Source of the DNA: an uncultured Maribacter sp.
GTDB taxonomy: Bacteria > Bacteroidota > Bacteroidia > Flavobacteriales > Flavobacteriaceae
Length of the DNA stretch: 64,000 nt
Direction of reading: 5' to 3'
Assembly: GCF_947500985.1 (NCBI RefSeq)
Contig: NZ_CANMTX010000003.1
Location: forward strand, 62,001 to 126,000
The position numbers were made by a program, and so were the translations under genes. The notes below the pieces were generated by a model that was not told where the DNA came from, ran no database searches, and saw nothing but the letters and a program-made list of their open reading frames with translations. This document shows positions 1 to 64,000 of the stretch, piece by piece. Numbering within the stretch: position 1 is the stretch's first letter; every line of letters starts with the position of its first letter.

Positions 1-181
1 TGTTAATTAATATTTAAGTTAACGCAATTCCGTAAAATTACGTAATATAGAACGCATTTAAAATTAAATAAGTATGATTAGCTACTTTTTCTCAAAAGAT
101 GCAGAAAGTGCGTAGATATCAAACAATAATGATAGCCATTTTGTTTAATTCTTTAGAAAAATGTAGAAAAGTGGTTGATTT

Positions 182-1135
182 TTAGAGTAACCTATCAATA
201 ATATCCTCTTCACTAATACCTTCTGCCTCTGCTTTGTAGTTTTTAATGATACGATGACGTAGTATACCTTTAACAACGGCATGTACATCTTCTATGTCTG
301 GAGAGAACTTACCATGAATGGCAGCATTTGCCTTTGCCCCTAAAATTAGATTTTGAGATGCTCTTGGTCCTGCTCCCCAATCTAAATATTGTTTTACGTA
401 ATCTGAGGCTGAGTCTAAGTTAGGTCTTGTACTATTTACCAATTTTACCGCATACTCGACAACATTATCTGCAACTGGTATTCTACGAACCAAGTCTTGA
501 ATAGCAATAATATCTTGTGAATTAAATAATGGGTTAACCACTTGCTTTCTATCTGCAGTCGTATTTTTAACCACTTGAATTTCTTCGGCTATAGATGGGT
601 ATTTTAACTCTATAGCGAACATGAAACGATCTAATTGCGCTTCAGGCAAAGGGTAAGTCCCCTCCTGCTCAATTGGGTTTTGCGTTGCCAATACAAAATA
701 TGGTAAATCTAATTTATGTTGATGACCAGCAATGGTTACCGCGCGTTCTTGCATAGCTTCTAAAAGAGCTGCTTGAGTTTTAGGCGGAGTCCTATTGATC
801 TCATCTGCCAAAACAATATTTGAAAATATAGGCCCTTTTATAAACTTAAAGTTTCTGTTCTGGTCCAATACTTCGCTACCAAGAATATCACTTGGCATTA
901 AATCTGGTGTAAATTGTATTCTCTTAAAGTCAAGACCTATGGCTTGGGCAATGGTATTCACCATTAATGTTTTTGCCAAACCTGGCACGCCGATCAACAA
1001 TGAGTGACCACCTGTGTAAATAGAAAGCAGAATCTGTTCAATAACCTCATCTTGACCTACAATGATCTTGGCTATTTCCTTTTTAAGCTCAGCATGTTTT
1101 ACTACTAGGCGTTCTATTGCTGCAACGTCTGACAT
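182..1135 (-). CDS. moxR: MoxR-family AAA+ ATPase
   Basis: A MoxR-type AAA+ ATPase of 317 residues, the usual length. It has a Walker A motif GVPGLAKT at residues 49-56, a Walker B segment LADEINR near 110 and the family signature region TQNPIEQEGTYPLPEAQLDRF. MoxR proteins act as chaperone-like ATPases that help assemble or activate partner proteins, often von Willebrand factor A proteins encoded next to a DUF58 gene; such partners would lie beyond the left edge. It begins 4 bp after the SurA-like gene on the same strand, so it is probably the third gene of a three-gene operon with two envelope folding factors. The family call is secure; the client is unknown. Confidence 0.93.
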   Translation of the reverse strand: MSDVAAIERLVVKHAELKKEIAKIIVGQDEVIEQILLSIYTGGHSLLIGVPGLAKTLMVNTIAQAIGLDFKRIQFTPDLMPSDILGSEVLDQNRNFKFIKGPIFSNIVLADEINRTPPKTQAALLEAMQERAVTIAGHQHKLDLPYFVLATQNPIEQEGTYPLPEAQLDRFMFAIELKYPSIAEEIQVVKNTTADRKQVVNPLFNSQDIIAIQDLVRRIPVADNVVEYAVKLVNSTRPNLDSASDYVKQYLDWGAGPRASQNLILGAKANAAIHGKFSPDIEDVHAVVKGILRHRIIKNYKAEAEGISEEDIIDRLL

Positions 1136-1139
1136 ATAT

Positions 1140-2603
1140 TTATTCTTTTACCCAGTTATTAGCGAACTCACAATCTTTGTTCTCATCGTTAACACTAATA
1201 TAGGTATCTTCTATATGCTCATCCATCCATTTTTTAATGGCGTTATATTTCTTTTCAGTAAGTGCTAATTCTTGAATTTTTGTATAATCTTTAGAGAAAT
1301 CGGCAACATGCTCATCATACCTGTTGGTGATTTTCAAAATTTTATATTTCGGTGCCCCACCTCTTGGATCTTCTTCTAATACAGGGTAAGTAATTTCATT
1401 ATCCTTCAAGTTCTGAACTTGGTTGTACAACATAGGATCCATTTTAGTCAACTCAAATTTAGAATCAAAGTTTATAGGGTTACGCAGTAAACCACCATCA
1501 AATTTCGTTTCCTTCTCATCAGAGAAATTTAAAGCTGCCTCTGCAAAAGTAAATTCTTCACTAATAATTTTCTTACGAATACTATCCAACTCCGCTTTCG
1601 CTTCATCCAATACATTTTGCGATATTTCTGGTATAACCAAAATGTGTCTTAAATCTAGCTCTTGCCCTCTAATCTTTTCGATATAAATTATATGGTAACC
1701 AAAAGCACTTTCAAATGGCTCAGAAACTTCACCTTCTCTTAAGCTAAAAGCGACATCTTTAAACTTCTTATCAAAACCGGTATCTTTCGTAATACTATAA
1801 AACCCTCCTTTTGACTTAGAACCGGGATCTTGAGAATATAAAATAGCCTTTACACTAAAGCTAGAATCATTATCATCAACATCTGCCTTAATCTGATTCA
1901 ACTTATCTATAACCTTTTGCTTTTCTTCTTCAGATGGTTTTGGCTCTTTTGTAATTTGTGCAATTTCTAACTCAGCACCAAATACCGGGCGCTCATCTTC
2001 AGGAATCCTATTAAAGAACTGACGAACCTCTTCAGGTGTAATTTCAATCTCTTTAATAATGTCTTGTTGCATACGCTCAGATAGCATACGCAGTTTATTA
2101 ATCTTATAAAGTTCTTCTCTAAAACTAGCTTCGTCGGTTTTCTTATAGTACTTCAAAACCTTGTCCATTGAACCAATTTGTTGTACCAAAGATTGTAATT
2201 GTCGATCACCAGTAGCGTTTACCTCATCATCTGAAACCAAGATACTATCTTGAACTGCCTGGTTAGCGTATAAACGATCTTCCATCAACTTACCTAAAAG
2301 TCCGCAATGGGTAATATCTTCTGTAGATGCACCTTGACTTTTAAGGTCAATAAGTGTTTTTTCAATATCAGAATCTAAGATTACATAATCGCCAACAACT
2401 GCTGCTATACCATCTAGTTTAATTCTATTGAAATTAATTGATGAGTCTTTCTTTACTGGAGCTACTTCTGCTATATCTTCAATTGGTTCAGCTTCATTAG
2501 CCGAAACACTTGGTATAGAATCTTGCGCTGTTGCAATACCTGAGAACAGTAAAACTGCGCCTATGTAAATACTATTTTTTGTTTTCGAAAACTTCAAATT
2601 CAT
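1140..2603 (-). CDS. SurA-like periplasmic peptidyl-prolyl isomerase
   Basis: A secreted PPIase/chaperone. The preferred start is the ATG at 2603, which opens a signal peptide of about 26 residues ending ATA-QD; the longer reading adds six residues before it. A SurA-type N-terminal domain (GLAAVVGDYVILDSDIE-like segment) is followed by two parvulin-type regions, the second with the typical strand DLRHILV. SurA proteins escort outer-membrane proteins through the periplasm. The gene overlaps the end of the upstream lipoprotein PPIase gene by 32 bp and is followed at once by moxR. The N-terminus carries a variable acidic linker. The family is well supported; which parvulin domain is catalytic cannot be told by eye. 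Confidence 0.9.
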   Translation of the reverse strand: MNLKFSKTKNSIYIGAVLLFSGIATAQDSIPSVSANEAEPIEDIAEVAPVKKDSSINFNRIKLDGIAAVVGDYVILDSDIEKTLIDLKSQGASTEDITHCGLLGKLMEDRLYANQAVQDSILVSDDEVNATGDRQLQSLVQQIGSMDKVLKYYKKTDEASFREELYKINKLRMLSERMQQDIIKEIEITPEEVRQFFNRIPEDERPVFGAELEIAQITKEPKPSEEEKQKVIDKLNQIKADVDDNDSSFSVKAILYSQDPGSKSKGGFYSITKDTGFDKKFKDVAFSLREGEVSEPFESAFGYHIIYIEKIRGQELDLRHILVIPEISQNVLDEAKAELDSIRKKIISEEFTFAEAALNFSDEKETKFDGGLLRNPINFDSKFELTKMDPMLYNQVQNLKDNEITYPVLEEDPRGGAPKYKILKITNRYDEHVADFSKDYTKIQELALTEKKYNAIKKWMDEHIEDTYISVNDENKDCEFANNWVKE

Positions 2604-3453
2604 TATCCTTGATTGCTTCATCTAGTAATTCAGTTTCTAATTTGCGCAGGTAATCCATTTTTCTACGACTCAATAATACTTGTTCAATTGTAGGCTTAAT
2701 AAAGGACAAAGGTGCTATGTCGTTAACATCTTTGGTTTCCTCTATTTTTCCCAAATATACCCCGATTGAATCCTCCAATTCAAAAAATTGTGAATTTTTT
2801 AAGTACTTATTGGCATTGTCTGCCGTTATCGGAGGTATTTCTTCAAATATTCTATTGTAACGCACCCAAATAGAATCATTAAAATTCAATTTAGTAAACT
2901 GAACGCCAATAGAATCTAAATATCGAATGTCATCTTTTTTAAATCTTTTTAATCGCTTACCGACCTCATCTTGATCTAAAAAACCTTTCGGCAGAGCCAC
3001 AAAACGTATTCTTGCAATTCTTTCTTTCAGTTTAAAATTCTCTTTGGCATTGTCGTAAAACGTATTTAATTGCTCATCTGTAATAACTGAATCGGTTGCC
3101 TGCGCTACCAAAGCCTCTTTATAGACACTCGTGTACAATTCAGTTCTATAATCATCTACCAAGGCATTATATTCTGCCAGTTTTTCTTCAGATAAATTAA
3201 TCTTAGCCTTTGATAACAACAATTGCTTAGATGCCCAATTGTTTATATAGTTGATAGCAAAAGAAGCACTATCGCCTTTGGTCATATTTTCAGTTAATAG
3301 CGGAGCTAAATCATCTTGATACAAAAAAGACTCCCCCACTCTAGCAATGACCTTTTTTTCTTCATCTTTCTTAAAAAGACCGTCGCATGAAATAAAGACA
3401 ATAGAAATTAGCCCTATAGTTACAATAGGATAAAATTTACGGAGTAAAAACAT
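2572..3453 (-). CDS. Lipoprotein, peptidyl-prolyl isomerase-like
   Basis: Predicted envelope lipoprotein: a short basic start (MFLLRK), a hydrophobic stretch and a lipobox ending in FISC followed by DG. The body is helical and charged and resembles the N-terminal chaperone half of SurA/PpiC proteins, but I see no convincing parvulin active-site strand, so it may be a non-catalytic chaperone. A much longer reading frame is open upstream, but a canonical flavobacterial promoter lies at 3476-3506 and would place the transcript start near 3469, leaving the ATG at 3453 as the best start. First gene of the operon with the SurA-like protein and MoxR. Confidence 0.78.
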   Translation of the reverse strand: MFLLRKFYPIVTIGLISIVFISCDGLFKKDEEKKVIARVGESFLYQDDLAPLLTENMTKGDSASFAINYINNWASKQLLLSKAKINLSEEKLAEYNALVDDYRTELYTSVYKEALVAQATDSVITDEQLNTFYDNAKENFKLKERIARIRFVALPKGFLDQDEVGKRLKRFKKDDIRYLDSIGVQFTKLNFNDSIWVRYNRIFEEIPPITADNANKYLKNSQFFELEDSIGVYLGKIEETKDVNDIAPLSFIKPTIEQVLLSRRKMDYLRKLETELLDEAIKDNEFEVFENKK

Positions 3454-3475
3454 TGATTTCTTAAAAAACATCGAG

Positions 3476-3506
3476 CAAAAATAGTAATAACCAAATCGTG
3501 TGCAAA
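3476..3506 (-). promoter_or_regulatory. Bacteroidota-type promoter of the PPIase-moxR operon
   Basis: Read on the minus strand, TTTG (3503-3506) is followed by a 19-bp spacer and TATTTTTG (3476-3483). This is an exact match to the flavobacterial consensus TTTG-N19-TAnnTTTG at -33/-7. It lies about 23 bp upstream of the chosen start codon at 3453 and argues against the longer open frame. Confidence 0.65.
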
Positions 3507-3678
3507 TACTTAATGATTTACTTAACACGTTTTTAGGGCTTACAAGATATAACAAATAGCTAATAATCAATTAAAAATAGCAGTTCACAGAATAGTAATG
3601 TCATTGGAAACTGGTTATTACCTGCCATTTTTTAGGTAAATTTGCCTACCTATTTTTATAATCTAACACTACATATTC

Positions 3679-3918
3679 TTGAACCGACAGATAAAACTTA
3701 TATGGGATTTTAGAGGTCCTGCAGCATTAAAAACGGCAGAACATCATGTTAAGCACCTAAATGAATTCATCGCTTCTGAGAAAACTGCTTTGAATATTAC
3801 AGGTTTTAAAGAACTAAATGATATGTACAGCATTGCATTTATGGTTGTTGAAGAAAAAGAGATGATTACAGTCAGAGATTTATTGAAACCTCATCGTGGC
3901 GAAGTCTACACTCCATAA
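3679..3918 (+). CDS. Conserved hypothetical small protein (TTG start)
   Basis: A 79-residue soluble protein with no signal peptide or membrane segment that I do not recognise. It opens with a strand-like IKLIWDFRG and a helical His-rich stretch (AEHHVKHLNEFI), then an alternating hydrophobic segment (YSIAFMVVEE) and a basic end. The pattern would fit a small ferredoxin-like alpha/beta fold, which is inference only. No in-frame ATG occurs near the front, so the TTG at 3679 is the likely start. A -7-type element TAAATTTG lies at 3637-3644. It precedes the serine hydrolase gene by 15 bp and may be co-transcribed with it. Confidence 0.6.
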   Translation: MNRQIKLIWDFRGPAALKTAEHHVKHLNEFIASEKTALNITGFKELNDMYSIAFMVVEEKEMITVRDLLKPHRGEVYTP

Positions 3919-3933
3919 AACCAACATAGTAAC

Positions 3934-5061
3934 ATGAAGCATTTTCTTCTTTACATATGTTGTGTTCTATTATTTTCTTGCACTCAAGAAAAGCAGAATT
4001 TAAATTTTCTTGAGGTTGCACTATCTTCTGATGACCCAAAAATAAAAAGGGTAATGGATAGCGTTGAAAACTATCAAGTACAAATTAGATACACACAAAT
4101 TGATAGAAGAAATGATAGCATCATTTTTACCGACTATGATTTTCAGGTAAACGACAGCACGTATTTTTATCCTGCAAGCACGGTTAAATTCCCAACTGCC
4201 CTATTGGCTTTAGAAAAGCTCAACCAAATAGATAGCTTAACTATAGATACTAAATATTACATAGAAGGTGATACTATTGAAAGTACGGTTGCCAAAGATG
4301 TATCTGAAATTTTTGTTGTTAGCGATAATTTAGCAAACAATAGATTGGTGGAGTTCTTAGGATTTAAAGCCATCAATGAAAATTTAAGTAATAAAGAGAT
4401 ATCACCTGTTAGAATTAGCCATCGGTTAGGATATCATTCAGATGACTTAAGAACCAAACCCTTAATCATTTACTTAAACGATTCAACAACGGGCATCACG
4501 AAGTCTTTACTAAACAAAACACCTAAGAAGTTAGAACTATTAGACATTGAAAAGGGCATAGGTTATTATGAAGGTGATGAGCTAATTGAAGAACCATTTG
4601 ATTTTAGCCTAAAAAACTACTATCCTGTTTCATCGCAACACAAGCTATTAAAACGAGTACTATTTCCAGAAAACTTTAAGGCTTCAGAACGTTTTGATAT
4701 TAGTAACGAACAAAGAGCACATTTGTTAAAAGCGATGCATACCGTACCTCAAAAAGTTGGTTATGACCCAACAACATATTACGATGGCTATTGTAAGTTT
4801 TTCATGTATGGCGATACTAAGAAAGACATACCCGAGCATATTGAAATTTATAATAAAGTAGGATTTGCCTATGGTACGCTAACCGATTGCGCATATATAA
4901 AAGACACAGAAAAGAATATCGACTTTCTTTTAACTGCAACAATTTTAGTAAACAAAGATGGTATCTTTAATGACGACGCTTATGAGTACGACGAAATCGG
5001 AATTCCGTTTTTAGCGCAATTAGGACGAGAGATATACCAACAAGAAGTGAATCGAAAATAA
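3934..5061 (+). CDS. Serine hydrolase lipoprotein (class A beta-lactamase-like)
   Basis: A lipoprotein (LLFSC, Cys16) with the fold signature of the beta-lactamase/DD-peptidase superfamily: SxxK as S82-TV-K85, SDN at 130-132, and a late K-x-G (NKVGFAYGT) in the position of the KTG box. The match is to the beta-lactamase2 (PF13354) type family. At 375 residues it is longer than a secreted class A beta-lactamase and carries a tethering N-terminus, so a cell-wall or peptide hydrolase role in the envelope is as likely as antibiotic hydrolysis. The next gene, rluF, begins 22 bp downstream. Family sure; substrate unknown. Confidence 0.82.
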   Translation: MKHFLLYICCVLLFSCTQEKQNLNFLEVALSSDDPKIKRVMDSVENYQVQIRYTQIDRRNDSIIFTDYDFQVNDSTYFYPASTVKFPTALLALEKLNQIDSLTIDTKYYIEGDTIESTVAKDVSEIFVVSDNLANNRLVEFLGFKAINENLSNKEISPVRISHRLGYHSDDLRTKPLIIYLNDSTTGITKSLLNKTPKKLELLDIEKGIGYYEGDELIEEPFDFSLKNYYPVSSQHKLLKRVLFPENFKASERFDISNEQRAHLLKAMHTVPQKVGYDPTTYYDGYCKFFMYGDTKKDIPEHIEIYNKVGFAYGTLTDCAYIKDTEKNIDFLLTATILVNKDGIFNDDAYEYDEIGIPFLAQLGREIYQQEVNRK

Positions 5062-5083
5062 CATTAGAAATAGCAAGCTGACT

Positions 5084-5827
5084 ATGCAAGACAATGCCAA
5101 TAAAACTAGAATAAACAAATACCTCAGCGAAGCTGGTTATTGCTCACGTAGGGCTGCAGATAAACTTATTGACCAAGGTAGAGTTACTATTAATGGAGTA
5201 GTTCCAGAAATGGGTACTAAAATTTCAGCTGGCGATGTTGTAAAAGTTGATGGCGAATTAATAAAAGAATCAAAAGGAAAATCTACCTATTTGGCATTCA
5301 ATAAACCTATAGGCATTGTTTGTACCACAGACACCGGAGTTGAAAAAGATAACATTATAGATTACATTAACTACCCGAAACGTATTTTCCCTATTGGTAG
5401 ATTAGATAAACCAAGTGAAGGACTCATTTTCTTAACTGATGATGGAGATATTGTAAACAAGATACTTCGCGCTCGTAACAACCACGAAAAAGAATATTTG
5501 GTAACGGTAGACAAACCTATTACGATAGATTTTTTAAATAGAATGCGAAGAGGAATTCCTGTTCTAGACCAAGTAACTAGAGAATGTGAAGTTTTTGAAG
5601 TAAGTACATATCAATTCAGAATCATTCTTACTCAAGGTCTTAACCGACAAATTCGTAGAATGTGCGAATATTTAGATTATAGAGTTAAGAAATTGAAACG
5701 TATTAGAATCATGAATGTTAAGTTAGATGTACCCGTTGGTAAATGGAGAGATTTAACCGAAGAAGAATTGAAAGAAATAAATAGATTAGTGAGTACGTCT
5801 TCAAAAACATTTGATGGCAATAAATAA
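5084..5827 (+). CDS. rluF: 23S rRNA pseudouridine(2604) synthase, RluF-type
   Basis: Pseudouridine synthase of the RsuA/RluB/E/F family, 247 residues. An N-terminal S4 RNA-binding domain (about 8-60, INKYLSEAGYCSRRAAD) precedes the catalytic domain. The active-site motif GRLDK places the catalytic aspartate at 108, and the C-terminal QGLNRQIRRMCEYL is typical. Blocks around it (FPIGRLDKPSEGLIFLT, VNKILRARNNHEKEYLVTVDKPIT, RTIMNV-like) match RluF, which modifies U2604 in the peptidyl-transferase region of 23S rRNA in E. coli, better than RluB or RluE. The target in this organism is inferred from that similarity. Confidence 0.88.
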   Translation: MQDNANKTRINKYLSEAGYCSRRAADKLIDQGRVTINGVVPEMGTKISAGDVVKVDGELIKESKGKSTYLAFNKPIGIVCTTDTGVEKDNIIDYINYPKRIFPIGRLDKPSEGLIFLTDDGDIVNKILRARNNHEKEYLVTVDKPITIDFLNRMRRGIPVLDQVTRECEVFEVSTYQFRIILTQGLNRQIRRMCEYLDYRVKKLKRIRIMNVKLDVPVGKWRDLTEEELKEINRLVSTSSKTFDGNK

Positions 5828-5924
5828 TATATCTAAATTTCTTCATTTACAGCTGTAACGATTTAACAGAAATTATCGCAGTAATTCTTTATAAATCACT
5901 ATCTTAAAAAGAAAAGCTAACATC

Positions 5925-7238
5925 ATGTTACAAGAGAACATTTTTTCAACAAGACATTATTCTGTCAAGTATCTATTGGTATTTCTTCTTTTCGTAGGAA
6001 TCGGAGTCGACACCATGTTCGCACAAACTACTAATTACACTGAATTTGCAGGTGAAGTTTTAGACGCTGACAGCAAGAAACCATTAATATTTGCTACCCT
6101 TACAGTAGACAACACCAATGTTACCACCATCACCAACTCTGAAGGTCAATTTTCTTTGAAAGTCCCCAATGAGTATAAAGAAAACAAACTAACAATTGCT
6201 TTTTTAGGATATAAAACAAAGCAAATTGCCATTGCCGAATTAGAGTTGAAGAAGAACAAAATCTTCATGAATGAATTTGTCATGGCTCTATCAGAAGCTA
6301 GTATTGACGCCCCTAATGATGCAGAAGCACTGGTAAAAGAGACTTTAAACAAAAAAGGTGACAACTACCTAAATGAAAGTACGGTAATGACTGCGTTTTA
6401 CAGAGAAACTATTAAAAAAAGAAGAACCAATGTAAGCCTATCTGAAGCTGTAGTAAATATTTACAAAACTCCCTATTCATCTAAAAAGACTGATGCCTTA
6501 GAACTTTACAAGGCAAGAAAAAGTACCGACTACACTAAATTAGATACCGTAGCATTAAAACTACAAGGTGGTCCGTTCAATACGTTGTTCGTAGATATGA
6601 TAAAATACCCTAATTACATTTTTACTCCTGAGACATTAGCCTATTACGATTTTTCTTTTGACACCTCTACACGTGTAAATGACCAATTAATATATGTTAT
6701 CGATTTTAAGCAAAAGCCTGAAATAATCGACCCTTTATATTTCGGCAAGTTATATATAGATGCTGAAAACAAGATTTTGACCAGTGCTATTTACTCGCTT
6801 AACATTACCGATAAGAGATTGGCTTCTCAAATGTTTGTACGAAGAAAGCCTAAGAATGCTGAAGTATGGCCTACAGAAGTATCTTATCGCGTAGATTATA
6901 GAGAAAAAAATGGTAAATGGTATTACGGCTATAGTAATGTATTATTAGAATTTAAAATCAATTGGGATAAGCGATTGTTCAACTCAGTATATAGCATGAA
7001 CTGCGAAATGGCCATTACCGATTGGGAAAAGAATACTGACAATGCCTTCCCAAAATATAAAGATAGAATGAAGTCTTCTATTATATTAAGTGACGAAGCC
7101 ATCGGTTTTTCTGATCCAGATTTCTGGGGAGAATACAATATCATAGAACCAGAAAAATCTATAGAATCTGCCATCAAAAAAATACAAAGACAATTACGAA
7201 AAGATAAAACTATCAATGGCGGTACTGCTGCACGCTAA
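5925..7238 (+). CDS. Secreted carboxypeptidase-regulatory-domain protein
   Basis: A 437-residue exported protein. A signal peptide ends near MFAQTT (about residue 34), followed by a carboxypeptidase D regulatory-like beta-sandwich (EFAGEVLDADSKKPLIFATLTV through the GYKTKQI strand, about 38-115), the domain found in front of TonB-dependent receptors. The remaining ~300 residues are a conserved Bacteroidota region without a plug or barrel, so this is not itself a SusC-type receptor. The start could be at either of two upstream methionines; the annotated one leaves a rather long n-region. A strong terminator follows at 7271-7312. Function unknown; probably an envelope or outer-membrane accessory protein. 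Confidence 0.75.
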   Translation: MLQENIFSTRHYSVKYLLVFLLFVGIGVDTMFAQTTNYTEFAGEVLDADSKKPLIFATLTVDNTNVTTITNSEGQFSLKVPNEYKENKLTIAFLGYKTKQIAIAELELKKNKIFMNEFVMALSEASIDAPNDAEALVKETLNKKGDNYLNESTVMTAFYRETIKKRRTNVSLSEAVVNIYKTPYSSKKTDALELYKARKSTDYTKLDTVALKLQGGPFNTLFVDMIKYPNYIFTPETLAYYDFSFDTSTRVNDQLIYVIDFKQKPEIIDPLYFGKLYIDAENKILTSAIYSLNITDKRLASQMFVRRKPKNAEVWPTEVSYRVDYREKNGKWYYGYSNVLLEFKINWDKRLFNSVYSMNCEMAITDWEKNTDNAFPKYKDRMKSSIILSDEAIGFSDPDFWGEYNIIEPEKSIESAIKKIQRQLRKDKTINGGTAAR

Positions 7239-7270
7239 AAAATTTTTAGAGCTTTAAGTAGTGTTTAGAA

Positions 7271-7312
7271 AAATCCCTTTGCTATTCTAGTATTAGAATT
7301 ACAAAGGGATTT
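7271..7312. terminator. Bidirectional rho-independent terminator
   Basis: A long hairpin: an 11-bp stem (7271-7281 with 7302-7312) continued by a second inner stem (ATTCTA with TAGAAT) and followed by a T-rich run on the plus strand. It sits between the converging carboxypeptidase-regulatory-domain gene and the fasciclin gene. Confidence 0.8.
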
Positions 7313-7335
7313 TTATTTTCAATAGTATGTTTTAA

Positions 7336-7848
7336 TTACTTTGGCATTACCACACCATCTATAGCGTGAATAACTCCGTTGCTAGCAGCAACATCAGCCA
7401 TTACTACAGTTGCCATATTTCCTTTTTCGTCTTTCAACATTACTTTATCACCATTTAATGATAAAACAATTGTACCACCTTGCACGGTTTTCACATCGAA
7501 AGAACCGTTGTTATCTGTAATTGCTTTGATAACGTCTGCAGCCATATACTTACCAGATACTACATGATACGTTAACAAACCGCTCAAAGCATCTTTACTG
7601 CTTGGCTCTAATAAAGATTCAACTGTACCGGCAGGCAAAGCATCAAATGCACTGTTCACAGGAGCAAAAACTGTAAAAGGACCTTCACTACTTAATGTTT
7701 CTACCAAATCAGCCGCTGTAACCGCTGCCACTAAAGTTGAAAAATTTTCATTTCCTACTGCTACATCTACAATAGTTTCTGACTGCGCGTTAATATTCGT
7801 TACAAATAATGTAATTGCGCTTAATAATGTAATTTTTAAAATTTTCAT
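7336..7848 (-). CDS. Secreted fasciclin (FAS1) domain protein
   Basis: A single FAS1 domain protein of 170 residues. The preferred start is the ATG at 7848, giving a signal peptide of about 22 residues ending NINA-QS; the longer reading would put 16 extra residues before it. The FAS1 landmark FTVFAPVNSAFDALP (H1 region) and the YHVVSGKY (H2 region) are intact, and the domain ends with VIHAIDGVVMPK. FAS1 proteins mediate adhesion or polymer binding at the cell surface. No lipobox is visible, so it is expected in the periplasm or outside the cell. It stands alone, flanked by terminators. Confidence 0.92.
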   Translation of the reverse strand: MKILKITLLSAITLFVTNINAQSETIVDVAVGNENFSTLVAAVTAADLVETLSSEGPFTVFAPVNSAFDALPAGTVESLLEPSSKDALSGLLTYHVVSGKYMAADVIKAITDNNGSFDVKTVQGGTIVLSLNGDKVMLKDEKGNMATVVMADVAASNGVIHAIDGVVMPK

Positions 7849-8021
7849 AGTTCTTTTTTTTAGATTTCTGTAAAAGTATAACGGAACATCAAGCAATAGT
7901 CTTAAATTTTGTTTAAAATTTTAATAAAAAAATTAAACAAAATTTATTTAACTGTAATTCAATCAATTAAGAACTATAATAATTCAATAACTGTCAATTA
8001 ATCTAAAACTTGAAGCATAAA

Positions 8022-8069
8022 AAAAGTCTAGTATGAATAGAAAAAAATTTCTATTTACGCTAGACTTTT
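8022..8069 (-). terminator. Terminator downstream of recQ
   Basis: A 10-bp perfect outer stem (8022-8031 with 8060-8069) with an inner pairing of AATAGAAA-type sequence around 8037-8055. It lies 50 bp beyond the recQ stop codon and has a short T-run on the minus-strand side. Confidence 0.7.
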
Positions 8070-8121
8070 AAAAATTATACAATCAATAAACTTTCGCAGA
8101 ATATAACCTAACAGTATCCGT

Positions 8122-10332
8122 TTAGTTCGCTACTTCACTAATGAACTTTAAGCGATAAAGTCGTAATTCTTCTTCCTCATACTCACCATCAAATTCAGAC
8201 ATCGCTTCTTCTAAATCATCAGTATCAGATTCTAAAAAGTACTCATGAATTTCATCTTGCTGATCTTCATCTAAGATATCATCAATCCAATAATTAAGAT
8301 TCAACTTAGTACCACTGTATACAATCTGCTCCATCTCTTTGATTAAATCCGGAATCTCCAATCCTTTAGAGGATGCAATATCAGACAAAGGTAATTTTCT
8401 ATCTACATTTTGTATCACATACAATTTCAAGGCAGAATTTGCACCTGTACTTTTAACCACAAGATCATCTGGTCTAATAATTTCATTCTCCTCAACATAG
8501 GTATTAATAAAAGCTAGAAAAGGTTTACCGTATTTCTTAGCTTTACCCTCACCAACACCATGAACGTTTAACATTTCTTCATGTGAGATAGGGTATTTCA
8601 ATGCCATATCTTCTAAAGAGGGATCTTGAAAAACTACAAAAGGAGGAACACCCAATTTCTTGGCCTGCGCTTTTCGTAAATCTTTTAATTGCTTCAATAA
8701 TTTCTCATCTGCAATACCACCAGATTTGGCAGCACCTACGATAGCATTATCATTTTCAGCATTATACACATGATCTTTGGTCATCATAAAAGATGATGGC
8801 TTACTTAAAAATTCTTTACCACTATCAGTTACATGTAATACTCCGTATTGCTCTATCTCTTTTCTTAAAAGTCCTGCAACCAAAGTTTGGCGAATTAACG
8901 CCATCCAATAACTTTTATCTTTATCAGAACCAATTCCGAAAAATTCTTTTTCATTGGTTTTATGCGAAGAGATGATAGCATTTGTTTTTCCACGCAAGGC
9001 ATTTACAATCTCTTTCGATTTAAATTTCTCACTTGTACCCGTTACTACTTTAAGTAGCTTTTCAACATTACCTTTAGCTTCTTCTTTCTCTTTAGGGTTT
9101 CTGGTATTGTCATCCATTTCGGCACCTTCGCCGTTGATGTCATCAAACTCTTCACCAAAATAGTGAAGCATGAATTTACGTCTAGACATAGAAGTTTCGG
9201 CATATGCTACAACTTCTTGTAACAGCGCATTCCCAATTTCTTGCTCAGCAACCGGTTTGCCCGACATAAATTTTTCTAGCTTCTCTATATCTTTATAAGA
9301 ATAGTATGCCAAACAATGTCCTTCACCACCGTCACGACCAGCCCTACCCGTTTCTTGATAATAACTTTCAATACTTTTCGGAATATCATGGTGAATTACA
9401 AAACGTACATCTGGCTTATCGATACCCATACCAAAGGCAATGGTTGCAACAACCACATCTACGTCTTCCATCAAGAACATATCTTGATATTTTGATCTTG
9501 TTTTCGCATCAAATCCTGCATGGTATGGTACGGCACTTACGCCATTCACCTGTAAAACTTGTGCTAATTCCTCTACCTTTTTACGGCTTAGGCAATATAT
9601 AATTCCTGATTTACCCGAATTTTGTTTTACAAAACGAATAATATCAGCTTCAATATTTTCTGTTTTGGTACGTACTTCATAAAATAGGTTTGGTCTGTTG
9701 AACGAAGCTTTAAATAACTTCGCACCACCTATACCTAAATTCTTAATTATATCTTCTTGTACTTTAGGCGTCGCCGTAGCAGTAAGGCCAATAATCGGAA
9801 TATTATCTCCTAATCGCTCTACTATAGATTTAAGATTTCTGTATTCGGGTCTAAAATCATGACCCCATTCAGAAATACAATGCGCTTCGTCTACTGCTAC
9901 AAAAGAAACCCTAACTGAGCGTAAGAATTCTACATTCTCTTCTTTTGTCAGCGATTCTGGTGCAACGTATAACAATTTGGTTATACCATCGGTTATATCT
10001 TGTTTTACCTGTTTTATCTCCCCTTTGTTCAAAGAGGAATTTAGTACATGTGCAACTCCTATTTCAGAAGACACACCACGAATGGCATCTACCTGGTTCT
10101 TCATTAAAGCAATCAAAGGCGAAACTATAATTGCCGTACCCTCTTGCATAAGGGCCGGTAATTGATAGCACATTGATTTACCACCACCTGTTGGCATAAT
10201 AACAAACGTATTATTCTGCCGAAGAACATTCTTGATTACTTCCTCTTGAAGTCCTTTAAACTTAGAAAAACCAAAATATTTTTTTAATGAGGAATGTAAA
10301 TCGATATTGTCAAATTCTTTACTGTCAGTCAC
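8122..10332 (-). CDS. recQ: ATP-dependent DNA helicase RecQ
   Basis: A 736-residue superfamily 2 helicase. Walker A is GGGKS at 49-53, the DEAH box is at 148-151 (VAVDEAHCISEWGHDFRPEY), and motif VI reads YYQETGRAGRDG. A RecQ C-terminal region and an HRDC-like domain (KAQAKKLGVPPFVVFQDPSLEDMA) follow, then an acidic C-terminal tail typical of Bacteroidota RecQ. The enzyme unwinds 3'-5' and serves recombination and fork repair. The RQC region lacks the usual zinc-binding cysteine cluster as far as I can see. It is divergent from kdsD, with a -7-type element TAATTTTG at 10381-10388. Confidence 0.96.
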   Translation of the reverse strand: MTDSKEFDNIDLHSSLKKYFGFSKFKGLQEEVIKNVLRQNNTFVIMPTGGGKSMCYQLPALMQEGTAIIVSPLIALMKNQVDAIRGVSSEIGVAHVLNSSLNKGEIKQVKQDITDGITKLLYVAPESLTKEENVEFLRSVRVSFVAVDEAHCISEWGHDFRPEYRNLKSIVERLGDNIPIIGLTATATPKVQEDIIKNLGIGGAKLFKASFNRPNLFYEVRTKTENIEADIIRFVKQNSGKSGIIYCLSRKKVEELAQVLQVNGVSAVPYHAGFDAKTRSKYQDMFLMEDVDVVVATIAFGMGIDKPDVRFVIHHDIPKSIESYYQETGRAGRDGGEGHCLAYYSYKDIEKLEKFMSGKPVAEQEIGNALLQEVVAYAETSMSRRKFMLHYFGEEFDDINGEGAEMDDNTRNPKEKEEAKGNVEKLLKVVTGTSEKFKSKEIVNALRGKTNAIISSHKTNEKEFFGIGSDKDKSYWMALIRQTLVAGLLRKEIEQYGVLHVTDSGKEFLSKPSSFMMTKDHVYNAENDNAIVGAAKSGGIADEKLLKQLKDLRKAQAKKLGVPPFVVFQDPSLEDMALKYPISHEEMLNVHGVGEGKAKKYGKPFLAFINTYVEENEIIRPDDLVVKSTGANSALKLYVIQNVDRKLPLSDIASSKGLEIPDLIKEMEQIVYSGTKLNLNYWIDDILDEDQQDEIHEYFLESDTDDLEEAMSEFDGEYEEEELRLYRLKFISEVAN

Positions 10333-10380
10333 ATTTTACATTTAAGGGGACACTACTTACTTTAAAATTTTATAAGCGAA

Positions 10381-10461
10381 CAAAATTACAATTTGCCTAG
10401 CTAGGCGTTTCTAAATTATTATGCGATAATCGGCATATAAAATTAAGTTTGTTTAATTTTG
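10381..10461. promoter_or_regulatory. recQ/kdsD divergent promoter region with central palindrome
   Basis: Two outward-facing TAATTTTG elements, both exact matches to TAnnTTTG, lie at 10381-10388 (minus, toward recQ) and 10454-10461 (plus, toward kdsD). Between them is a perfect 12-bp palindrome, GCCTAGCTAGGC, at 10395-10406. Clear -33 TTTG elements are not evident, so the promoter assignment is moderate. The plus element makes an initiation codon before about 10470 unlikely for kdsD. Confidence 0.4.
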
Positions 10462-10505
10462 TCATCTTAAAGATAATACATTCTTTTAGGAATACAATCC
10501 ATAAT

Positions 10506-11483
10506 TTGAATAATAGATTGATTGCAACGGACACCATTATTGGCTTAGCGAAAAAAACCATTGAAACTGAGCGTGATGCTATAGCACAACTTTCCTCTCT
10601 TTTAACCGATGATTTTGCTAGTATCGTAAACTGCATTATTGAAGCAAAAGGGCGCGTTATCATTTCAGGTATTGGAAAGAGCGCTATCATTGCCACAAAA
10701 ATTGTAGCAACTATGAATTCTACGGGTACTCCCGCAATATTTATGCATGCCGGAGACGCTATACATGGAGACCTTGGAACCGTACAAGATAATGATGTTG
10801 TTATCTGCATTTCTAACAGCGGAAATACACCAGAAATTAAAATGTTGGTTCCGCTCATAAAAAGAGGTACTAACAAGCTAATTGCCATGACGGGTAACAC
10901 CGATTCTTTTTTGGCAAAACAAGCAGATTATATTCTAAATACGCACGTTGATAAAGAAGCTTGCCCTAACGGACTAGCACCTACGACAAGTACTACAGCT
11001 CAATTAGTTATGGGTGATGCCCTTGCAATTGTACTTTTAGAAATTAAAGGTTTCAGTAGTTCTGATTTTGCAAAATACCACCCAGGCGGATCTTTAGGTA
11101 AGAGATTATATTTAAGAGTTGCAGATTTAGTAAGTAAAAATCAAGTACCTCAAGTTCAAAAAGATGAAGAGGTTAAAAAAGTAATTGTAGAAATCTCTAA
11201 AAAAATGTTAGGGGTAACTGCCGTACTTGATGGCGAAAAAGTTGTCGGTATCGTAACCGATGGCGATATTAGACGCATGTTAAACAAGCATGATAATATT
11301 AAAGGCTTAACTGCCGAAGACATCATGACAAAAAAACCTAAAACCATACCTGCAAACACTTTGGCTATTAAAGCTTTAGAGCACATGCAAAAAAAGGGAA
11401 TATCACAATTATTAGCCATGGATAAAGATTCGTATGTTGGTGTTATTCATTTACATAATTTAATAAACGAAGGTATTTTATAA
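10506..11483 (+). CDS. kdsD: D-arabinose-5-phosphate isomerase (KpsF/GutQ family)
   Basis: Converts ribulose 5-phosphate to arabinose 5-phosphate, the first step of Kdo synthesis for lipopolysaccharide. A SIS domain (GRVIISGIGKSAIIATKIVATMNSTGTPA, then CISNSGNTPEI) is followed by two CBS domains (TAVLDGEKVVGIVTDGDIRR and a second ending at LHNLI). No ATG is available; I place the start at the TTG at 10506, because the longer reading from a TTG at 10449 would begin inside the predicted promoter; a TTG at 10518 is also possible. The stop codon overlaps the tatC start (TAATG), implying translational coupling. Confidence 0.9.
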   Translation: MNNRLIATDTIIGLAKKTIETERDAIAQLSSLLTDDFASIVNCIIEAKGRVIISGIGKSAIIATKIVATMNSTGTPAIFMHAGDAIHGDLGTVQDNDVVICISNSGNTPEIKMLVPLIKRGTNKLIAMTGNTDSFLAKQADYILNTHVDKEACPNGLAPTTSTTAQLVMGDALAIVLLEIKGFSSSDFAKYHPGGSLGKRLYLRVADLVSKNQVPQVQKDEEVKKVIVEISKKMLGVTAVLDGEKVVGIVTDGDIRRMLNKHDNIKGLTAEDIMTKKPKTIPANTLAIKALEHMQKKGISQLLAMDKDSYVGVIHLHNLINEGIL

Positions 11484-12364
11484 TGAGTTCCAAAACTACC
11501 ACGCCACCAAACGAGATGTCATTTCTTGACCATTTAGAAGAATTAAGATGGCACTTAATTAGATCCGTATTAGCTGTTGTCATCATTGGAAGTGTTGCAT
11601 TCTTAATGAAAGGTTTCATCTTCGATACGATTATTTTCGGACCTAAGAACATGGATTTTCCAACGTATCGCTTTTTTTGTGATATCGCTACGTGGTTGAA
11701 TCAAGTGCAATCTTTTACAGTAATAGATTCCTCTTTCTGTGGTGATGAATTCCCGTTCTCTATACAAAGTCGTGAAATGGGCGGACAGTTTTCAGCCCAC
11801 ATCTGGACCTCTATTTGGGCAGGTGTTATTCTTGGATTCCCCTACATATTATATGAAATGTGGAAGTTTATAAGTCCTGGTCTTCATGCGAACGAACGCA
11901 AGAATTCGCGAGGATTTATACTAATTGCTTCTCTATTATTTTTTATTGGTGTATTATTCGGTTACTATATCGTAGCGCCACTTTCTATTAACTTCTTAGG
12001 ATCTTACGTTGTTAGTGATTCTGTATTAAACGAGTTCGATTTAGATTCGTATATAGGTACATTAAAAATATCCGTGCTTGCTTGTGGTATTTTATTTGAA
12101 CTACCAATTATCATTTTCTTTTTAACCAAAGTAGGTTTGGTTACGCCAGAATTAATGAAAAAGTATCGAAAAATTGCTTTGGTGGTTGTTTTGATACTCT
12201 CTGCGGTAATTACCCCGCCAGACGTTACAAGTCAAATTATAGTTGCTATACCCGTAATATTTTTATACCAAATAAGTATTTATATTTCTGGAATGGTATT
12301 GAGAAAAGAAAGAAAAAAAGCTGAAAAAGAAAAAAAGAAAAATAGAAATGTCAAACCAAATTGA
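11483..12364 (+). CDS. tatC: Sec-independent translocase subunit TatC
   Basis: Twin-arginine translocase receptor subunit, 293 residues. The N-terminal signature MSFLDHLEELRWHLIRSV is diagnostic, and six membrane segments follow, with the conserved FxxPFLxYEMWKFISPGL-type stretch present as YILYEMWKFISPGL. It has a longer first periplasmic loop (about 50-95, with two cysteines), a feature of Bacteroidota TatC, and a very basic Lys-rich C-terminal tail. It is coupled to kdsD upstream and overlaps the next gene by 17 bp. No tatA or tatB is in the window. The PhoD-like protein at 15782 is a probable substrate. Confidence 0.95.
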   Translation: MSSKTTTPPNEMSFLDHLEELRWHLIRSVLAVVIIGSVAFLMKGFIFDTIIFGPKNMDFPTYRFFCDIATWLNQVQSFTVIDSSFCGDEFPFSIQSREMGGQFSAHIWTSIWAGVILGFPYILYEMWKFISPGLHANERKNSRGFILIASLLFFIGVLFGYYIVAPLSINFLGSYVVSDSVLNEFDLDSYIGTLKISVLACGILFELPIIIFFLTKVGLVTPELMKKYRKIALVVVLILSAVITPPDVTSQIIVAIPVIFLYQISIYISGMVLRKERKKAEKEKKKNRNVKPN

Positions 12365-12698
12365 AGAATTTAATGCCTACCGTTCTAAGATGAACGATAA
12401 GTTGTTGGCTGATAATAATAAAGTTGTAAAACGCATATTTAACTTAGACACCAATGCCTTTGCTGCAGGTACTTTAGACGTAAAAACTAAAGAGTTATTA
12501 GGTCTTGTAGCATCTACTGTACTTCGTTGCGACGATTGTGTAAAATATCATTTAGAGAGTTCTTATAACGAAGGGGTTTCTAAAGAAGAAATTATGGAAA
12601 CGCTGAGTATTGCAACTCTTGTTGGCGGTACTATTGTTATACCACATTTACGAAGAGCTTACGAGTATTGGGAAGAATTAGAAAACCAACAAGGTTAA
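12348..12698 (+). CDS. Carboxymuconolactone decarboxylase-family protein (AhpD-like)
   Basis: A 116-residue all-helical protein with the CxxC...H active-site arrangement of the AhpD-like subgroup (C61, C64, H68 in RCDDCVKYHLE). Members with this motif are thiol-disulfide or peroxide-linked reductases rather than true decarboxylases. It overlaps tatC by 17 bp and ends 51 bp before lptB, so it belongs to the same transcript. Its role beside Tat and LPS genes is unclear; a link to redox state of exported proteins is only a guess. Family call confident. Confidence 0.88.
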   Translation: MSNQIEEFNAYRSKMNDKLLADNNKVVKRIFNLDTNAFAAGTLDVKTKELLGLVASTVLRCDDCVKYHLESSYNEGVSKEEIMETLSIATLVGGTIVIPHLRRAYEYWEELENQQG

Positions 12699-12749
12699 AT
12701 AATCCCTAATTACTTTTCTAACAGACCAATAACCAATAGATTTGAAAAC

Positions 12750-13490
12750 ATGAAGTTACGTGCCGACAATATTATGAAGTCCTACAGAGGTCGTAGGGTG
12801 GTTAAAGGAATTTCTCTTGAAGTTAATCAAGGTGAAATTGTAGGATTGCTAGGACCAAACGGTGCTGGTAAAACAACTTCCTTTTATATGATTGTTGGGC
12901 TTATAAAACCTAACGGCGGCAGCATCTATTTAGATGATATGGAGATTACAAAATTTCCAATGTATAAAAGAGCTCAAAATGGTATTGGGTACTTGGCTCA
13001 AGAAGCTTCGGTCTTTAGAAAGCTAAGTATTGAAAAGAATATTTTAAGCGTACTTCAATTGACAAAATTGAGCAAAAAAGAGCAACACATGAAAATGGAG
13101 TCGCTTATTGAAGAGTTCGGTTTAGGTCATATTCGTAAGAGTCGTGGTGATTTATTATCTGGTGGTGAGCGAAGAAGAACTGAAATCGCTAGGGCTTTGG
13201 CAACCGATCCAAAGTTTATTTTACTAGATGAACCTTTCGCAGGGGTTGATCCCGTGGCTGTAGAGGATATTCAACGTATTGTAGCGCAGTTAAAAGACAA
13301 AAACATTGGTATACTTATTACCGACCACAACGTTCAAGAAACGCTTGCTATTACAGAGCGTTCTTACCTAATGTTTGAGGGTGGTATTCTAAAATCGGGA
13401 GAACCAGAAGAATTAGCTGCAGATGAAATGGTACGTAAAGTGTACTTAGGTCAGAACTTTGAACTTCGTAAGAAGAAGTTAGATTTCTAA
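12750..13490 (+). CDS. lptB: LPS export ABC transporter ATPase LptB
   Basis: ATPase of the LptB2FG complex that extracts lipopolysaccharide from the inner membrane. At 246 residues it is a compact nucleotide-binding domain: Walker A GPNGAGKT (35-42), signature LSGGE (136-140) followed by [10 protein letters not shown], Walker B ILLDE (157-161) and the switch histidine in TDHN (H193). The C-terminal [21 protein letters not shown]-type end is typical of LptB and separates it from generic branched-chain amino-acid ATPases. It is the last gene of the kdsD-tatC-CMD-lptB run. The other Lpt genes are not here. Confidence 0.93.
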
Positions 13491-13502
13491 AGAACACTAC
13501 AC

Positions 13503-13889
13503 CTACTCTATATCCTTATACTTTTTAAGATTATATATTCCCCATCCGAAGAATAACAATTCTAAAAATAAGGCGGGAGTGAATAATGGCGATACTCCAT
13601 CAAAGAGCGTACTTATTATTCTACCAAAAGAAATTCCACCCATAAAGAGCACATTACTTAAAGTTGCAGCGTACCAAAGTTTTGGTTTAAGAGACCCCAA
13701 TACCCAAAATAGTCCAACACCCATATAAATACCCATTACCGCACGTAGCATATTTTTTAACTCCAAATCAACCACTTCAAAACCCAAGAGTTCGGGCATA
13801 ATATACGTTGGGTGACCACCATAGACTATACCGGCTATAATAACAATAACTCCTGATAATAATAAGTTAAGATTTTTATGATTCGTCAT
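13503..13889 (-). CDS. DUF4345-like integral membrane protein
   Basis: A small membrane protein of 128 residues with four hydrophobic segments (starting near LLLSGVIVIIAGIVYGG, LRAVMGIYMGVGLFWVLG, YAATLSNVLFMGGISF and LFLELLFFGWGIYNL). The arrangement and the GIYMGVGLFW segment resemble DUF4345. I chose the ATG at 13889 (MTNHKN), which overlaps the end of the MFS gene by 14 bp; an upstream ATG at 13904 is possible. It ends 12 bp from convergent lptB. Third gene in an operon with the GyrI-like and MFS genes. No function is known. Confidence 0.72.
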   Translation of the reverse strand: MTNHKNLNLLLSGVIVIIAGIVYGGHPTYIMPELLGFEVVDLELKNMLRAVMGIYMGVGLFWVLGSLKPKLWYAATLSNVLFMGGISFGRIISTLFDGVSPLFTPALFLELLFFGWGIYNLKKYKDIE

Positions 13890-15150
13890 TGAATGGTTTT
13901 CCATAAAGTTGAAAATATCTAAATGCTGCTATTCCACCAATAAATGAAAATATGGCTAGCATCCAGAATACATGTTGATGTCCTTCTAAGCCAGGTGATG
14001 CATCTAATAAATAGCCCATTGCCGGACCAGCAAAAATATCGGGAGTATACCCTATCAACGAAATCAACCCAACCGCAGTACCAGTAAGCACCAACGGAAT
14101 TTTACCACTCTGCATTACAGCAAAATATAAAGATCGAATTGCATACACCCCTAGTGCCACGATCATAATAGAAAATAAGAACATTAAATAAGAAACATAG
14201 GCAACCATGCCAGATGCAAATACTAAAGAACCGATCAGCGCAACTACAAAACCTATTAATAAAAATAAACTAGGCCTAGAACGGTCTGCTACCACACCTA
14301 TTAAAACACCTACTACCGGTCTTGCGAATAATAAAAATGTACCTACTTCTGCAGATTCCACCTCATTGTACAACATTACATCTTGCGCATAAAGCGAAAA
14401 AATATCGGTGATTTTATAACCCACGTAAGCACATAGAATTATAATCATTAGTAGTAAAACCGAAGGTAAACGTAGTACTTCTTTAATTTGAGAAACGGTG
14501 ATTCTTTCTACTACAATCTCGCTTTCAAGACTTTCAGGCAATCGCATAAAAAACCAGACAAGAACACCTACAATCGACACTATACCAGACGAAGTCAATA
14601 TTACATACCGAAAGGCAAACCTACTTTCTTGCAGCGTAGCTACTTCTAAATCTGCCGACATAAAATGAGAAAAGACAAGAACACCCAGAGTGCCAAAAAG
14701 AGCACCAACCAATCCCCTGCCGCCATCTAAAAAACCAAAAGCTTTACCTTGAGAACCACTACCACCCCATACTCGTGTCGCCTTTATCATAGGTGACCAA
14801 AACAAGAAAATTGTAGTAAACCCCCAAAAGCCGTAAAGTATTTGCAAGGTTAAATAATCTGGGAATGTAGCAAAGACCAATCCGCCTAAAGCAGTCATCC
14901 AAAGGGCAATGGCTATTAACTTTCTAGGTTGGTATTTATCGGCTAACGGACCGCCCAGTAAATAAGAAGCCAATGCAACAAAGCCATACACAGAGAAACA
15001 TAAACCCAACGAAACATTATCTAGTTCAAATACTTTTAAAACGGTAGGTCTAAAAACACGTTGCAATACAAAAGGCAAAATAAAGACACTTTCCCCTGCT
15101 AAAATCAATAACAACAGATAATACCAAGGCGCTTTTTCGGGGTCTTTCAT
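13876..15150 (-). CDS. Major facilitator superfamily transporter
   Basis: A 12-segment MFS permease of about 424 residues. The loop between segments 2 and 3 reads GGPLADKYQPRKLI, the classical MFS motif A position, and a second such loop (ARPVVGVLIGVVADRSRP) follows segment 8. The pattern resembles nitrate/sugar-phosphate type carriers, but the substrate cannot be read from sequence. I place the start at the ATG at 15150, whose first bases overlap the stop of the upstream gene (ATGA), instead of the ATG seven codons earlier. The ATGA overlap implies coupling to the GyrI-like protein. Confidence 0.88.
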   Translation of the reverse strand: MKDPEKAPWYYLLLLILAGESVFILPFVLQRVFRPTVLKVFELDNVSLGLCFSVYGFVALASYLLGGPLADKYQPRKLIAIALWMTALGGLVFATFPDYLTLQILYGFWGFTTIFLFWSPMIKATRVWGGSGSQGKAFGFLDGGRGLVGALFGTLGVLVFSHFMSADLEVATLQESRFAFRYVILTSSGIVSIVGVLVWFFMRLPESLESEIVVERITVSQIKEVLRLPSVLLLMIIILCAYVGYKITDIFSLYAQDVMLYNEVESAEVGTFLLFARPVVGVLIGVVADRSRPSLFLLIGFVVALIGSLVFASGMVAYVSYLMFLFSIMIVALGVYAIRSLYFAVMQSGKIPLVLTGTAVGLISLIGYTPDIFAGPAMGYLLDASPGLEGHQHVFWMLAIFSFIGGIAAFRYFQLYGKPFNDES

Positions 15151-15626
15151 TTTTCTCTTATCGGAATCCAAACCTCTTCTTCTGAATCTGGATCATTGTT
15201 TTTGTATTTAGCTCCCAGTGCTTCAAAATGAGGACGGTCATCTAAGATATAATCAGATTTGGGAATCCATTCCCCATAAATCAATTGAAAAAAAGCCTGT
15301 GCATTTTGTGCAGTTCCTTTGTAATTGAACACCGCAAACAAGCCAGTTTCTAAAATTAAACTATTCATTTTCTCTGGAATGAACTCTAAATTTTCAACCT
15401 CAACGCATGCCCATTTTACAAATCTATTTGCAGGAGAAAACGCTTTAAAATAATCTACTGGATATTCTTGTAGAGAGATAAAATCATCAGACGACCTATT
15501 TAGCACTTCCTTACTTCGCCCTCTGAAATTCTTCCACAGGTCAAAAGTTTTATTATCTATCAAACTCATTTCTTGAGAAAGCCCAATCAATTTTCGTTCT
15601 TTACTTTTTACAATTCTAGCTTCCAT
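15147..15626 (-). CDS. GyrI-like effector-binding domain protein
   Basis: A 159-residue protein consisting only of a GyrI-like/AraC effector-binding domain (PF06445 type): the start EARIVKSKERKLIGLSQEMS, a central FVKWACVEVENLEFIPE and the end WIPIREK are characteristic. No helix-turn-helix is attached. Such stand-alone domains bind small hydrophobic molecules, and some hydrolyse or sequester drugs. Coupled by ATGA overlap to the downstream MFS transporter, which suggests that the two deal with the same compound. That link is inference. Confidence 0.82.
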   Translation of the reverse strand: MEARIVKSKERKLIGLSQEMSLIDNKTFDLWKNFRGRSKEVLNRSSDDFISLQEYPVDYFKAFSPANRFVKWACVEVENLEFIPEKMNSLILETGLFAVFNYKGTAQNAQAFFQLIYGEWIPKSDYILDDRPHFEALGAKYKNNDPDSEEEVWIPIREK

Positions 15627-15781
15627 CTACCCTAGTATAATAATCAAACATAACCAATTCATTTAAATTCTCGAAAAATAGCAGACTTGTAATCGCCTAT
15701 AGTTTCAATAACCTAAATATAAAGTTCAACTAACATGCTTTAGTAATAATTAGAACAATTTTGAGGAAACTAAATTACCAG

Positions 15782-17479
15782 ATGAAAACGAAGAAAAACA
15801 CAAGAAGAAATTTTATTCAAAAAGCATTAATGGCTTCGGGCGGACTTATTCTAGCTCCGAACTTTATTAGTTGTAGGGATGACGACGATTTAAAAGTAGA
15901 TTACGATGAATCTTTATTGAACGTTCAAAATTTTAATTACGGTGTAGCCAGTTTTGACCCAAGTAGCACAAGCGTAATAATTTGGACACGATTTATTAAT
16001 ACTGACGTTGAAATTATCTGGGAAGTTTCTACAGACAATAATTTCAACAGCATATTACGCACAGGAAAAATAACAACTGAGAGCTCAAGAGATAACACGT
16101 TAGCCATAGAGTTGACAGAATTAGAAGCTGATCTAAAGTTGTACTATCGATTTATAAGCACAACCGATAATTCCGTTTCCGTAATTGGTGAAACTATCAC
16201 ATTACCAACAGATGCCACACAAGCAAAATTAGCAGTTTGTTCTTGCTCCAATTACCAAGCTGGTTTATTCAATGTTTACGATGCCATGGCAAATTCCGAT
16301 GCTGATATCATTGTACATTTAGGGGATTATTTCTACGAATATGGCGCTGGCGGATACGGATCTACAGCAGAGAACGCTTTCTTGAACCGTTTTCATGAAC
16401 CTGCAGGAGAAATTATTTCTTTAGATGATTATAGAACAAGATACAAGCAATATAGATCAGATGCTTCTTTACAATTAGCCCACCAAAAAAAACCGTTCAT
16501 TTGTGTTTGGGACGATCATGAAATTGCCAATGACACTTATAAAGAAGGAGCAGAAAACCATGATGAAGCCACAGAAGGTAGTTTTGAAGTAAGAAAACAA
16601 AATGCATTACAGGCATATAGCGAGTTTTTACCTTTCTCAAGAATATCAGCAGATGATAATAGCATTATTTATCGTTCAGTAAATATTGGGAACTTGGTCA
16701 ACCTAATCTTAATGGACACCCGTTTAATTGGCAGAGACAAACAATTAAACATTACAGATTATGTAACCGCTACAGGTTTTGATGCAGCAGCATTTCAAAC
16801 AGCATTGACCGACCCTTCACGTTCTATATTAGGAGTAACACAAAGAGACTGGGTACTATCTGAATTAAACAGTAGTTCGACAAAATGGCAAGTATTAGGT
16901 CAACAGGTATTAATGGGTCAAATGTATATACCTATAGAATTATTGACCTCATTTGGCTTACCTGAATTCGGTACTATATTGACAGAGTTGGTGACCATAA
17001 AACTAAGATTGCTTAATAACGACCCAACACTGACCAACGAAGAAATAGCAAGGATAACTACCGCTATACCCTACAATCTTGATGCTTGGGACGGATACCC
17101 TATAGACCGTGAAATTATTTACGCAGGATTAAACGGTAAAAAAATAGTCACTTTCGCAGGTGATACACATAATGCTTGGCAGAACACCTTAAAGGCACAA
17201 AACGGAACAGAAGTAGGTATTGAACTAGCCACATCTTCTATTAGTTCACCAGGTTTCGAAACCTACCTAGGCGCTAACTCTTCTCCAGAATTAATTGCCG
17301 GTTTTCAAGAAGCGTTGATAGCTTTAATAGATGGATTAAATTATTTTGATGCCTCAAAAAGAGGATATATGATGACAACATTCACGACTAGTGATGTTAC
17401 ATCTGAATGGATATTCGTTGACACACTTTTATCGGAATCGTATACTACAGAAACAGGGTATACGCTTACATACTCTTAA
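15782..17479 (+). CDS. Tat-exported PhoD-like alkaline phosphatase/phosphodiesterase
   Basis: A 565-residue PhoD-family metallophosphoesterase. The ATG at 15782 starts a twin-arginine leader (TRRNFIQKALMASGG, R8-R9); an upstream TTG at 15761 only adds seven residues. The leader ends with a possible lipobox (FISC, Cys31) followed by RDDDD, an acidic run like the Bacteroidota surface-lipoprotein export signal. A PhoD N-terminal domain (about 45-140) precedes the catalytic domain with HLGDYFYEYG, VWDDHEIANDTY, MDTRLIGRDKQ and AGDTHNAW. PhoD enzymes release phosphate from phosphoesters and need Tat because they bind metal in the cytoplasm. tatC is 4 kb upstream. Confidence 0.9.
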   Translation: MKTKKNTRRNFIQKALMASGGLILAPNFISCRDDDDLKVDYDESLLNVQNFNYGVASFDPSSTSVIIWTRFINTDVEIIWEVSTDNNFNSILRTGKITTESSRDNTLAIELTELEADLKLYYRFISTTDNSVSVIGETITLPTDATQAKLAVCSCSNYQAGLFNVYDAMANSDADIIVHLGDYFYEYGAGGYGSTAENAFLNRFHEPAGEIISLDDYRTRYKQYRSDASLQLAHQKKPFICVWDDHEIANDTYKEGAENHDEATEGSFEVRKQNALQAYSEFLPFSRISADDNSIIYRSVNIGNLVNLILMDTRLIGRDKQLNITDYVTATGFDAAAFQTALTDPSRSILGVTQRDWVLSELNSSSTKWQVLGQQVLMGQMYIPIELLTSFGLPEFGTILTELVTIKLRLLNNDPTLTNEEIARITTAIPYNLDAWDGYPIDREIIYAGLNGKKIVTFAGDTHNAWQNTLKAQNGTEVGIELATSSISSPGFETYLGANSSPELIAGFQEALIALIDGLNYFDASKRGYMMTTFTTSDVTSEWIFVDTLLSESYTTETGYTLTYS

Positions 17480-17503
17480 ACCTCACCAATCATTAATATA
17501 TTA

Positions 17504-17536
17504 AAGTCGTATTGCATTTGCAATGCGGCTTTTTTT
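17504..17536. terminator. Rho-independent terminator after the PhoD-like gene
   Basis: A hairpin with an ATTGCA/TGCAAT core and GU-containing outer stem (AGTCGT with GCGGCT) followed by a run of seven T. The T-run overlaps the stop codon of the convergent radical SAM gene, so it may serve both directions. Confidence 0.75.
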
Positions 17537-19715
17537 ATAGCACTAAAAGACCATGTTCACGAAGCCCAATAATTTGCTTTGAATACCAAAACAACTCAAA
17601 ATCTTCTAATTGATATTCGTAATCTTTTTTCAACTGACCATAACTTAAAGGCTTATTCTCAGGTTTCAATTGTTCTAAAGTAGCAAGCAACCATTCTCCT
17701 TTATCCTTATCTACTATTATTTCATACATATCTGTCTTTGTATGAAAACCCAATTCTAACTGCTGCCAAGTCATGCCTTTTTTCTTCTTCACACGTTCAT
17801 TGGCAATAGGCATTGGTCCTATCCATGCTATTTTAGCCGTAGATTTTGTATTCAGAACAAGTTCTTGTTGCAAGCAATTATAGATATAGTCTGCGGAAAT
17901 CGTTGAAGGTGGAATCTTAAAATCGAACCATTCTTGCAAACTCATATCAAAACCGATACCGTGCATAAAATTGAAAAGCGATTTTTTTAATCCGAAACTG
18001 AACTTACTGTGGTCAACTCCCGTTTTATCTTTAAAATCTATATCGTTGTTAGCAAAGCTGATAGTTTTCAAATCTGGCATAACTCCGTATTCCTCTGGAT
18101 GCAAACCAACAGGACTATGAGCAGTTAATGCAAACTGGTGCCAAAAACCAGATTGTATAATACCCAATTCAAACAACTGACGAACCATTTCTAAACTATC
18201 TACCGTTTCTTGAATGGTCTGTGTTGGATAGCCGTACATTAAATACGAATGAACCATAATATTTGATTCGGTCAAATTTCGTGTCACTTGGGCCACCTGT
18301 TCTACCGTTACGCCTTTATCAATAAGTTTCAACAAACGATCAGATGCCACTTCTAGTCCACCAGAAACAGCAATACAACCAGAAGCTTTTAGTAAAAAAC
18401 ACAAATCTTGGGTAAAGTTCTTTTCAAAACGAATATTTGTCCACCAGGTAATGGTCAGATTTCTTTTAAGTACCTCTAAAGCAAAAGCTTTCATTAAAGA
18501 AGGCGGTGCAGCTTCATCGACAAAATGAAATCCGGATTCTCCTGTTTGGGCAATCAATGCTTCAACACGGTCTACCAACAAACTAGCGGCAACAGGTTCA
18601 TATATTTTTATATAATCTAAAGAGATATCGCAAAAAGTACATTTACCCCAATAGCAACCATGAGCCATGGTCAATTTATTCCAACGACCATCGCTCCACA
18701 AACTATGCATGGGGTTGGCAATTTCAATGACCGAAATGTAATTGCCTAATTGTAGGTCAGCATAATCTGGTGTGCCAACATCTATTTGTTTATAATCTGG
18801 TCTTAGACTATCATTCTTGTAAACAACTTTATCATCTTCTAAAATGAATGCTCTTTTTAACTCCCCTGCTCCGTTTATAACATACTGATGCACTAATTCT
18901 AATGGAAGCTCCCCGTCATCTAAGGTTATAAAATCAAAAAACTCAAACACACGAACATCGGTAAGGCTGCGTAATTCTGTATTTGGAAATCCGCCACCCA
19001 TAGCAATTTTTACATCAGGATAATTAGCTTTTATAAATTGAGCACAACGAAAAGCACTATATAAATTACCAGGGAACGGTACCGAAAAACACACCAATTT
19101 AGGTTGTATAGTTTTCAATTGTTCCGCTAACAACTCAAGCGTCAATTCATCAATAAAAGTGGGTTCTTCGTTAAGATGATTATAAAGCTCATCGAATGAA
19201 TTTGCACTGCGCCCCAATCTTTCTGCATACCTACTGAACCCAAAATTTAGGTCAATACATTCTACAATAAAATCTGATAAATCTTCAAGATATAAGGTTG
19301 CCAGATGTTTGGCTTTATCTTGCATACCCATATTACCAAAAGCCCATTCTAAATCATCTAACTGTTCAAAACGAGAAGCTTGCGGCAAAAAATTATCGGT
19401 ACATAATTGTCTAGCCAAGGTGTCATTTTTACCTTGTAAAAAAAGAATAACGGCATCTAGCGTTTTCAGGTAATCATTACGCAGTGCATATATTCTTTGG
19501 CAATTTTCAGACACAATAGCATCCGAAGAAATAGCCATGTCAAAAAGCTGCTGAAAAGTATTTTTATTGAAAAGTGATAAAATAACCTCAATCCCTAAAT
19601 CTGACTGAAAAGAAGAAATATTCTTCGTATTCAAAAAACCTTTAATGTACGCAGTTGCCGGATACGGAGTATTTAATTGGGTAAAAGGAGGAGTTATTAA
19701 AAGAAGGTCTTTCAC
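17535..19715 (-). CDS. Cobalamin-binding-domain radical SAM protein
   Basis: A 726-residue protein with an N-terminal B12-binding-like Rossmann region (about 1-300; KLVCFSVPFPGN and IAMGGGFPNTE resemble the strands of that domain) and a radical SAM core. The cluster-binding cysteines are C354, C359 and C362, spaced CX4CX2C (HGCYWGKCTFC), one residue wider than canonical. The Elp3/MiaB-type core continues with GFHFVDEAAPP and YLMYGYPTQT. A GTG at 19715 is the start. The substrate is unknown; such proteins often methylate unreactive carbons or rearrange lipids and cofactors. It has its own promoter-like element near 19739. Confidence 0.85.
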   Translation of the reverse strand: MKDLLLITPPFTQLNTPYPATAYIKGFLNTKNISSFQSDLGIEVILSLFNKNTFQQLFDMAISSDAIVSENCQRIYALRNDYLKTLDAVILFLQGKNDTLARQLCTDNFLPQASRFEQLDDLEWAFGNMGMQDKAKHLATLYLEDLSDFIVECIDLNFGFSRYAERLGRSANSFDELYNHLNEEPTFIDELTLELLAEQLKTIQPKLVCFSVPFPGNLYSAFRCAQFIKANYPDVKIAMGGGFPNTELRSLTDVRVFEFFDFITLDDGELPLELVHQYVINGAGELKRAFILEDDKVVYKNDSLRPDYKQIDVGTPDYADLQLGNYISVIEIANPMHSLWSDGRWNKLTMAHGCYWGKCTFCDISLDYIKIYEPVAASLLVDRVEALIAQTGESGFHFVDEAAPPSLMKAFALEVLKRNLTITWWTNIRFEKNFTQDLCFLLKASGCIAVSGGLEVASDRLLKLIDKGVTVEQVAQVTRNLTESNIMVHSYLMYGYPTQTIQETVDSLEMVRQLFELGIIQSGFWHQFALTAHSPVGLHPEEYGVMPDLKTISFANNDIDFKDKTGVDHSKFSFGLKKSLFNFMHGIGFDMSLQEWFDFKIPPSTISADYIYNCLQQELVLNTKSTAKIAWIGPMPIANERVKKKKGMTWQQLELGFHTKTDMYEIIVDKDKGEWLLATLEQLKPENKPLSYGQLKKDYEYQLEDFELFWYSKQIIGLREHGLLVL

Positions 19716-19738
19716 AAAGTTATTTTAAAACTATGCTG

Positions 19739-19770
19739 CAAAGATAACAGTTAGCCTATTCATTATTCAA
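19739..19770 (-). promoter_or_regulatory. Possible promoter of the radical SAM gene
   Basis: On the minus strand, TTG (19768-19770) is followed by a 21-bp spacer and TATCTTTG (19739-19746), an exact TAnnTTTG. The -33 part lies inside the 3' end of the dus gene. It is about 24 bp upstream of the GTG start. Confidence 0.42.
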
Positions 19771-20700
19771 TATCTCTCGCACAGCTTGCTGATATGCCTT
19801 TGGATTATTTGCTTTTTTTATTTTCTTGAATGCTTTGTGCGGATTGGAAGTGGACAACGCAAAATACTCCCAAAAGCCACGCATTTTCATTTTTATAGGT
19901 GTTGGTCCTGACAATGCTTCATCATATTGCTGATAAATGGTGTCGTGAAATTCGGAAAAAATCTTCCAGCGGTCTTTTGGATATTCCGTCGTATTGTTTT
20001 TAATCATACTTGGCAGAAATGGGTCGGCAATTAAACCTCTTCCCATCATAAAGTTTTCAATTGTGGGGAAGCGCTCGTTCATTTCCTGAAACTTCGCTAC
20101 TGTAGTAATATCGCCGTTATAGTATAATGTATGTTTGGTACTTTCAACACACTTCTGAAAAGCATCAAGATCTACTCCGCCCTTATACAATTGCTTTCCA
20201 ATACGTGCGTGAATAGCAATATTCTTTAACGGATAGGTATCCAAAACAGGAAAAACATCTAATATCTCTTCTGCATTTTCATACCCCATTCTCATTTTCA
20301 TAGAAACTACAACATCAGTTTCTTCATGAGCACGTTTTAAAATGTGATCTATTTTTTCGGGATTACAAATGAGTCCGCTACCCATACCTTGTTTTGTTAC
20401 CATTGGGTAAGGGCAACCTAAATTCCAGTTCAATTCCTTATATCCTAAACTTTGAATATACTTTACAACGAAAAGAAATTCATCGGCATCACCAGTCATT
20501 ACTTGCGGAATAACTTCTAGGGTGGTATTATTTTCTGGCTGTAAATCTTTCTGATACGAGTTTTTAATCACCATTTTACCATTCAAACGAATGTATGGCG
20601 CGTAGAACGTATCGATGCCTCCAAAATATTTATGGAATGCATTACGGAATCTAAAATCGGTAAAGCCCTGTAATGGGGATGATAATAAGGTAACTGACAT
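19756..20700 (-). CDS. tRNA-dihydrouridine synthase
   Basis: A 314-residue flavoenzyme of the Dus family, which reduces uridines in the tRNA D-loop. The start SVTLLSSPLQGFTDFRFRN, the catalytic cysteine at 96 in NWNLGCPYPMVTKQGMGSGL, and the C-terminal helical tRNA-binding part (MKMRGFWEYF...) are all present. The sequence around the cysteine is closer to DusC-like proteins than to DusB, so I leave the symbol open. The gene follows the amine oxidase gene by 7 bp on the same strand and is probably co-transcribed. Confidence 0.9.
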   Translation of the reverse strand: MSVTLLSSPLQGFTDFRFRNAFHKYFGGIDTFYAPYIRLNGKMVIKNSYQKDLQPENNTTLEVIPQVMTGDADEFLFVVKYIQSLGYKELNWNLGCPYPMVTKQGMGSGLICNPEKIDHILKRAHEETDVVVSMKMRMGYENAEEILDVFPVLDTYPLKNIAIHARIGKQLYKGGVDLDAFQKCVESTKHTLYYNGDITTVAKFQEMNERFPTIENFMMGRGLIADPFLPSMIKNNTTEYPKDRWKIFSEFHDTIYQQYDEALSGPTPIKMKMRGFWEYFALSTSNPHKAFKKIKKANNPKAYQQAVREILNNE

Positions 20701-20707
20701 GTATGTA

Positions 20708-21772
20708 TTACTGCGTTAGGTGCAAACTTTTCAGTTTTGCAACAACAGATTCAGCTGCAAAAATAGCGCCTTCCATGTAACCAGAGTGATGTTTTGATGT
20801 TTCTGCACCAGAAATAAACAATTTATTCTCGAATAAGGGTTCCTGATACAGTGCATGTCCCCCATTTTGATGTGGAAATAAGTTATCTTCTTGCCTATTC
20901 GATTTGGTAAACTCTTCATTGTACCAAGGCGTCTCGTGATACGATTCGTATTGCAAAGCCTCATCACCAAATACCATTTTCAACTGTGCTTCTATTTTCT
21001 CTATGCGTTGTTCTTTTGTAAAACGAGCACAACTGCCAGATGCGAAACCAACCAGCGCGTAAGAACCCGTTTCTAAATTAGATTGATCATAGAACTCGGT
21101 AAGCGGTCCAACATTACTAAATATAGTACCCGATTTACCTTGCGCTCTCCAAAACGATTTTTTATAGGTTAGGGCAACTTTAATGGAATCTTGCATCCAA
21201 GTATGGGTTTGTTCTGCTAAAGAAACCAATTCATTAGGTAAGTGAGGTGTAAATGTTATTTGATCTATTAATGCTGCTGGTGGCAATGTAGTAATAACAA
21301 TACCAGCATTTAATGTGCGAGAATTGGTTTTCACTTCAACATCATCATCAATCACATTTACCTCATTAACCTCTTCATTTAAAAAGATAGTATTTGGTTT
21401 CAGTTTAGCAGCTATTGAATTCAGCAAATCAACAGTCCCGTTTTTAAATCGGTAACTCGGACTATCATTTGGAACCGCAATTTCTTGGGGTGGTACATTT
21501 GAAAATGTTTGAAAATAAGATGTACCGGTCATAAATTGTTCGAAATAAGGAACTTTAAATTCCTCTATAACATCTAATAAATGGTAGTGACTTTCATTAA
21601 ACCAAGTAGCACCCATTTCAACTTTTGCCTTCCCAGATACTATAGTGTTAATTCTACCTCCAATTCTTTCTCGTGCTTCTAAAACCTTGACATCAAAACC
21701 TAGTTCTTGTAAACGATATGCAGTTAACAAACCCGTTAATCCTGCGCCGATAATTACTACCGATGTATTCAT
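20708..21772 (-). CDS. FAD-dependent amine oxidase-family protein
   Basis: A flavin-containing amine oxidoreductase of 354 residues. The dinucleotide-binding motif GAGLTG is at 9-14, followed by the family block LEARERIGGRINT; the C-terminal FAD segment is LFISGAETSKHHSGYMEGAI. It is shorter than plant polyamine oxidases or bacterial monoamine oxidases (about 450), mostly in the substrate domain. No signal peptide. Situated between DinB and Dus genes on the same strand. The substrate is unknown; amines or carotenoid-like compounds are both used by relatives. Confidence 0.83.
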   Translation of the reverse strand: MNTSVVIIGAGLTGLLTAYRLQELGFDVKVLEARERIGGRINTIVSGKAKVEMGATWFNESHYHLLDVIEEFKVPYFEQFMTGTSYFQTFSNVPPQEIAVPNDSPSYRFKNGTVDLLNSIAAKLKPNTIFLNEEVNEVNVIDDDVEVKTNSRTLNAGIVITTLPPAALIDQITFTPHLPNELVSLAEQTHTWMQDSIKVALTYKKSFWRAQGKSGTIFSNVGPLTEFYDQSNLETGSYALVGFASGSCARFTKEQRIEKIEAQLKMVFGDEALQYESYHETPWYNEEFTKSNRQEDNLFPHQNGGHALYQEPLFENKLFISGAETSKHHSGYMEGAIFAAESVVAKLKSLHLTQ

Positions 21773-21802
21773 GCTATAAAGTTATTCTGATTAAATGACG
21801 GA

Positions 21803-22318
21803 CTAAGATATTTTAGATTGCAGTACACTGGCAGTTACTAATAATTGCCCAATATGCCTTTGACTATGCTCTGCAGCATGAAATAAAAGTCCGATTACGG
21901 TAGATGACAACTTCTTTCTACCTACAGTTCTTTTTTCTGTAAGTGAAGATTCTGGTATCGTTTTGAAATATGCTAGCGCTTCAGAAACTTTAGTTGAAAA
22001 TTGCTCTTGTAAGTCGCCAACTTCAGTAGTTAAATTAAAGGCACCTTCTTTTTTTAGAAATTGAAATTGCGCATCAGATAGCGATTCACCTTTGGCATAA
22101 GTCAGCATTCTATCTAACACTCCCGTAATATGGTTCATATGAAAACCAATAGAAGCTCTACCTGATGTTTTAGCCCAAAGTAATTCTTTAGGAAAATCTT
22201 GAGTATACTTTTTAAGCTCTCTTTCTGACTGTAATAAGGCATGCACTGCTGGTTGCAGCAAATCTGGCACACCTTGAATAGGTCCGCTTAACCAAAATTC
22301 ATATTCTTCATTTTCCAT
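21803..22318 (-). CDS. DinB-superfamily putative metal-dependent protein
   Basis: A 171-residue four-helix-bundle protein of the DinB/YfiT type. The three expected metal ligands are visible as histidines in IGFHMNHITG and in the late helix LLFHAAEHSQRHIGQL. The ATG at 22318 (MENEEYEF) is preferred over the one two codons earlier. Members of this family include thiol transferases acting with bacillithiol or mycothiol, but many have no assigned role. It lies between pssA and the amine oxidase gene on the same strand. Confidence 0.82.
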   Translation of the reverse strand: MENEEYEFWLSGPIQGVPDLLQPAVHALLQSERELKKYTQDFPKELLWAKTSGRASIGFHMNHITGVLDRMLTYAKGESLSDAQFQFLKKEGAFNLTTEVGDLQEQFSTKVSEALAYFKTIPESSLTEKRTVGRKKLSSTVIGLLFHAAEHSQRHIGQLLVTASVLQSKIS

Positions 22319-22345
22319 AATCATTCTTCCTAAATAATTCTAAAT

Positions 22346-23083
22346 TTAAAGTCTTTCTTGTATGACAGAACTTACTACATAAAACAGAATAATTAAGGGA
22401 ATAGCCATGAACTTCATGGTAACGATTAGCACAAGACTAATGATAAGAAAGATATAACGCATGGCATTATCCTTGAAGCTTGTATTCTTGAATTTTAAAG
22501 CAAAGAGCGGCAAATTAGCATTTAATAAATATGCACTCACCAATGTTAAGATGATCAAGAACCATTGATTAAGAATGATACTATTTAAAAAATCATTGTT
22601 CTGATACAAAAGGATAAGTGGTAATGAAAGTATTAAAAGTGCATTAGCGGGTGTTGGCAAACCAATAAACGAAGACGTCTGATTTTCATCTATATTGAAT
22701 TTCGCCAATCGATAACCCGATGCCATGGTGATGATAAAGCCTAAAAAAGGTATTAAGTGTATGTATTGAAATTTACCGGCTTCCATAAAAAAGTGAGCAC
22801 CATCTCCCCATCCACTAGTTTGAGACATTGCTAATAATTGAAACATTACAATACCAGGTACTAGTCCGCTAGTAATCATATCTGCCAAAGAATCTAACTG
22901 TAGACCCAATTCGCTTTTTACATCTAAAACACGAGCCGCTAATCCGTCAAAAAAATCAAAGAAAATACCTAGTGCAACAAATATTGCGGCAAACTCTAAT
23001 CTATTCATGACAGCAAACATAGTAGCCACACAGCCACAGAAAACATTTAATAGAGTAATAAAATTAGGAATGTGCTTTTTCAT
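22346..23083 (-). CDS. pssA: CDP-diacylglycerol-serine O-phosphatidyltransferase
   Basis: Makes phosphatidylserine, the precursor of phosphatidylethanolamine. The CDP-alcohol phosphatidyltransferase signature DGx2ARx8Gx3Dx3D is complete (FDGLAARVLDVKSELGLQLDSLAD), and about seven membrane segments are seen in 245 residues. The ATG at 23083 (MKKHIPNFITLLNVFCG) matches the family N-terminus; the longer reading to 23134 adds 17 residues with no membrane character and is rejected. First gene of a possible leftward run with DinB, amine oxidase and dus. Confidence 0.92.
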   Translation of the reverse strand: MKKHIPNFITLLNVFCGCVATMFAVMNRLEFAAIFVALGIFFDFFDGLAARVLDVKSELGLQLDSLADMITSGLVPGIVMFQLLAMSQTSGWGDGAHFFMEAGKFQYIHLIPFLGFIITMASGYRLAKFNIDENQTSSFIGLPTPANALLILSLPLILLYQNNDFLNSIILNQWFLIILTLVSAYLLNANLPLFALKFKNTSFKDNAMRYIFLIISLVLIVTMKFMAIPLIILFYVVSSVIQERL

Positions 23084-23476
23084 GATAGTCGGTGTAATGT
23101 CAATATGTTCAGCGGGGCAAAATGCCCTACTCAATTATTGCTCTAAATTAATATAATTATATGGTGGTAGTGGTATTCCGCTATAAAAAGCTCCAAGCTC
23201 ATCTATATTTTGCAAGGCATAAAAAACTATTCTAACAAATTAAAGGTAGACAACCATCAAATTCACAACCACTTAGGCTTATCGTATTAAAATATAAACT
23301 ACCTTCTCTGAGATGATATCACAAATTAGTTCCTAAATGAAAAATATTATGCATGCATAGTATTGTTTAGTTGATATTTTAGAATTAAATTATAGCCTTT
23401 GTAACAATTTCAGATAAAAAATGAAGTTTTATAACAAATACAGATAAACACTAACCATTAAATACAGTACCAAAAA
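23084..23476. other. Intergenic region between pssA and pyc
   Basis: About 390 bp of AT-rich DNA separating two divergent genes. I find no credible coding frame, no exact TAnnTTTG promoter and no strong hairpin. The only regular feature is a 12-bp palindrome, TATGCATGCATA, at 23348-23359. Confidence 0.4.
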
Positions 23477-26400
23477 ATGAAAATTAAAAAGGTTTTAGTA
23501 GCCAATCGAAGTGAAATTGCAATTCGTGTATTGCGCGCCTGTTCTGAACTGAACATTAAAACAGTTGCCATTTACACCTATGAAGACCGCTATTCACAAC
23601 ACCGAAATAAAGCAGATGAATCTTATCAAATTGGTGAAGACAATCAGCCTTTAAAACCTTATTTAGACATTCCGCAGATTATAGCTTTGGCAAAGGCTAA
23701 AAACGTAGATGCCATTCACCCAGGTTATGGTTTCTTATCAGAAAATTCTGAATTCGCAAGACAGTGTGCCGCCAATGATATTATTTTTATTGGTCCTGAC
23801 CCAAAAGTAATGGATGCTCTGGGCGATAAAATTACCGCTAAGAAAGTTGCCGTAAAATGTAATGTTCCAATCATTGAGAGTAATAAAAAGAAATTAACTT
23901 CTTTAAAAGTTGCATTGACTCAAGCCGCAACTATAGGTTATCCCATAATGTTGAAAGCTGCTTCTGGTGGTGGTGGGCGTGGAATGCGTATCATTAGAAA
24001 AGATGAGGATCTAGAAATGAATTTCGATTCTGCTAGAAACGAAGCATTAAACGCATTTGGCGATGACACCATGTTTCTAGAAAAGTATGTCGAAGACCCT
24101 AAACATATTGAAGTACAAATTGTTGCAGATAACCATGGCAACATTCGTCATTTACATGAACGAGATTGTTCAGTTCAACGTCGTCACCAAAAAGTGGTAG
24201 AGATAGCACCGTCACACAATGTTAGTGAAGATGTAAAACAGAATCTTTACAAATATGCCGTTGACATTGCCCAAGAAGTCAACTATAACAATATTGGTAC
24301 GGTAGAGTTTTTAGTAGACCCAGATGATAACATATATTTCATTGAGGTAAACCCAAGAATACAAGTGGAACATACGGTTACAGAAATGGTTACTGGAATC
24401 GACTTGGTAAAAACTCAAATTTTCATTGCCGGAAATTATAAACTAGATAGTCAACAGATTAAAATATATGGTCAAGAAACTATTGCTACCTATGGTTTTG
24501 CATTACAATGTCGTTTAACCACAGAAGATCCAGGCAATAATTTCACTCCCGATTATGGTACTGTAACGACATACAGAAGTGCCTCTGGTATGGGAATTCG
24601 CTTAGATGCCGGTAGTATCTACCAAGGGTATCAAGTGAGTCCGTTTTTTGATTCGATGTTGGTAAAGGTTTCATCTCACGGCAGAACATTAGATGGCGCA
24701 ACCCGTAAAATGGTACGAGCTTTAAAGGAGTTTAGAATTAGAGGAGTTAAAACCAATATTCATTTTCTTCAGAATGTTATACAACACCCTACTTTTAAAG
24801 ACGGTAAGGTTACTGTCAATTTTATACAGAACACCCCTGCCCTATTCAAGATAAAACTACCACAAGATAGAACATCCAAAGTTGTCAACTTCCTTGCCGA
24901 AGTTATTGTCAATGGTAATTCTGATGTTAAGTATATCGACGAAAACAAGGTCTTTAGAAATGCAAAGGTTCCAAAATTCAATCCGCTAGAAGCACATCCG
25001 AAAGGAACAAAAGATATGCTAACAGAAATGGGTCCCGAGAAATTTTGTGCTTGGTTAATGGATGAAAAGAAGATTCATTACACAGATACCACAATGCGCG
25101 ATGCGCACCAATCGCTATTAGCAACAAGAATGCGAACGTATGATATGTTGCGAGTTGCAGAGAGTTATGCAAAGAATCACCCAAATACCTTTAGTATGGA
25201 AGTTTGGGGTGGTGCAACCTTCGATGTAAGTATGCGCTTTTTACACGAAAGTCCGTGGACACGTTTACGCGAATTACGTAAAGCAGTACCGAATATATTA
25301 TTTCAAATGCTACTTCGTGGATCTAACGGAGTTGGGTACAAAGCATATCCTGATAATTTAATTGAAAAATTCGTTGAGAAATCTTGGGAAAACGGCGTGG
25401 ATATTTTTAGAATTTTCGATTCATTGAACTGGGTAAAAGCGATGGAACCAAGCATTAATTATGTACGTAATAAAACTGGTGGTATCGCAGAAGCTGCTAT
25501 AAGTTATACTGGTGATATTTTAGATATCAACGAAACCAAGTATACTCTAAAATATTACACACAGCTGGCAAAAGATCTAGAAAATGCCGGTGCACATATG
25601 ATTGCCATAAAAGATATGGCAGGTCTACTGAAGCCTTATGCTGCTACCGAATTGGTTTTAGCGTTAAAAGACACGGTTAAGCTACCTATTCATTTACATA
25701 CGCACGATACCTCTTCTTTACAGACGACAACGTATCTAAAAGCTATTGAGGCTGGTGTTGATGTGGTCGATGTCGCTTTAGGAGGATTATCTGGATTAAC
25801 CTCTCAGCCAAACTTTAACTCTGTAGTTGAGATGATGAAGGGTCAGCCAAGAGCGCATGAGTTTGATATGCCGAAACTAAATCAGTTTTCTAACTTCTGG
25901 GAAGATACAAGAGAATTGTACTACCCTTTTGAGTCTGGATTAAAAGCGGGTACTGCAGAAGTGTATTCACATGAAATACCCGGCGGACAGTATTCTAATT
26001 TGCGTCCGCAAGCAACTGCTTTAGGTTTAGGTGACCGATTTGAAGAAGTAAAAACGATGTATGCCGAGGTAAATAAACTATTTGGCAACCTTATTAAAGT
26101 AACACCGAGTTCAAAAGTGGTTGGTGACATGGCAATTTTCATGGTAACTAATAATCTTACTACAGAAGATGTTATGACACGTGGTGAAGAAATATCTTTC
26201 CCAGATTCTGTAATCAGTTTCTTTATGGGAGACTTAGGTCAGCCCGTTGGCGGATTCCCTAAGAAACTTCAGAAAATCATTCTTAAAAACAAAAAACCAT
26301 ATACGAACAGACCAAATGCACATTTAGCACCAACTGATTTTGACAAGGAATTTAAAGCCTTTAAAAAGAAGTTTCAAAAAGGGTTTACACGTGGTATTGA

Positions 26401-26929
26401 AATGGAAGATTTTCTTTCGTACACCTTATACCCAAAAGTGTTTGAAAAAGCACATGAAAACTATAAGCTGTATGGCAATTTAGCGCTGGTACAAACAAAG
26501 CATTTCTTCTACGGTATGAAACTTCGTGAAGAAACCTTAATAGAGTTAGAACCGGGTAAAACGGTAATCGTAAGGTTACTCTCTGTCGGCATACCTAACG
26601 AACTAGGCTTGCGAACTGTATTCTTTCAAGTAAACGGAGAAAACAGATTTGTTGATGTTTTAGATACTTCTTTAAATCTTAAGATCGAATCGAATGAAAA
26701 GATAGATTTAGAAAACCCGAACCAAATTGGTGCTCCTCTACAAGGTTCTTTATACAAGGTATTGGTCAAAAAAGGTCAAACCATAAAAGAGAACGATCCT
26801 TTATTTGTAATTGAAGCCATGAAAATGGAAACTACGGTTACTTCTTTTAAAGCCGGTACAGTTACTTCTGTGAGTCTAAAAGAAGGTAGCATGGTAAAAC
26901 AAGACGATTTAATTGTAACTATTGAATAA
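23477..26929 (+). CDS. pyc: Pyruvate carboxylase
   Basis: A full-length single-chain pyruvate carboxylase of 1150 residues, which makes oxaloacetate from pyruvate and bicarbonate to refill the TCA cycle. Order: biotin carboxylase (about 1-450; ATP-grasp KAASGGGGRGMR and VEVNPRIQVEHTVTEMVTG-type block), carboxyltransferase (TTMRDAHQSLLATRMRT; metal histidines in LPIHLHTHDTSS), allosteric/tetramerisation region, and biotinyl domain with EAMKMET, the biotinylated lysine being 1116. It is a single gene with a strong terminator just downstream. No parts are missing. Confidence 0.97.
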   Translation: MKIKKVLVANRSEIAIRVLRACSELNIKTVAIYTYEDRYSQHRNKADESYQIGEDNQPLKPYLDIPQIIALAKAKNVDAIHPGYGFLSENSEFARQCAANDIIFIGPDPKVMDALGDKITAKKVAVKCNVPIIESNKKKLTSLKVALTQAATIGYPIMLKAASGGGGRGMRIIRKDEDLEMNFDSARNEALNAFGDDTMFLEKYVEDPKHIEVQIVADNHGNIRHLHERDCSVQRRHQKVVEIAPSHNVSEDVKQNLYKYAVDIAQEVNYNNIGTVEFLVDPDDNIYFIEVNPRIQVEHTVTEMVTGIDLVKTQIFIAGNYKLDSQQIKIYGQETIATYGFALQCRLTTEDPGNNFTPDYGTVTTYRSASGMGIRLDAGSIYQGYQVSPFFDSMLVKVSSHGRTLDGATRKMVRALKEFRIRGVKTNIHFLQNVIQHPTFKDGKVTVNFIQNTPALFKIKLPQDRTSKVVNFLAEVIVNGNSDVKYIDENKVFRNAKVPKFNPLEAHPKGTKDMLTEMGPEKFCAWLMDEKKIHYTDTTMRDAHQSLLATRMRTYDMLRVAESYAKNHPNTFSMEVWGGATFDVSMRFLHESPWTRLRELRKAVPNILFQMLLRGSNGVGYKAYPDNLIEKFVEKSWENGVDIFRIFDSLNWVKAMEPSINYVRNKTGGIAEAAISYTGDILDINETKYTLKYYTQLAKDLENAGAHMIAIKDMAGLLKPYAATELVLALKDTVKLPIHLHTHDTSSLQTTTYLKAIEAGVDVVDVALGGLSGLTSQPNFNSVVEMMKGQPRAHEFDMPKLNQFSNFWEDTRELYYPFESGLKAGTAEVYSHEIPGGQYSNLRPQATALGLGDRFEEVKTMYAEVNKLFGNLIKVTPSSKVVGDMAIFMVTNNLTTEDVMTRGEEISFPDSVISFFMGDLGQPVGGFPKKLQKIILKNKKPYTNRPNAHLAPTDFDKEFKAFKKKFQKGFTRGIEMEDFLSYTLYPKVFEKAHENYKLYGNLALVQTKHFFYGMKLREETLIELEPGKTVIVRLLSVGIPNELGLRTVFFQVNGENRFVDVLDTSLNLKIESNEKIDLENPNQIGAPLQGSLYKVLVKKGQTIKENDPLFVIEAMKMETTVTSFKAGTVTSVSLKEGSMVKQDDLIVTIE

Positions 26930-26956
26930 CCATTAAAATCTAAATAATGTATTTAA

Positions 26957-26982
26957 AAAAGCCACCTCTAGAGGTGGCTTTT
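26957..26982. terminator. Rho-independent terminator after pyc
   Basis: A perfect 26-bp palindrome, arms of 13 bp with a GCCACCTC core flanked by A4 and T4, located 27 bp after the pyc stop codon. Because the sequence is fully symmetric it can act in both directions. Confidence 0.85.
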
Positions 26983-27101
26983 AGATTTGTATAAAACAGC
27001 GCTTTACGGAAATAGTTAATTGACATAAAATTATAAAAAACCAATATCTATGAAGTCTGTTATTATTCGCATCTTTGCACCTGCTATGAGCTAGTAAAAG
27101 T

Positions 27102-28283
27102 ATGTTCAGAAAAATCACGTTTTTAATTCTACTTTTTACTGCATTTTGGGGACATTCTCAAAATGCACAACTATCTCCATTATCAAAAATCAGTTTATTG
27201 ACTGTAGGCACAGGTGAAGACTTAGCTGCCAAATTCGGGCATAGTGCCATACGACTACAAGACCCAACTTTAGGCATCGATGAAGTTTATGGTTACGGTA
27301 CGTATGATTTTGAAGACCCTAATTTCTATTTAAATTTCACAAGGGGTAAGTTATCATACACCATATCTAGAATGCCGTTTAAATACTTTGACTACTCATA
27401 CCAGCAAGAAAAGCGGTGGATTAGAGAGCAAGTTTTAGATGTAGACTTAGAACAACGCAACCAGATTGTCACTTTTTTAGAGCACAACTTACTGCCTGAA
27501 AACAAGAAATATAAGTACGACTTTTTGTTTGATAACTGTGCCACTAGAATACCCATGGTATTTGAAAAAACTTTAGGGAGCACATTTAATTTTGATTATA
27601 ATTATTTAGAAGATCAACTGACATTTCGCAAGTTAATCCGTTTGAAGTTAAATCCGAACTCTTGGTCTAATTTCGGTATTGACCTTGCGTTAGGTTCTGT
27701 AATTGATAGAGAAGCAACACCATACGAACATTTGTTCTTACCAATTTATGTGTACGAGCAAATGAAACACACCACGCTAAATGGCAAGCCGATAGTTAAA
27801 AGTGAGTCTGTCATTTTAGATATTCCTGAACAAGAATACCGCTCTCTTATATTTCTAACTCCTTTATTTTGGCTTAGTATTTTACTGGCATTGGTTAGCT
27901 ACATCACCTATACCGATTATAAAAACTTACGAAGAAACAAATGGTTAGACTTCGGACTATTCTCAGTTACGGGACTAGCTGGTGTTCTTATTCTTTTCCT
28001 TTGGTTTGGTACAGACCATTTAGCAACCAAAGCAAATTTTAATTCGCTGTGGGCATTTACCCCAAATATCATAATAGCATTTATGATGATAAAAAAGCAG
28101 ATTCCGGCATGGATGATTACTTACATCATATTTTCAACCATATTACTAGGCATTACTTGTATGCTGTGGCTGTTTAAAATTCAAGTGTTTTCCATATTAC
28201 TAATTATCGTTTTACTAGCATTGGCTATTCGTTATTTATATCTCATCTATTACTTTAAGAGTAAACAACTAGCTAAAAAATAA
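27102..28283 (+). CDS. DUF4105 (Lnb-like periplasmic domain) membrane protein
   Basis: A 393-residue exported protein with a signal peptide ending near GHSQNA. The N-terminal domain (about 25-240) has the DUF4105 pattern: LLTVGTGEDLAAKFGHSAIRLQD, then a YGYGTYDFEDPNFYLNF block and FLFDNCATRIP with a conserved Asn-Cys. These resemble the His/Cys arrangement of NlpC/P60-like hydrolases, so an amidase or transpeptidase-like role is plausible but unproven. The C-terminal 150 residues hold four or more membrane helices, which anchor the domain in the periplasm. The ABC-F gene starts 16 bp downstream. Confidence 0.85.
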   Translation: MFRKITFLILLFTAFWGHSQNAQLSPLSKISLLTVGTGEDLAAKFGHSAIRLQDPTLGIDEVYGYGTYDFEDPNFYLNFTRGKLSYTISRMPFKYFDYSYQQEKRWIREQVLDVDLEQRNQIVTFLEHNLLPENKKYKYDFLFDNCATRIPMVFEKTLGSTFNFDYNYLEDQLTFRKLIRLKLNPNSWSNFGIDLALGSVIDREATPYEHLFLPIYVYEQMKHTTLNGKPIVKSESVILDIPEQEYRSLIFLTPLFWLSILLALVSYITYTDYKNLRRNKWLDFGLFSVTGLAGVLILFLWFGTDHLATKANFNSLWAFTPNIIIAFMMIKKQIPAWMITYIIFSTILLGITCMLWLFKIQVFSILLIIVLLALAIRYLYLIYYFKSKQLAKK

Positions 28284-28299
28284 AATCAAGTTACTTTAC

Positions 28300-30171
28300 A
28301 TGAATCTACTTACCGTTGAAAATATTTCGAAATCCTATGGCGAAAATGTTCTTTTTGAGAATCTATCTTTTGGCATCAACAAAGACCAAAAAATTGCTTT
28401 AATCGCTAAAAACGGTACAGGAAAAACTTCTATACTAAATATATTGTCAGGGGCTGACTCCCCCGATTCAGGTCAGGTGAACTACCGTAAATCTACACGC
28501 GTTTCCTTTTTGGCTCAAGAGCCGGTAATGGATCCAAACTTAACTGTAGAAGAAACTATTTTCGCTTCAGATAATGAGGTACTGACAGTATTGGCTAATT
28601 ATGAAAAGGCATTACTAAACCCTGAAGATGCAGATGCTTACCAAAAAGCATTTGATGCGATGGATCGCTTTGAAGCTTGGGATTTTGAAACTCAATACAA
28701 ACAGATTCTTTCAAAGTTAAAACTTGACGATTTAGATGCCAAAGTAGGCAAGCTCTCTGGTGGACAAAAGAAACGTTTGGCGCTTGCCAATGCGCTAATC
28801 AATAAACCAGATCTTTTGGTATTAGATGAACCTACCAACCATTTAGATTTAGAAATGATCGAATGGTTAGAAGAATTCTTCGCTAAAGAAAACATGACAC
28901 TATTTATGGTAACACACGACCGTTACTTTCTAGAGCGTGTATGTAATGAAATTATTGAGCTTGAAAACGGAAAGCTTTATCCGTATAAAGGAAACTATTC
29001 TTACTATTTAGAAAAAAAAGAAGCCCGTATAGAGCAAGAAGCCACAGAGCAGCATAAAACAGAATTACTATTTAAAAAGGAATTGGATTGGATGCGTAGG
29101 CAACCAAAAGCCCGTACTACCAAGTCTAAATCTAGAATAGATGATTTTGCCGTCATTAAAGATAAAGCTAGCCAACGCAGAAAAGACCATCAAGTTCAGC
29201 TAGAGTTGAATATGGAACGTGTGGGTAGCAAAATTCTTGAACTTCATAAGATTTCTAAATCCTTCCCTGGTAAGCCAATTCTAGATAAGTTTGAATATGT
29301 TTTTCAAAAAGGAGAACGTATTGGTATCATTGGTAAGAATGGTACAGGTAAATCTACCTTCTTAAATATTTTAAGTGGACGCGACCAACCAGACAGCGGT
29401 AAGGTGATTGTAGGTGAAACCATCAAATTTGGTTACTACACACAAAAAGGTATTGAAATAAAGGCAGGTCAGAAAGTAATCGATGTTATTCGCGAGTTCG
29501 GAGATTACATTCCTTTAATGAAAGGCAGACAGATTTCTGCACAGCAATTATTGGAACGTTTTCTATTCGACAGAAAAAAGCAATATGATTTTGTTGATAA
29601 ACTAAGTGGTGGTGAGCGTAAGCGACTATACTTATGTACGATTTTGATTCAGAATCCAAACTTCTTGATATTAGATGAGCCTACCAACGATTTAGATATT
29701 GTAACGCTAAATGTATTGGAAAGCTTTTTAATGGATTTTCAAGGATGCTTAATGGTAGTATCTCACGACCGTTACTTTATGGATAAGATAGTAGATCACC
29801 TATTTGTATTTAGAGGTGATGCTGTTGTAGAAGATTTTCCAGGTAACTATTCAGATTACAGAGCATACGAAGACAGTCAGGTATTAGAGAAACGTGAGCA
29901 AAAAGAAGTTCAAAGTGCTCCTAAAACTAGCTGGAAAGAACCAGATGCTTCACCAAAAATATCTTATGCAGACCAACAGGAGTTCAAAAAACTAGAACGC
30001 GAAATTCAAAAATTAGAAAAAAAGAAGGTTACTATACAAGAGAAGTTTACCGATGGCTCATTAAGTGGTGATGAAATTAAAGACCTAGGCATAGAACTTA
30101 AAGAAGTGACCGATACTATAGAAACTAAGACCGAGCGTTGGTTTGAGCTTTCAGCAATAATGGAAGGTTAG
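28300..30171 (+). CDS. uup: ABC-F ATPase, Uup-like
   Basis: A soluble duplicated ABC ATPase of 623 residues with no membrane segments. Two nucleotide-binding domains are joined by the ABC-F linker: first NBD with KNGTGKTS, LSGGQKKRLALA and LDEPTNHLDLEMIEWLE; second with GKNGTGKST, LSGGERKRLYL and LDEPTNDLDIVTL. The linker RRQPKARTTKSKSRIDDF and a C-terminal coiled coil (about 560-620, EFKKLEREIQKLEKKK) point to the Uup subgroup. ABC-F proteins act on the ribosome; Uup has been linked to transposon excision and ribosome assembly. Probably co-transcribed with the DUF4105 gene. Confidence 0.88.
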   Translation: MNLLTVENISKSYGENVLFENLSFGINKDQKIALIAKNGTGKTSILNILSGADSPDSGQVNYRKSTRVSFLAQEPVMDPNLTVEETIFASDNEVLTVLANYEKALLNPEDADAYQKAFDAMDRFEAWDFETQYKQILSKLKLDDLDAKVGKLSGGQKKRLALANALINKPDLLVLDEPTNHLDLEMIEWLEEFFAKENMTLFMVTHDRYFLERVCNEIIELENGKLYPYKGNYSYYLEKKEARIEQEATEQHKTELLFKKELDWMRRQPKARTTKSKSRIDDFAVIKDKASQRRKDHQVQLELNMERVGSKILELHKISKSFPGKPILDKFEYVFQKGERIGIIGKNGTGKSTFLNILSGRDQPDSGKVIVGETIKFGYYTQKGIEIKAGQKVIDVIREFGDYIPLMKGRQISAQQLLERFLFDRKKQYDFVDKLSGGERKRLYLCTILIQNPNFLILDEPTNDLDIVTLNVLESFLMDFQGCLMVVSHDRYFMDKIVDHLFVFRGDAVVEDFPGNYSDYRAYEDSQVLEKREQKEVQSAPKTSWKEPDASPKISYADQQEFKKLEREIQKLEKKKVTIQEKFTDGSLSGDEIKDLGIELKEVTDTIETKTERWFELSAIMEG

Positions 30172-30222
30172 ATTAGAGTAACACATTTATTTCCGAATAC
30201 ATTTTACAGCTTCGTTGACCGT

Positions 30223-30259
30223 AGACGAATGATTTTTACCATTCGTCTATAGATGAATG
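30223..30259. promoter_or_regulatory. Double dyad upstream of the first small secreted protein gene
   Basis: AGACGAATG (30223-30231) and CATTCGTCT (30240-30248) are perfect inverted repeats around an 8-bp centre. The second arm also pairs, with one mismatch, with GATGAATG at 30252-30259, so the middle arm can pair either way. It sits about 70-100 bp before the start at 30327. Only the second, right-hand dyad is retained upstream of the duplicate gene (30861-30880). Confidence 0.5.
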
Positions 30260-30645
30260 ACGCCCAACGACGTGCTTCAAAATATGTTTGTTCATCCCTG
30301 TACTTTAGCAGTGTAAAACAAATATTATGAAATCAATTATTCTTTTAACCGCTCTTTTCTTCTCTACTTTCTTAGTACAAGCACAAGCTAACAACGAGAA
30401 TGTTTCTTTAGAGATCGAAACTATACAAATAGAGATGGTTCAAACAATTGAAAGTAATGATATCATTGTTCCAACAATCGAAACTGAAAACACAATGGAA
30501 GTTGCAAGATTGTACAAGAACAAAAACAACAGAGTAATCAAGGCTTTAAAATTCTCAACAAAATTAAATAGAGCTAAACTTTCTTAATACAATTTTAAAT
30601 ATCCTTTTCGCCCCAAATCGAGACCTACCCATTTCTTACCAAAAC
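30236..30645 (+). repeat. Tandem duplication, copy 1
   Basis: Left copy of a unit of about 410 bp that recurs at 30857-31267, in direct orientation and 621 bp away. It covers the upstream dyad, the complete small secreted protein gene and about 60 bp of 3' sequence (ATCCTTTTCGCCCCAAATC in both). Upstream 60 bp and the signal peptide region are almost identical; divergence rises towards the unit ends. Confidence 0.9.
30327..30587 (+). CDS. Small secreted protein with basic C-terminal motif, member 1
   Basis: An 86-residue exported protein I do not recognise from any described family. Residues 1-20 form a signal peptide (cleavage near LVQAQ-AN). The middle (about 22-57) is acidic and Thr/Ile-rich. 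The last 28 residues are basic and carry the motif ARLYKNKNNRVIKALKF, shared with four other genes in this window (30948, 42565, 48688, 49409). It has no cysteine, lipobox or membrane anchor, so it is expected in the periplasm or outside. It differs from its tandem copy at 10 of 86 residues, which shows it is conserved as protein. Function unknown. Confidence 0.82.
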   Translation: MKSIILLTALFFSTFLVQAQANNENVSLEIETIQIEMVQTIESNDIIVPTIETENTMEVARLYKNKNNRVIKALKFSTKLNRAKLS

Positions 30646-30856
30646 TTACTATTAAATTCAATCTCAAAAATCAAGTTCAAGCTCAAAATTCAAAAATCAT
30701 TCTCAAGTCAAAATGACCATTCAACCGTATATCATATATTTCTGTAATAGTTAATTTCGTTATAATTTAAAAGCAGACAACATCAATACTTACGGTTAAT
30801 GAGCGCACTATTAAATTCTTGGTCTGCCTCCTATAAATTTAATAACCGAACCTAAA

Positions 30857-31267
30857 TTACCATTCGTCTATAGATAAATGACGCCCAACGACGAGCGGTA
30901 AAATATGTTTGTTCATCCCTGTACTTTAGCAGTGTAAAACAAATATTATGAAATCAATTATTTTTTTAACCGCTCTTTTCTTCTCTACTTTCTTAGTACA
31001 AGCGCAAGCTAACAACGAGAATGCTTCTTTAGAGATCGAAACTATACAAATAGAGCTGGTTCAAACAATTGAAAGTAATGATATCGTTGTTCCAACAATC
31101 GAAACTGAAAACACAATAGAAGTTGCTAGATTATACAAGAACAAAAACAACAGAGTAATAAAGGCTTTAGAATTCACAACAAAAGTGAGCAACGCTAAAC
31201 TTTCTTAATACAATTTCAAATATCCTTTTCGCCCCAAATCTATACCTACCCCGTTTCTTTCCAAAAC
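30857..31267 (+). repeat. Tandem duplication, copy 2
   Basis: Right copy of the 410-bp unit at 30236. It retains the CATTCGTCTATAGATAAATG element and the 60-bp leader before the start codon, and its homology ends shortly after the gene, around TTTCCAAAAC. The 210 bp between the copies are not repeated and contain no gene. Confidence 0.9.
30948..31208 (+). CDS. Small secreted protein with basic C-terminal motif, member 2
   Basis: Tandem paralogue of the gene at 30327: 86 residues, 76 identical. Changes are concentrated at the C-terminal end (K75E, S77T, L80V, N81S, R82N), while the core motif ARLYKNKNNRVIKAL is unchanged. Signal peptide and acidic middle are retained. Most substitutions are conservative (I/V, M/L, S/T), as expected for a protein under selection after duplication and not a decaying copy. 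Same unknown role as member 1; having two copies under near-identical leaders may simply raise dosage. Confidence 0.82.
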   Translation: MKSIIFLTALFFSTFLVQAQANNENASLEIETIQIELVQTIESNDIVVPTIETENTIEVARLYKNKNNRVIKALEFTTKVSNAKLS

Positions 31268-31340
31268 CTATTTTTTTATTGATTACAATTCTAAGTTCAA
31301 CCACTATCTTTACTTTTTAAATCCATTGAAAAAGTAAATC

Positions 31341-31835
31341 GTGTTCCGTTTTATATCCTTCATTAAATTTATACTTACTTCTACCAATCAACATGGGGTT
31401 CATTCACCTTTTGTTTATGATTACATTACCAAATGTCTTTACAAGAAAAAGCAACTTAAGCTTCCGACAACCCTAAAGGTGCTTATTAAAAGTATTACCT
31501 ATTTTAAATACGATTCTATATGTTTAATAGGAGATTATAAAACATCCGAAGAAAAAATAAAACAACATTTCCCAACTATTTCAATTACAGAAAATAATGC
31601 CGACATTACCGTTTGCAACATATCTGACCTTAGTGATACTAATTTAGATATCAACAATTTATCTAATGATTGCATGCTACTCTTAGATGGTATACACACC
31701 AGTAAAAAAAACTTTAAAACCTGGAAACATCTTACAGAATTAAAGCACGTTCGTGTTTCTATAGATATGTTTTATTGCGGAGCCCTATTTTTTAGGAAAG
31801 AACAAGTAAAGGAACATTTTAAAATACGGATATAA
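31341..31835 (+). CDS. Methyltransferase-like protein, apparently shortened
   Basis: A 164-residue protein starting at GTG 31341. Its start (FIKFILTSTNQHGVHSPFVYDYITKC) and its end (VSIDMFYCGALFFRKEQVKEHFKIR) look like the two ends of a Flavobacteriaceae SAM-dependent methyltransferase-like family that I recall as about 230-240 residues long. The middle, where the SAM-binding glycine loop should be, is much reduced: no ExGxxxG motif is seen. The frame is open, so this is either a degenerated gene or a family member that lost catalysis. The family assignment is from memory and should be treated as tentative. Confidence 0.55.
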   Translation: MFRFISFIKFILTSTNQHGVHSPFVYDYITKCLYKKKQLKLPTTLKVLIKSITYFKYDSICLIGDYKTSEEKIKQHFPTISITENNADITVCNISDLSDTNLDINNLSNDCMLLLDGIHTSKKNFKTWKHLTELKHVRVSIDMFYCGALFFRKEQVKEHFKIRI

Positions 31836-31866
31836 ACCAGTAATTTTAGACTAAAGCAAATTTTTA

Positions 31867-32013
31867 ATGAGCAGTAATACTATTTATATTACCCTGGGTA
31901 TTGTTTTCGCTATTTACTTAGCCATTCGCATTACTAGTAAAGGTAAATCTAGCGAGCGAAAATCAAGAAAGTTCATGGGAGATTATGAACGTAAAGACAA
32001 GAAAGAGAATTAA
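31867..32013 (+). CDS. Tiny single-span membrane protein (48 residues)
   Basis: A short gene starting at ATG 31867 and ending at TAA 32013. The product begins MSSNTIYITLGIVFAIYLAI, one clear membrane helix, followed by a strongly charged, Lys/Arg/Glu-rich cytoplasmic-type tail ending KDKKEN. The frame fills the gap between the methyltransferase-like gene (31 bp upstream) and cobalamin adenosyltransferase. Codon use looks like that of its neighbours. I do not recognise the family. The hydrophobic-then-basic layout makes chance coding unlikely, but only conservation could prove it. Confidence 0.55.
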   Translation: MSSNTIYITLGIVFAIYLAIRITSKGKSSERKSRKFMGDYERKDKKEN

Positions 32014-32092
32014 TTGTTCAAAGTTTTCACTTTAATAATTCTCACTATTTATTATTAAATAACCTACACCATTACTTTCTACAATTTATAAA

Positions 32093-32668
32093 ATGAAAAT
32101 ATATACCAAAACAGGAGATGACGGCACTACCGGACTTTTTGGAGGAACACGTGTACCTAAACATCATATTCGTATTGATAGCTATGGTACCGTAGATGAA
32201 TTGAATTCGTGGCTAGGTCTTATTAGAGATCAAGACATCTCCCCTATTTATAAGCAACAACTTACATCCATTCAAGAGCATTTATTTGCTGTAGGCGCAA
32301 TTTTAGCTACAGATCCAGAAAAAGAAATACTCAAAAACGGTCAAGAGCGATTAAAAATAACAAAGGTAGGTACTACTGAAATCAATTTTTTAGAACAGGT
32401 TATAGACGAAATGGATAGTCAATTACCACCTATGACCCATTTTATACTTCCGGGTGGTCATACAACAGTGTCATACTGTCATATTGCCCGTACTGTTTGT
32501 AGAAGAGCCGAACGAATTTCAACTTTATTATTTCAAACAGAGCCATTTGACAAAAATGTGTTATCTTTTATCAATAGGCTTTCAGATTATCTTTTTGTAT
32601 TGGCACGAAAATTGTCTTATGATTTACAGGCGGATGAAATAAAATGGATTCCTAAAAAAAAGGACTAA
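32093..32668 (+). CDS. Cob(I)alamin adenosyltransferase, PduO type
   Basis: Transfers the adenosyl group of ATP to cob(I)alamin, giving coenzyme B12. The N-terminal ATP-binding block YTKTGDDGTTGLFGGTRVPK (4-23), the RIDSYGTVDELNSWLG segment and the C-terminal CRRAERISTLLF plus NRLSDYLFVLAR are diagnostic of the PduO/ATR family; 191 residues is a full-length single domain. Adenosylcobalamin is needed by methylmalonyl-CoA mutase, whose chaperone GTPase MeaB is encoded at 56080, although the mutase itself is not in the window. No cobalamin riboswitch is visible upstream. Confidence 0.95.
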   Translation: MKIYTKTGDDGTTGLFGGTRVPKHHIRIDSYGTVDELNSWLGLIRDQDISPIYKQQLTSIQEHLFAVGAILATDPEKEILKNGQERLKITKVGTTEINFLEQVIDEMDSQLPPMTHFILPGGHTTVSYCHIARTVCRRAERISTLLFQTEPFDKNVLSFINRLSDYLFVLARKLSYDLQADEIKWIPKKKD

Positions 32669-32746
32669 TAATTCTGTAATTTATTCGTTATCAATAAACA
32701 AATGCAAAAAAAGCACGAGATAAATATGAAATTTATTATTAATTTC

Positions 32747-32776
32747 TTTGCTGTCTCAATTTAAAAATTACTTTTG
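32747..32776 (+). promoter_or_regulatory. Promoter of the DUF2795 gene
   Basis: TTTG (32747-32750), an 18-bp spacer and TACTTTTG (32769-32776) closely match the flavobacterial TTTG/TAnnTTTG consensus. The expected transcript start near 32783 leaves a leader of about 20 bases before the ATG at 32803. Confidence 0.6.
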
Positions 32777-32802
32777 CAAAAAATTAAAATTAAACTATTA
32801 CT

Positions 32803-33027
32803 ATGTATTGGACATTAGAATTAGCATCTTATTTAAGTGATGCACCTTGGCCGGCAAGTAAAGATGAGTTAATAGATTACTCCATCAGAACTGGAGCCCC
32901 TCTTGAAGTCGTAGAAAATTTACAATCTATGGAAGAAGAAGGTGGCGAAATATATGAATCTATCGAAGAGATTTGGCCTGACTATCCAACGGAAGAAGAC
33001 TACCTCTGGAACGAGGACGAATATTAA
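32803..33027 (+). CDS. DUF2795-like small acidic protein
   Basis: A 74-residue acidic cytoplasmic protein. It resembles the DUF2795 family, common in Bacteroidota: MYWTLELASYLSDAPWPASKDELIDYSIRTGAPLEVVENLQSM-type sequence followed by an acidic tail with the motif IWPDYPTEEDY. It has its own promoter and terminator and is thus a monocistronic unit between cobalamin adenosyltransferase and secA. No function is established. Confidence 0.82.
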   Translation: MYWTLELASYLSDAPWPASKDELIDYSIRTGAPLEVVENLQSMEEEGGEIYESIEEIWPDYPTEEDYLWNEDEY

Positions 33028-33050
33028 TATTCGATATCATAATAACTACA

Positions 33051-33079
33051 AAAAAGTCTCTTCGGAGGCTTTTTTTTTA
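33051..33079 (+). terminator. Rho-independent terminator after the DUF2795 gene
   Basis: A short stem AGTCTC/GAGGCT closed by a TTCG tetraloop, preceded by A5 and followed by nine T. It begins 24 bp after the stop codon. Confidence 0.85.
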
Positions 33080-33243
33080 TGTAATTTTGGCAGGTTATTA
33101 GGTTAAACTGTCCAAATATCAAGACTGGAATACCTTTTGCTCTTAAACAGCATCGATTATAATTGTCGAATATAAAATATTTTGAAAGCTATTCTTACTA
33201 GAATAATAGTCAGAAAAGCTTCAATTCTAATAGTTTAAAATAT

Positions 33244-36200
33244 ATGAGTTTCATTAATTCCATCCTAAAGGCATTCGTTGGTGATAAATCACAAAAAGAT
33301 GTAAAGGAATTACAGCCTTTAGTAGACCAAATAAAGTCATTCGAATCGAAGTTAGAATCCCTTAGTCACGATGAACTTAGGCAGAAAACAATAGAGTTCA
33401 AGAAGGCTATTCAAGAATCTATCAAAGAGAAAACAGATCAAATAAGTACTTTAGAAGAAGAGGTAAAGAACTCTACAGATATCGACAAAAACGAAGATCT
33501 TTACACAGAAATAGATAGATTAAAAGAAGAATCTTATACTATTTCTGAAGAGACTTTAAATAAAATACTTCCTGAAGCTTTTGCTGTTGTGAAGGAAACT
33601 GCAAAGCGTTTTGCAAATAATGAAACTTTAGAAGTGACAGCTTCTGAATATGACAGAACGTTGTCAGGTTCTAAAGAATATGTCACTCTTGAAGGTGCCA
33701 ATGCTATTTGGAAAAACTCTTGGGATGCCGCAGGTAAAGAGGTTACTTGGGATATGGTACATTATGATGTACAACTTATTGGTGGTATTGCCATGCACCA
33801 AGGTAAAATTGCAGAGATGCATACTGGTGAAGGTAAAACCCTTGTTGCTACCCTACCTTTATATTTAAATGCTTTAAGCGGTAATGGTGCACACTTAGTA
33901 ACCGTTAATGATTACTTAGCAAAAAGGGATAGTGCTTGGATGGCACCTATATTTCAATTTCACGGACTTTCTGTAGATTGTATCGATTACCACAGACCAA
34001 ATTCTGATGGTAGAAGAGCAGCCTACAATGCCGATATTACTTACGGTACCAATAATGAATTCGGTTTTGATTACCTGAGGGATAATATGGCGCATACGCC
34101 AAAAGATTTGGTACAACGCCCTCATAATTATGCCATGGTCGATGAGGTCGATTCAGTTTTGGTCGATGACGCTCGTACACCATTAATTATATCTGGCCCA
34201 GTACCAGAAGGTGATCGTCATGAGTTTAATGAACTAAAACCAAAGGTTGACGAAATTGTAAGAAAGCAGCGCCAGCATTTAACTGGTGTTTTGGCAGAAG
34301 CCAAAAAATTAATCGCAGAAGGTGATACAAAAGAAGGTGGTTTCCTTTTACTTCGCGTATACCGTGGGTTACCTAAAAATAAAGCATTAATAAAATTCTT
34401 AAGTGAAGAGGGAGTAAAACAATTGCTTCAAAAAACAGAGAATTATTACATGCAAGACAACAACAGGGAAATGCCAGTTGTTGATGAAGATTTATTGTTT
34501 GTAATTGATGAAAAGAACAACCAAATAGAATTGACCGATAAAGGGGTTAATTATATTTCTGGAGAAAACGATAAAGATTTCTTCGTGATGCCAGATATTG
34601 GTGGAGAGATTGCCAAAATTGAAAATCAAAATCTTGAAATTGAAAAAGAAGCTGAACTTAAAGAAGAGCTTTTTAAAGATTTCACTATTAAAAGTGAACG
34701 TATACATACCATGAGCCAATTATTAAAGGCTTACACCCTATTCGAAAAGGATACGGAATATGTGGTAATGGAGAATAAAGTAATGATTGTTGATGAGCAG
34801 ACCGGTCGTATTATGGACGGTCGTAGATACTCTGACGGTTTACACCAAGCAATTGAAGCAAAAGAGAATGTAAAGATCGAAGCATTAACACAAACTTTTG
34901 CAACGGTTACATTACAGAACTACTTTAGAATGTACAGCAAACTTGCTGGTATGACAGGTACTGCTGTTACCGAAGCTGGTGAATTCTGGGAAATCTACAA
35001 GTTAGATGTAATGGAAATTCCAACGAACAGACCTATTGCTAGAGAAGATAAAAATGATCTTATCTACAAAACAAAAAGAGAAAAATACAATGCTATTATT
35101 GAGGAAGTAACCAAAATAAGTCAATCAGGCAGACCTGTATTGATTGGTACAACCTCTGTAGAAATATCAGAATTACTATCTAAATTATTGAGTGTACGTA
35201 AAGTCCCTCATAATGTACTGAACGCGAAACTTCACAAGAAAGAAGCGGATGTAGTTGCCGAGGCCGGTAATGCAGGTATTGTAACTATTGCAACCAACAT
35301 GGCTGGTCGTGGTACCGATATTAAATTGTCTGACGCTGTTAAGAAAGCAGGCGGACTAGCAATTATAGGTACAGAAAGACATGATTCTCGTCGTGTAGAT
35401 AGACAGTTAAGAGGTCGTTCTGGTCGTCAAGGAGATCCAGGAAGCTCTCAATTCTATGTTTCGTTAGAAGATAACCTAATGCGTTTATTCGGTTCTGATA
35501 GGGTTGCTAAGATGATGGATAAAATGGGCTTAGAAGATGGTGAAGTTATTCAGCATAGCATGATGACCAAATCTATTGAACGTGCTCAGAAAAAAGTGGA
35601 AGAAAACAACTTTGGTGTACGTAAACGTCTTTTAGAATATGATGATGTTATGAACGCGCAACGTGAAGTTGTGTATAAAAGAAGACGTCATGCATTACAA
35701 GGCGAGCGTTTAAAGCTTGATATTGCCAATATGGTCTATGATACCTGTGAGGTCATCGTAGAAAGCAATAAAGCTGCAAGTGATTTTAAGAATTTAGAAT
35801 TTGAATTGATCAAATACTTCTCAATTACATCACCTGTAGATGAAGCTGAGTTTGGTAAAATGACAGCTCAAGAAATTACCGGTAAAATTTATAAGGCTGC
35901 ATACGAGTATTATAATGATAAAATGGAGCGTAATGCTGCAGCGGCTTTCCCTGTAATAAAAAAGGTTCATGAAGATAATGCCAATAACTTTGAGCGTATT
36001 ATAGTTCCTTTTACTGACGGAATTAAAAGCTTGAATGTAGTAACTAACCTTCAAGAAGCATATGATAGTAACGGTAAGCAATTGGTTACCGACTTTGAGA
36101 AAAATATCTCATTGGCTATTATAGATGATTCGTGGAAAACACATCTTCGTAAAATGGATGAGTTGAAGCAATCGGTTCAATTAGCTGTTCACGAGCAAAA

Positions 36201-36603
36201 AGATCCTTTATTAATTTATAAGTTCGAAGCATTTGAACTTTTTAAGTCGATGATTGAACAAGTAAATAAAGATGTTGTCTCTTTCTTATTTAAAGGAGAA
36301 CTACCTTCTGAAAATCCTAATGCGATTCAAGAAGAAAGAAACGTTCAACCCAAAGAAAACTTACAGACGTCAAAAGAGGAAATTCCTAATAGTGATGAAT
36401 TAGCGGCACGTAGTAGAGCGGTTAGTCAAAATCAGGCAGAACGACCAGCGGTTACCGAAACCATTACTAGAGAACAACCAAAAATTGGAAGAAACGAACG
36501 CGTAACCATTAAAAATGTAATGAGCGGCGAGAGTAAAACAGTAAAGTTCAAACAAGCTGAGCCACTTTTACAAAACGGTTCATGGGTGTTAACTCAAGAT
36601 TAA
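33244..36603 (+). CDS. secA: Preprotein translocase ATPase SecA
   Basis: The motor of the Sec export pathway, 1119 residues, typical of Bacteroidota SecA, which carry insertions relative to the ~900-residue E. coli protein. Walker A is GEGKT (195-199), the DEAD-type motif appears as [20 protein letters not shown], and the second motor domain has [13 protein letters not shown] and [14 protein letters not shown]. Extra sequence lies between about 60-105 and in NBD1. The C-terminus is a charged linker then [23 protein letters not shown]; the usual Cys-rich zinc finger (CxCxSGxxYxxCHG) is absent. Alone in its transcription unit. Confidence 0.97.
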
Positions 36604-36916
36604 ATTAGATAATATTATTAGTATTAAAAAGGCATCCAATAGGATGCCTTTTTAATTTACTCTTTCTAACAAGCTATAAATAAACATGATAGAAAAGAAT
36701 GTAAATATTTATTCTATTTTATGATAATGCAGAGAAAACTACAATTAACAATTGATTTAATATTTTTAACCATTATTTAGGTAAAAAAAATATGTAATTC
36801 AGAAAAATATTACTGGTTTTTATCATACTAAAGCAGAAAATACTAGTATAATGATAAAAACATAATTAGATTTACATTACGTAATTCGTATATTTTATAG
36901 TACCTAAATAATATCT
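36604..36916. other. Intergenic region upstream of the histidine kinase
   Basis: About 310 bp, very AT-rich. It holds the secA terminator at 36624-36655 and an imperfect inverted repeat, GTTTTTATCAT (36816-36826) with ATGATAAAAAC (36851-36861), extended by ACTA/TAGT. I see no coding frame and no exact promoter match. Confidence 0.45.
36624..36655. terminator. Rho-independent terminator after secA
   Basis: A perfect 14-bp stem (36624-36637 with 36642-36655) with a four-base loop and terminal T-run; core GGCATCC/GGATGCC. It begins 20 bp after the stop codon. Confidence 0.9.
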
Positions 36917-38137
36917 ATGCCCGGATTTACCATTGACAAAGAACGTCTTCAGGATAAAACCAAACTTTTTTTAAGGGTAAATTATGCCACAAGCATCATC
37001 TCCATACTTTTTGGAGCTTTATGTTATTTCATATTGAACATAACCCAAGTAATACCTTTTTTACTCGTTGGCTTTGCAATATTGAATATTATAAATATTT
37101 TATATTTTAAAGTTCATAAAAACATAATACCAACTTTTAATTTTTCATCTATAATAGGTTTAATTACCGCTGTAATTGTTACCGTTTATAGTGGCGGTAT
37201 TAATAGTCCATTTATATTCATGATTCCGTTAATCGCCTTTGGTGGATTCATAAATAGCACTAGGTACGGTAGGGTATATTTTAATATAATAACTGTACTG
37301 ATCCTTCTAGTTTTCACACAGTCCATACCTGAATTACGTATTACAGAAAATTTAGTTCCAGAAGAATCAAGTTCAGTATTTAGTCTTGTATCAATACTGT
37401 TTGCTGTATTCATATTAGGAAACACCTTAGGTAAAACACTTCTAAAAACCTATAATGCCATGTACAGTTCCAAAAAAGAATTGTCAAATCAAGTGCATGA
37501 AAAAGAAAATCTATTAAAAGAAGTACATCATAGGGTAAAAAACAATTTACAAACCGTTTCTAGCTTATTGAGCCTACAATCTAGAAATATAGAGACAGGA
37601 CCAATGAAAGGGCTTTTAAAGAGTACTCAAAACAGAGTAATCGCCATGGCTATGGTACATGAAATGCTATATATGCGAAATGATATAAGCCACATTGAAT
37701 ACAAATCTTACGTACAAGATTTAGGCGAATATTTAATTCGTTCCATAAAAGGGAATGATAATAACGTAGATTTAATAATTGATATTCCTGATATAAAATT
37801 AGGCATAGATACCGCAATCCCATTAGGTCTCTTAATTAATGAAACTTTGACCAATGCCTTAAAATATGGTATTGAAAGTGATAAAGAAGGAGCAATAAGT
37901 ATTAAGTTACAAAAAAATCTGGAGCAAGAAAATTGCTATATTTTAGAGATTGGTGATAATGGAATCGGCTTTCCAGAAACCATTAATTACAAAAACACTA
38001 AATCTTTAGGTTTAAAATTAATACATAATCTTACCAGACAATTAAGAGGAACAATACAACGTGATGATGCTAAAAAAGGAACTAACTACATTATACAGTT
38101 TCAAGAAATAAAGCAACAATTATCTCCAACAGTTTAA
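36917..38137 (+). CDS. Membrane sensor histidine kinase (HisKA_2 type)
   Basis: A 406-residue kinase. The N-terminal ~175 residues contain about five or six membrane helices with little periplasmic loop, so the signal is probably sensed within or near the membrane. The dimerisation/phosphoacceptor helix is of the HisKA_2 type (EVHHRVKNNLQTVSSLL, His at 204/205), followed by an HATPase domain with NETLTNALKYG (N-box) and GDNGIGFP (G1). This subclass usually signals through stand-alone receivers. No regulator gene is adjacent; the nearest is the receiver-only protein at 63235. An inverted repeat lies upstream at 36816-36861. Confidence 0.92.
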   Translation: MPGFTIDKERLQDKTKLFLRVNYATSIISILFGALCYFILNITQVIPFLLVGFAILNIINILYFKVHKNIIPTFNFSSIIGLITAVIVTVYSGGINSPFIFMIPLIAFGGFINSTRYGRVYFNIITVLILLVFTQSIPELRITENLVPEESSSVFSLVSILFAVFILGNTLGKTLLKTYNAMYSSKKELSNQVHEKENLLKEVHHRVKNNLQTVSSLLSLQSRNIETGPMKGLLKSTQNRVIAMAMVHEMLYMRNDISHIEYKSYVQDLGEYLIRSIKGNDNNVDLIIDIPDIKLGIDTAIPLGLLINETLTNALKYGIESDKEGAISIKLQKNLEQENCYILEIGDNGIGFPETINYKNTKSLGLKLIHNLTRQLRGTIQRDDAKKGTNYIIQFQEIKQQLSPTV

Positions 38138-38250
38138 ATTAATTAATCAATTTTTATCACTATCATAATAATAAAAGCGAAGCATAGTAATGCTAGCTAA
38201 TCTTTATAGTAATACCTATATTTAAGCGACTAACATTCAAACCACGCTTA

Positions 38251-40770
38251 ATGATCAAAAAATTACTACTATTGGTATTCCTTTATGGCAGTACCATTTC
38301 AGCACAAGATTATTTCTATCAAAAATTTCAACCTTTCAATTCCGAAATACCAACTCCCGAGGCATTCTTAGGTTACGGTATAGGTGAACACCATACAAGA
38401 CATGACCTTATTGTTGCATACCTTGAAAAAATAGCAGAAGTTTCAGACAGAGCATCTATAGAAGAGTACGGCAGAACGCATGAGGGACGAAAACTAGTTA
38501 TGTTAACCCTAACTACACCAGAAAATCTAAGCAACTTGGATCAACTACAAGAAGATCATTTAGCTTTTACAAATCCTACAAAGTCAGTTTCCAATTATAA
38601 TGAAGTTCCCATCTTCATTAATCTAGCATACAATGTACATGGTAATGAACCTTCTAGTTCAGAAGCCGCATTGCTTACAGCATATACATTTGCGGCTTCA
38701 GAAAATCCTGAAATATTAAATTATTTAAAAAACGCTGTCATTTTTATAGACCCAACAATTAACCCTGATGGTCGAGATAGACATACCCAATGGGCTAACA
38801 CATACCAAGGAAGTCCTGAAGTAGCAGACCCACAAGATGTTGAGCACAATGAATACTGGCCAATGGGAAGAACAAACCACTATTGGTTTGACTTAAACCG
38901 AGATTGGTTATTAGCAATAAATCCAGAAAGTAGAGGAAAATTAAACTGGTACCATAACTGGTATCCAAACGTAGTTACAGATTTTCATGAAATGGGTACG
39001 CAAAGCACCTATTTCTTTGAACCTATGAAAACAAATGCCTCGTATGACCCTATAATACCAAAAGAGAATTATGAAGATTTGAATACGCTATTTGGAAACG
39101 AATTTTCTAAAAGTTTAGATAGTATTGGATCACTTTATTTTACAAAAGAAGTATTTGACGGTACCTATCCAGGGTATGGATCTTCATATCCAGACCTTCA
39201 AGGTGGTCTTGGATTGTTATTTGAACAAGCCAGTTCTAGAGGACATAAACAAACTACAGCATTTGGAGAAATTACATTTGCTTTTACCATAAGAAACCAA
39301 TATGTCTCTGGTATTACAACTGTAAAAACAGCAGTGAACAATAAAAAATATATGCGCAAGTATCAGCAGAGATTCTTTAAGAGTGCCTTAACCAATGCTG
39401 CTAAAAGTAAAGTTAAGGGCTATACTTTTGGAGATGTTCATGACAAAAACAGAACAAAGGCATTCATAGATAAGTTATTGCTACATAAGATAGACGTTTA
39501 TCGTTCTGGAGATTCATTTACAGTACCTACACAACAGCCGCAATACAGAATGGTACAGACTATGTTTGAAACGTATGAGAAATATAGAGATAGTGTTTAT
39601 TATGATGCTTCGGCATGGTCGGTAGCCAACTTTTATAATATGAAGTACAAGTCGACAAACGCACCTAACCTTGGCGATAAAATTACTGAAACAGAAAATT
39701 TAATCTCTATAAGTCCCGTGCAAAAATCTGACTATGCCTATGTAATGGATTGGGATGATTACAATGCACCTGCCGCACTTGTCTATTTACAGAAAAAAGG
39801 TATCGTTGCATCTTCTGCGGCAAAGCTGTTTAGTATAAAAACTAAAAAGGATACCAAAAAATTCAATTATGGCGCTGTATTAGTTCCTGTAAGCCTCCAA
39901 AAAGAAGATGCAGCTGCAGTTTATAAAAGCATTAAAGAAGCGCAAGAAAAATTTGATGTGCCTATTTATGCTGTAGATTCTGGACTTAGTTTAGAAGGAG
40001 TCGATTTAGGAAGCGGCAATATTTCGCCAATCAAAAAAACAAAGACCGTAATGCTGATTGGAGATGGTGTAAGTTCTTATGAAGCAGGGGAAGTTTGGCA
40101 TTTGCTAGATACTCGTGTTCACATGCCTATTACTAAAATACCAATGCGCAATTTCAACAAGGTAAGTTTAGACAAGTACAATACCATGGTTATGGTTTCT
40201 GGAAAATATAACCTTACTGAGAAACAAATGTCTAAAATTAAAGATTGGACCAGTAAGGGCAATACCCTTATAACTATAGGTACGGCTAGTAAATGGGCTA
40301 TTGAGAAAAAGTTAGTAAAAGAAAAACTTACCAAAACGGAAAAAGATTCAACCGAAATCGCTGTTAGAAAACCATATGTAGATGCTCGTGAAAATATTGG
40401 TAAGGAAAGTCTTGGCGGGGTCATTTTAAACGTTGATTTAGATATTACCCACCCGCTAGCTTATGGGTATAGAGATAGCAGCATTCCTGTTTATAAAAAT
40501 AATTCAGTTTGGCTAACACCTAGTAAAAACTCATATGCCACCGTTGCTAAATATGCTAAAAATGCACATATAGACGGATTTATTACCGAGAAGAATATGC
40601 AAGAAAATATATTAAATTCAGCATCTCTTATCGTCAGTAAATTAGGCAGTGGAAGAGTAGTTCTTTTTGCTGACAACCCAAATTTTAGAGGGTCATGGTA
40701 TGGAACGAATAGGTTATTTTTAAATGCACTGTTTCTAGGAGATAAAATAAAAGTACCTTCTGAAAATTAA
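38251..40770 (+). CDS. Secreted M14-family zinc carboxypeptidase
   Basis: An 839-residue exported metallopeptidase with a signal peptide cut near TISA-QD. The peptidase domain (about 40-360) has the zinc ligands H130 and E133 in NVHGNEPSSSE, and further conserved segments DPTINPDGRDR and DFHEMGTQ. The C-terminal 480 residues form extra domains seen in large Bacteroidota M14 proteins, including a glutamine-amidotransferase-like Rossmann portion (VMLIGDGVSSYEAGEVWHLLD). It likely digests peptides in the periplasm or outside the cell. The amidohydrolase gene starts 34 bp downstream, suggesting a peptide or amino-acid-derivative salvage pair. Confidence 0.9.
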   Translation: MIKKLLLLVFLYGSTISAQDYFYQKFQPFNSEIPTPEAFLGYGIGEHHTRHDLIVAYLEKIAEVSDRASIEEYGRTHEGRKLVMLTLTTPENLSNLDQLQEDHLAFTNPTKSVSNYNEVPIFINLAYNVHGNEPSSSEAALLTAYTFAASENPEILNYLKNAVIFIDPTINPDGRDRHTQWANTYQGSPEVADPQDVEHNEYWPMGRTNHYWFDLNRDWLLAINPESRGKLNWYHNWYPNVVTDFHEMGTQSTYFFEPMKTNASYDPIIPKENYEDLNTLFGNEFSKSLDSIGSLYFTKEVFDGTYPGYGSSYPDLQGGLGLLFEQASSRGHKQTTAFGEITFAFTIRNQYVSGITTVKTAVNNKKYMRKYQQRFFKSALTNAAKSKVKGYTFGDVHDKNRTKAFIDKLLLHKIDVYRSGDSFTVPTQQPQYRMVQTMFETYEKYRDSVYYDASAWSVANFYNMKYKSTNAPNLGDKITETENLISISPVQKSDYAYVMDWDDYNAPAALVYLQKKGIVASSAAKLFSIKTKKDTKKFNYGAVLVPVSLQKEDAAAVYKSIKEAQEKFDVPIYAVDSGLSLEGVDLGSGNISPIKKTKTVMLIGDGVSSYEAGEVWHLLDTRVHMPITKIPMRNFNKVSLDKYNTMVMVSGKYNLTEKQMSKIKDWTSKGNTLITIGTASKWAIEKKLVKEKLTKTEKDSTEIAVRKPYVDARENIGKESLGGVILNVDLDITHPLAYGYRDSSIPVYKNNSVWLTPSKNSYATVAKYAKNAHIDGFITEKNMQENILNSASLIVSKLGSGRVVLFADNPNFRGSWYGTNRLFLNALFLGDKIKVPSEN

Positions 40771-40804
40771 CATCAATTCACTAATAATTAATTCATACGG
40801 CAAA

Positions 40805-42397
40805 ATGATAAAAATAAAAGCACTAGTAATATTAGGGATTGTCTTTTTAATGACGACCCCTTTATTATCGCAATCGTTAGAAGGCGATGGTCCACATTCT
40901 CAATTAATAATTAGAGGCGTTATGCTCATTAACGGTAATGGAGCACCACCACAAGGTCCTGTAGATATTGTAGTAGAAAACAATATCATTAAAGAAGTAA
41001 AAGTTGTTGGATACCCAGGCGTAGCTATAGACGATAGCAAAAGACCACAATTAAAAGCAGGTGGTAAAGAATTAGATTGTACAGGCATGTATTTAATGCC
41101 AGGCTTTATAGATATGCACACACATATTGGTGGCGATGCACAGGGTGCAGACCCAGATTATGTGTTTAAACTGTGGATGGCACATGGGGTAACCACTGTA
41201 CGTGAAGTTGCCGGTAGGGGTATTGACTTTACGCTGGATCTAAAGCACAAAAGTGAGAAAAACGAAATCATTGCGCCACGTATTATCTCCTACACTGCAT
41301 TTGGGCAAACAAGTAAATCATTCAATCCATTGAACGATATTCCTATTTCTACTCCCGAGCAAGCAAGAGAATGGGTACGCGCCAATGCTAAAAAAGGAGC
41401 TGATGGTATTAAGTTCTTCGGAGCCGAACCAGCAATAATGGCGGCAGCACTTGATGAAAATAAAAAATTAGGATTAGGATCAGCATGCCACCATGCACAA
41501 ATGAGCGTAGCCCGTTGGAATGTGCTACATTCTGCCAGAGCCGGTCTAACTTCAATGGAACATTGGTATGGTTTGCCTGAAGCTTTGTTCGATGATAGAA
41601 CCGTACAAGATTTTCCTTTGGACTATAACTACCAAAACGAACAACACCGCTTTGAGAACGCTGGTAAATTATGGGCACAAGCTGCAGAACCTTATTCTGA
41701 GCATTGGAATAATGTAATGAATGAATTATTGGCATTGGATTTCACCATGGATCCAACTTTCAATATTTATGAAGCTAGTAGAGATTTACAGCGCGCTAGA
41801 AGAGCTGAATGGCATGAAGATTATACATTGCCTTCTTTATGGGAATTCTATCAACCTAGCAAGGTATCTCATGGTTCTTATTGGCATGATTGGGGTACAG
41901 AGCAAGAAGTTGCCTGGAGAAACAATTATAAACTGTGGATGACCTTTATCAATGAATATAAAAATAGAGGTGGTAGAGTAACAACAGGATCAGATTCGGG
42001 GTTTATATTCCAACTATACGGTTTTGCTTATATACGAGAATTGGAACTTATGCGTGAAGCAGGTTTTCATTCTTTAGAAATTATACAATCTGCCACATTA
42101 AATGGAGCTGAAGCATTAGGTATGGATGACAAATTAGGTTCGGTAACTATAGGCAAATTGGCAGACTTTGTCATTGTTGAGGAAAACCCGCTTCAAAATT
42201 TCAAAGTACTTTATGGTACGGGAGCTATAAAACTTACCGAGGATAACGAGGTGGTTCGTGTTGGTGGTGTAAAATATACTATTAAAGATGGAATCGTCTA
42301 TGACTCCAAAGCACTACTGGCCGATGTTAAGAGACAAGTAGATGAGGCTAAAGCTAAAAGTAATTATACTATTAAGCAGCCTGGTATAAAAAATTAA
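40805..42397 (+). CDS. Secreted amidohydrolase (imidazolonepropionase/prolidase-like)
   Basis: A 530-residue member of the amidohydrolase superfamily. A signal peptide ends near LLSQ-SL (about 23), so unlike cytosolic relatives it is exported. The metal-binding HxH is H105/H107 (GFIDMHTHIGG), a further metal residue is in GSACHHAQMS and the catalytic Asp in TTGSDSGF; the composite-domain end LGSVTIGKLADFVIVEENPL is standard. Relatives cleave amide bonds of dipeptides or cyclic ureides. Directly downstream of the secreted M14 peptidase. Its stop codon overlaps the end of a small convergent frame at 42394. Confidence 0.88.
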   Translation: MIKIKALVILGIVFLMTTPLLSQSLEGDGPHSQLIIRGVMLINGNGAPPQGPVDIVVENNIIKEVKVVGYPGVAIDDSKRPQLKAGGKELDCTGMYLMPGFIDMHTHIGGDAQGADPDYVFKLWMAHGVTTVREVAGRGIDFTLDLKHKSEKNEIIAPRIISYTAFGQTSKSFNPLNDIPISTPEQAREWVRANAKKGADGIKFFGAEPAIMAAALDENKKLGLGSACHHAQMSVARWNVLHSARAGLTSMEHWYGLPEALFDDRTVQDFPLDYNYQNEQHRFENAGKLWAQAAEPYSEHWNNVMNELLALDFTMDPTFNIYEASRDLQRARRAEWHEDYTLPSLWEFYQPSKVSHGSYWHDWGTEQEVAWRNNYKLWMTFINEYKNRGGRVTTGSDSGFIFQLYGFAYIRELELMREAGFHSLEIIQSATLNGAEALGMDDKLGSVTIGKLADFVIVEENPLQNFKVLYGTGAIKLTEDNEVVRVGGVKYTIKDGIVYDSKALLADVKRQVDEAKAKSNYTIKQPGIKN

Positions 42398-42513
42398 AAC
42401 TTACGTTTGTTTACCGGCACTTTAATTGGACGCACTTTTTTTTCATTTTTTGTAGTAAAAGCTATAGTTGCAATAACAATAAGTGCTGGTATTATAATTG
42501 AAAGTAACATCAT
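42394..42513 (-). CDS. Tiny single-span membrane protein (39 residues)
   Basis: A short minus-strand frame starting at ATG 42513 (an ATG pair at 42510/42513) and ending at TAA 42394, overlapping the convergent amidohydrolase stop by 4 bp. The product begins MMLLSIIIPALIVIATIAF, a single hydrophobic helix, then a basic tail with KVRPIKVPVNKRKF. It follows the small secreted protein gene at 42565 by 51 bp on the same strand and could share its transcript. I do not recognise it; the helix-plus-basic-tail pattern is the main support. Confidence 0.45.
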   Translation of the reverse strand: MMLLSIIIPALIVIATIAFTTKNEKKVRPIKVPVNKRKF

Positions 42514-42564
42514 AATTAAAAATTTATAAAGTGCTTAATTGCACCTTACTGTATAAAGCAAAGA

Positions 42565-42822
42565 TTATGCCAACTTACTGTATGACTTCTTGGTAATAAA
42601 TGCTAATTCTTTGTTAACCCTAGCATTTTTGTATCTATACAAACGTGCTATTGACGTTTCAGCAGTAATTGTAATCGATTTCTTGTTGCTAATATCGTCC
42701 CGGCTATCAACCAAAACAATACCCATTTCAGTAGCGTTAACTTTATCATCTGTTTGGGGAGTTTGTGCTAATGCTAATGCGCCAGCGAAAATTATTATTA
42801 CTAAGGTTACAAGTGCTTTCAT
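42565..42822 (-). CDS. Small secreted protein with basic C-terminal motif, member 3
   Basis: An 85-residue exported protein, third member of the family seen at 30327. Signal peptide of about 19 residues (cleaved near LALA-QT), an acidic variable middle (PQTDDKVNATEMG... through SRDDISNKK), then the basic motif ARLYRYKNARVNKELAF and the ending SKLA. It shares almost no identity with members 1 and 2 in the middle, only in the signal region and C-terminus. The upstream region contains strong dyads (see 42907-42985). Flanked by a small membrane protein frame downstream and the helicase gene upstream. Function unknown. Confidence 0.78.
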   Translation of the reverse strand: MKALVTLVIIIFAGALALAQTPQTDDKVNATEMGIVLVDSRDDISNKKSITITAETSIARLYRYKNARVNKELAFITKKSYSKLA

Positions 42823-42906
42823 ATCGTAATGTTGAACAATGTAAAAGTACTTTGAGGTATACGATTAAGCATCTTGACCTCGCTAAACTGCTGTAATTTT
42901 CGGCTA

Positions 42907-42985
42907 GTGTAAAAATCTGAGATGAATCGACAAAAAGTGTCGACGAACGGTTTTTGACCTAAAAACACCACACCGACTCGGTGTG
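42907..42985 (-). promoter_or_regulatory. Dyad-rich upstream region of member 3
   Basis: Contains an inverted repeat TCGAC (42927-42931)/GTCGA (42939-42943) and a perfect one, CACACCGA (42969-42976)/TCGGTGTG (42978-42985). Blocks GTGTAAAA (from 42907) and CCTAAAAACACC (to 42969) recur in the same order upstream of member 5 near 49751-49793. On the minus strand ACCGTTCGT (42943-42951) resembles the ACCATTCGT in the dyads before members 1 and 2. Confidence 0.45.
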
Positions 42986-43096
42986 CATTTAATCGATAAT
43001 TTAAATATGTGAAGTTTAAAATACCTCTAAAATTGGGGTCCAAAAGACTAACCTATATGTAGGAAATAGAATGAATTAAAATGAAGCAAATGAAAC

Positions 43097-44452
43097 TTAC
43101 TTTTTGTGTCTTCCACGTTTACCGTAGTTCTTATCACCACGAGTTTTCGATTTCGTATATTTCTTTTTAATGATACGCTTATAAGAGCCACCTTGGTTTT
43201 CCTTTTTATTCTTGTCAGACTTTTCATGAAAACTAGCTCCACGTTCATCTTCATTAATATTCAAAGGATTTTCGTGCTCCCTATGTTTAGGTTGCTCGTC
43301 GAAAGTAAGTTGAGTTGAGATTTCAACATCATTAGGTAATGGTAGTAAATTGACTTTATGCGACATTAATTCTTCAATGGCATCTTTAGCCTCTTCTTCT
43401 TGCTCAGTAAATAATAGAATAGAAGTGCCTTCTTTCTCTGCCCTACCCGTTCTACCAATTCGGTGCATGTAGTTTTCAGGATATGTCGGAGTATCAAAAT
43501 TTATAACGTGAGATATCTCTTGTAAATCTAATCCACGAGCCATAACGTCGGTAGTTACCAAAATACGATTCTTACCCTCGTCGAATTGATTAATAGAACG
43601 TAGTCTATAGTTTTGTGTTTTGTTGGAGTGAATGATACAGATTTCTTCACTGTAAAACTCAGCCAATTCTTTAAACAGTAAATCGGCACTTCGCTTACTA
43701 GAAACAAATACCAATACCTTATGGTACATTTCTTGGTCCTGTAATAAGCTTACCAATAAATTTACTTTCGTATAAAAATTAGGCGTAGCGCACCCGTATT
43801 GGGTAATATTTTCTAGTGGAGTTCCACTTACGGCAATGGCAATTTTCTGAACACCAGTAAAGAAATCGGTTATGAACAATTCAATATCATCGGTCATCGT
43901 AGCCGAAAACATAATATTCTGTCTCTTTTGAGGTAATAGCTCAAAAATATTAACAAGCTGAAACCTAAAGCCTAAGTCCAGCATTACATCGACCTCATCA
44001 ATTACAAGTTTCTTCACTTGTTTTAATTGTACAGCCTTTGTAAGAATCAAGTCATACAATCTTGCAGGCGTTGCCACCAGAACATCGGTACCTAATGCCA
44101 AAGCCTCTTTTTGGCGCAACATACTTTTACCTCCAAATACACCCAGAACTCGAATGCCTGCATATTTTGCTAGTTTTTCTGCCTCTTCGACTACTTGTAC
44201 CACTAGCTCACGCGTAGGCACAAGAATAATTACCTTAGGATGTATATCTTTAGAAAAACTGAGCGTATTTAAAATAGGAAGCAGATAGGCAAATGTTTTA
44301 CCAGTACCCGTTTGGGCTATACCTACTATATCGTTACCACTCATTACAATAGGAAAAGCTTTCTCTTGAATTGGAGTTGTGTTTTCAAAACCTAAATCAG
44401 CCAAGGCTTTCTCTAAGTTTCTAGAAATCTTCAAATCGGTAAACAACGCCAT
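43097..44452 (-). CDS. DEAD-box family RNA helicase
   Basis: A 451-residue superfamily 2 RNA helicase. The Q-motif (GFENTTPIQEKAFP) precedes motif I AQTGTGKT (46-53); motif II reads DEVD (152-155) in place of DEAD; motif III SAT and motif VI HRIGRTGRAEKEG are normal. The C-terminal 50 residues are very basic (KRIIKKKYTKSKTRGDKNYGKRGRHKK-like) and should bind RNA. Start taken as the ATG at 44452; a GTG three codons earlier is also open. A TAGCTTTG element lies at 44478-44485. Likely roles are ribosome assembly or RNA decay at low temperature, inferred from the family. Confidence 0.93.
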   Translation of the reverse strand: MALFTDLKISRNLEKALADLGFENTTPIQEKAFPIVMSGNDIVGIAQTGTGKTFAYLLPILNTLSFSKDIHPKVIILVPTRELVVQVVEEAEKLAKYAGIRVLGVFGGKSMLRQKEALALGTDVLVATPARLYDLILTKAVQLKQVKKLVIDEVDVMLDLGFRFQLVNIFELLPQKRQNIMFSATMTDDIELFITDFFTGVQKIAIAVSGTPLENITQYGCATPNFYTKVNLLVSLLQDQEMYHKVLVFVSSKRSADLLFKELAEFYSEEICIIHSNKTQNYRLRSINQFDEGKNRILVTTDVMARGLDLQEISHVINFDTPTYPENYMHRIGRTGRAEKEGTSILLFTEQEEEAKDAIEELMSHKVNLLPLPNDVEISTQLTFDEQPKHREHENPLNINEDERGASFHEKSDKNKKENQGGSYKRIIKKKYTKSKTRGDKNYGKRGRHKK

Positions 44453-44652
44453 AACAATCACTTTTGTAATTAAAGCGCAAAGCTATGCCGATTAGTTGAC
44501 AAATCACGAAAAGTGAGGCATTTATCGGTAATTAAGTCAAAAAATGACTTTTAAATCTAAAAGAGTAAAGAACATTTCCTTTACAAATGTCCTTATTAAT
44601 ATAGTTTACTTTTTAAATTAAAATCAATACTAAGTTTTAAAACTTAAAAGAA

Positions 44653-47205
44653 TTAACTCCCCTCTTTCCGTAACACCTGCAATGGCGGACTATTTAACAC
44701 TCCTCTACTATTCATTAATCCGATAGCTAAAACCAATAACGTAATGCCCGGCAAAACCACCAAAAACGGTATCCAAGAAGGAATAAAAGGTGTGTCGAAA
44801 ATAAAATACGCCAGTAAAAAACTACTCACTAAAGAAAGCAACACTCCTACTCCGCTACCTAAAACACCAAGAAATAAATATTCTAAAGCATTTATTTTTA
44901 AAATCTGTTTACTCTGGGCGCCAAGAGTTCTTAGCAAAACACTCTCACGAATTCGTTGGTATTTACTATTACGAACAGAACCTATTAAGACTATGATACC
45001 AGTAAGAATACTAAAGAATGCCATGAAGGATATAACCCATGAAATCTTATTTAAAATATTCTCGACCAAAGTAACCACTTGTCTCAAATCGATGATTGAG
45101 ACATTGGGAAATTTCTTCACAAGCTCTCGCTGCAGATCAGCTGAAGACTTTTTATCTGGTGCATTGGTGGTCAACACATGAAACTGTGGTGCATTTTCTA
45201 ACACTCCTTTAGGGAATACAATTGAAAAATTAAGTTGCATACGTGCCCAATCTACCTGGCGAATATTACCAACAACGGTAGTCATTAATTTACCCTGAAC
45301 ATTAAATAATAAGGTATCACCAATAGTTACCAAAGCATCATTTGCTACATTATCTGCCAGCGAAATAGGTATTACTTTAGCATTCGGAGCAACAGAAGGT
45401 ATCCACTCCCCTTCTAGTAACTTTTCAGAACCAATCATAGAATCTCTATAGGTTGTTCTAAACTCGTGGTTAAGAATCCATTTGTTCACTCGGGTAGTCG
45501 AATCTAATCGAATATCATTAACATCTCGATCTTTTATACGCTCTAAACGCATGGTTACAATCGGAATATTATCTATAACAGGAAGTCCCTTTGGCGTAAT
45601 TGTATTTGCTACAGCATCCCGTTGGTCTGTTTGTACATCAAATAATATCAAATTCGGACTCTCAGCACTCGCTTCGAACGAGGTTTTGGCAAGTAGAAAA
45701 TCTTTAGTGAAATATAAAGTACTTATTAAAAATGTACCAATCCCAATGGCTAAAATCAGTACTACTGTTTGATTATTAGGCCTGTATAAGTTTAAGAGAC
45801 TCTGTCTTGCTGCAAAGCTCCAAGATTTTGGAAAATAACGTTTTATCAATCGCATAAATAGAATTGACACTCCCGCTAAAATTGAGAAGCTTATTAATAT
45901 ACCTGCAACGAAACTTAATGCGAACTCCCATCTTCCCAATAACCAAAAAGCGAATAACAATACAAAAAGTACAATGGCAACCACAACCCATATTTGATAA
46001 GGTCTTGCCTTTTTACTCGTATCTTCTTGTACTCGTAATACCTGTAAGGGCGATACAAACCATGTATTTACTAACGGCGACAAAGCAAATAAAACAGACA
46101 TACAAACTCCCAGTAATAAGCCGACAAATATTGCTTGAAAAGAAGTAGAAATTTCTACCTGAAAGGGTAAAAACTCTTGTAGTATAAGCGGAAATGTCTG
46201 TTGTAACAACAAACCTATTACCGTACCTATGAGTCCGCCCAACAAGCCCATTCCTGCAATTTGAATAAGATAGATTAAAAACGTTTGCTTTCGTGTAGCG
46301 CCCAAACATTTAAGAACCGCTACCGCTTTTAGTTTCTCTTTAATATAAATATGTACAGAGCTGGCAATACCAACGCACCCTAAAAGAAGTGCAATAAACG
46401 CCACCAAATTTAAGAATCGACCAACGTTTTCATACCTACGACCTAGTCGCTCACTGGTATCTGTATGGGTATCCATATCAGCATTTTCAGCATCTAATAA
46501 CGGATCTACTTTTTTGCTCAGTGCTTCTAAATCTGCTTTATCATCATTGAAATAGTAATTGTACCCCAAACGGCTACCACGTTGCAGGAGGCCACTTTCT
46601 TTCATAAAACGAAATGGCACAATTATAGGTGGTGCTGCTGTCGCACCGATACCAGTACTACCAGGTGCTGTGATCAACGACCCAACAATGGCAAAAGTGG
46701 TTGTACCCAACTTTACACTGTCACCTGGTTTCAAATTATATTGAAGCATTGCAGTGGCATCAACTAATGCACCACCTTTTTCTAAATATTCTTTTGCAGC
46801 TGAGGCAGGTTCCGTTTCTAACTCGCCATAAAAAGGAAAATTACCTTCAATAGCACGTACCTGTACCAATTTTGTAGCAAGGCTTTTGGGGAATGCTGCC
46901 ATCGAGGCAAAATTGACCTCTCTAGCATCATAACCACCTAAAGAATCCATCAATTCAGTAACACGTTCATTGGCAGGCTGATTGCTATCAATAAGAAAAT
47001 CGGCACCCATTAGTGCTTTTGATTGCAAACCAATATTATCTTTAAGATTATCGCTAAAAGATTGAATAGATACCACTGCTGCTATACCTAGAATAATAGA
47101 TGCCATGAACAATAACAGTCGTTTACCGCTAGCTTTGCCATCTCGCCAAGCAATTTTCAACAACCAATTAAATCCGGCTTTTGATGTTCTTTGTGTTAGA
47201 TTCAA
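44653..47205 (-). CDS. ABC transporter permease, YbbP/FtsX-like
   Basis: An 850-residue integral membrane protein with two FtsX-type modules and about ten membrane segments: an N-terminal helix plus periplasmic region, a central block of helices (NLVAFIALLLGCVGIASSVHIYIKEK), a second block, and a C-terminal set (ILTGIIVLIGSVRNSKYQRIRESVLLRTLGA). This is the YbbP-type exporter/mechanotransmission permease. Its start overlaps the ATPase gene's stop by 4 bp (ATGA). Together with that ATPase and the divergent TesA-like esterase it mirrors the E. coli tesA-ybbA-ybbP arrangement. Substrate unknown, possibly hydrophobic or lipid-like. Confidence 0.9.
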   Translation of the reverse strand: MNLTQRTSKAGFNWLLKIAWRDGKASGKRLLLFMASIILGIAAVVSIQSFSDNLKDNIGLQSKALMGADFLIDSNQPANERVTELMDSLGGYDAREVNFASMAAFPKSLATKLVQVRAIEGNFPFYGELETEPASAAKEYLEKGGALVDATAMLQYNLKPGDSVKLGTTTFAIVGSLITAPGSTGIGATAAPPIIVPFRFMKESGLLQRGSRLGYNYYFNDDKADLEALSKKVDPLLDAENADMDTHTDTSERLGRRYENVGRFLNLVAFIALLLGCVGIASSVHIYIKEKLKAVAVLKCLGATRKQTFLIYLIQIAGMGLLGGLIGTVIGLLLQQTFPLILQEFLPFQVEISTSFQAIFVGLLLGVCMSVLFALSPLVNTWFVSPLQVLRVQEDTSKKARPYQIWVVVAIVLFVLLFAFWLLGRWEFALSFVAGILISFSILAGVSILFMRLIKRYFPKSWSFAARQSLLNLYRPNNQTVVLILAIGIGTFLISTLYFTKDFLLAKTSFEASAESPNLILFDVQTDQRDAVANTITPKGLPVIDNIPIVTMRLERIKDRDVNDIRLDSTTRVNKWILNHEFRTTYRDSMIGSEKLLEGEWIPSVAPNAKVIPISLADNVANDALVTIGDTLLFNVQGKLMTTVVGNIRQVDWARMQLNFSIVFPKGVLENAPQFHVLTTNAPDKKSSADLQRELVKKFPNVSIIDLRQVVTLVENILNKISWVISFMAFFSILTGIIVLIGSVRNSKYQRIRESVLLRTLGAQSKQILKINALEYLFLGVLGSGVGVLLSLVSSFLLAYFIFDTPFIPSWIPFLVVLPGITLLVLAIGLMNSRGVLNSPPLQVLRKEGS

Positions 47206-47891
47206 GATATAGAAGTGGTTTCGTTGATTACTATTTTACCACCCTTAAGTCGTAATACATGTTTATTCAGATTAGCCAATTCTAGATCATGGGTAACAAT
47301 AACCAATGTAGTGCCCATTTCTTTATTAAGGTCAAATAATAATTTGATGACCTTTTCGCCAGTTTCCTCATCTAAATTACCCGTTGGCTCATCGGCAAAA
47401 AGTATAGAAGGCTTATTAGAAAACGCTCGTGCCAAAGCAACCCTTTGCTGTTCACCACCAGATAATTGAGATGGGTAATGATCATGACGATCACCCAAAC
47501 CAACTTTAGAAAGCAACTCCATAGCATCTTTAGAAGCATTAGGGGCTCCCTGTAATTCTAAAGGTACACTTACATTCTCTAAAGCTGTTAATGTAGGTAG
47601 TAATTGAAAGTCTTGAAAAATAAATCCAACTTTTTCATTTCTTAGTAACGCTCTTTGATCTTCATTAAGACCACTTAAATCTTCACCACAAAGTTCTATT
47701 ACTCCCTCGTTGATTTCATCTAATCCGGCGCAGAGCCCTAATAATGTAGTTTTTCCACTACCTGAGGGACCAACAATTGCAAAAGTATCGCCTTCTTCAA
47801 TAGAAAAAGAAATATCATCAATTACTGTCAAATTCTTAGATCCGCTTGAATACGTTTTCTTTAGATTACGTACGTTTAATATCTTTGTCAT
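47202..47891 (-). CDS. ABC transporter ATPase, YbbA/LolD-like
   Basis: A 229-residue ABC ATPase of the MacB/LolD group: Walker A GPSGSGKTT (41-49), signature LSGGEQQRVALARAF, Walker B ILFADEPTGNLDEETG and the H-loop VTHD. It is coupled by an ATGA overlap to the YbbP-like permease downstream and should form a complex with it. The esterase gene diverges 62 bp upstream. LolD itself would pair with LolC/E; the 850-residue permease here makes YbbA the better name. Confidence 0.92.
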   Translation of the reverse strand: MTKILNVRNLKKTYSSGSKNLTVIDDISFSIEEGDTFAIVGPSGSGKTTLLGLCAGLDEINEGVIELCGEDLSGLNEDQRALLRNEKVGFIFQDFQLLPTLTALENVSVPLELQGAPNASKDAMELLSKVGLGDRHDHYPSQLSGGEQQRVALARAFSNKPSILFADEPTGNLDEETGEKVIKLLFDLNKEMGTTLVIVTHDLELANLNKHVLRLKGGKIVINETTSIS

Positions 47892-47953
47892 AAATCATTT
47901 TGGTACAAGAGAACAAAATAAAGAAATGATTTGGAATCTAATCAGTTAAGATT

Positions 47954-48691
47954 ATGTTGAAAGTATTAAAGTTTCGTTATTTTTTATTGGTGTTGTTGTT
48001 CGTTGGATGTGGAGAAACTCCAGAAAAGAAACCATATGACACCCAAACAGAAGCTGCAAGTAGTGTTGAAAAGGAAGATATTTATGCGGATGACAAATTA
48101 ATATTGTTCTATGGAAACAGTCTTACCGCTGCGTATGGCTTAGATACGAAGGAAGGATTCCCTAATAGAATTCAACAACGTTTAGATTCTTTAGGATTAG
48201 ATTATAAGGTAATCAATTCCGGATTGAGTGGTGAAACTACCTCTGGAGGATTAAATCGTTTAGACTGGGTACTGAATCAGCCCGTAGATATTTTTGTTTT
48301 AGAATTAGGTGCGAATGACGGATTGCGTGGAATACCCATTACAGAGTCTATGAATAATTTACAGCAGATGATTGATATGGTGAAGGATAAAAATTCTGAA
48401 ACTCAAATAATATTGGCAGGTATGCAGATACCGCCAAATATGGGTGCAGATTATGCATCTCAATTTAAGATGATGTATCCTGCCTTGGCAAAATCCAATG
48501 ATATACTATTGATTCCGTTTTTATTGGAGGGGGTTGCCGGTATTCCGAAATTGAATTTAGAAGATGGAATTCACCCAACTGCAGAAGGACAGCGAATAGT
48601 AACCGGAAATGTTTGGGAAATTTTAAAAACTATTGTGTTACCTAAAGGGGGAACAGAGGTAACCAAGGAACTTGTAGAAGAATTAAACTAG
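47954..48691 (+). CDS. SGNH-hydrolase lipoprotein (TesA/arylesterase-like)
   Basis: A 245-residue GDSL/SGNH esterase anchored as a lipoprotein (LLFVGC, Cys19). Block I is YGNSLTAAYG, with Asn55 in place of the usual Asp of GDSL; the nucleophile Ser56 is kept. Block III reads LGANDGLRG, and the catalytic Asp-His pair is in DGIHPTAEGQ. E. coli TesA, a periplasmic thioesterase/lysophospholipase, is the best-known relative. Encoded divergently from the YbbA/YbbP-like transporter, which suggests action on the same lipid-like substrate; this is inference from conserved order. Confidence 0.9.
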   Translation: MLKVLKFRYFLLVLLFVGCGETPEKKPYDTQTEAASSVEKEDIYADDKLILFYGNSLTAAYGLDTKEGFPNRIQQRLDSLGLDYKVINSGLSGETTSGGLNRLDWVLNQPVDIFVLELGANDGLRGIPITESMNNLQQMIDMVKDKNSETQIILAGMQIPPNMGADYASQFKMMYPALAKSNDILLIPFLLEGVAGIPKLNLEDGIHPTAEGQRIVTGNVWEILKTIVLPKGGTEVTKELVEELN

Positions 48692-48927
48692 GCGAAATAA
48701 ACTGTTCGTACTCTTGCTTTAAAAAGTAAGGCTTGTTTAACTCGTGCATTTTTGACTTTGTAAAACCTTGCAGCTGTTTGAAAACCCTGAGCGTTTACGT
48801 CAGACTTTAATGCTACATCTGCCATGGGCATAACAATAGTCTGTACTTTCGTGTCTGGTGACTTCGATTGTGCTTGGGACTGGGTTCCCAAACAGATAAC
48901 AAGGAATAAAAAAATAATTGCACGCAT
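48688..48927 (-). CDS. Small secreted protein with basic C-terminal motif, member 4
   Basis: A 79-residue exported protein, the most divergent of the five. Signal peptide of about 19 residues (cleavage near SQA-QS), a middle with KVQTIVMPMADVALKSD, then the basic end ARFYKVKNARVKQALLF followed by KARVRTVYFA, which departs from the TK...KLA ending of the others. The KVQTIVM stretch aligns with KVETIEM of member 5. Its stop overlaps the end of the convergent esterase by 4 bp. The upstream 200 bp are packed with repeats (49046-49147). Function unknown. Confidence 0.75.
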   Translation of the reverse strand: MRAIIFLFLVICLGTQSQAQSKSPDTKVQTIVMPMADVALKSDVNAQGFQTAARFYKVKNARVKQALLFKARVRTVYFA

Positions 48928-49408
48928 AATTAAGTAGGTAAATTTGGTTTATAGATAACCCTCTACTTGTAAGTAAACGTATTTCGAATTCGACAAGAGG
49001 TATGGTTTTTACGATGAAAAGTTTACTTTTCGATGTATCACTTCTTTTTGTAGTCCTTTTTCCTACAAAATAATCTTCCACTAGACCCCGAATTTGTGCA
49101 GTTCATCGAATTAATGTGTTTTTTCCTACAAAATATGGTTTTGTGGGTTGGAGGGACTACAGTAGGGAGTTTAAAAATTAGAAGTGTGAATATAGGATTG
49201 AGAGAATAGCTTTTAGAAAATAGATTAGGGCTTTTGGTTGATGGTTGTTAGACATAAAATCAATTTAGCTTTGCTAAATCTATTTTTGAAAATACTTGTC
49301 ATCAATCAATTCTCTAACTTCTGTTTTCTTTTTTCTTTTTTTAACAACTGATATGTACCATGTACTTAATGCTCTCTACCTTATACTTAATATTTATTTC
49401 AAAAAAAA
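48928..49408. other. Gene-free region between members 4 and 5
   Basis: About 480 bp with no credible gene. The half next to member 4 is highly structured: AAGTAAAC (48971-48978) and GTTTACTT (49021-49028) form an inverted repeat, TCGAATTCGA (48984-48993) is a 10-bp palindrome, and the TTTTGTAG repeats follow at 49046-49147. The remainder up to member 5 is AT-rich with nothing recognisable. Confidence 0.5.
49046..49147. repeat. Cluster of TTTTGTAG / CTACAAAA repeats
   Basis: Two inverted pairs in direct repetition: TTTTGTAG (49046-49053) with CTACAAAA (49063-49070), and CCTACAAAA (49125-49133) with TTTTGTGGG (49139-49147, one mismatch). A 16-bp sequence TTTTTCCTACAAAATA occurs exactly at 49057-49072 and 49120-49135, 63 bp apart, about six helical turns. 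It is 120-220 bp upstream of the member 4 start codon. Confidence 0.6.
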
Positions 49409-49645
49409 CTAAGCCATTTTAGGCTTGTTCGCTTTAGTTAAAAAGTTTAAATCTCTTTTGATTCTAGAATTTTTGAATTTGTATAATCTAGCTACTTCTG
49501 TAGTAGTGTTAGCTTCTACTTCATATGTTGTTTCAGTAACGATGCTCATCTCAATAGTTTCAACCTTTACTTCTTCAGTAGAGTTCTGTGCTTGAGCGGT
49601 GAAGCTTAAAAAGATGATGAAGATTGTTGCTATTATTGTTTTCAT
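49409..49645 (-). CDS. Small secreted protein with basic C-terminal motif, member 5
   Basis: A 78-residue exported protein. Signal peptide of about 18-20 residues (TAQAQ-NS), an acidic middle rich in Glu, Thr and Val (STEEVKVETIEMSIVTETT), and the basic end ARLYKFKNSRIKRDLNF followed by LTKANKPKMA. It is closest in layout to members 1 and 2, including the phrase EVARLYK. Upstream, blocks GTGTAAAA and CCTCTAAAAACACC at 49751-49793 match the region before member 3. Not adjacent to any gene of known function. Role unknown. Confidence 0.8.
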   Translation of the reverse strand: MKTIIATIFIIFLSFTAQAQNSTEEVKVETIEMSIVTETTYEVEANTTTEVARLYKFKNSRIKRDLNFLTKANKPKMA

Positions 49646-49996
49646 GACTTGCGTTTGTTACAATAATAGAACGCAGCAGGCCTTGTTTTACTAGGTGATG
49701 AATCGCTGAAAAACCCCTAATTCTCGTTACTTGACACAACTTCAGATAAAGTGTAAAATCACATCGATAAACGACAACACCTCTAAAAACACCTTACCGA
49801 TAATTGATGTATTTAAACGAAACCAGAAGAGAAAGTACAAGCTCAAGTAATCAATTTCAATTTCAAAATATAGAAAAGAGAGTAAAGAATATAGATTTCA
49901 GTTGTTGGTTGTTGAAATAAAAAATCTATTCTATATATTCTCGTGACTAAATTTCAAATACTACATACTTCGTACTTTTTACCATACCCCATCTCT
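49646..49996. other. Upstream region of member 5 and gap before the M23 gene
   Basis: About 350 bp without a gene. The segment 49751-49793 holds GTGTAAAA, GATAAACGACAA and CCTCTAAAAACACC in the same order as blocks at 42907-42969, about 105 bp before the member 5 start. The rest is AT-rich and shows no hairpin or reading frame of note. Confidence 0.45.
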
Positions 49997-50686
49997 TCAA
50001 ACTAATCCTAACTTTAATAGCACATTTGGATCAGGGCAGTTCTCTTTGTAAAAGGATAGCCGCCCTTCAGCACATACACCTGGGTAATCTCCTTCATTAC
50101 CTTCTAAGTCGTGTATAATTTGAAAATGAAGATGTGGGGCATAGTTTACATTAATATCGGGTGTACCTAACATTGCGAGTATTTCTCCTGCTTTAAAGGT
50201 CCTTCCTATATATAGGTCTAATAAAGAATCTACTGCTAAGTGACCATATAAGGTATAAAAAGTGATATCATTAAAAAGATGTTCTAGAATAATGGTTGGT
50301 CCGTAATCACCAATAGTGGCATTATTTTTAAAACTATGAACCTTTCCGTCTAAAGGTACAATGACCTTTGTACCTGCATCACACCAAAAGTCAATTCCCA
50401 AATGAATATTTCGAACAGGTTTACTACTAGAGGTAAAACCTTCCTTATCATTATATAAGTTTCTTTGTTCTAAATATCCGCCGTAGGCAATAATACCTTG
50501 TTTACTTTTAAGCACATCATCTATATAAGATTGACAAACAGCATGATTTGTAATATCTAAATCAATCAAATCTTCATTGTATTTAGAAAGATTTAATGGC
50601 ACATATACATCAGAAGAAATAGTGGCATCTAAAATACAGATGGTTTTTACAGCGTAAGATTCAAGGGTCTGTTGTAATGTATTCAT
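49997..50686 (-). CDS. M23-family peptidase (LytM-like), no signal peptide
   Basis: A 229-residue zinc endopeptidase domain protein. Metal ligands are present as HLGIDFWCDAGT (HxxxD) and HLHFQ near the C-terminus. M23 enzymes cut peptide bridges in peptidoglycan. No signal peptide or lipobox is visible at the N-terminus (MNTLQQTLESYAVKTICIL), so either export is unconventional or the protein acts on another substrate inside the cell; some flavobacterial M23 proteins of this size have the same start. It stands alone, divergent from msrA. Confidence 0.85.
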   Translation of the reverse strand: MNTLQQTLESYAVKTICILDATISSDVYVPLNLSKYNEDLIDLDITNHAVCQSYIDDVLKSKQGIIAYGGYLEQRNLYNDKEGFTSSSKPVRNIHLGIDFWCDAGTKVIVPLDGKVHSFKNNATIGDYGPTIILEHLFNDITFYTLYGHLAVDSLLDLYIGRTFKAGEILAMLGTPDINVNYAPHLHFQIIHDLEGNEGDYPGVCAEGRLSFYKENCPDPNVLLKLGLV

Positions 50687-50787
50687 TTCTCAAAAATATA
50701 ATATCCTTTACTCTCGTTAACATTTTTTAACCCTTTTCCTCGTAAGGTCTTTGTAAATTACCTACAAATTGCTAAAAGAAAATTGTT

Positions 50788-51495
50788 ATGAAATTATTAC
50801 AAATCACTTTATTGACCTGCGCGACCTTAATTGCGACCAGTTGCCAATCTAAAGTCAAGAAAAATACTATTTCCGAAAACACAGAAATTGCAGAAACGGA
50901 ACACGAAGAGATTGAGGAAGAGATAAAATTGAGTCCGCAACAATTAAGTAAATACGAAACTGCTTATTTCGCCAGCGGATGTTTTTGGTGTGTAGAGGCT
51001 ATTTTTGAAAGTGTTAAAGGTGTAAAAGAAGTTGTTTCTGGTTATGCAGGCGGTGAACAAAAGAACCCGACATACGAAGAAGTAGGTTATGGCAAAACCG
51101 ACCATGCAGAGGCTGTTGAAGTATATTATGACCCAAATGAAATTTCGTTCACCCAATTGGTTCAAGTATTCTTTGGTTCTCATGACCCAACCCAACTAAA
51201 TAGACAAGGTCCGGATCGTGGAAGACAATATCGCTCAATTGCTTTTTATAAGAATGAAGAGCAAAAAAATATAATACAAGGTTATATACAAGCACTTACA
51301 GATAATAAAGTGTTCGATAATGATCCAATTACGACAGAAGTTGTACCTTATACTATATTTTACAAGGCAGAGTCGTATCATCAAGATTATGAAAAGAACA
51401 ATCCTAACAACTCCTATATTAGAAACGTTTCTATACCGAGATTAAATAGATTTAAAGAGAACTTTGGAGATTATCTAAAGAAGAGTGCCCATTAA
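50788..51495 (+). CDS. msrA: Peptide-methionine (S)-S-oxide reductase, lipoprotein form
   Basis: Repairs methionine S-sulfoxide in proteins. The catalytic motif is GCFWC with the nucleophile at Cys65, followed by EAIFESVKGVKEVVSGYAGG; later GHD-like and YHQDYEKNNP blocks are typical. An N-terminal extension with a lipobox (LIATSC, Cys19) and an acidic linker (about 30-55) place the enzyme in the envelope, where no cytosolic thioredoxin is available, so an envelope thiol partner must recycle it. The resolving cysteine is not obvious at the C-terminus. Followed by a strong terminator. Confidence 0.95.
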   Translation: MKLLQITLLTCATLIATSCQSKVKKNTISENTEIAETEHEEIEEEIKLSPQQLSKYETAYFASGCFWCVEAIFESVKGVKEVVSGYAGGEQKNPTYEEVGYGKTDHAEAVEVYYDPNEISFTQLVQVFFGSHDPTQLNRQGPDRGRQYRSIAFYKNEEQKNIIQGYIQALTDNKVFDNDPITTEVVPYTIFYKAESYHQDYEKNNPNNSYIRNVSIPRLNRFKENFGDYLKKSAH

Positions 51496-51519
51496 AAGAT
51501 CTCCCATAATATTTTATAT

Positions 51520-51548
51520 AAAAGCATCCTATCTAGGATGCTTTTTTT
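51520..51548 (+). terminator. Rho-independent terminator after msrA
   Basis: An 11-bp perfect stem, AAAAGCATCCT (51520-51530) with AGGATGCTTTT (51535-51545), a four-base loop and a run of eight T. It begins 25 bp after the stop codon. Confidence 0.9.
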
Positions 51549-51710
51549 TGTGCAACAGACTGTACAATAATTACAAAGCACCACAGTTAACCTAAGAATA
51601 AGTAGTTTCTTTTTATTTTATTATATCTTGTCGCCACTTAAATAAGTACTATTAATCTTACATAACTTAAGAAAATGGTATTTTTAAACCATAGATTCCA
51701 AAGCACTATT

Positions 51711-52445
51711 ATGAAATGGACTATTTACCTTTTACTTCTTTTAGGCGTTTTTTCATGCGCAGAAGTTAAGAACAAGAAAAATTCTCAAGCAACCCCAGTT
51801 TCTTATATTAAAGATGCCCCTACCCTAGATGGCAGAGCTATAGAAAACTATTGGAATTTATTAGATTGGAAACCTATTGATCAAAATTGGATTGGTGGTC
51901 CTTTTGATCACGATGATTATAATGGTAGATATAAAATTGCTTGGAACGAAGATGGACTATATCTTCTTTTAGAAATTGTTGACAATACTATTTTAGATAA
52001 GACTGAAGACCCCTTAAAACTTTGGTGGAACGATGATTGCGTGATTGTTTATGTAGATGAAGACAATTCTGGAGGGCAGCACCGCTTTAATCACAATGCA
52101 TTTACCTATCATGTAGCCTTAGATGGCAATGTTGTCGATTTAGGTGTTGACAAAAAGCCGACATTATACAACGATCATATTATATCTAAACATCAAGCAG
52201 AAGGCAATACGACATATTGGGAAATGTTTGTAAAAGTGTACCCAGGCATATATAATGATGACCCGAATATAAAGCCTGCTGTACTTACCGAAAATAAGAA
52301 AATTGGTTTTGCTTTGGCTTATGCAGATAATGATAGTAGCGAGGAACGAGAGAACTTAATAGGCTCTGTATTTGTAGCAGGTGAGAATAAAAACAAGGGA
52401 TGGATAGATGCCAATGTGTTTGGAACCTTGCAATTGGTAAAATAA
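51711..52445 (+). CDS. CBM9-like carbohydrate-binding lipoprotein
   Basis: A 244-residue lipoprotein (start at ATG 51711, lipobox GVFSC with Cys16; an ATG 12 codons earlier is less likely). The body resembles the CBM family 9-like fold found in sugar-binding and ethylbenzene-dehydrogenase-like proteins: IKDAPTLDGRAIENYWNLLDWKPI, KIAWNEDGLYLLLEIVDN, WNDDCVIVYVDEDNSGG and the final GWIDANVFGTLQL are the hallmark strands. No catalytic residues are apparent. Probably binds a sugar at the cell surface. It is convergent with the sigma-factor operon, whose last stop codon is adjacent. Confidence 0.8.
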   Translation: MKWTIYLLLLLGVFSCAEVKNKKNSQATPVSYIKDAPTLDGRAIENYWNLLDWKPIDQNWIGGPFDHDDYNGRYKIAWNEDGLYLLLEIVDNTILDKTEDPLKLWWNDDCVIVYVDEDNSGGQHRFNHNAFTYHVALDGNVVDLGVDKKPTLYNDHIISKHQAEGNTTYWEMFVKVYPGIYNDDPNIKPAVLTENKKIGFALAYADNDSSEERENLIGSVFVAGENKNKGWIDANVFGTLQLVK

Positions 52446-53891
52446 CTATTGCAGCACTACCTCACTATAATCTGATGTAATTATAATAGATCGATTACTA
52501 TTATTTTTTAAGTGATGCCCTTTATGAATAGTTGTAGTTCCGTTTTTAGTTTTTACAATCTGTAAACCTGTTGGTAACTTCAATGTCGATGAATTACCTT
52601 TTACATAAATATTGGTAGCCACCTTTGGCATTGTTACCGTTAACTCTCCATTTCTTACGCTAATATCCAATTCTTCAAAGTCATTACCCATTTCAAGAAT
52701 GTGCACTGCGCCAAAATCATTCTTTATAAAGGCATTTTTGAATAACTTATTGATAGTTACCTCAGACGAGGTAGCCTGTAATTGTAATTGAACCACCTCT
52801 AACAATGTTATTTCTTCTGAATATGAAGTACTTAACTGTCCGTAGTTCCATTTCTGAACAGTAACCGGAGAATATGAGGCAGAAACAGTAGTTTCTTCGC
52901 CATCTATAGTAACGGCCCAAAGGCTTGAATGCGAAAGCTTCGCATTCAAGTTTTTGGTATTCTCAGCTAATTTAACCTCACCATGGCGTACATCCATTTT
53001 TATTCTGGTTGACTTTGGTAAGCTAATTTTTATGGTCTTTTTGATTTTAAAATTCTTTTGCTCCCCTTCATTTGAAAAGTAAAATACATTGGGTACATCT
53101 GCTGCATTACCTCTAGAAGAGCTTATAAAAGTTCGAAGCTCATCTCTTTCGTTCTCTGCATGAGCACGTTTCTCTTCTAACTCTTCGCGACGTTGTTCGA
53201 AATTTTCATTGCGCTGTTCCATTAATTTCTCTCTTTCTTCCATTAATTTTTCACGTCTTCGCTCATACTTTTCGCGTTTTTCATTGCCTAAAGATTCTTT
53301 CACACTTTCTGCCCATTCTTGTAATCGTTTTTGATGTTTTTTATCAAAACTCTTCTCAAAATTCTTTTGCCATTTTTTCATGTACTTGTCACCATCCTTT
53401 TGATACTCTTCATAATCAAATGTATAGGCTTCGGTTAATGGTAATGGAGGCATTTCTGGAAAAGGAGCTATTTGAGGCACACTTACCACAAACGATGCTA
53501 TCTCTGGAACCTCTATTCGCATACCACCATGATTAAAAATTTTTTCAGAATCAAAACTTGTGAAGAAATCATTGTTCTTAGATTTTGAAGATATTTTAAT
53601 CTCTTTACTATTACCCAATATTTCAATAGGGCTATTCTTGAAGTAATTCTCTGCTTCTTCTTTTGTAGCTCCCTCAAGGGTGATGGTGGCTGTAATAACC
53701 ACCTCATCCTTATCCCAAGTTTCAAATTCAATATCGGCATAACTGGTATTGATGTTTACTACAGCATCTTCTGCCACAATAAATCTTTCCTGAAATTTTT
53801 TACGCTCTTCTTGCGCCATAAGCGTTGAAGAAGCTAAAAGCCCTAATGCAATGATGAGTTGCTTAGATACTGTTGTCAATGATCTGTTCAT
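52446..53891 (-). CDS. Secreted beta-rich protein with a charged coiled coil, effector of an ECF operon
   Basis: A 481-residue exported protein (signal peptide to about MAQ-EE, residue 27). Layout: beta-rich region about 38-150, a very charged helical segment about 160-256 dominated by Glu, Arg and Lys heptads (EKREKYERRREKLMEER and similar), then a beta-rich region 270-480 that resembles the DUF4097-type repetitive beta fold. I cannot name a family for the whole. It overlaps the anti-sigma gene by 29 bp and is third in the sigma/anti-sigma operon, so it is probably both target and sensor partner of that system. Confidence 0.75.
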   Translation of the reverse strand: MNRSLTTVSKQLIIALGLLASSTLMAQEERKKFQERFIVAEDAVVNINTSYADIEFETWDKDEVVITATITLEGATKEEAENYFKNSPIEILGNSKEIKISSKSKNNDFFTSFDSEKIFNHGGMRIEVPEIASFVVSVPQIAPFPEMPPLPLTEAYTFDYEEYQKDGDKYMKKWQKNFEKSFDKKHQKRLQEWAESVKESLGNEKREKYERRREKLMEEREKLMEQRNENFEQRREELEEKRAHAENERDELRTFISSSRGNAADVPNVFYFSNEGEQKNFKIKKTIKISLPKSTRIKMDVRHGEVKLAENTKNLNAKLSHSSLWAVTIDGEETTVSASYSPVTVQKWNYGQLSTSYSEEITLLEVVQLQLQATSSEVTINKLFKNAFIKNDFGAVHILEMGNDFEELDISVRNGELTVTMPKVATNIYVKGNSSTLKLPTGLQIVKTKNGTTTIHKGHHLKNNSNRSIIITSDYSEVVLQ

Positions 53892-54447
53892 TTTTTGATA
53901 ATTTTAATTCGGTTAACTTTCTTTTTAGTTTTTGTAATAATTGTAATCGTAACTGTAAATTCTCTATCAGTGCTGTTATCGTTTGGTCATTCGGCCCTAG
54001 TTCTTTCAGTTCATTATTTAAAGATTTATATTCAAGGTTTAAATTATTGAGCTGTTCCATAAAACTATCAATCAACTCTTTAGTATCTGGGGAGACTTCT
54101 AGTTTTGCCAGTTCCATATTGATATTGGCTACATAATAGCTTTCTACCTTTTTCAAATCCGGAGAAAGATCCCCAAAAGTGAATTCAGATTTTTGTTCAT
54201 CTGTAGTAGCATTATTAACCACAGTTGTCATGTTACTATCATTTTCATTGAAATACAAGAGCCCTAAACCAATACTTACAATTACCGCAACTGATGCTGC
54301 AATCTTCAACCAACTCTTATCGGTTTTCTTATGTACCGGTATTGATTCTTCTAACTTCTTTAAAAAGCGCTCTTCATGACCATGTTTAATAGTATGCTTT
54401 TGCTCTTTTCTATCCTTTTTGAACATTTCTCTAAGATCCTGTTCCAT
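53863..54447 (-). CDS. Anti-sigma factor-like single-span membrane protein
   Basis: A 194-residue protein: a basic cytoplasmic N-terminus of about 45 residues (the expected sigma-binding end), one membrane helix (about 46-65, SWLKIAASVAVIVSIGLGLLYF), and a helical periplasmic part with heptad-like Leu spacing (NLNLEYKSLNNELKELGPN). The gene overlaps sigma upstream by 17 bp and the secreted coiled-coil gene downstream by 29 bp. The layout is that of an anti-sigma factor; it has no zinc-binding HxxxCxxC. The periplasmic helices could pair with the coiled coil of the next gene product. Confidence 0.82.
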   Translation of the reverse strand: MEQDLREMFKKDRKEQKHTIKHGHEERFLKKLEESIPVHKKTDKSWLKIAASVAVIVSIGLGLLYFNENDSNMTTVVNNATTDEQKSEFTFGDLSPDLKKVESYYVANINMELAKLEVSPDTKELIDSFMEQLNNLNLEYKSLNNELKELGPNDQTITALIENLQLRLQLLQKLKRKLTELKLSKNEQIIDNSI

Positions 54448-54976
54448 ATTTTTTTCCTTTTAATAATTCTTTCAAATGGCCTTTTCCACGTGATAATCTT
54501 GTTCTGCAGGCAGATTCTGAAATATTCAACACTTCTGCTATTTCTTGATGGTCATAACCTTCAACCAAAAACATAAGCACTACGTATTTGTATTTATCCT
54601 GCAACTTATCAATGGCACTTTTAACCTGTTCAATACTAATAGCTGCCGGCACATTCCAATTATCATCTTCTGCAACAACTTGCATGTAACCTTCGTCTAA
54701 CGAAACCTCTTTATCCCTTTTTGATTTAAGAAAATCGATACTCTTATTTACCACTATGCGTTTTAACCATGCACCAAAAGTTACATCACCACTAAACTGA
54801 TGTATTTTTTGAAAAGCCTTAATAAACGACTCCTGTAAAACATCTTCTGCATCATCTCCATTTTTCACAAAACGCATTGCTACAATGTACATGCCGTCAC
54901 AATACTTCCTATACAGCTGTATTTGTGCCGCACGGTCGTTTGCCTTACATTTCTCTACAATACTGCTTTGAAACAT
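54431..54976 (-). CDS. ECF-subfamily RNA polymerase sigma factor
   Basis: A 181-residue sigma-70 family member with only regions 2 and 4. Region 2: MYIVAMRFVKNGDDAEDVLQESFIKAFQKIHQF; region 4: DKYKYVVLMFLVEGYDHQEIAEVLNISESACRTRLSRGKGHLKELL with a clear helix-turn-helix. The linker between them is acidic. Encoded first in an operon with a membrane anti-sigma factor and a secreted coiled-coil protein, all overlapping. It should be released by an envelope signal and very likely controls its own operon. Confidence 0.95.
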   Translation of the reverse strand: MFQSSIVEKCKANDRAAQIQLYRKYCDGMYIVAMRFVKNGDDAEDVLQESFIKAFQKIHQFSGDVTFGAWLKRIVVNKSIDFLKSKRDKEVSLDEGYMQVVAEDDNWNVPAAISIEQVKSAIDKLQDKYKYVVLMFLVEGYDHQEIAEVLNISESACRTRLSRGKGHLKELLKGKKYGTGS

Positions 54977-55080
54977 GAATTAATTAGATTGGTTTTGGTT
55001 TGTTGCTATAATAAGGACGATATAAAAAATAGAATGTTGCAAAAATTTTTATTTTTACACCACACTATTAAATATTTCCT

Positions 55081-55995
55081 TTGAAACAAGTTACAATTTC
55101 CAATGCCTATTTAACACTTATGGTGCTTGATTATGGCGCTACCATTCAAAAGTTACTTGTAAAAAGTGCAGATGGCGAGTACACCAATGTAGTAGTTGGG
55201 TACAACCACCCGAGTAGATATCGTTTAGATGATAATGTTTTAGGAGCCAGTGTAGGTAGATATGCAGGAAGGATTTCTAATGGAGGATTTGTGATCGACA
55301 GAGCTCGATATGATGTGTTTCAAGAAGATGGAGTTCACCTGCATGGCGGTAAAGAAGGTTTTCATCAAAAATATTGGATTATAGATGAAGTAGACCAAAG
55401 CGATAAACCTTTCGTAAAATTGAGCTATACCAGCAAACATTTAGAGGAAGGCTACCCAGGAAATTTATCAGTTACCGTTACCTATAAATTAATGGATAAC
55501 GCATTACAAATTATTTATGAGGGAATAACGGATAGAAGTACGGTTATTAACCTTACCAATCATTCGTATTTTAAATTAGATGGCAACCCTTATATTGATG
55601 AATATGAATTACAATTAAATTGCCCTTATAGATTAGAAACCAAAGAAAACTTATTACCTACAGGCGATATTATGCCGATTCGTAAAACGAAATACGATTT
55701 TCTTCTACCTAGAAAAATAGGTGTACAAAGGTTAAATACAATTTTTATTAAGGATATTGGTAATGAGAAAGTTGCAGAAATACAATCAAAGACATCTGGT
55801 ATAAACATGAAAGTGTATACCAACCAACCTGCTTTGGTAGTATATACTCCGTCAGATTTTCCGGGAATTTGTTTTGAGGCACAGAACTACCCAGACGCAC
55901 CTAATCAGCCAGATTTTCCTAAAAGCCTCTTAAGACCTGGCGATATCTATAATAACATATCTATCTTTAAATTCGATATTGTTAATCCTAGCTAA
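55081..55995 (+). CDS. Aldose 1-epimerase
   Basis: A 304-residue galactose mutarotase-type enzyme interconverting alpha and beta anomers. The first strands (NAYLTLMVLDYGATIQKLLV), the substrate/catalytic region HLHGG (H86, H88), NLTNHSYFKLDG with the second histidine, and the C-terminal glutamate in FPGICFEAQNYPDAPNQP are all present. The start is a TTG at 55081; the first ATG (Met14) would cut into the initial strand of the domain, so I keep TTG. No signal peptide, so cytosolic. Stands alone, divergent from the ECF operon. Confidence 0.9.
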   Translation: MKQVTISNAYLTLMVLDYGATIQKLLVKSADGEYTNVVVGYNHPSRYRLDDNVLGASVGRYAGRISNGGFVIDRARYDVFQEDGVHLHGGKEGFHQKYWIIDEVDQSDKPFVKLSYTSKHLEEGYPGNLSVTVTYKLMDNALQIIYEGITDRSTVINLTNHSYFKLDGNPYIDEYELQLNCPYRLETKENLLPTGDIMPIRKTKYDFLLPRKIGVQRLNTIFIKDIGNEKVAEIQSKTSGINMKVYTNQPALVVYTPSDFPGICFEAQNYPDAPNQPDFPKSLLRPGDIYNNISIFKFDIVNPS

Positions 55996-56079
55996 TTAGA
56001 GCATGAAACGCTACTAAAATTATAGTTCGTATTTACAAATAGTACCTTTATACCACTTGCAGTTATATAAGTAGTTAGA

Positions 56080-57069
56080 ATGAATTTAGCCAATCTTAAA
56101 ACATCAGAATTTCTTGAAGGTATCTATGCCAATAATGTTGCCATAGTAAGCAAGGCTATAACCATAGTAGAAAGTACTAAACCAGAGCACCGTATAATCG
56201 CTAATGAAATAATTGCCGGTTGTATTTCAAAAAAGCATGATTCTATAAGAATTGGAATAACCGGGGTGCCAGGCGCTGGTAAAAGCACATTTATAGAACA
56301 ATTTGGTGGCATACTAACCAAATTGGGCACAAAAGTAGCCGTACTTACCGTAGACCCTTCTAGCAGTAGAACAAAAGGTAGCATTCTTGGCGACAAAACT
56401 CGTATGGAAGAGTTGGTTAAAAACCCCAATGCATACATAAGACCTTCAGCTTCTGGTTCTTCATTAGGTGGTGTTACCCGTAAAACAAGAGAGAGCATCG
56501 TCATATTAGAAGCGGCAGGTTTCAACTGTATTTTAATCGAAACTATTGGCGTTGGACAAAGTGAAACTGCTGTTCACGATATGGTAGATTTCTTTCTATT
56601 ATTAAAATTAGCAGGTGCTGGCGATGAGTTACAGGGCATAAAAAGAGGAATCATTGAAATGGCTGATGCAATTGTTATTACAAAAGCAGACGGAGATAAT
56701 TTAAAACGAACAGATTTTGCTAGAATGGAATTCACCCGCGCATTACATATGTTTCCGCCAAAGGAAAATGGTTGGACTCCCGAAGTTTTAACCTGTTCTG
56801 CAATTGAAAATAGAGGTTTAGACGAAATTTGGCAGATGATCGACTCTTATTGTAAAAAAATGAAGGAATCGGGATATTTTGCTTCTAACAGACAACAGCA
56901 AAATGAAAATTGGTTAATTCAATATTTAGAACAAGAACTATTAACTGAATTCTACCAACATCCAAAGACCAAAGAAATGCTACCACAATTAAAAAAAGAA
57001 GTTATTAGCGGTAATATCTCTCCTTTTTTAGCTGCAGAAAAGCTCTTAAAGGCTATAAAAAAGCACTAA
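56080..57069 (+). CDS. meaB: Methylmalonyl-CoA mutase-associated GTPase MeaB
   Basis: A 329-residue G3E-family P-loop GTPase (MeaB/ArgK) that guards methylmalonyl-CoA mutase and gates loading of adenosylcobalamin. Walker A GVPGAGKST is at 62-70; the block VLTVDPSSSRTKGSILGDKTRM is family-diagnostic; IETIGVGQSE and TKADGDN (base recognition) follow, and the C-terminal helices form the dimer arm. The mutase genes are outside the window. Cobalamin adenosyltransferase at 32093 belongs to the same pathway. Not in an evident operon. Confidence 0.95.
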   Translation: MNLANLKTSEFLEGIYANNVAIVSKAITIVESTKPEHRIIANEIIAGCISKKHDSIRIGITGVPGAGKSTFIEQFGGILTKLGTKVAVLTVDPSSSRTKGSILGDKTRMEELVKNPNAYIRPSASGSSLGGVTRKTRESIVILEAAGFNCILIETIGVGQSETAVHDMVDFFLLLKLAGAGDELQGIKRGIIEMADAIVITKADGDNLKRTDFARMEFTRALHMFPPKENGWTPEVLTCSAIENRGLDEIWQMIDSYCKKMKESGYFASNRQQQNENWLIQYLEQELLTEFYQHPKTKEMLPQLKKEVISGNISPFLAAEKLLKAIKKH

Positions 57070-57122
57070 ACCCTTTATAATGTAACTACCGTTCATGTAC
57101 ATTATCTTAAGGATAAAAAACA

Positions 57123-57130
57123 TAACTTTG
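57123..57130 (+). promoter_or_regulatory. -7 promoter element before the GT2 gene
   Basis: TAACTTTG, an exact TAnnTTTG, 23 bp before the start codon at 57153. No TTTG was found at the expected -33 distance, so this is a half match. Confidence 0.35.
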
Positions 57131-57152
57131 CACCTATTCAAAAAACAACCCA

Positions 57153-58112
57153 ATGCAACCTGTTACCACTTCCCTACTTTCGGTAGTTGTTCCTTTATAT
57201 AACGAACAAGACAATGCGGCTCTTTTAACACAAAAGATACACGAAAGCTTGGTTGGCTACGATTATCAAATTATTTACATAGATGATTTTTCAACCGACA
57301 ACACCAAAAAAGTAGTAAAAGGTCTTAAAGATGAGAAGGTTCATTTAATAGAATTGAAGAAAAATTACGGGCAGAGTTTAGCCTTGGCTGCAGGTCTTGA
57401 TTATGCAGAAGGAGAGTATATTATTACAATGGATGGTGATTTACAAAACGATCCGTCTGATATACCTCAAATGCTGACTTATGCCGTTAGTGGTGAATAT
57501 GATGTTGTCACGGGTATTCGACAAAAACGAAAAGATTCTCTTGTTAAAAAAATACCCTCTAAAATTGCTAATTTTCTGGTACGCCGTGTTACCAAATTAG
57601 ATATTAAAGACAATGGCTGTGCCTTAAAAGTATTTACTAGGGATATAGCCAAAGACTTAAATCTATACGGTGAAATGCACAGGTTTATTACCCTATTGGC
57701 ATTTCTTGAAGGTGGTCAAATAAAGCAAGTACCTGTAAAGCACCATGCACGTCATGCAGGGGTTTCTAAATACGGACTTGAGCGTGTTTTTAAAGTAGTT
57801 GCAGATATGATGCTATTACTTTTTATTCGTAAATACTTTCAACGTCCAATTCACCTATTCGGTATCTCTGGTTTTTTAATGATTATGGCAGGTGTATTCA
57901 TTAACGTTTATCTAATGATTGTAAAGTTAGGTTTTGGGGAAGATATTGGCACAAGACCTTTATTGACGGTAGGTATGATGTTCATTTTTGCTGGCATTCA
58001 ATTATTTACAATAGGTATTGTAATGGAGTTATTAATACGAACTTATTATGAATCTCAGAACAAAAGACCATACCGCATTAAAAAAGTAAGTGTAGGTGAC
58101 GAAGTTAAATAA
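57153..58112 (+). CDS. Family 2 glycosyltransferase (DPM/GtrB-like)
   Basis: A 319-residue GT-A enzyme that moves a sugar from a nucleotide donor to polyprenyl phosphate, by analogy with dolichol-phosphate mannose synthase. N-terminal SVVVPLYNEQDN, then IDDFSTDNT, and the acceptor/metal region MDGDLQNDPSDIPQML; two C-terminal membrane helices (FGISGFLMIMAGVFINVYLM and MMFIFAGIQLFTIGIVMELL-like) match the GtrB layout. It overlaps the next gene by 17 bp. With the flippase-like protein, GT39 and PAP2 genes nearby it makes a plausible lipid-linked sugar pathway. Confidence 0.9.
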   Translation: MQPVTTSLLSVVVPLYNEQDNAALLTQKIHESLVGYDYQIIYIDDFSTDNTKKVVKGLKDEKVHLIELKKNYGQSLALAAGLDYAEGEYIITMDGDLQNDPSDIPQMLTYAVSGEYDVVTGIRQKRKDSLVKKIPSKIANFLVRRVTKLDIKDNGCALKVFTRDIAKDLNLYGEMHRFITLLAFLEGGQIKQVPVKHHARHAGVSKYGLERVFKVVADMMLLLFIRKYFQRPIHLFGISGFLMIMAGVFINVYLMIVKLGFGEDIGTRPLLTVGMMFIFAGIQLFTIGIVMELLIRTYYESQNKRPYRIKKVSVGDEVK

Positions 58113-58977
58113 GAAAGTAACCACCGGATTAAAAGTACTGATCAGTGCCGTTTTAATTTATTTCATTTTTACTAAAATAAATGTAAGTGAGATAAAAGAC
58201 ATACTGATTAAGAGTAATCCGCTTTACTTAATCTTAGCGGCCATATTCTTTATATTTTCTAAGTTCATTGGGGCAATACGCCTAAATCTATATTTTCATA
58301 GGCTTAATATCATGCTTACAAATACAAGCAATTTTAAGCTATACCTTTTGGGTATGTTCTACAACCTGTTCTTACCTGGTGGTATTGGCGGCGATGCTTA
58401 CAAAGGCTATATTCTAAAGAAAACCTTTGATGTCAAAACTAAAAGAATGGTGAGTGTGTTAGTCTTAGATCGTCTGGGCGGACTATTATTACTATTCATA
58501 TACGCCTGTGGGCTATTGGCTTTTCATAATGCTGAAATTTTAGATGGATATCGTTGGATCTTCCTTTCAGCTATACCAATATCAGTTATCGTATTCTGGT
58601 TATTGAATAAGAAGTTTTTTAATTATGTGTTGCCTATATTTTGGAAAACAACAGCATTATCTGCTTTGGTACAATTGGCACAATTAATTTGTATTTGGTT
58701 TATTCTACTTGCCCTGAATATTGAATTGAATCAAATTTCATATCTCATTATTTTCTTGATTTCATCAATTGTAGCGGTAGTACCGTTAACATTAGGAGGC
58801 ATAGGCAGCCGTGAAGTAACCTTCTTCTATGGCGCAAAACTATTGGGACTAGACCAAAATATATCTGTTGGCGTAAGTGTACTTTTCTTCTTAATTACGG
58901 CAATAGTATCATTTATAGGCGTATGGTACCACTTTAAAAAAATTAAATTGGAATTGGCAGATACTTCAATCAAATAA
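58096..58977 (+). CDS. LPG synthase TM-region / UPF0104-type membrane protein
   Basis: A 293-residue polytopic protein with about seven or eight membrane segments. LYLLGMFYNLFLPGGIGGDAYKGYILKKTFDVKTKRMVSVLVLDRLGGL and LGGIGSREVTFFYGAKLLGL are hallmarks of the lysylphosphatidylglycerol synthase transmembrane (flippase) family, here without the soluble aminoacyltransferase domain. The start is a GTG overlapping the GT2 gene by 17 bp, so translation is probably coupled. A role in flipping or transferring polyprenyl-linked sugars is inferred from the partner gene. Confidence 0.85.
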   Translation: MTKLNKKVTTGLKVLISAVLIYFIFTKINVSEIKDILIKSNPLYLILAAIFFIFSKFIGAIRLNLYFHRLNIMLTNTSNFKLYLLGMFYNLFLPGGIGGDAYKGYILKKTFDVKTKRMVSVLVLDRLGGLLLLFIYACGLLAFHNAEILDGYRWIFLSAIPISVIVFWLLNKKFFNYVLPIFWKTTALSALVQLAQLICIWFILLALNIELNQISYLIIFLISSIVAVVPLTLGGIGSREVTFFYGAKLLGLDQNISVGVSVLFFLITAIVSFIGVWYHFKKIKLELADTSIK

Positions 58978-58992
58978 ACCAATTCATCACCT

Positions 58993-60651
58993 TTAATAAA
59001 TATGCAGCAAGTGCATTTTACGCGTTACTTTCTTACGTGTATTCGGGTTTAAGAATTTGCCTTGCAAACGTGTTATTCTAAATTGATCAACAGAGAATTG
59101 AGAATCCCAATCAAAGCCTTTTTCTTCTAGCGTGGCCATTTCATCATCATTCACATATACCCAAATATCTTTCTTGCTTTTTAAGACCTCTGGTGTAGTA
59201 ATTTGAACAGGAAATTGATTATAAAAGTCTAAAGACCACGTATGATCTTTACCAACTTTATAAATTCGATCTACAGGAATATCTTTTTCAGCAATGACCT
59301 TAGACATAGAAGACCCACCTTGGTAGTCCAATAAATTCGGATAAAAATGTAAGTTCAAAACGGCATTTAAAAATAATGATGCACAAACCGAAATCGTAAC
59401 CAACTTCATATAAACTCCTTCCCTTTTTAAGGCATAATAAATAATTAATATTGCCGCTCCAATTAAAAACACATATGCTACAACACTTCTCAACTTGAAG
59501 ACATAAAAACATATTAATGCTGAAGCGATAAATACAATACTAAGCACAAAGTATTGCCCTATCATTAAATACTTCAGCGTTTTTTCTTTGTTTTCCGTGT
59601 ATAAATTATAGATATAAGCAGCGGTTATAACTGCAAATAATGGAATAGTAATGTTCAAATAATGTGGCAATTTGAACTGGGCAAAGCTGATAATAATAAA
59701 AATCAAAGTGATACCGCCAACGGTTAAAAACTCAGAGCCCTGTACAAACTTAAATTTCTGATTGACAAAAACCTTTATCTTATGATAGAATGCCGTAATA
59801 CCTAAAATTGTCCAAGGAAGAAAAACCCATAAGAATGTATGAAAAAAGAAAAAGTAATCGCTACTATTTTTACCAATACCTTCGCCGCTTAAACGTTCAA
59901 AACTCTGTTCCCAAAAAATAAAGAATATACCACTACGATGGTCTTTGCCACGTATCACTTTTTCAGGATGCAAATCAAATTGCAAATAATAAGCATATAA
60001 CATTGGTGTTATAGTCACTGCAAATACTAATAACGCCAATAGCACTTTCCAGCTTAAAAACGCTTTCCATTTACCGGTATAAAATAAATGACAAAGTATG
60101 GGCAATCCTATTACCAAAAGAGCGATTTGCCCTTTGGTAGAGAACGCAATACCTGCTGCAAAAGCACCAATTACTATTGCAGACACACTGCCTTTCTCTA
60201 TATATTTTGCCAGTTGCCAAATTGCTAAAATACTGAAGCCTGTTAACACAGCATCTGTACGAACATCAATAGCACCCAAAACAATAGTCTGCGCAGTCAT
60301 AAAAACCAAGGCAGCTAGTTTACCAACATGTTTATTATAAAGTAAACTACCCAGACCATAACAACTATAAGCAGCCAATAAGGTGGCTAATATGCCTGGA
60401 ATTCGATAAGACCAATCATGAATACCAAAAATTTTATATGATAAGGCTGCTAGCCAGTAATGCATATGCGGCTTATCTAAATACTCTTCAGGACCTTTAA
60501 AGAGGCTGAAAAAATCATTCTCTTGCACCATTCTCATTGCCATTACAGAAAACTGTGCAGAATCATTTTCGAACAACGTCACAAACATACCTGCAACGTA
60601 TACCACGAAAATTAAAAGAATTAAAAACCAGTACCTTAAATTAGATATCAT
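58993..60651 (-). CDS. GT39/ArnT-like membrane glycosyltransferase
   Basis: A 552-residue protein with a dozen or so membrane helices. The first periplasmic loop reads FENDSAQFSVMAMRMVQENDFF with the conserved Asp of the ArnT/PMT family, and continues with LDKPHMHYWLAALSYKIFG (the DKPP-like block). These enzymes transfer a sugar from a polyprenyl-phosphate carrier to a periplasmic acceptor such as lipid A or protein. The C-terminal 100 residues form a soluble domain. It is coupled by an ATGA overlap to the PAP2 gene upstream. Acceptor unknown. Confidence 0.9.
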   Translation of the reverse strand: MISNLRYWFLILLIFVVYVAGMFVTLFENDSAQFSVMAMRMVQENDFFSLFKGPEEYLDKPHMHYWLAALSYKIFGIHDWSYRIPGILATLLAAYSCYGLGSLLYNKHVGKLAALVFMTAQTIVLGAIDVRTDAVLTGFSILAIWQLAKYIEKGSVSAIVIGAFAAGIAFSTKGQIALLVIGLPILCHLFYTGKWKAFLSWKVLLALLVFAVTITPMLYAYYLQFDLHPEKVIRGKDHRSGIFFIFWEQSFERLSGEGIGKNSSDYFFFFHTFLWVFLPWTILGITAFYHKIKVFVNQKFKFVQGSEFLTVGGITLIFIIISFAQFKLPHYLNITIPLFAVITAAYIYNLYTENKEKTLKYLMIGQYFVLSIVFIASALICFYVFKLRSVVAYVFLIGAAILIIYYALKREGVYMKLVTISVCASLFLNAVLNLHFYPNLLDYQGGSSMSKVIAEKDIPVDRIYKVGKDHTWSLDFYNQFPVQITTPEVLKSKKDIWVYVNDDEMATLEEKGFDWDSQFSVDQFRITRLQGKFLNPNTRKKVTRKMHLLHIY

Positions 60652-61217
60652 AGGGAGAATTTGCGAAGTGCAAATATAAATAACTTTACAAACAACCAGC
60701 CGAATAGCGAGCCTATTGCAGCACCGGTAATAATATCAAGTGGAAAATGAACTCCAATATACACGCGGCTAAATGCTACCAAGGCTGCCCACAGTACTAA
60801 GAAGACCCCTAAATACTTAATGCTAGATTTTAAAATACTACCAAAAAACACTGCTATTGCAAATGAGTTTGACGCATGGGCCGAAAAATAACCGAATTTA
60901 CCGCCGCAGTAACTTTTTACTAAACGCATGTATGGTTCAACCTCTTGGTCATGGCAAGGTCGTAATCGAGCAACACCGTACTTAAAAAAATTACCTAATT
61001 GATCTGTAACTGTTATTAAAAGACCAATAGAAACTAAGAGTACCATGGTTTTCTTACCTCCATATTTCTGAAACGAAAGTATCAGCAAGAATATATATAG
61101 AGGTACGGCACTCAGTTTGTTGGTGATGAACTGAAAAAAAGTATCCCATTTTGGTGTACCCAATCCGTTGAGGTATAAAAAAAACTCTTTATCTAGTTGT
61201 AAAAGCTCTTCAAGCAT
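60648..61217 (-). CDS. PAP2-family lipid phosphatase
   Basis: A 189-residue membrane phosphatase with about five helices. The three phosphatase motifs are present: KYGVARLRPC (KxxxxxxRP), FSAHASN (the PSGH position, here SAH) and SRVYIGVHFPLDI (SRxxxxxHxxxD). Relatives dephosphorylate undecaprenyl diphosphate or lipid A. ATGA overlap with the downstream GT39 gene suggests recycling of the polyprenyl carrier released by that transferase. The first residues LLQLDKEFFLYLNGLGTPKWD are typical of the family. Confidence 0.92.
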   Translation of the reverse strand: MLEELLQLDKEFFLYLNGLGTPKWDTFFQFITNKLSAVPLYIFLLILSFQKYGGKKTMVLLVSIGLLITVTDQLGNFFKYGVARLRPCHDQEVEPYMRLVKSYCGGKFGYFSAHASNSFAIAVFFGSILKSSIKYLGVFLVLWAALVAFSRVYIGVHFPLDIITGAAIGSLFGWLFVKLFIFALRKFSL

Positions 61218-61222
61218 AATTA

Positions 61223-61450
61223 TTAATCTTCGTATCTAGACACTTCTCGATCATAAAATGCCGTCGCATCTTTAATTAAGTTTTCAGCTTCTTCTTCCAA
61301 TTCTTTTTCATCTTCCTTAGAGAATTCTTCAAGCCATTCTACCTCATCATCTTCTAGGTTGATTATAAACCTTGGAAACTCGGTGTGTACTACAAATATT
61401 GCTGTAGGGTAATCTGTATTATCACCCAATAAAAATTTCGGAAATTCCAT
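61223..61450 (-). CDS. Conserved hypothetical acidic small protein
   Basis: A 75-residue very acidic cytoplasmic protein that I do not recognise. A beta-like N-terminal half (TAIFVVHTEFPRFIINLEDD) is followed by a Glu-rich helix (EVEWLEEFSKEDEKELEEEAENLIKDA). It is 5 bp upstream of the PAP2 gene on the same strand and probably co-transcribed with it. No signal peptide or known motif; codon use looks normal. Confidence 0.72.
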   Translation of the reverse strand: MEFPKFLLGDNTDYPTAIFVVHTEFPRFIINLEDDEVEWLEEFSKEDEKELEEEAENLIKDATAFYDREVSRYED

Positions 61451-61508
61451 AAAAAATTATAATCTATAAGTTGAAATATAATTGTTGTTAACGACCATAA
61501 ATAGATCG

Positions 61509-62876
61509 TTATGCGGTAATTAATTTTTTAGTTAAATAATTAAATCGAAGATACAACATAATAGCCGATGCCGTTAGTCCGGTCAGTAACCCAATCCAAA
61601 TTCCGGTACTCTTTAAATCTGTATGAAGACATAAATAATAACTTACAGGGAAACCGATTAACCAATACGAAATAAACGTTATTACAGTAGGTATTTTTAC
61701 ATCTTGCAACCCACGTAAAGCACCCAAAACAACTACCTGAACTCCGTCTGATATTTGAAAGAAAGCTGCAACCAATAATAGTTCTGCGGCGATGACCAAT
61801 ACCTCTGTATTATCGGTAAAATTAGTCATGTCTTCTATATCTAAATATAACGACGGAAACCAATGCCTACCGATTAAGAAAAGTGCGGCAAAAATAATTT
61901 CGAGTAAGAAAGTTAATAAGAATATTGACTGAGCTATTCGTCGTAGCTCTTTAAAGTTTGATAATCCTTTTTGATTACCAACCCTAATCATAGCAGTAAC
62001 ACCAAGACCCATACCGAACATAAAGGTCATACTACTCAAGTTAAGCGCTATCTGGTTGGCTGCTTGGGCATTTTTACCAAGAACACCACTTAACCAAACT
62101 GCCGATGTAAAAATACCAACCTCAAAAAACATCTGTAAAGAAGAAGGAAAACCTAATTCTATAATCTTTTTCATCACCGTTTTTTCAACTTTTGCAAAAT
62201 TGAACCCGGTTACGTAATACTTGAATTTTTCTTTTGTTTTTAAAATAAACCAAAGATAAAGTACCATGAAAACTCTAGAAATCAAAGTACCAATAGCAGC
62301 ACCAACTATACCCATTTCTGGAAATCCAAAATTACCAAAAATCAACAGGTAGTTTAAAACAATATTAATAACGTTAGCAACGATAGTTGCATACATTGGG
62401 TATTTGGTCTGAGACAAGCCTTCGGAAAACTGTTTGAAAGCTTGAAAAATTATTAGAGGTACTAATGAGAAAGCTACCAAATCTAAATATGGCAATGCTA
62501 AGTCAACTACCTCAATAGGTTGCTTCATTGCATACATGATAGGTTTCGCCAATAAAATAAGTCCAAATAATGTCAACCCTAAAACGGTACATAGTAATAA
62601 CCCGTGTTTTAAAGCACTTTTAGCATTCTCTTTGAGTCCCGCCCCATCAGCCTCGGCAACTAAAGGTGTAATTGCAGTAGAAAAACCAATACCTAAAGAC
62701 ATGGCAATAAAAACAAAACTGTTACCTAGCGATACAGCAGCCAATTCTGCAGTACCTAATTGCCCCACCATAATATTATCTGCCAATTGCACAAAGGTGT
62801 GGCCCAACATTCCTAAAATAACAGGAACTGAAAGCTTAATATTATAACGAAATTCTTTGGTGTAATTCTGTAGCAA
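61509..62876 (-). CDS. MATE-family multidrug/metabolite exporter
   Basis: A 455-residue protein with twelve membrane helices and the two-fold MATE repeat. The first half begins IKLSVPVILGMLGHTFVQLADNIMVGQLGTAELAAVSLGNS, characteristic of NorM-type carriers, and the second half repeats with FPSSLQMFFEVGIFTSAVWLSGVLGKNAQAANQIALN. Export is driven by Na+ or H+. The substrate is unknown. A TACCTTTG element lies at 62898-62905, placing a short leader before the ATG. Confidence 0.92.
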   Translation of the reverse strand: MLQNYTKEFRYNIKLSVPVILGMLGHTFVQLADNIMVGQLGTAELAAVSLGNSFVFIAMSLGIGFSTAITPLVAEADGAGLKENAKSALKHGLLLCTVLGLTLFGLILLAKPIMYAMKQPIEVVDLALPYLDLVAFSLVPLIIFQAFKQFSEGLSQTKYPMYATIVANVINIVLNYLLIFGNFGFPEMGIVGAAIGTLISRVFMVLYLWFILKTKEKFKYYVTGFNFAKVEKTVMKKIIELGFPSSLQMFFEVGIFTSAVWLSGVLGKNAQAANQIALNLSSMTFMFGMGLGVTAMIRVGNQKGLSNFKELRRIAQSIFLLTFLLEIIFAALFLIGRHWFPSLYLDIEDMTNFTDNTEVLVIAAELLLVAAFFQISDGVQVVVLGALRGLQDVKIPTVITFISYWLIGFPVSYYLCLHTDLKSTGIWIGLLTGLTASAIMLYLRFNYLTKKLITA

Positions 62877-63234
62877 AACCTAAACTAAAATTTTTGGCAA
62901 AGGTACCGTTAATTGAACAATTAACATTCGCTAAACTAAGGTTATATAATCAGTAATATGATGTAACATATATAAACTTAACTAAAGTAATTTGAGCAAA
63001 GTTTAGCGATAAAACAAAAGCTTTTATAAAAAAATATTGATTAAAAAATAAGCGAAATAGCAACATTAGAATACTACAAATCAATACTATAACAAACAAA
63101 TTAGAACAATAACACACATATATTAAACCTATTTACACTTGTAAATTGTTCATCGAAACATTTTACGGATACTATTTTACTAAAACCGGCCGTTATTAAT
63201 ACAAACACACCAAGTACCATTAATTACAAGTATT
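62877..63234. other. Intergenic region between MATE and response regulator genes
   Basis: About 360 bp of very AT-rich DNA between divergent genes. A -7-type element TACCTTTG on the minus strand (CAAAGGTA at 62898-62905) fits the MATE gene. I found no matching element for the response regulator, no hairpin and no reading frame. Confidence 0.4.
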
Positions 63235-63639
63235 ATGAACCAAAAACCGTTGGTTTGGATTATCGACGATGACGATATATCCAAATATGTAATGAAACGA
63301 TATCTTAATCAATTGTCAATTACCAAAATTATAGATTTTCCAGATTCAGTGCAACCATTAAAGCTGATTCAGGATACGTATAATTCTTTAGACGAATTAC
63401 CAGATATAATTTTCCTCGATTTACATATGCCGATTTTAAACGGTTTTGATTTTGTTAAGGATTTTCAAACGGTAGCTACTAAAATTGATAAGGAAATAAA
63501 AATTATTATATTAACGTCTTCAATAAATGGCGAAGATGTGGATCAAGCCAAAACCTATCCAGAAATAACAGACTATTTTATAAAACCAATTAAACATAGA
63601 GATTTGGCAAGAATTATGAACATTGAACTAAAGAAATAA
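63235..63639 (+). CDS. Stand-alone response regulator receiver
   Basis: A 134-residue receiver domain with no output domain. Acidic pocket DDDD at 11-14, phosphoacceptor Asp62 in IIFLDLHMPILNGFDF, conserved Ser/Thr in ILTSSING and Lys in YFIKPI. Such CheY-like receivers in Flavobacteriaceae often lie apart from their kinases and may be fed by HisKA_2 or hybrid kinases; the kinase at 36917 is one candidate, though they are 25 kb apart. The gene is followed directly by mazG on the opposite strand. Confidence 0.93.
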   Translation: MNQKPLVWIIDDDDISKYVMKRYLNQLSITKIIDFPDSVQPLKLIQDTYNSLDELPDIIFLDLHMPILNGFDFVKDFQTVATKIDKEIKIIILTSSINGEDVDQAKTYPEITDYFIKPIKHRDLARIMNIELKK

Positions 63640-63641
63640 AA

Positions 63642-64000
63642 TTACTCTTTAGTTTTTGCTTCATTCCAATACACATCCATTTCTTCTAAAGACATATCAT
63701 TAATTGACTTACCGATTTCTTTTGCTTTGATTTCAAGGTATTGAAAACGTTTTATAAATTTTTTATTGGTTCGCTCCAGCGCGTTTTCGGGGTTGACACC
63801 TAGAAATCTAGCATAATTAATCATAGAAAAAAGTACGTCGCCGAATTCCGCCACAATTTTTTCGATATCACCGGCCTCTACTTCTACTTGAAGTTCACCA
63901 AGCTCTTCTTGCACTTTATCAAAAACCTGTTGTGGTTCTTCCCAATCAAAACCAACACCAGAAACTTTATCTTGAATTCGATTAGCTTTCACCAATGCAG
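63642..64000 (-). CDS. mazG: Nucleoside triphosphate pyrophosphohydrolase MazG (partial)
   Basis: The C-terminal part of MazG; the 5' end lies beyond the right edge, since the frame stays open to 64000 and the family continues upstream of ALVKANRIQDKV. Visible parts are the second MazG helix bundle with the metal-binding EELGELQVEVEAGD and EFGDVLFSMINYARFLGVNPENAL, and the C-terminal helix NDMSLEEMDVYWNEAK. MazG hydrolyses (d)NTPs to monophosphates and pyrophosphate, clearing damaged nucleotides and lowering ppGpp in E. coli. Confidence 0.93.
   Translation of the reverse strand, partial: ALVKANRIQDKVSGVGFDWEEPQQVFDKVQEELGELQVEVEAGDIEKIVAEFGDVLFSMINYARFLGVNPENALERTNKKFIKRFQYLEIKAKEIGKSINDMSLEEMDVYWNEAKTKE

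Follow-up and report, generated by a model that had tools for sequence, protein, structure and literature searches.

The locus analysed here, a window of 64,000 nt from an uncultured Maribacter sp., raises the question of why a bacterium would keep several copies of a very short protein consisting of a signal peptide, a usually acidic middle and a basic tail, and of what that tail might do. The original prediction held that five such genes form one family, and all five ORFs are indeed real, homologous and located where they had been placed, with products of 78–86 aa (Table 1). When HMMs of the mature part were built with the tested gene left out (and, for members 1 and 2, with the near-twin excluded as well), they recovered the missing gene at E 9e-13 to 7e-8 among the window's six-frame ORFs, with the best unrelated frame at E 0.2 or worse; the homology of the five genes is far beyond chance. 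All five proteins match the motif AR[LF]Y[KR]xKNxR[VI]xxxLxF. The count of five holds for the window, while genome-wide there are seven secreted members, of which contig C12 carries two, and one leaderless paralogue, on contig C2. The members had also been described as unrelated outside signal peptide and motif, which is wrong for members 1 and 2, as these are 88% identical along their whole length, and is further contradicted by a KVxTIxM stretch after the signal peptide that is kept in most relatives (K27 in 81, V28 in 84 and M33 in 79 of 97 rows of alignment A8).

Table 1. Family members, upstream sites and linked kinase gene in the window.
Feature	Position	Strand	Description
Member 1	30327..30587	+	86 aa; signal peptide, acidic middle, basic tail ARLYKNKNNRVIKALKF
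Member 2	30948..31208	+	tandem copy; 88% identical to member 1
Orphan histidine kinase, linked	36917..38137	+	HisKA_2 and HATPase_c (Pfam); PilS-like 6TM part, below cut-off
Member 3	42565..42822	-	85 aa; tail ARLYRYKNARVNKELAF
Member 3, operator array	42879..42999	-	63.8 bits, E 5.6e-19; sequence in training set
Member 3, half-site pair	42921-42950		period 21 bp; score 18.0; 0/500 shuffles as good
Member 4 (also labelled 48691)	48688..48927	-	79 aa; tail ARFYKVKNARVKQALLF
Member 5 (also labelled 49412)	49409..49645	-	78 aa; top window scorer in family profiles
Member 5, operator array, six half-sites	49699..49822	-	94.1 bits, E 2e-28; sequence in training set
Member 5, strongest half-site pair	49745-49774		period 21 bp; score 22.3; 0/500 shuffles as good

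The family set comprises 159 members; the 74 loci examined partly overlap (L125/L130), so that a gene or two is counted twice. The exact motif is present in 52 of the 159 and a relaxed form in 147. The signal peptide is well conserved, with A19 in 96 and Q20 in 84 of 97 aligned rows. Gln directly follows the predicted cut, as in the Q-rule of Bacteroidetes, by which Gln stands right after the signal peptidase I cut according to PMC10653852 and PMC5837995, and the signal peptide is probably cut by this rule at A19|Q20. The tail is strongly basic (mean charge +9.3). An acidic middle is usual, as predicted, and not universal, since its charge averages −3.9 with a range of −9 to +5 (0 for member 4) over 153 of the 159 members, the six without a recognisable tail start having been dropped. 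As to whether the tail folds, a point raised by the original prediction, the AlphaFold2 model of member 5 (m76a01456d10a) does contain a helix at residues 49–72 in the basic tail, but at low confidence (mean pLDDT 65.5, pTM 0.23); besides this helix, it has the signal helix, a disordered middle and a 4-residue turn at the end. Such a layout and its charges would also fit a cationic antimicrobial or bacteriocin precursor with an acidic pro-part and a basic helical mature part, as would the helical moments, computed for six tail strings and amounting to 0.37–0.48 in all except that of member 4 (0.13). These moments are, however, not clearly above those of shuffles (fraction of shuffles as good 0.09–0.84), phages, which also encode the tail, would gain little from an antimicrobial, and the tail is invariant between genera, all of which renders a precursor of this kind very improbable.

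Judged from its substitution ratios, the family is under purifying selection. Pooled over 666 non-independent pairs of 72–97% nucleotide identity, dN/dS is 0.11 for the tail, 0.24 for the middle and 0.21 for the signal peptide, all far below 1, a value near which had been named beforehand as grounds to abandon the prediction. The claim that the motif is what selection keeps is borne out in that the tail, which is nearly the same across dozens of genera, is the most constrained part. The leader, which had been proposed to be disposable, is not simply so.

The family is present in 35 of 35 congeners and, by profile search, in 76 of 397 sampled genomes of Flavobacteriaceae, five of these positives having E values of 0.001–0.0081 that may reflect chance. 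With 47 of 237 genera positive, it is not confined to this genus, a confinement that was likewise to have counted against the prediction. Among 296 order-level genomes, 44 pass E 0.001, 21 of them from other families; these 21 were set aside as signal-peptide matches, since all cover just the front part and none extends beyond position 63 of the 79 in the profile. A separate search found three genomes of other families at E 0.001–0.004, and plasmids gave no family match at E 0.1. The family had been thought undescribed, and in agreement with this, all five window proteins stay below the Pfam and NCBIfam cut-offs. The 97 relatives gave few scattered matches to these collections (best E 1.5e-4, at most five members per family, in output that did not show family cut-offs), and PDB sequences gave nothing below E 0.66, this weak and insignificant match being chloroplast ribosomal protein L24. 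The weak Pfam, NCBIfam and PDB matches are scattered and were taken as chance, and there is no convincing match to known families. T9SS cargo was rejected, since no T9SS C-terminal domain was matched at E 0.01 among the 97 members (Pfam, NCBIfam). One of the 97 matches the PorU N-terminal model at E 0.003.

Most members are preceded by an array of six half-sites, 20–21 bp apart, and the information peaks show this same spacing within each strand's set. A model trained on 40 sequences of the family-upstream kind matched 141 times in 1.33 Mb, in all 141 cases just upstream of a family gene, and the array is found upstream of 141 of the 159 family genes. In the window, it precedes members 3 and 5 (Table 1). 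Members 1 and 4 have no operator match upstream and only weak half-site pairs (9/500 and 5/500 shuffles as good, respectively), and member 2, whose upstream DNA resembles that of member 1, has no significant pair (67/500); the full operator is missing in three of the five. Known LytTR repeats are 9 bp long. They are usually 12 bp apart and sometimes 11 or 13, as put in a passage of PMC6193735. Repeat and spacer of 11–13 bp together yield a period of 20–22 bp, and the period of 20–21 bp agrees with this direct-repeat rule. A structured-RNA leader was rejected, given an RNAalifold consensus energy of −0.05 kcal/mol and shuffles that fold about equally well (z +0.7 to −2.0 in five sequences). Rfam gave no match at gathering score within the window, and in three relatives it gave two matches, one above gathering score, both away from the cassettes. 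Separately, a short inverted repeat lies immediately ahead of the start codon, with a stem of at least 6 in 54% of 130 distinct upstream sequences versus 7% of shuffles.

Gene order, co-occurrence and distance make the linked orphan kinase a candidate sensor of the circuit. Across 397 genomes, kinase and family occur together in 62, the family alone in 14, the kinase alone in 6 and neither in 315; shared ancestry and the stability of the locus confound this co-occurrence. In 42 of the 49 genomes for which the distance was measured, no more than 7 kb separates the kinase from the nearest listed member; this figure favours linkage, as it omits those 13 of the 62 genomes for which no member was listed on the kinase contig. 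Of the six genomes with the kinase alone, two (G436, G313) have it next to SecA, with no family member detected. A candidate regulator is found elsewhere in the same genome, where a LytTR regulator gene (C6:81807-82508) and a gene for a TPR-HisKA_2 kinase (Pfam) flank a triple half-site. With family cassettes masked, this is the sole triple of its strength elsewhere in 1.52 Mb, where 15 other spacings tried gave none; of the three half-sites, one is weak, scoring 5.0, and the observation was made in one genome only and after the fact. The genome has 17 LytTR genes, all of which are about 31 kb or more away from any family gene. Among ORFs of at least 100 aa in the window and the 74 loci, a LytTR domain occurs near the family in two loci only (L127, L148), between two family genes; it was rejected as an adjacent regulator because it belongs to a membrane protein, is not half of a kinase pair and is limited to these two similar loci.

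A peptide pheromone could instead be indicated by short exported proteins whose own promoters bear LytTR-like direct repeats, by a linked kinase whose sensor part is 6TM-like and by the copies that phages carry. In such a system the tail, whole or excised, would be sensed by that kinase in the same or neighbouring cells and would induce its own synthesis through a LytTR regulator. Genes for an FtsX-type ABC transporter and M14/M23 peptidases lie in the same stretch as family and kinase, and it is conjectural that they serve the peptide. Known peptide pheromones diversify, however, whereas this tail is nearly constant, and this constancy, together with the leaderless forms described below, argues against a classical pheromone. 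Kinase and family copy numbers are also uncorrelated (Spearman −0.12, p 0.34, 62 genomes). A pheromone is regarded as distinctly unlikely.

Flavobacterial phage isolates of four groups also encode the tail, as does one additional viral contig, and the family ORF in phage phiST is unannotated. In the Maribacter phages Molly and Colly, the signal peptide is retained and the copy is preceded by a matching pair of half-sites with a 21-bp period (0/500 shuffles as good). In Colly, the copy is gp6 and the pair lies at 2014-2043; similar pairs precede two other Colly genes, so the pair could be a phage promoter element. With nhmmer, the operator model matched none of the phage loci (best E 1.3), and the three other phage groups have no significant half-site pair. 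PHROG 26162, a 59-position profile of phage proteins without assigned function, has the basic tail in common with the family, and significant matches are confined to it: E 1.6e-5 for the leaderless paralogue, 5.2e-5 for member 5 and 3.1e-4 for one relative. Of the four window members included in the scan, members 1 and 4 gave no match at E 0.1 and member 3 (42568) gave only E 0.068. Besides this genome, 13 of the 22 congeners searched have leaderless versions, one of which has an internal stop; such versions also occur in Callevirus phages and an IMG/VR contig. The predicted layout of a secreted peptide, surface signal or binding tail is supported in part; the prediction missed the conserved operator and the phage versions, and neither a purely secreted signal nor a periplasm-only partner would account for leaderless forms in host and phage.

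One reading of the phage copies is that the tail masks a surface or inner-membrane site, serving superinfection exclusion in phages and guarding hosts against phages or cationic compounds. Three phage groups have signal peptide and tail, two with a short middle, and many host copies are recent duplicates, some of them identical, as would suit a shield of this sort, but there is no receptor candidate, some phage forms are leaderless and the dN/dS values do not show arms-race diversification, making it unlikely. The leaderless forms in bacteria and phages, the charge of the tail and the insignificant L24 match might alternatively point to binding of nucleic acid or a cytoplasmic machine, with the leaderless forms active and the exported ones removing or localising the tail. 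The well-conserved signal peptide (A19, Q20) speaks against this, and it is considered quite improbable.

The explanation that we favour, and to which we give about an even chance, is that these "ARLYK-tail proteins" are small proteins of Flavobacteriaceae, multi-copy and Sec-exported, through which a two-component circuit of the LytTR type delivers its output and which dock by their tail on a conserved partner. The sequences themselves show homology, the cassette structure, purifying selection, the operator, the phage copies and the linkage to the kinase, while we infer the identity of the regulator, secretion, the partner and the effect. The typical gene is a cassette of a phased half-site array, a signal peptide, a linker that is flexible and as a rule acidic, and a tail that is basic, probably helical and extends to the stop codon. 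Once the circuit is on, operator-bearing paralogues would be made together and exported, and the tail would dock on a conserved envelope or inner-membrane partner that phages would target too. Only tentatively do we suggest that docking acts back on the HisKA_2/LytTR circuit or conveys its output, and that phage tails act on the same partner during infection. It is doubtful that the whole amounts to a peptide signalling circuit of Bacteroidota, comprising a LytTR regulator, HisKA_2 kinases and several exported ARLYK-tail peptides, that at least four phage lineages tap through tail peptides of their own, one with the host's 21-bp regulator sites. To our knowledge, hardly any cases are known in Bacteroidota of exported peptides that serve cell-cell or envelope signalling. 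Strong conservation of tail and gene switch, together with the viral versions, may point to a new piece of cell-envelope signalling exploited by phages, and a cassette conserved in dozens of marine genera offers concrete genes, DNA sites and phages for work with Maribacter and Cellulophaga laboratory strains. It also suggests that very short ORFs, such as that of phiST, hide functions common to host and phage.

Among known systems, SecM-type arrest peptides combine a signal peptide and a conserved C-terminus with a neighbouring secA, and the family resembles them in these features and in its loose middle. Unlike SecM, it has no gene regularly downstream on the same strand (in L156, for example, the family gene is on the plus strand and the next gene, HisKA_2, on the minus strand) and hence no cis target for arrest, and this possibility was rejected. 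CpxP and Spy are small periplasmic feedback proteins; like them, the family is short, exported and likely under two-component control, but it has no LTXXQ-type match at E 0.01 (Pfam, 97 members) and a single predicted tail helix. As outlined in parts of PMC6193735, LytTR-controlled peptide systems (Agr, Com and bacteriocin loci) likewise pair a small exported protein with LytTR-like promoter repeats and a nearby multi-TM kinase. The family differs from them in its Sec signal peptide, its unlinked regulator, its six half-sites instead of two and its leaderless and phage forms, and where the mature peptide of Agr and Com diversifies between strains, the ARLYK tail, at a dN/dS of 0.11, stays nearly identical across genera.

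The ARLYK-tail proteins form a conserved family of small proteins with a signal peptide, mostly with their own site array, and with versions in phages. All five genes predicted in the window (30327, 30948, 42565, 48688 and 49409) were found as open reading frames, each with the motif (5/5), and leave-one-out models built on the mature part only retrieved the omitted gene at E 7e-8 or better, while the best unrelated frame scored 0.2 or worse. The 4.25 Mb source genome, in which the window lies within contig C3, has two additional members on contig C12, and its contig C2 carries a 59-aa paralogue that keeps the tail without a signal peptide. In another genome, a leaderless paralogue (G001:C1:2340831-2340998) is interrupted by an in-frame TAG stop and is likely a decaying copy. 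Pfam and NCBIfam cut-offs were reached by none of the five window proteins, and the matches of 97 relatives to Pfam/NCBIfam, like those of PDB sequences, were weak and scattered. The family was not known to have been described, and no description was found in the open-access literature covered by searches aimed at it.

Searching beyond this genome showed that the family is not bound to the genus: 76 of 397 sampled Flavobacteriaceae genomes, from 47 of 237 genera, were positive at E 0.01, 71 of them at E 3.1e-8 or better. All other Maribacter genomes sampled (35/35) had two to 10 matches each at E 0.01, copy numbers that are lower bounds because family arrays seem to break assemblies, as operator matches located at contig ends (G014:C6, G014:C22, G016:C11) indicate. 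Among the 80 of 175 confirmed stretches listed, relatives in named records belong to Maribacter, Zobellia, Flagellimonas, Allomuricauda, Muriicola, Ulvibacterium, Eudoraea, Kriegella, Pseudozobellia, Aurantibacter and uncultured Flavobacteriaceae; no convincing bacterial member was found in the sampled genomes of other families. From the window and 74 family-bearing loci of relatives, 159 members (143 distinct) were extracted. Pooled dN/dS over 666 pairs was 0.11 in the tail, 0.24 in the middle and 0.21 in the signal peptide; none is near 1, and the tail is the main target of selection, as the original prediction held. The tail is conserved up to the stop codon, with Ala as the final residue in 89 of 97 alignment rows.

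Conservation extends to about 190 bp 5' of the start codon, which are similar across genera. A structured RNA was considered for this block and rejected, as it lacks an RNA fold. Its information peaks mark six half-sites: one strand carries a pair with a 20-bp spacing, the opposite strand a set of four spaced by 20-21 bp, and a gap of 33 bp separates the pair from the four. A sequence-only model of this array gave four strong matches in the source genome, each ahead of a family gene; the next match (G000:C16:2435-2541, E 5e-4) is weak and lies about 100 bp 5' of a gene that we take to resemble PorP/SprF. At E 0.001, the model matched 22 of the 23 genomes searched from the genus, the source genome among the 23, and none of 14 genomes of other families. 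Across the window and the 74 loci (1.33 Mb), each of the 141 matches precedes a family start by 22-70 bp, and 141 of 159 members have one; the model was trained on forty sequences, and the other hundred or so matches are more independent evidence, yet many are close copies. The remaining 18 members comprise five whose start lies at the end of a contig or close to it and 13 divergent paralogues, three of these in the window. A short inverted repeat abuts the start codon at 49646-49695 and recurs in the same place in relatives, conserved in form and not in sequence.

The tail is also matched by the profile of PHROG 26162, and it occurs in four phage groups, amounting to 28 records (duplicate RefSeq entries included) of 50,697.

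Phage versions of the tail, with profile E values per single preselected record
Group or contig	Records	Profile E	Other search	Form
Maribacter phages Colly and Molly	8	4.6e-14	tblastn E 5e-9	
Helsingorvirus	8	2.5e-7 to 6.1e-6		signal peptide and tail, very short middle
Callevirus	7	2.5e-8 and 3.7e-8		leaderless, 50 aa
Cbastvirus	5	6.2e-6 and 6.3e-6		ORF unannotated
IMG/VR contig 3300002039_000011		6.4e-10		leaderless, 37 aa

Pairwise comparison gave no significant match (E 0.2 or worse) of Helsingorvirus, Callevirus or Cbastvirus to bacterial members or to another phage group; these three cases rest on the profile, and because its E values refer to preselected records, Cbastvirus is the weakest. 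In Colly gp6, both the signal peptide and the KVEVIEM stretch are retained, as is EVARLYKFKNSRIKKALNF. In Cellulophaga phage phiST (KC821604; locus L273, 1507-1722), the gap between gp093 and gp094 holds a 71-aa ORF that lacks an annotation and encodes both a signal peptide and the tail; phi13:1 and phi19:2 have identical copies.

Upstream of the Colly/Molly tail gene lies a half-site pair exactly 21 bp apart, scoring 20.4 versus 22.3 in the host and equalled by none of 500 shuffles. Such a pair is absent from Helsingorvirus, Callevirus and Cbastvirus, and the full operator model found no match in the phage loci (best E 1.3). In Colly, a similar pair also precedes the M10 metalloprotease gene gp9 (L280 3299-3328) and another lies upstream of gp186 (120500-120529), so the pair may be either a promoter element of the phage or a site of the host type that governs three phage units. 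A table in PMC8776804 lists no integrase for Molly.

Frequent syntenic neighbours of the family are SecA, a HisKA_2 kinase with a PilS-like 6TM part, M14, amidohydrolase, TesA, an FtsX-type ABC transporter, M23 and MsrA; a short form of the order (L156) is MsrA, family gene, kinase and SecA, and in some loci family genes are placed in different surroundings. Of 397 genomes, 62 had kinase and family, 14 family only, six kinase only and 315 neither. Six of the family-only genomes were inspected: the kinase lies next to SecA after all in three and is absent from the fetched stretch in three. The kinase-only genomes comprise two with the kinase between SecA and MsrA and no member detected, one truncated by a contig end and three in which the relative lies elsewhere. 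Distances, available for 49 of the 62, were below 7 kb in 42 and below 20 kb in 48. Kinase and family copy numbers were not correlated (Spearman -0.12), and a single clade with a single stable locus may account for the co-occurrence. Three kinase copies lie near the family cluster in Zobellia (L107, L108, L116, L124, L133) and Pseudozobellia (L146).

In the general reading, the genes would be under LytTR control, the signal peptide would be cut at the A19|Q20 bond, and the basic tail, predicted to be helical, would dock on a conserved partner. Constancy of the tail across genera suggests such a partner rather than a diversifying code, and the leaderless forms suggest either a partner accessible from the cytoplasmic side or a role of these forms as antagonists. 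We give this general reading about an even chance, and each particular function less.

The family genes may be controlled by a LytTR regulator, of which the source genome encodes 17. A triple half-site at G000:C6:81694-81744 (21 bp apart; scores 5.0, 12.9 and 9.0) lies between a LytTR gene (C6:81807-82508) and a TPR-HisKA_2 kinase gene. This find was post hoc and concerns one genome; in the 1.52 Mb scanned with family cassettes masked, no equally strong triple occurs elsewhere at any of 16 spacings. A HisKA_2 kinase gene thus neighbours a LytTR regulator gene at this place, and both are candidates for the circuit. Single pairs are less telling than triples: at most 220 bp separate 139 of the 162 pairs scoring at least 16 in the 74 loci from a family gene downstream, and the other 23 lie elsewhere. 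A LytTR-domain membrane protein is encoded between two family genes in two loci (L127, L148). The repeats bound by LytTR regulators are 9 bp long. They lie mostly 12 bp apart, and at times 11 or 13, in the systems described in PMC6193735. Such repeats would recur every 20-22 bp, which agrees with the half-site period of the array.
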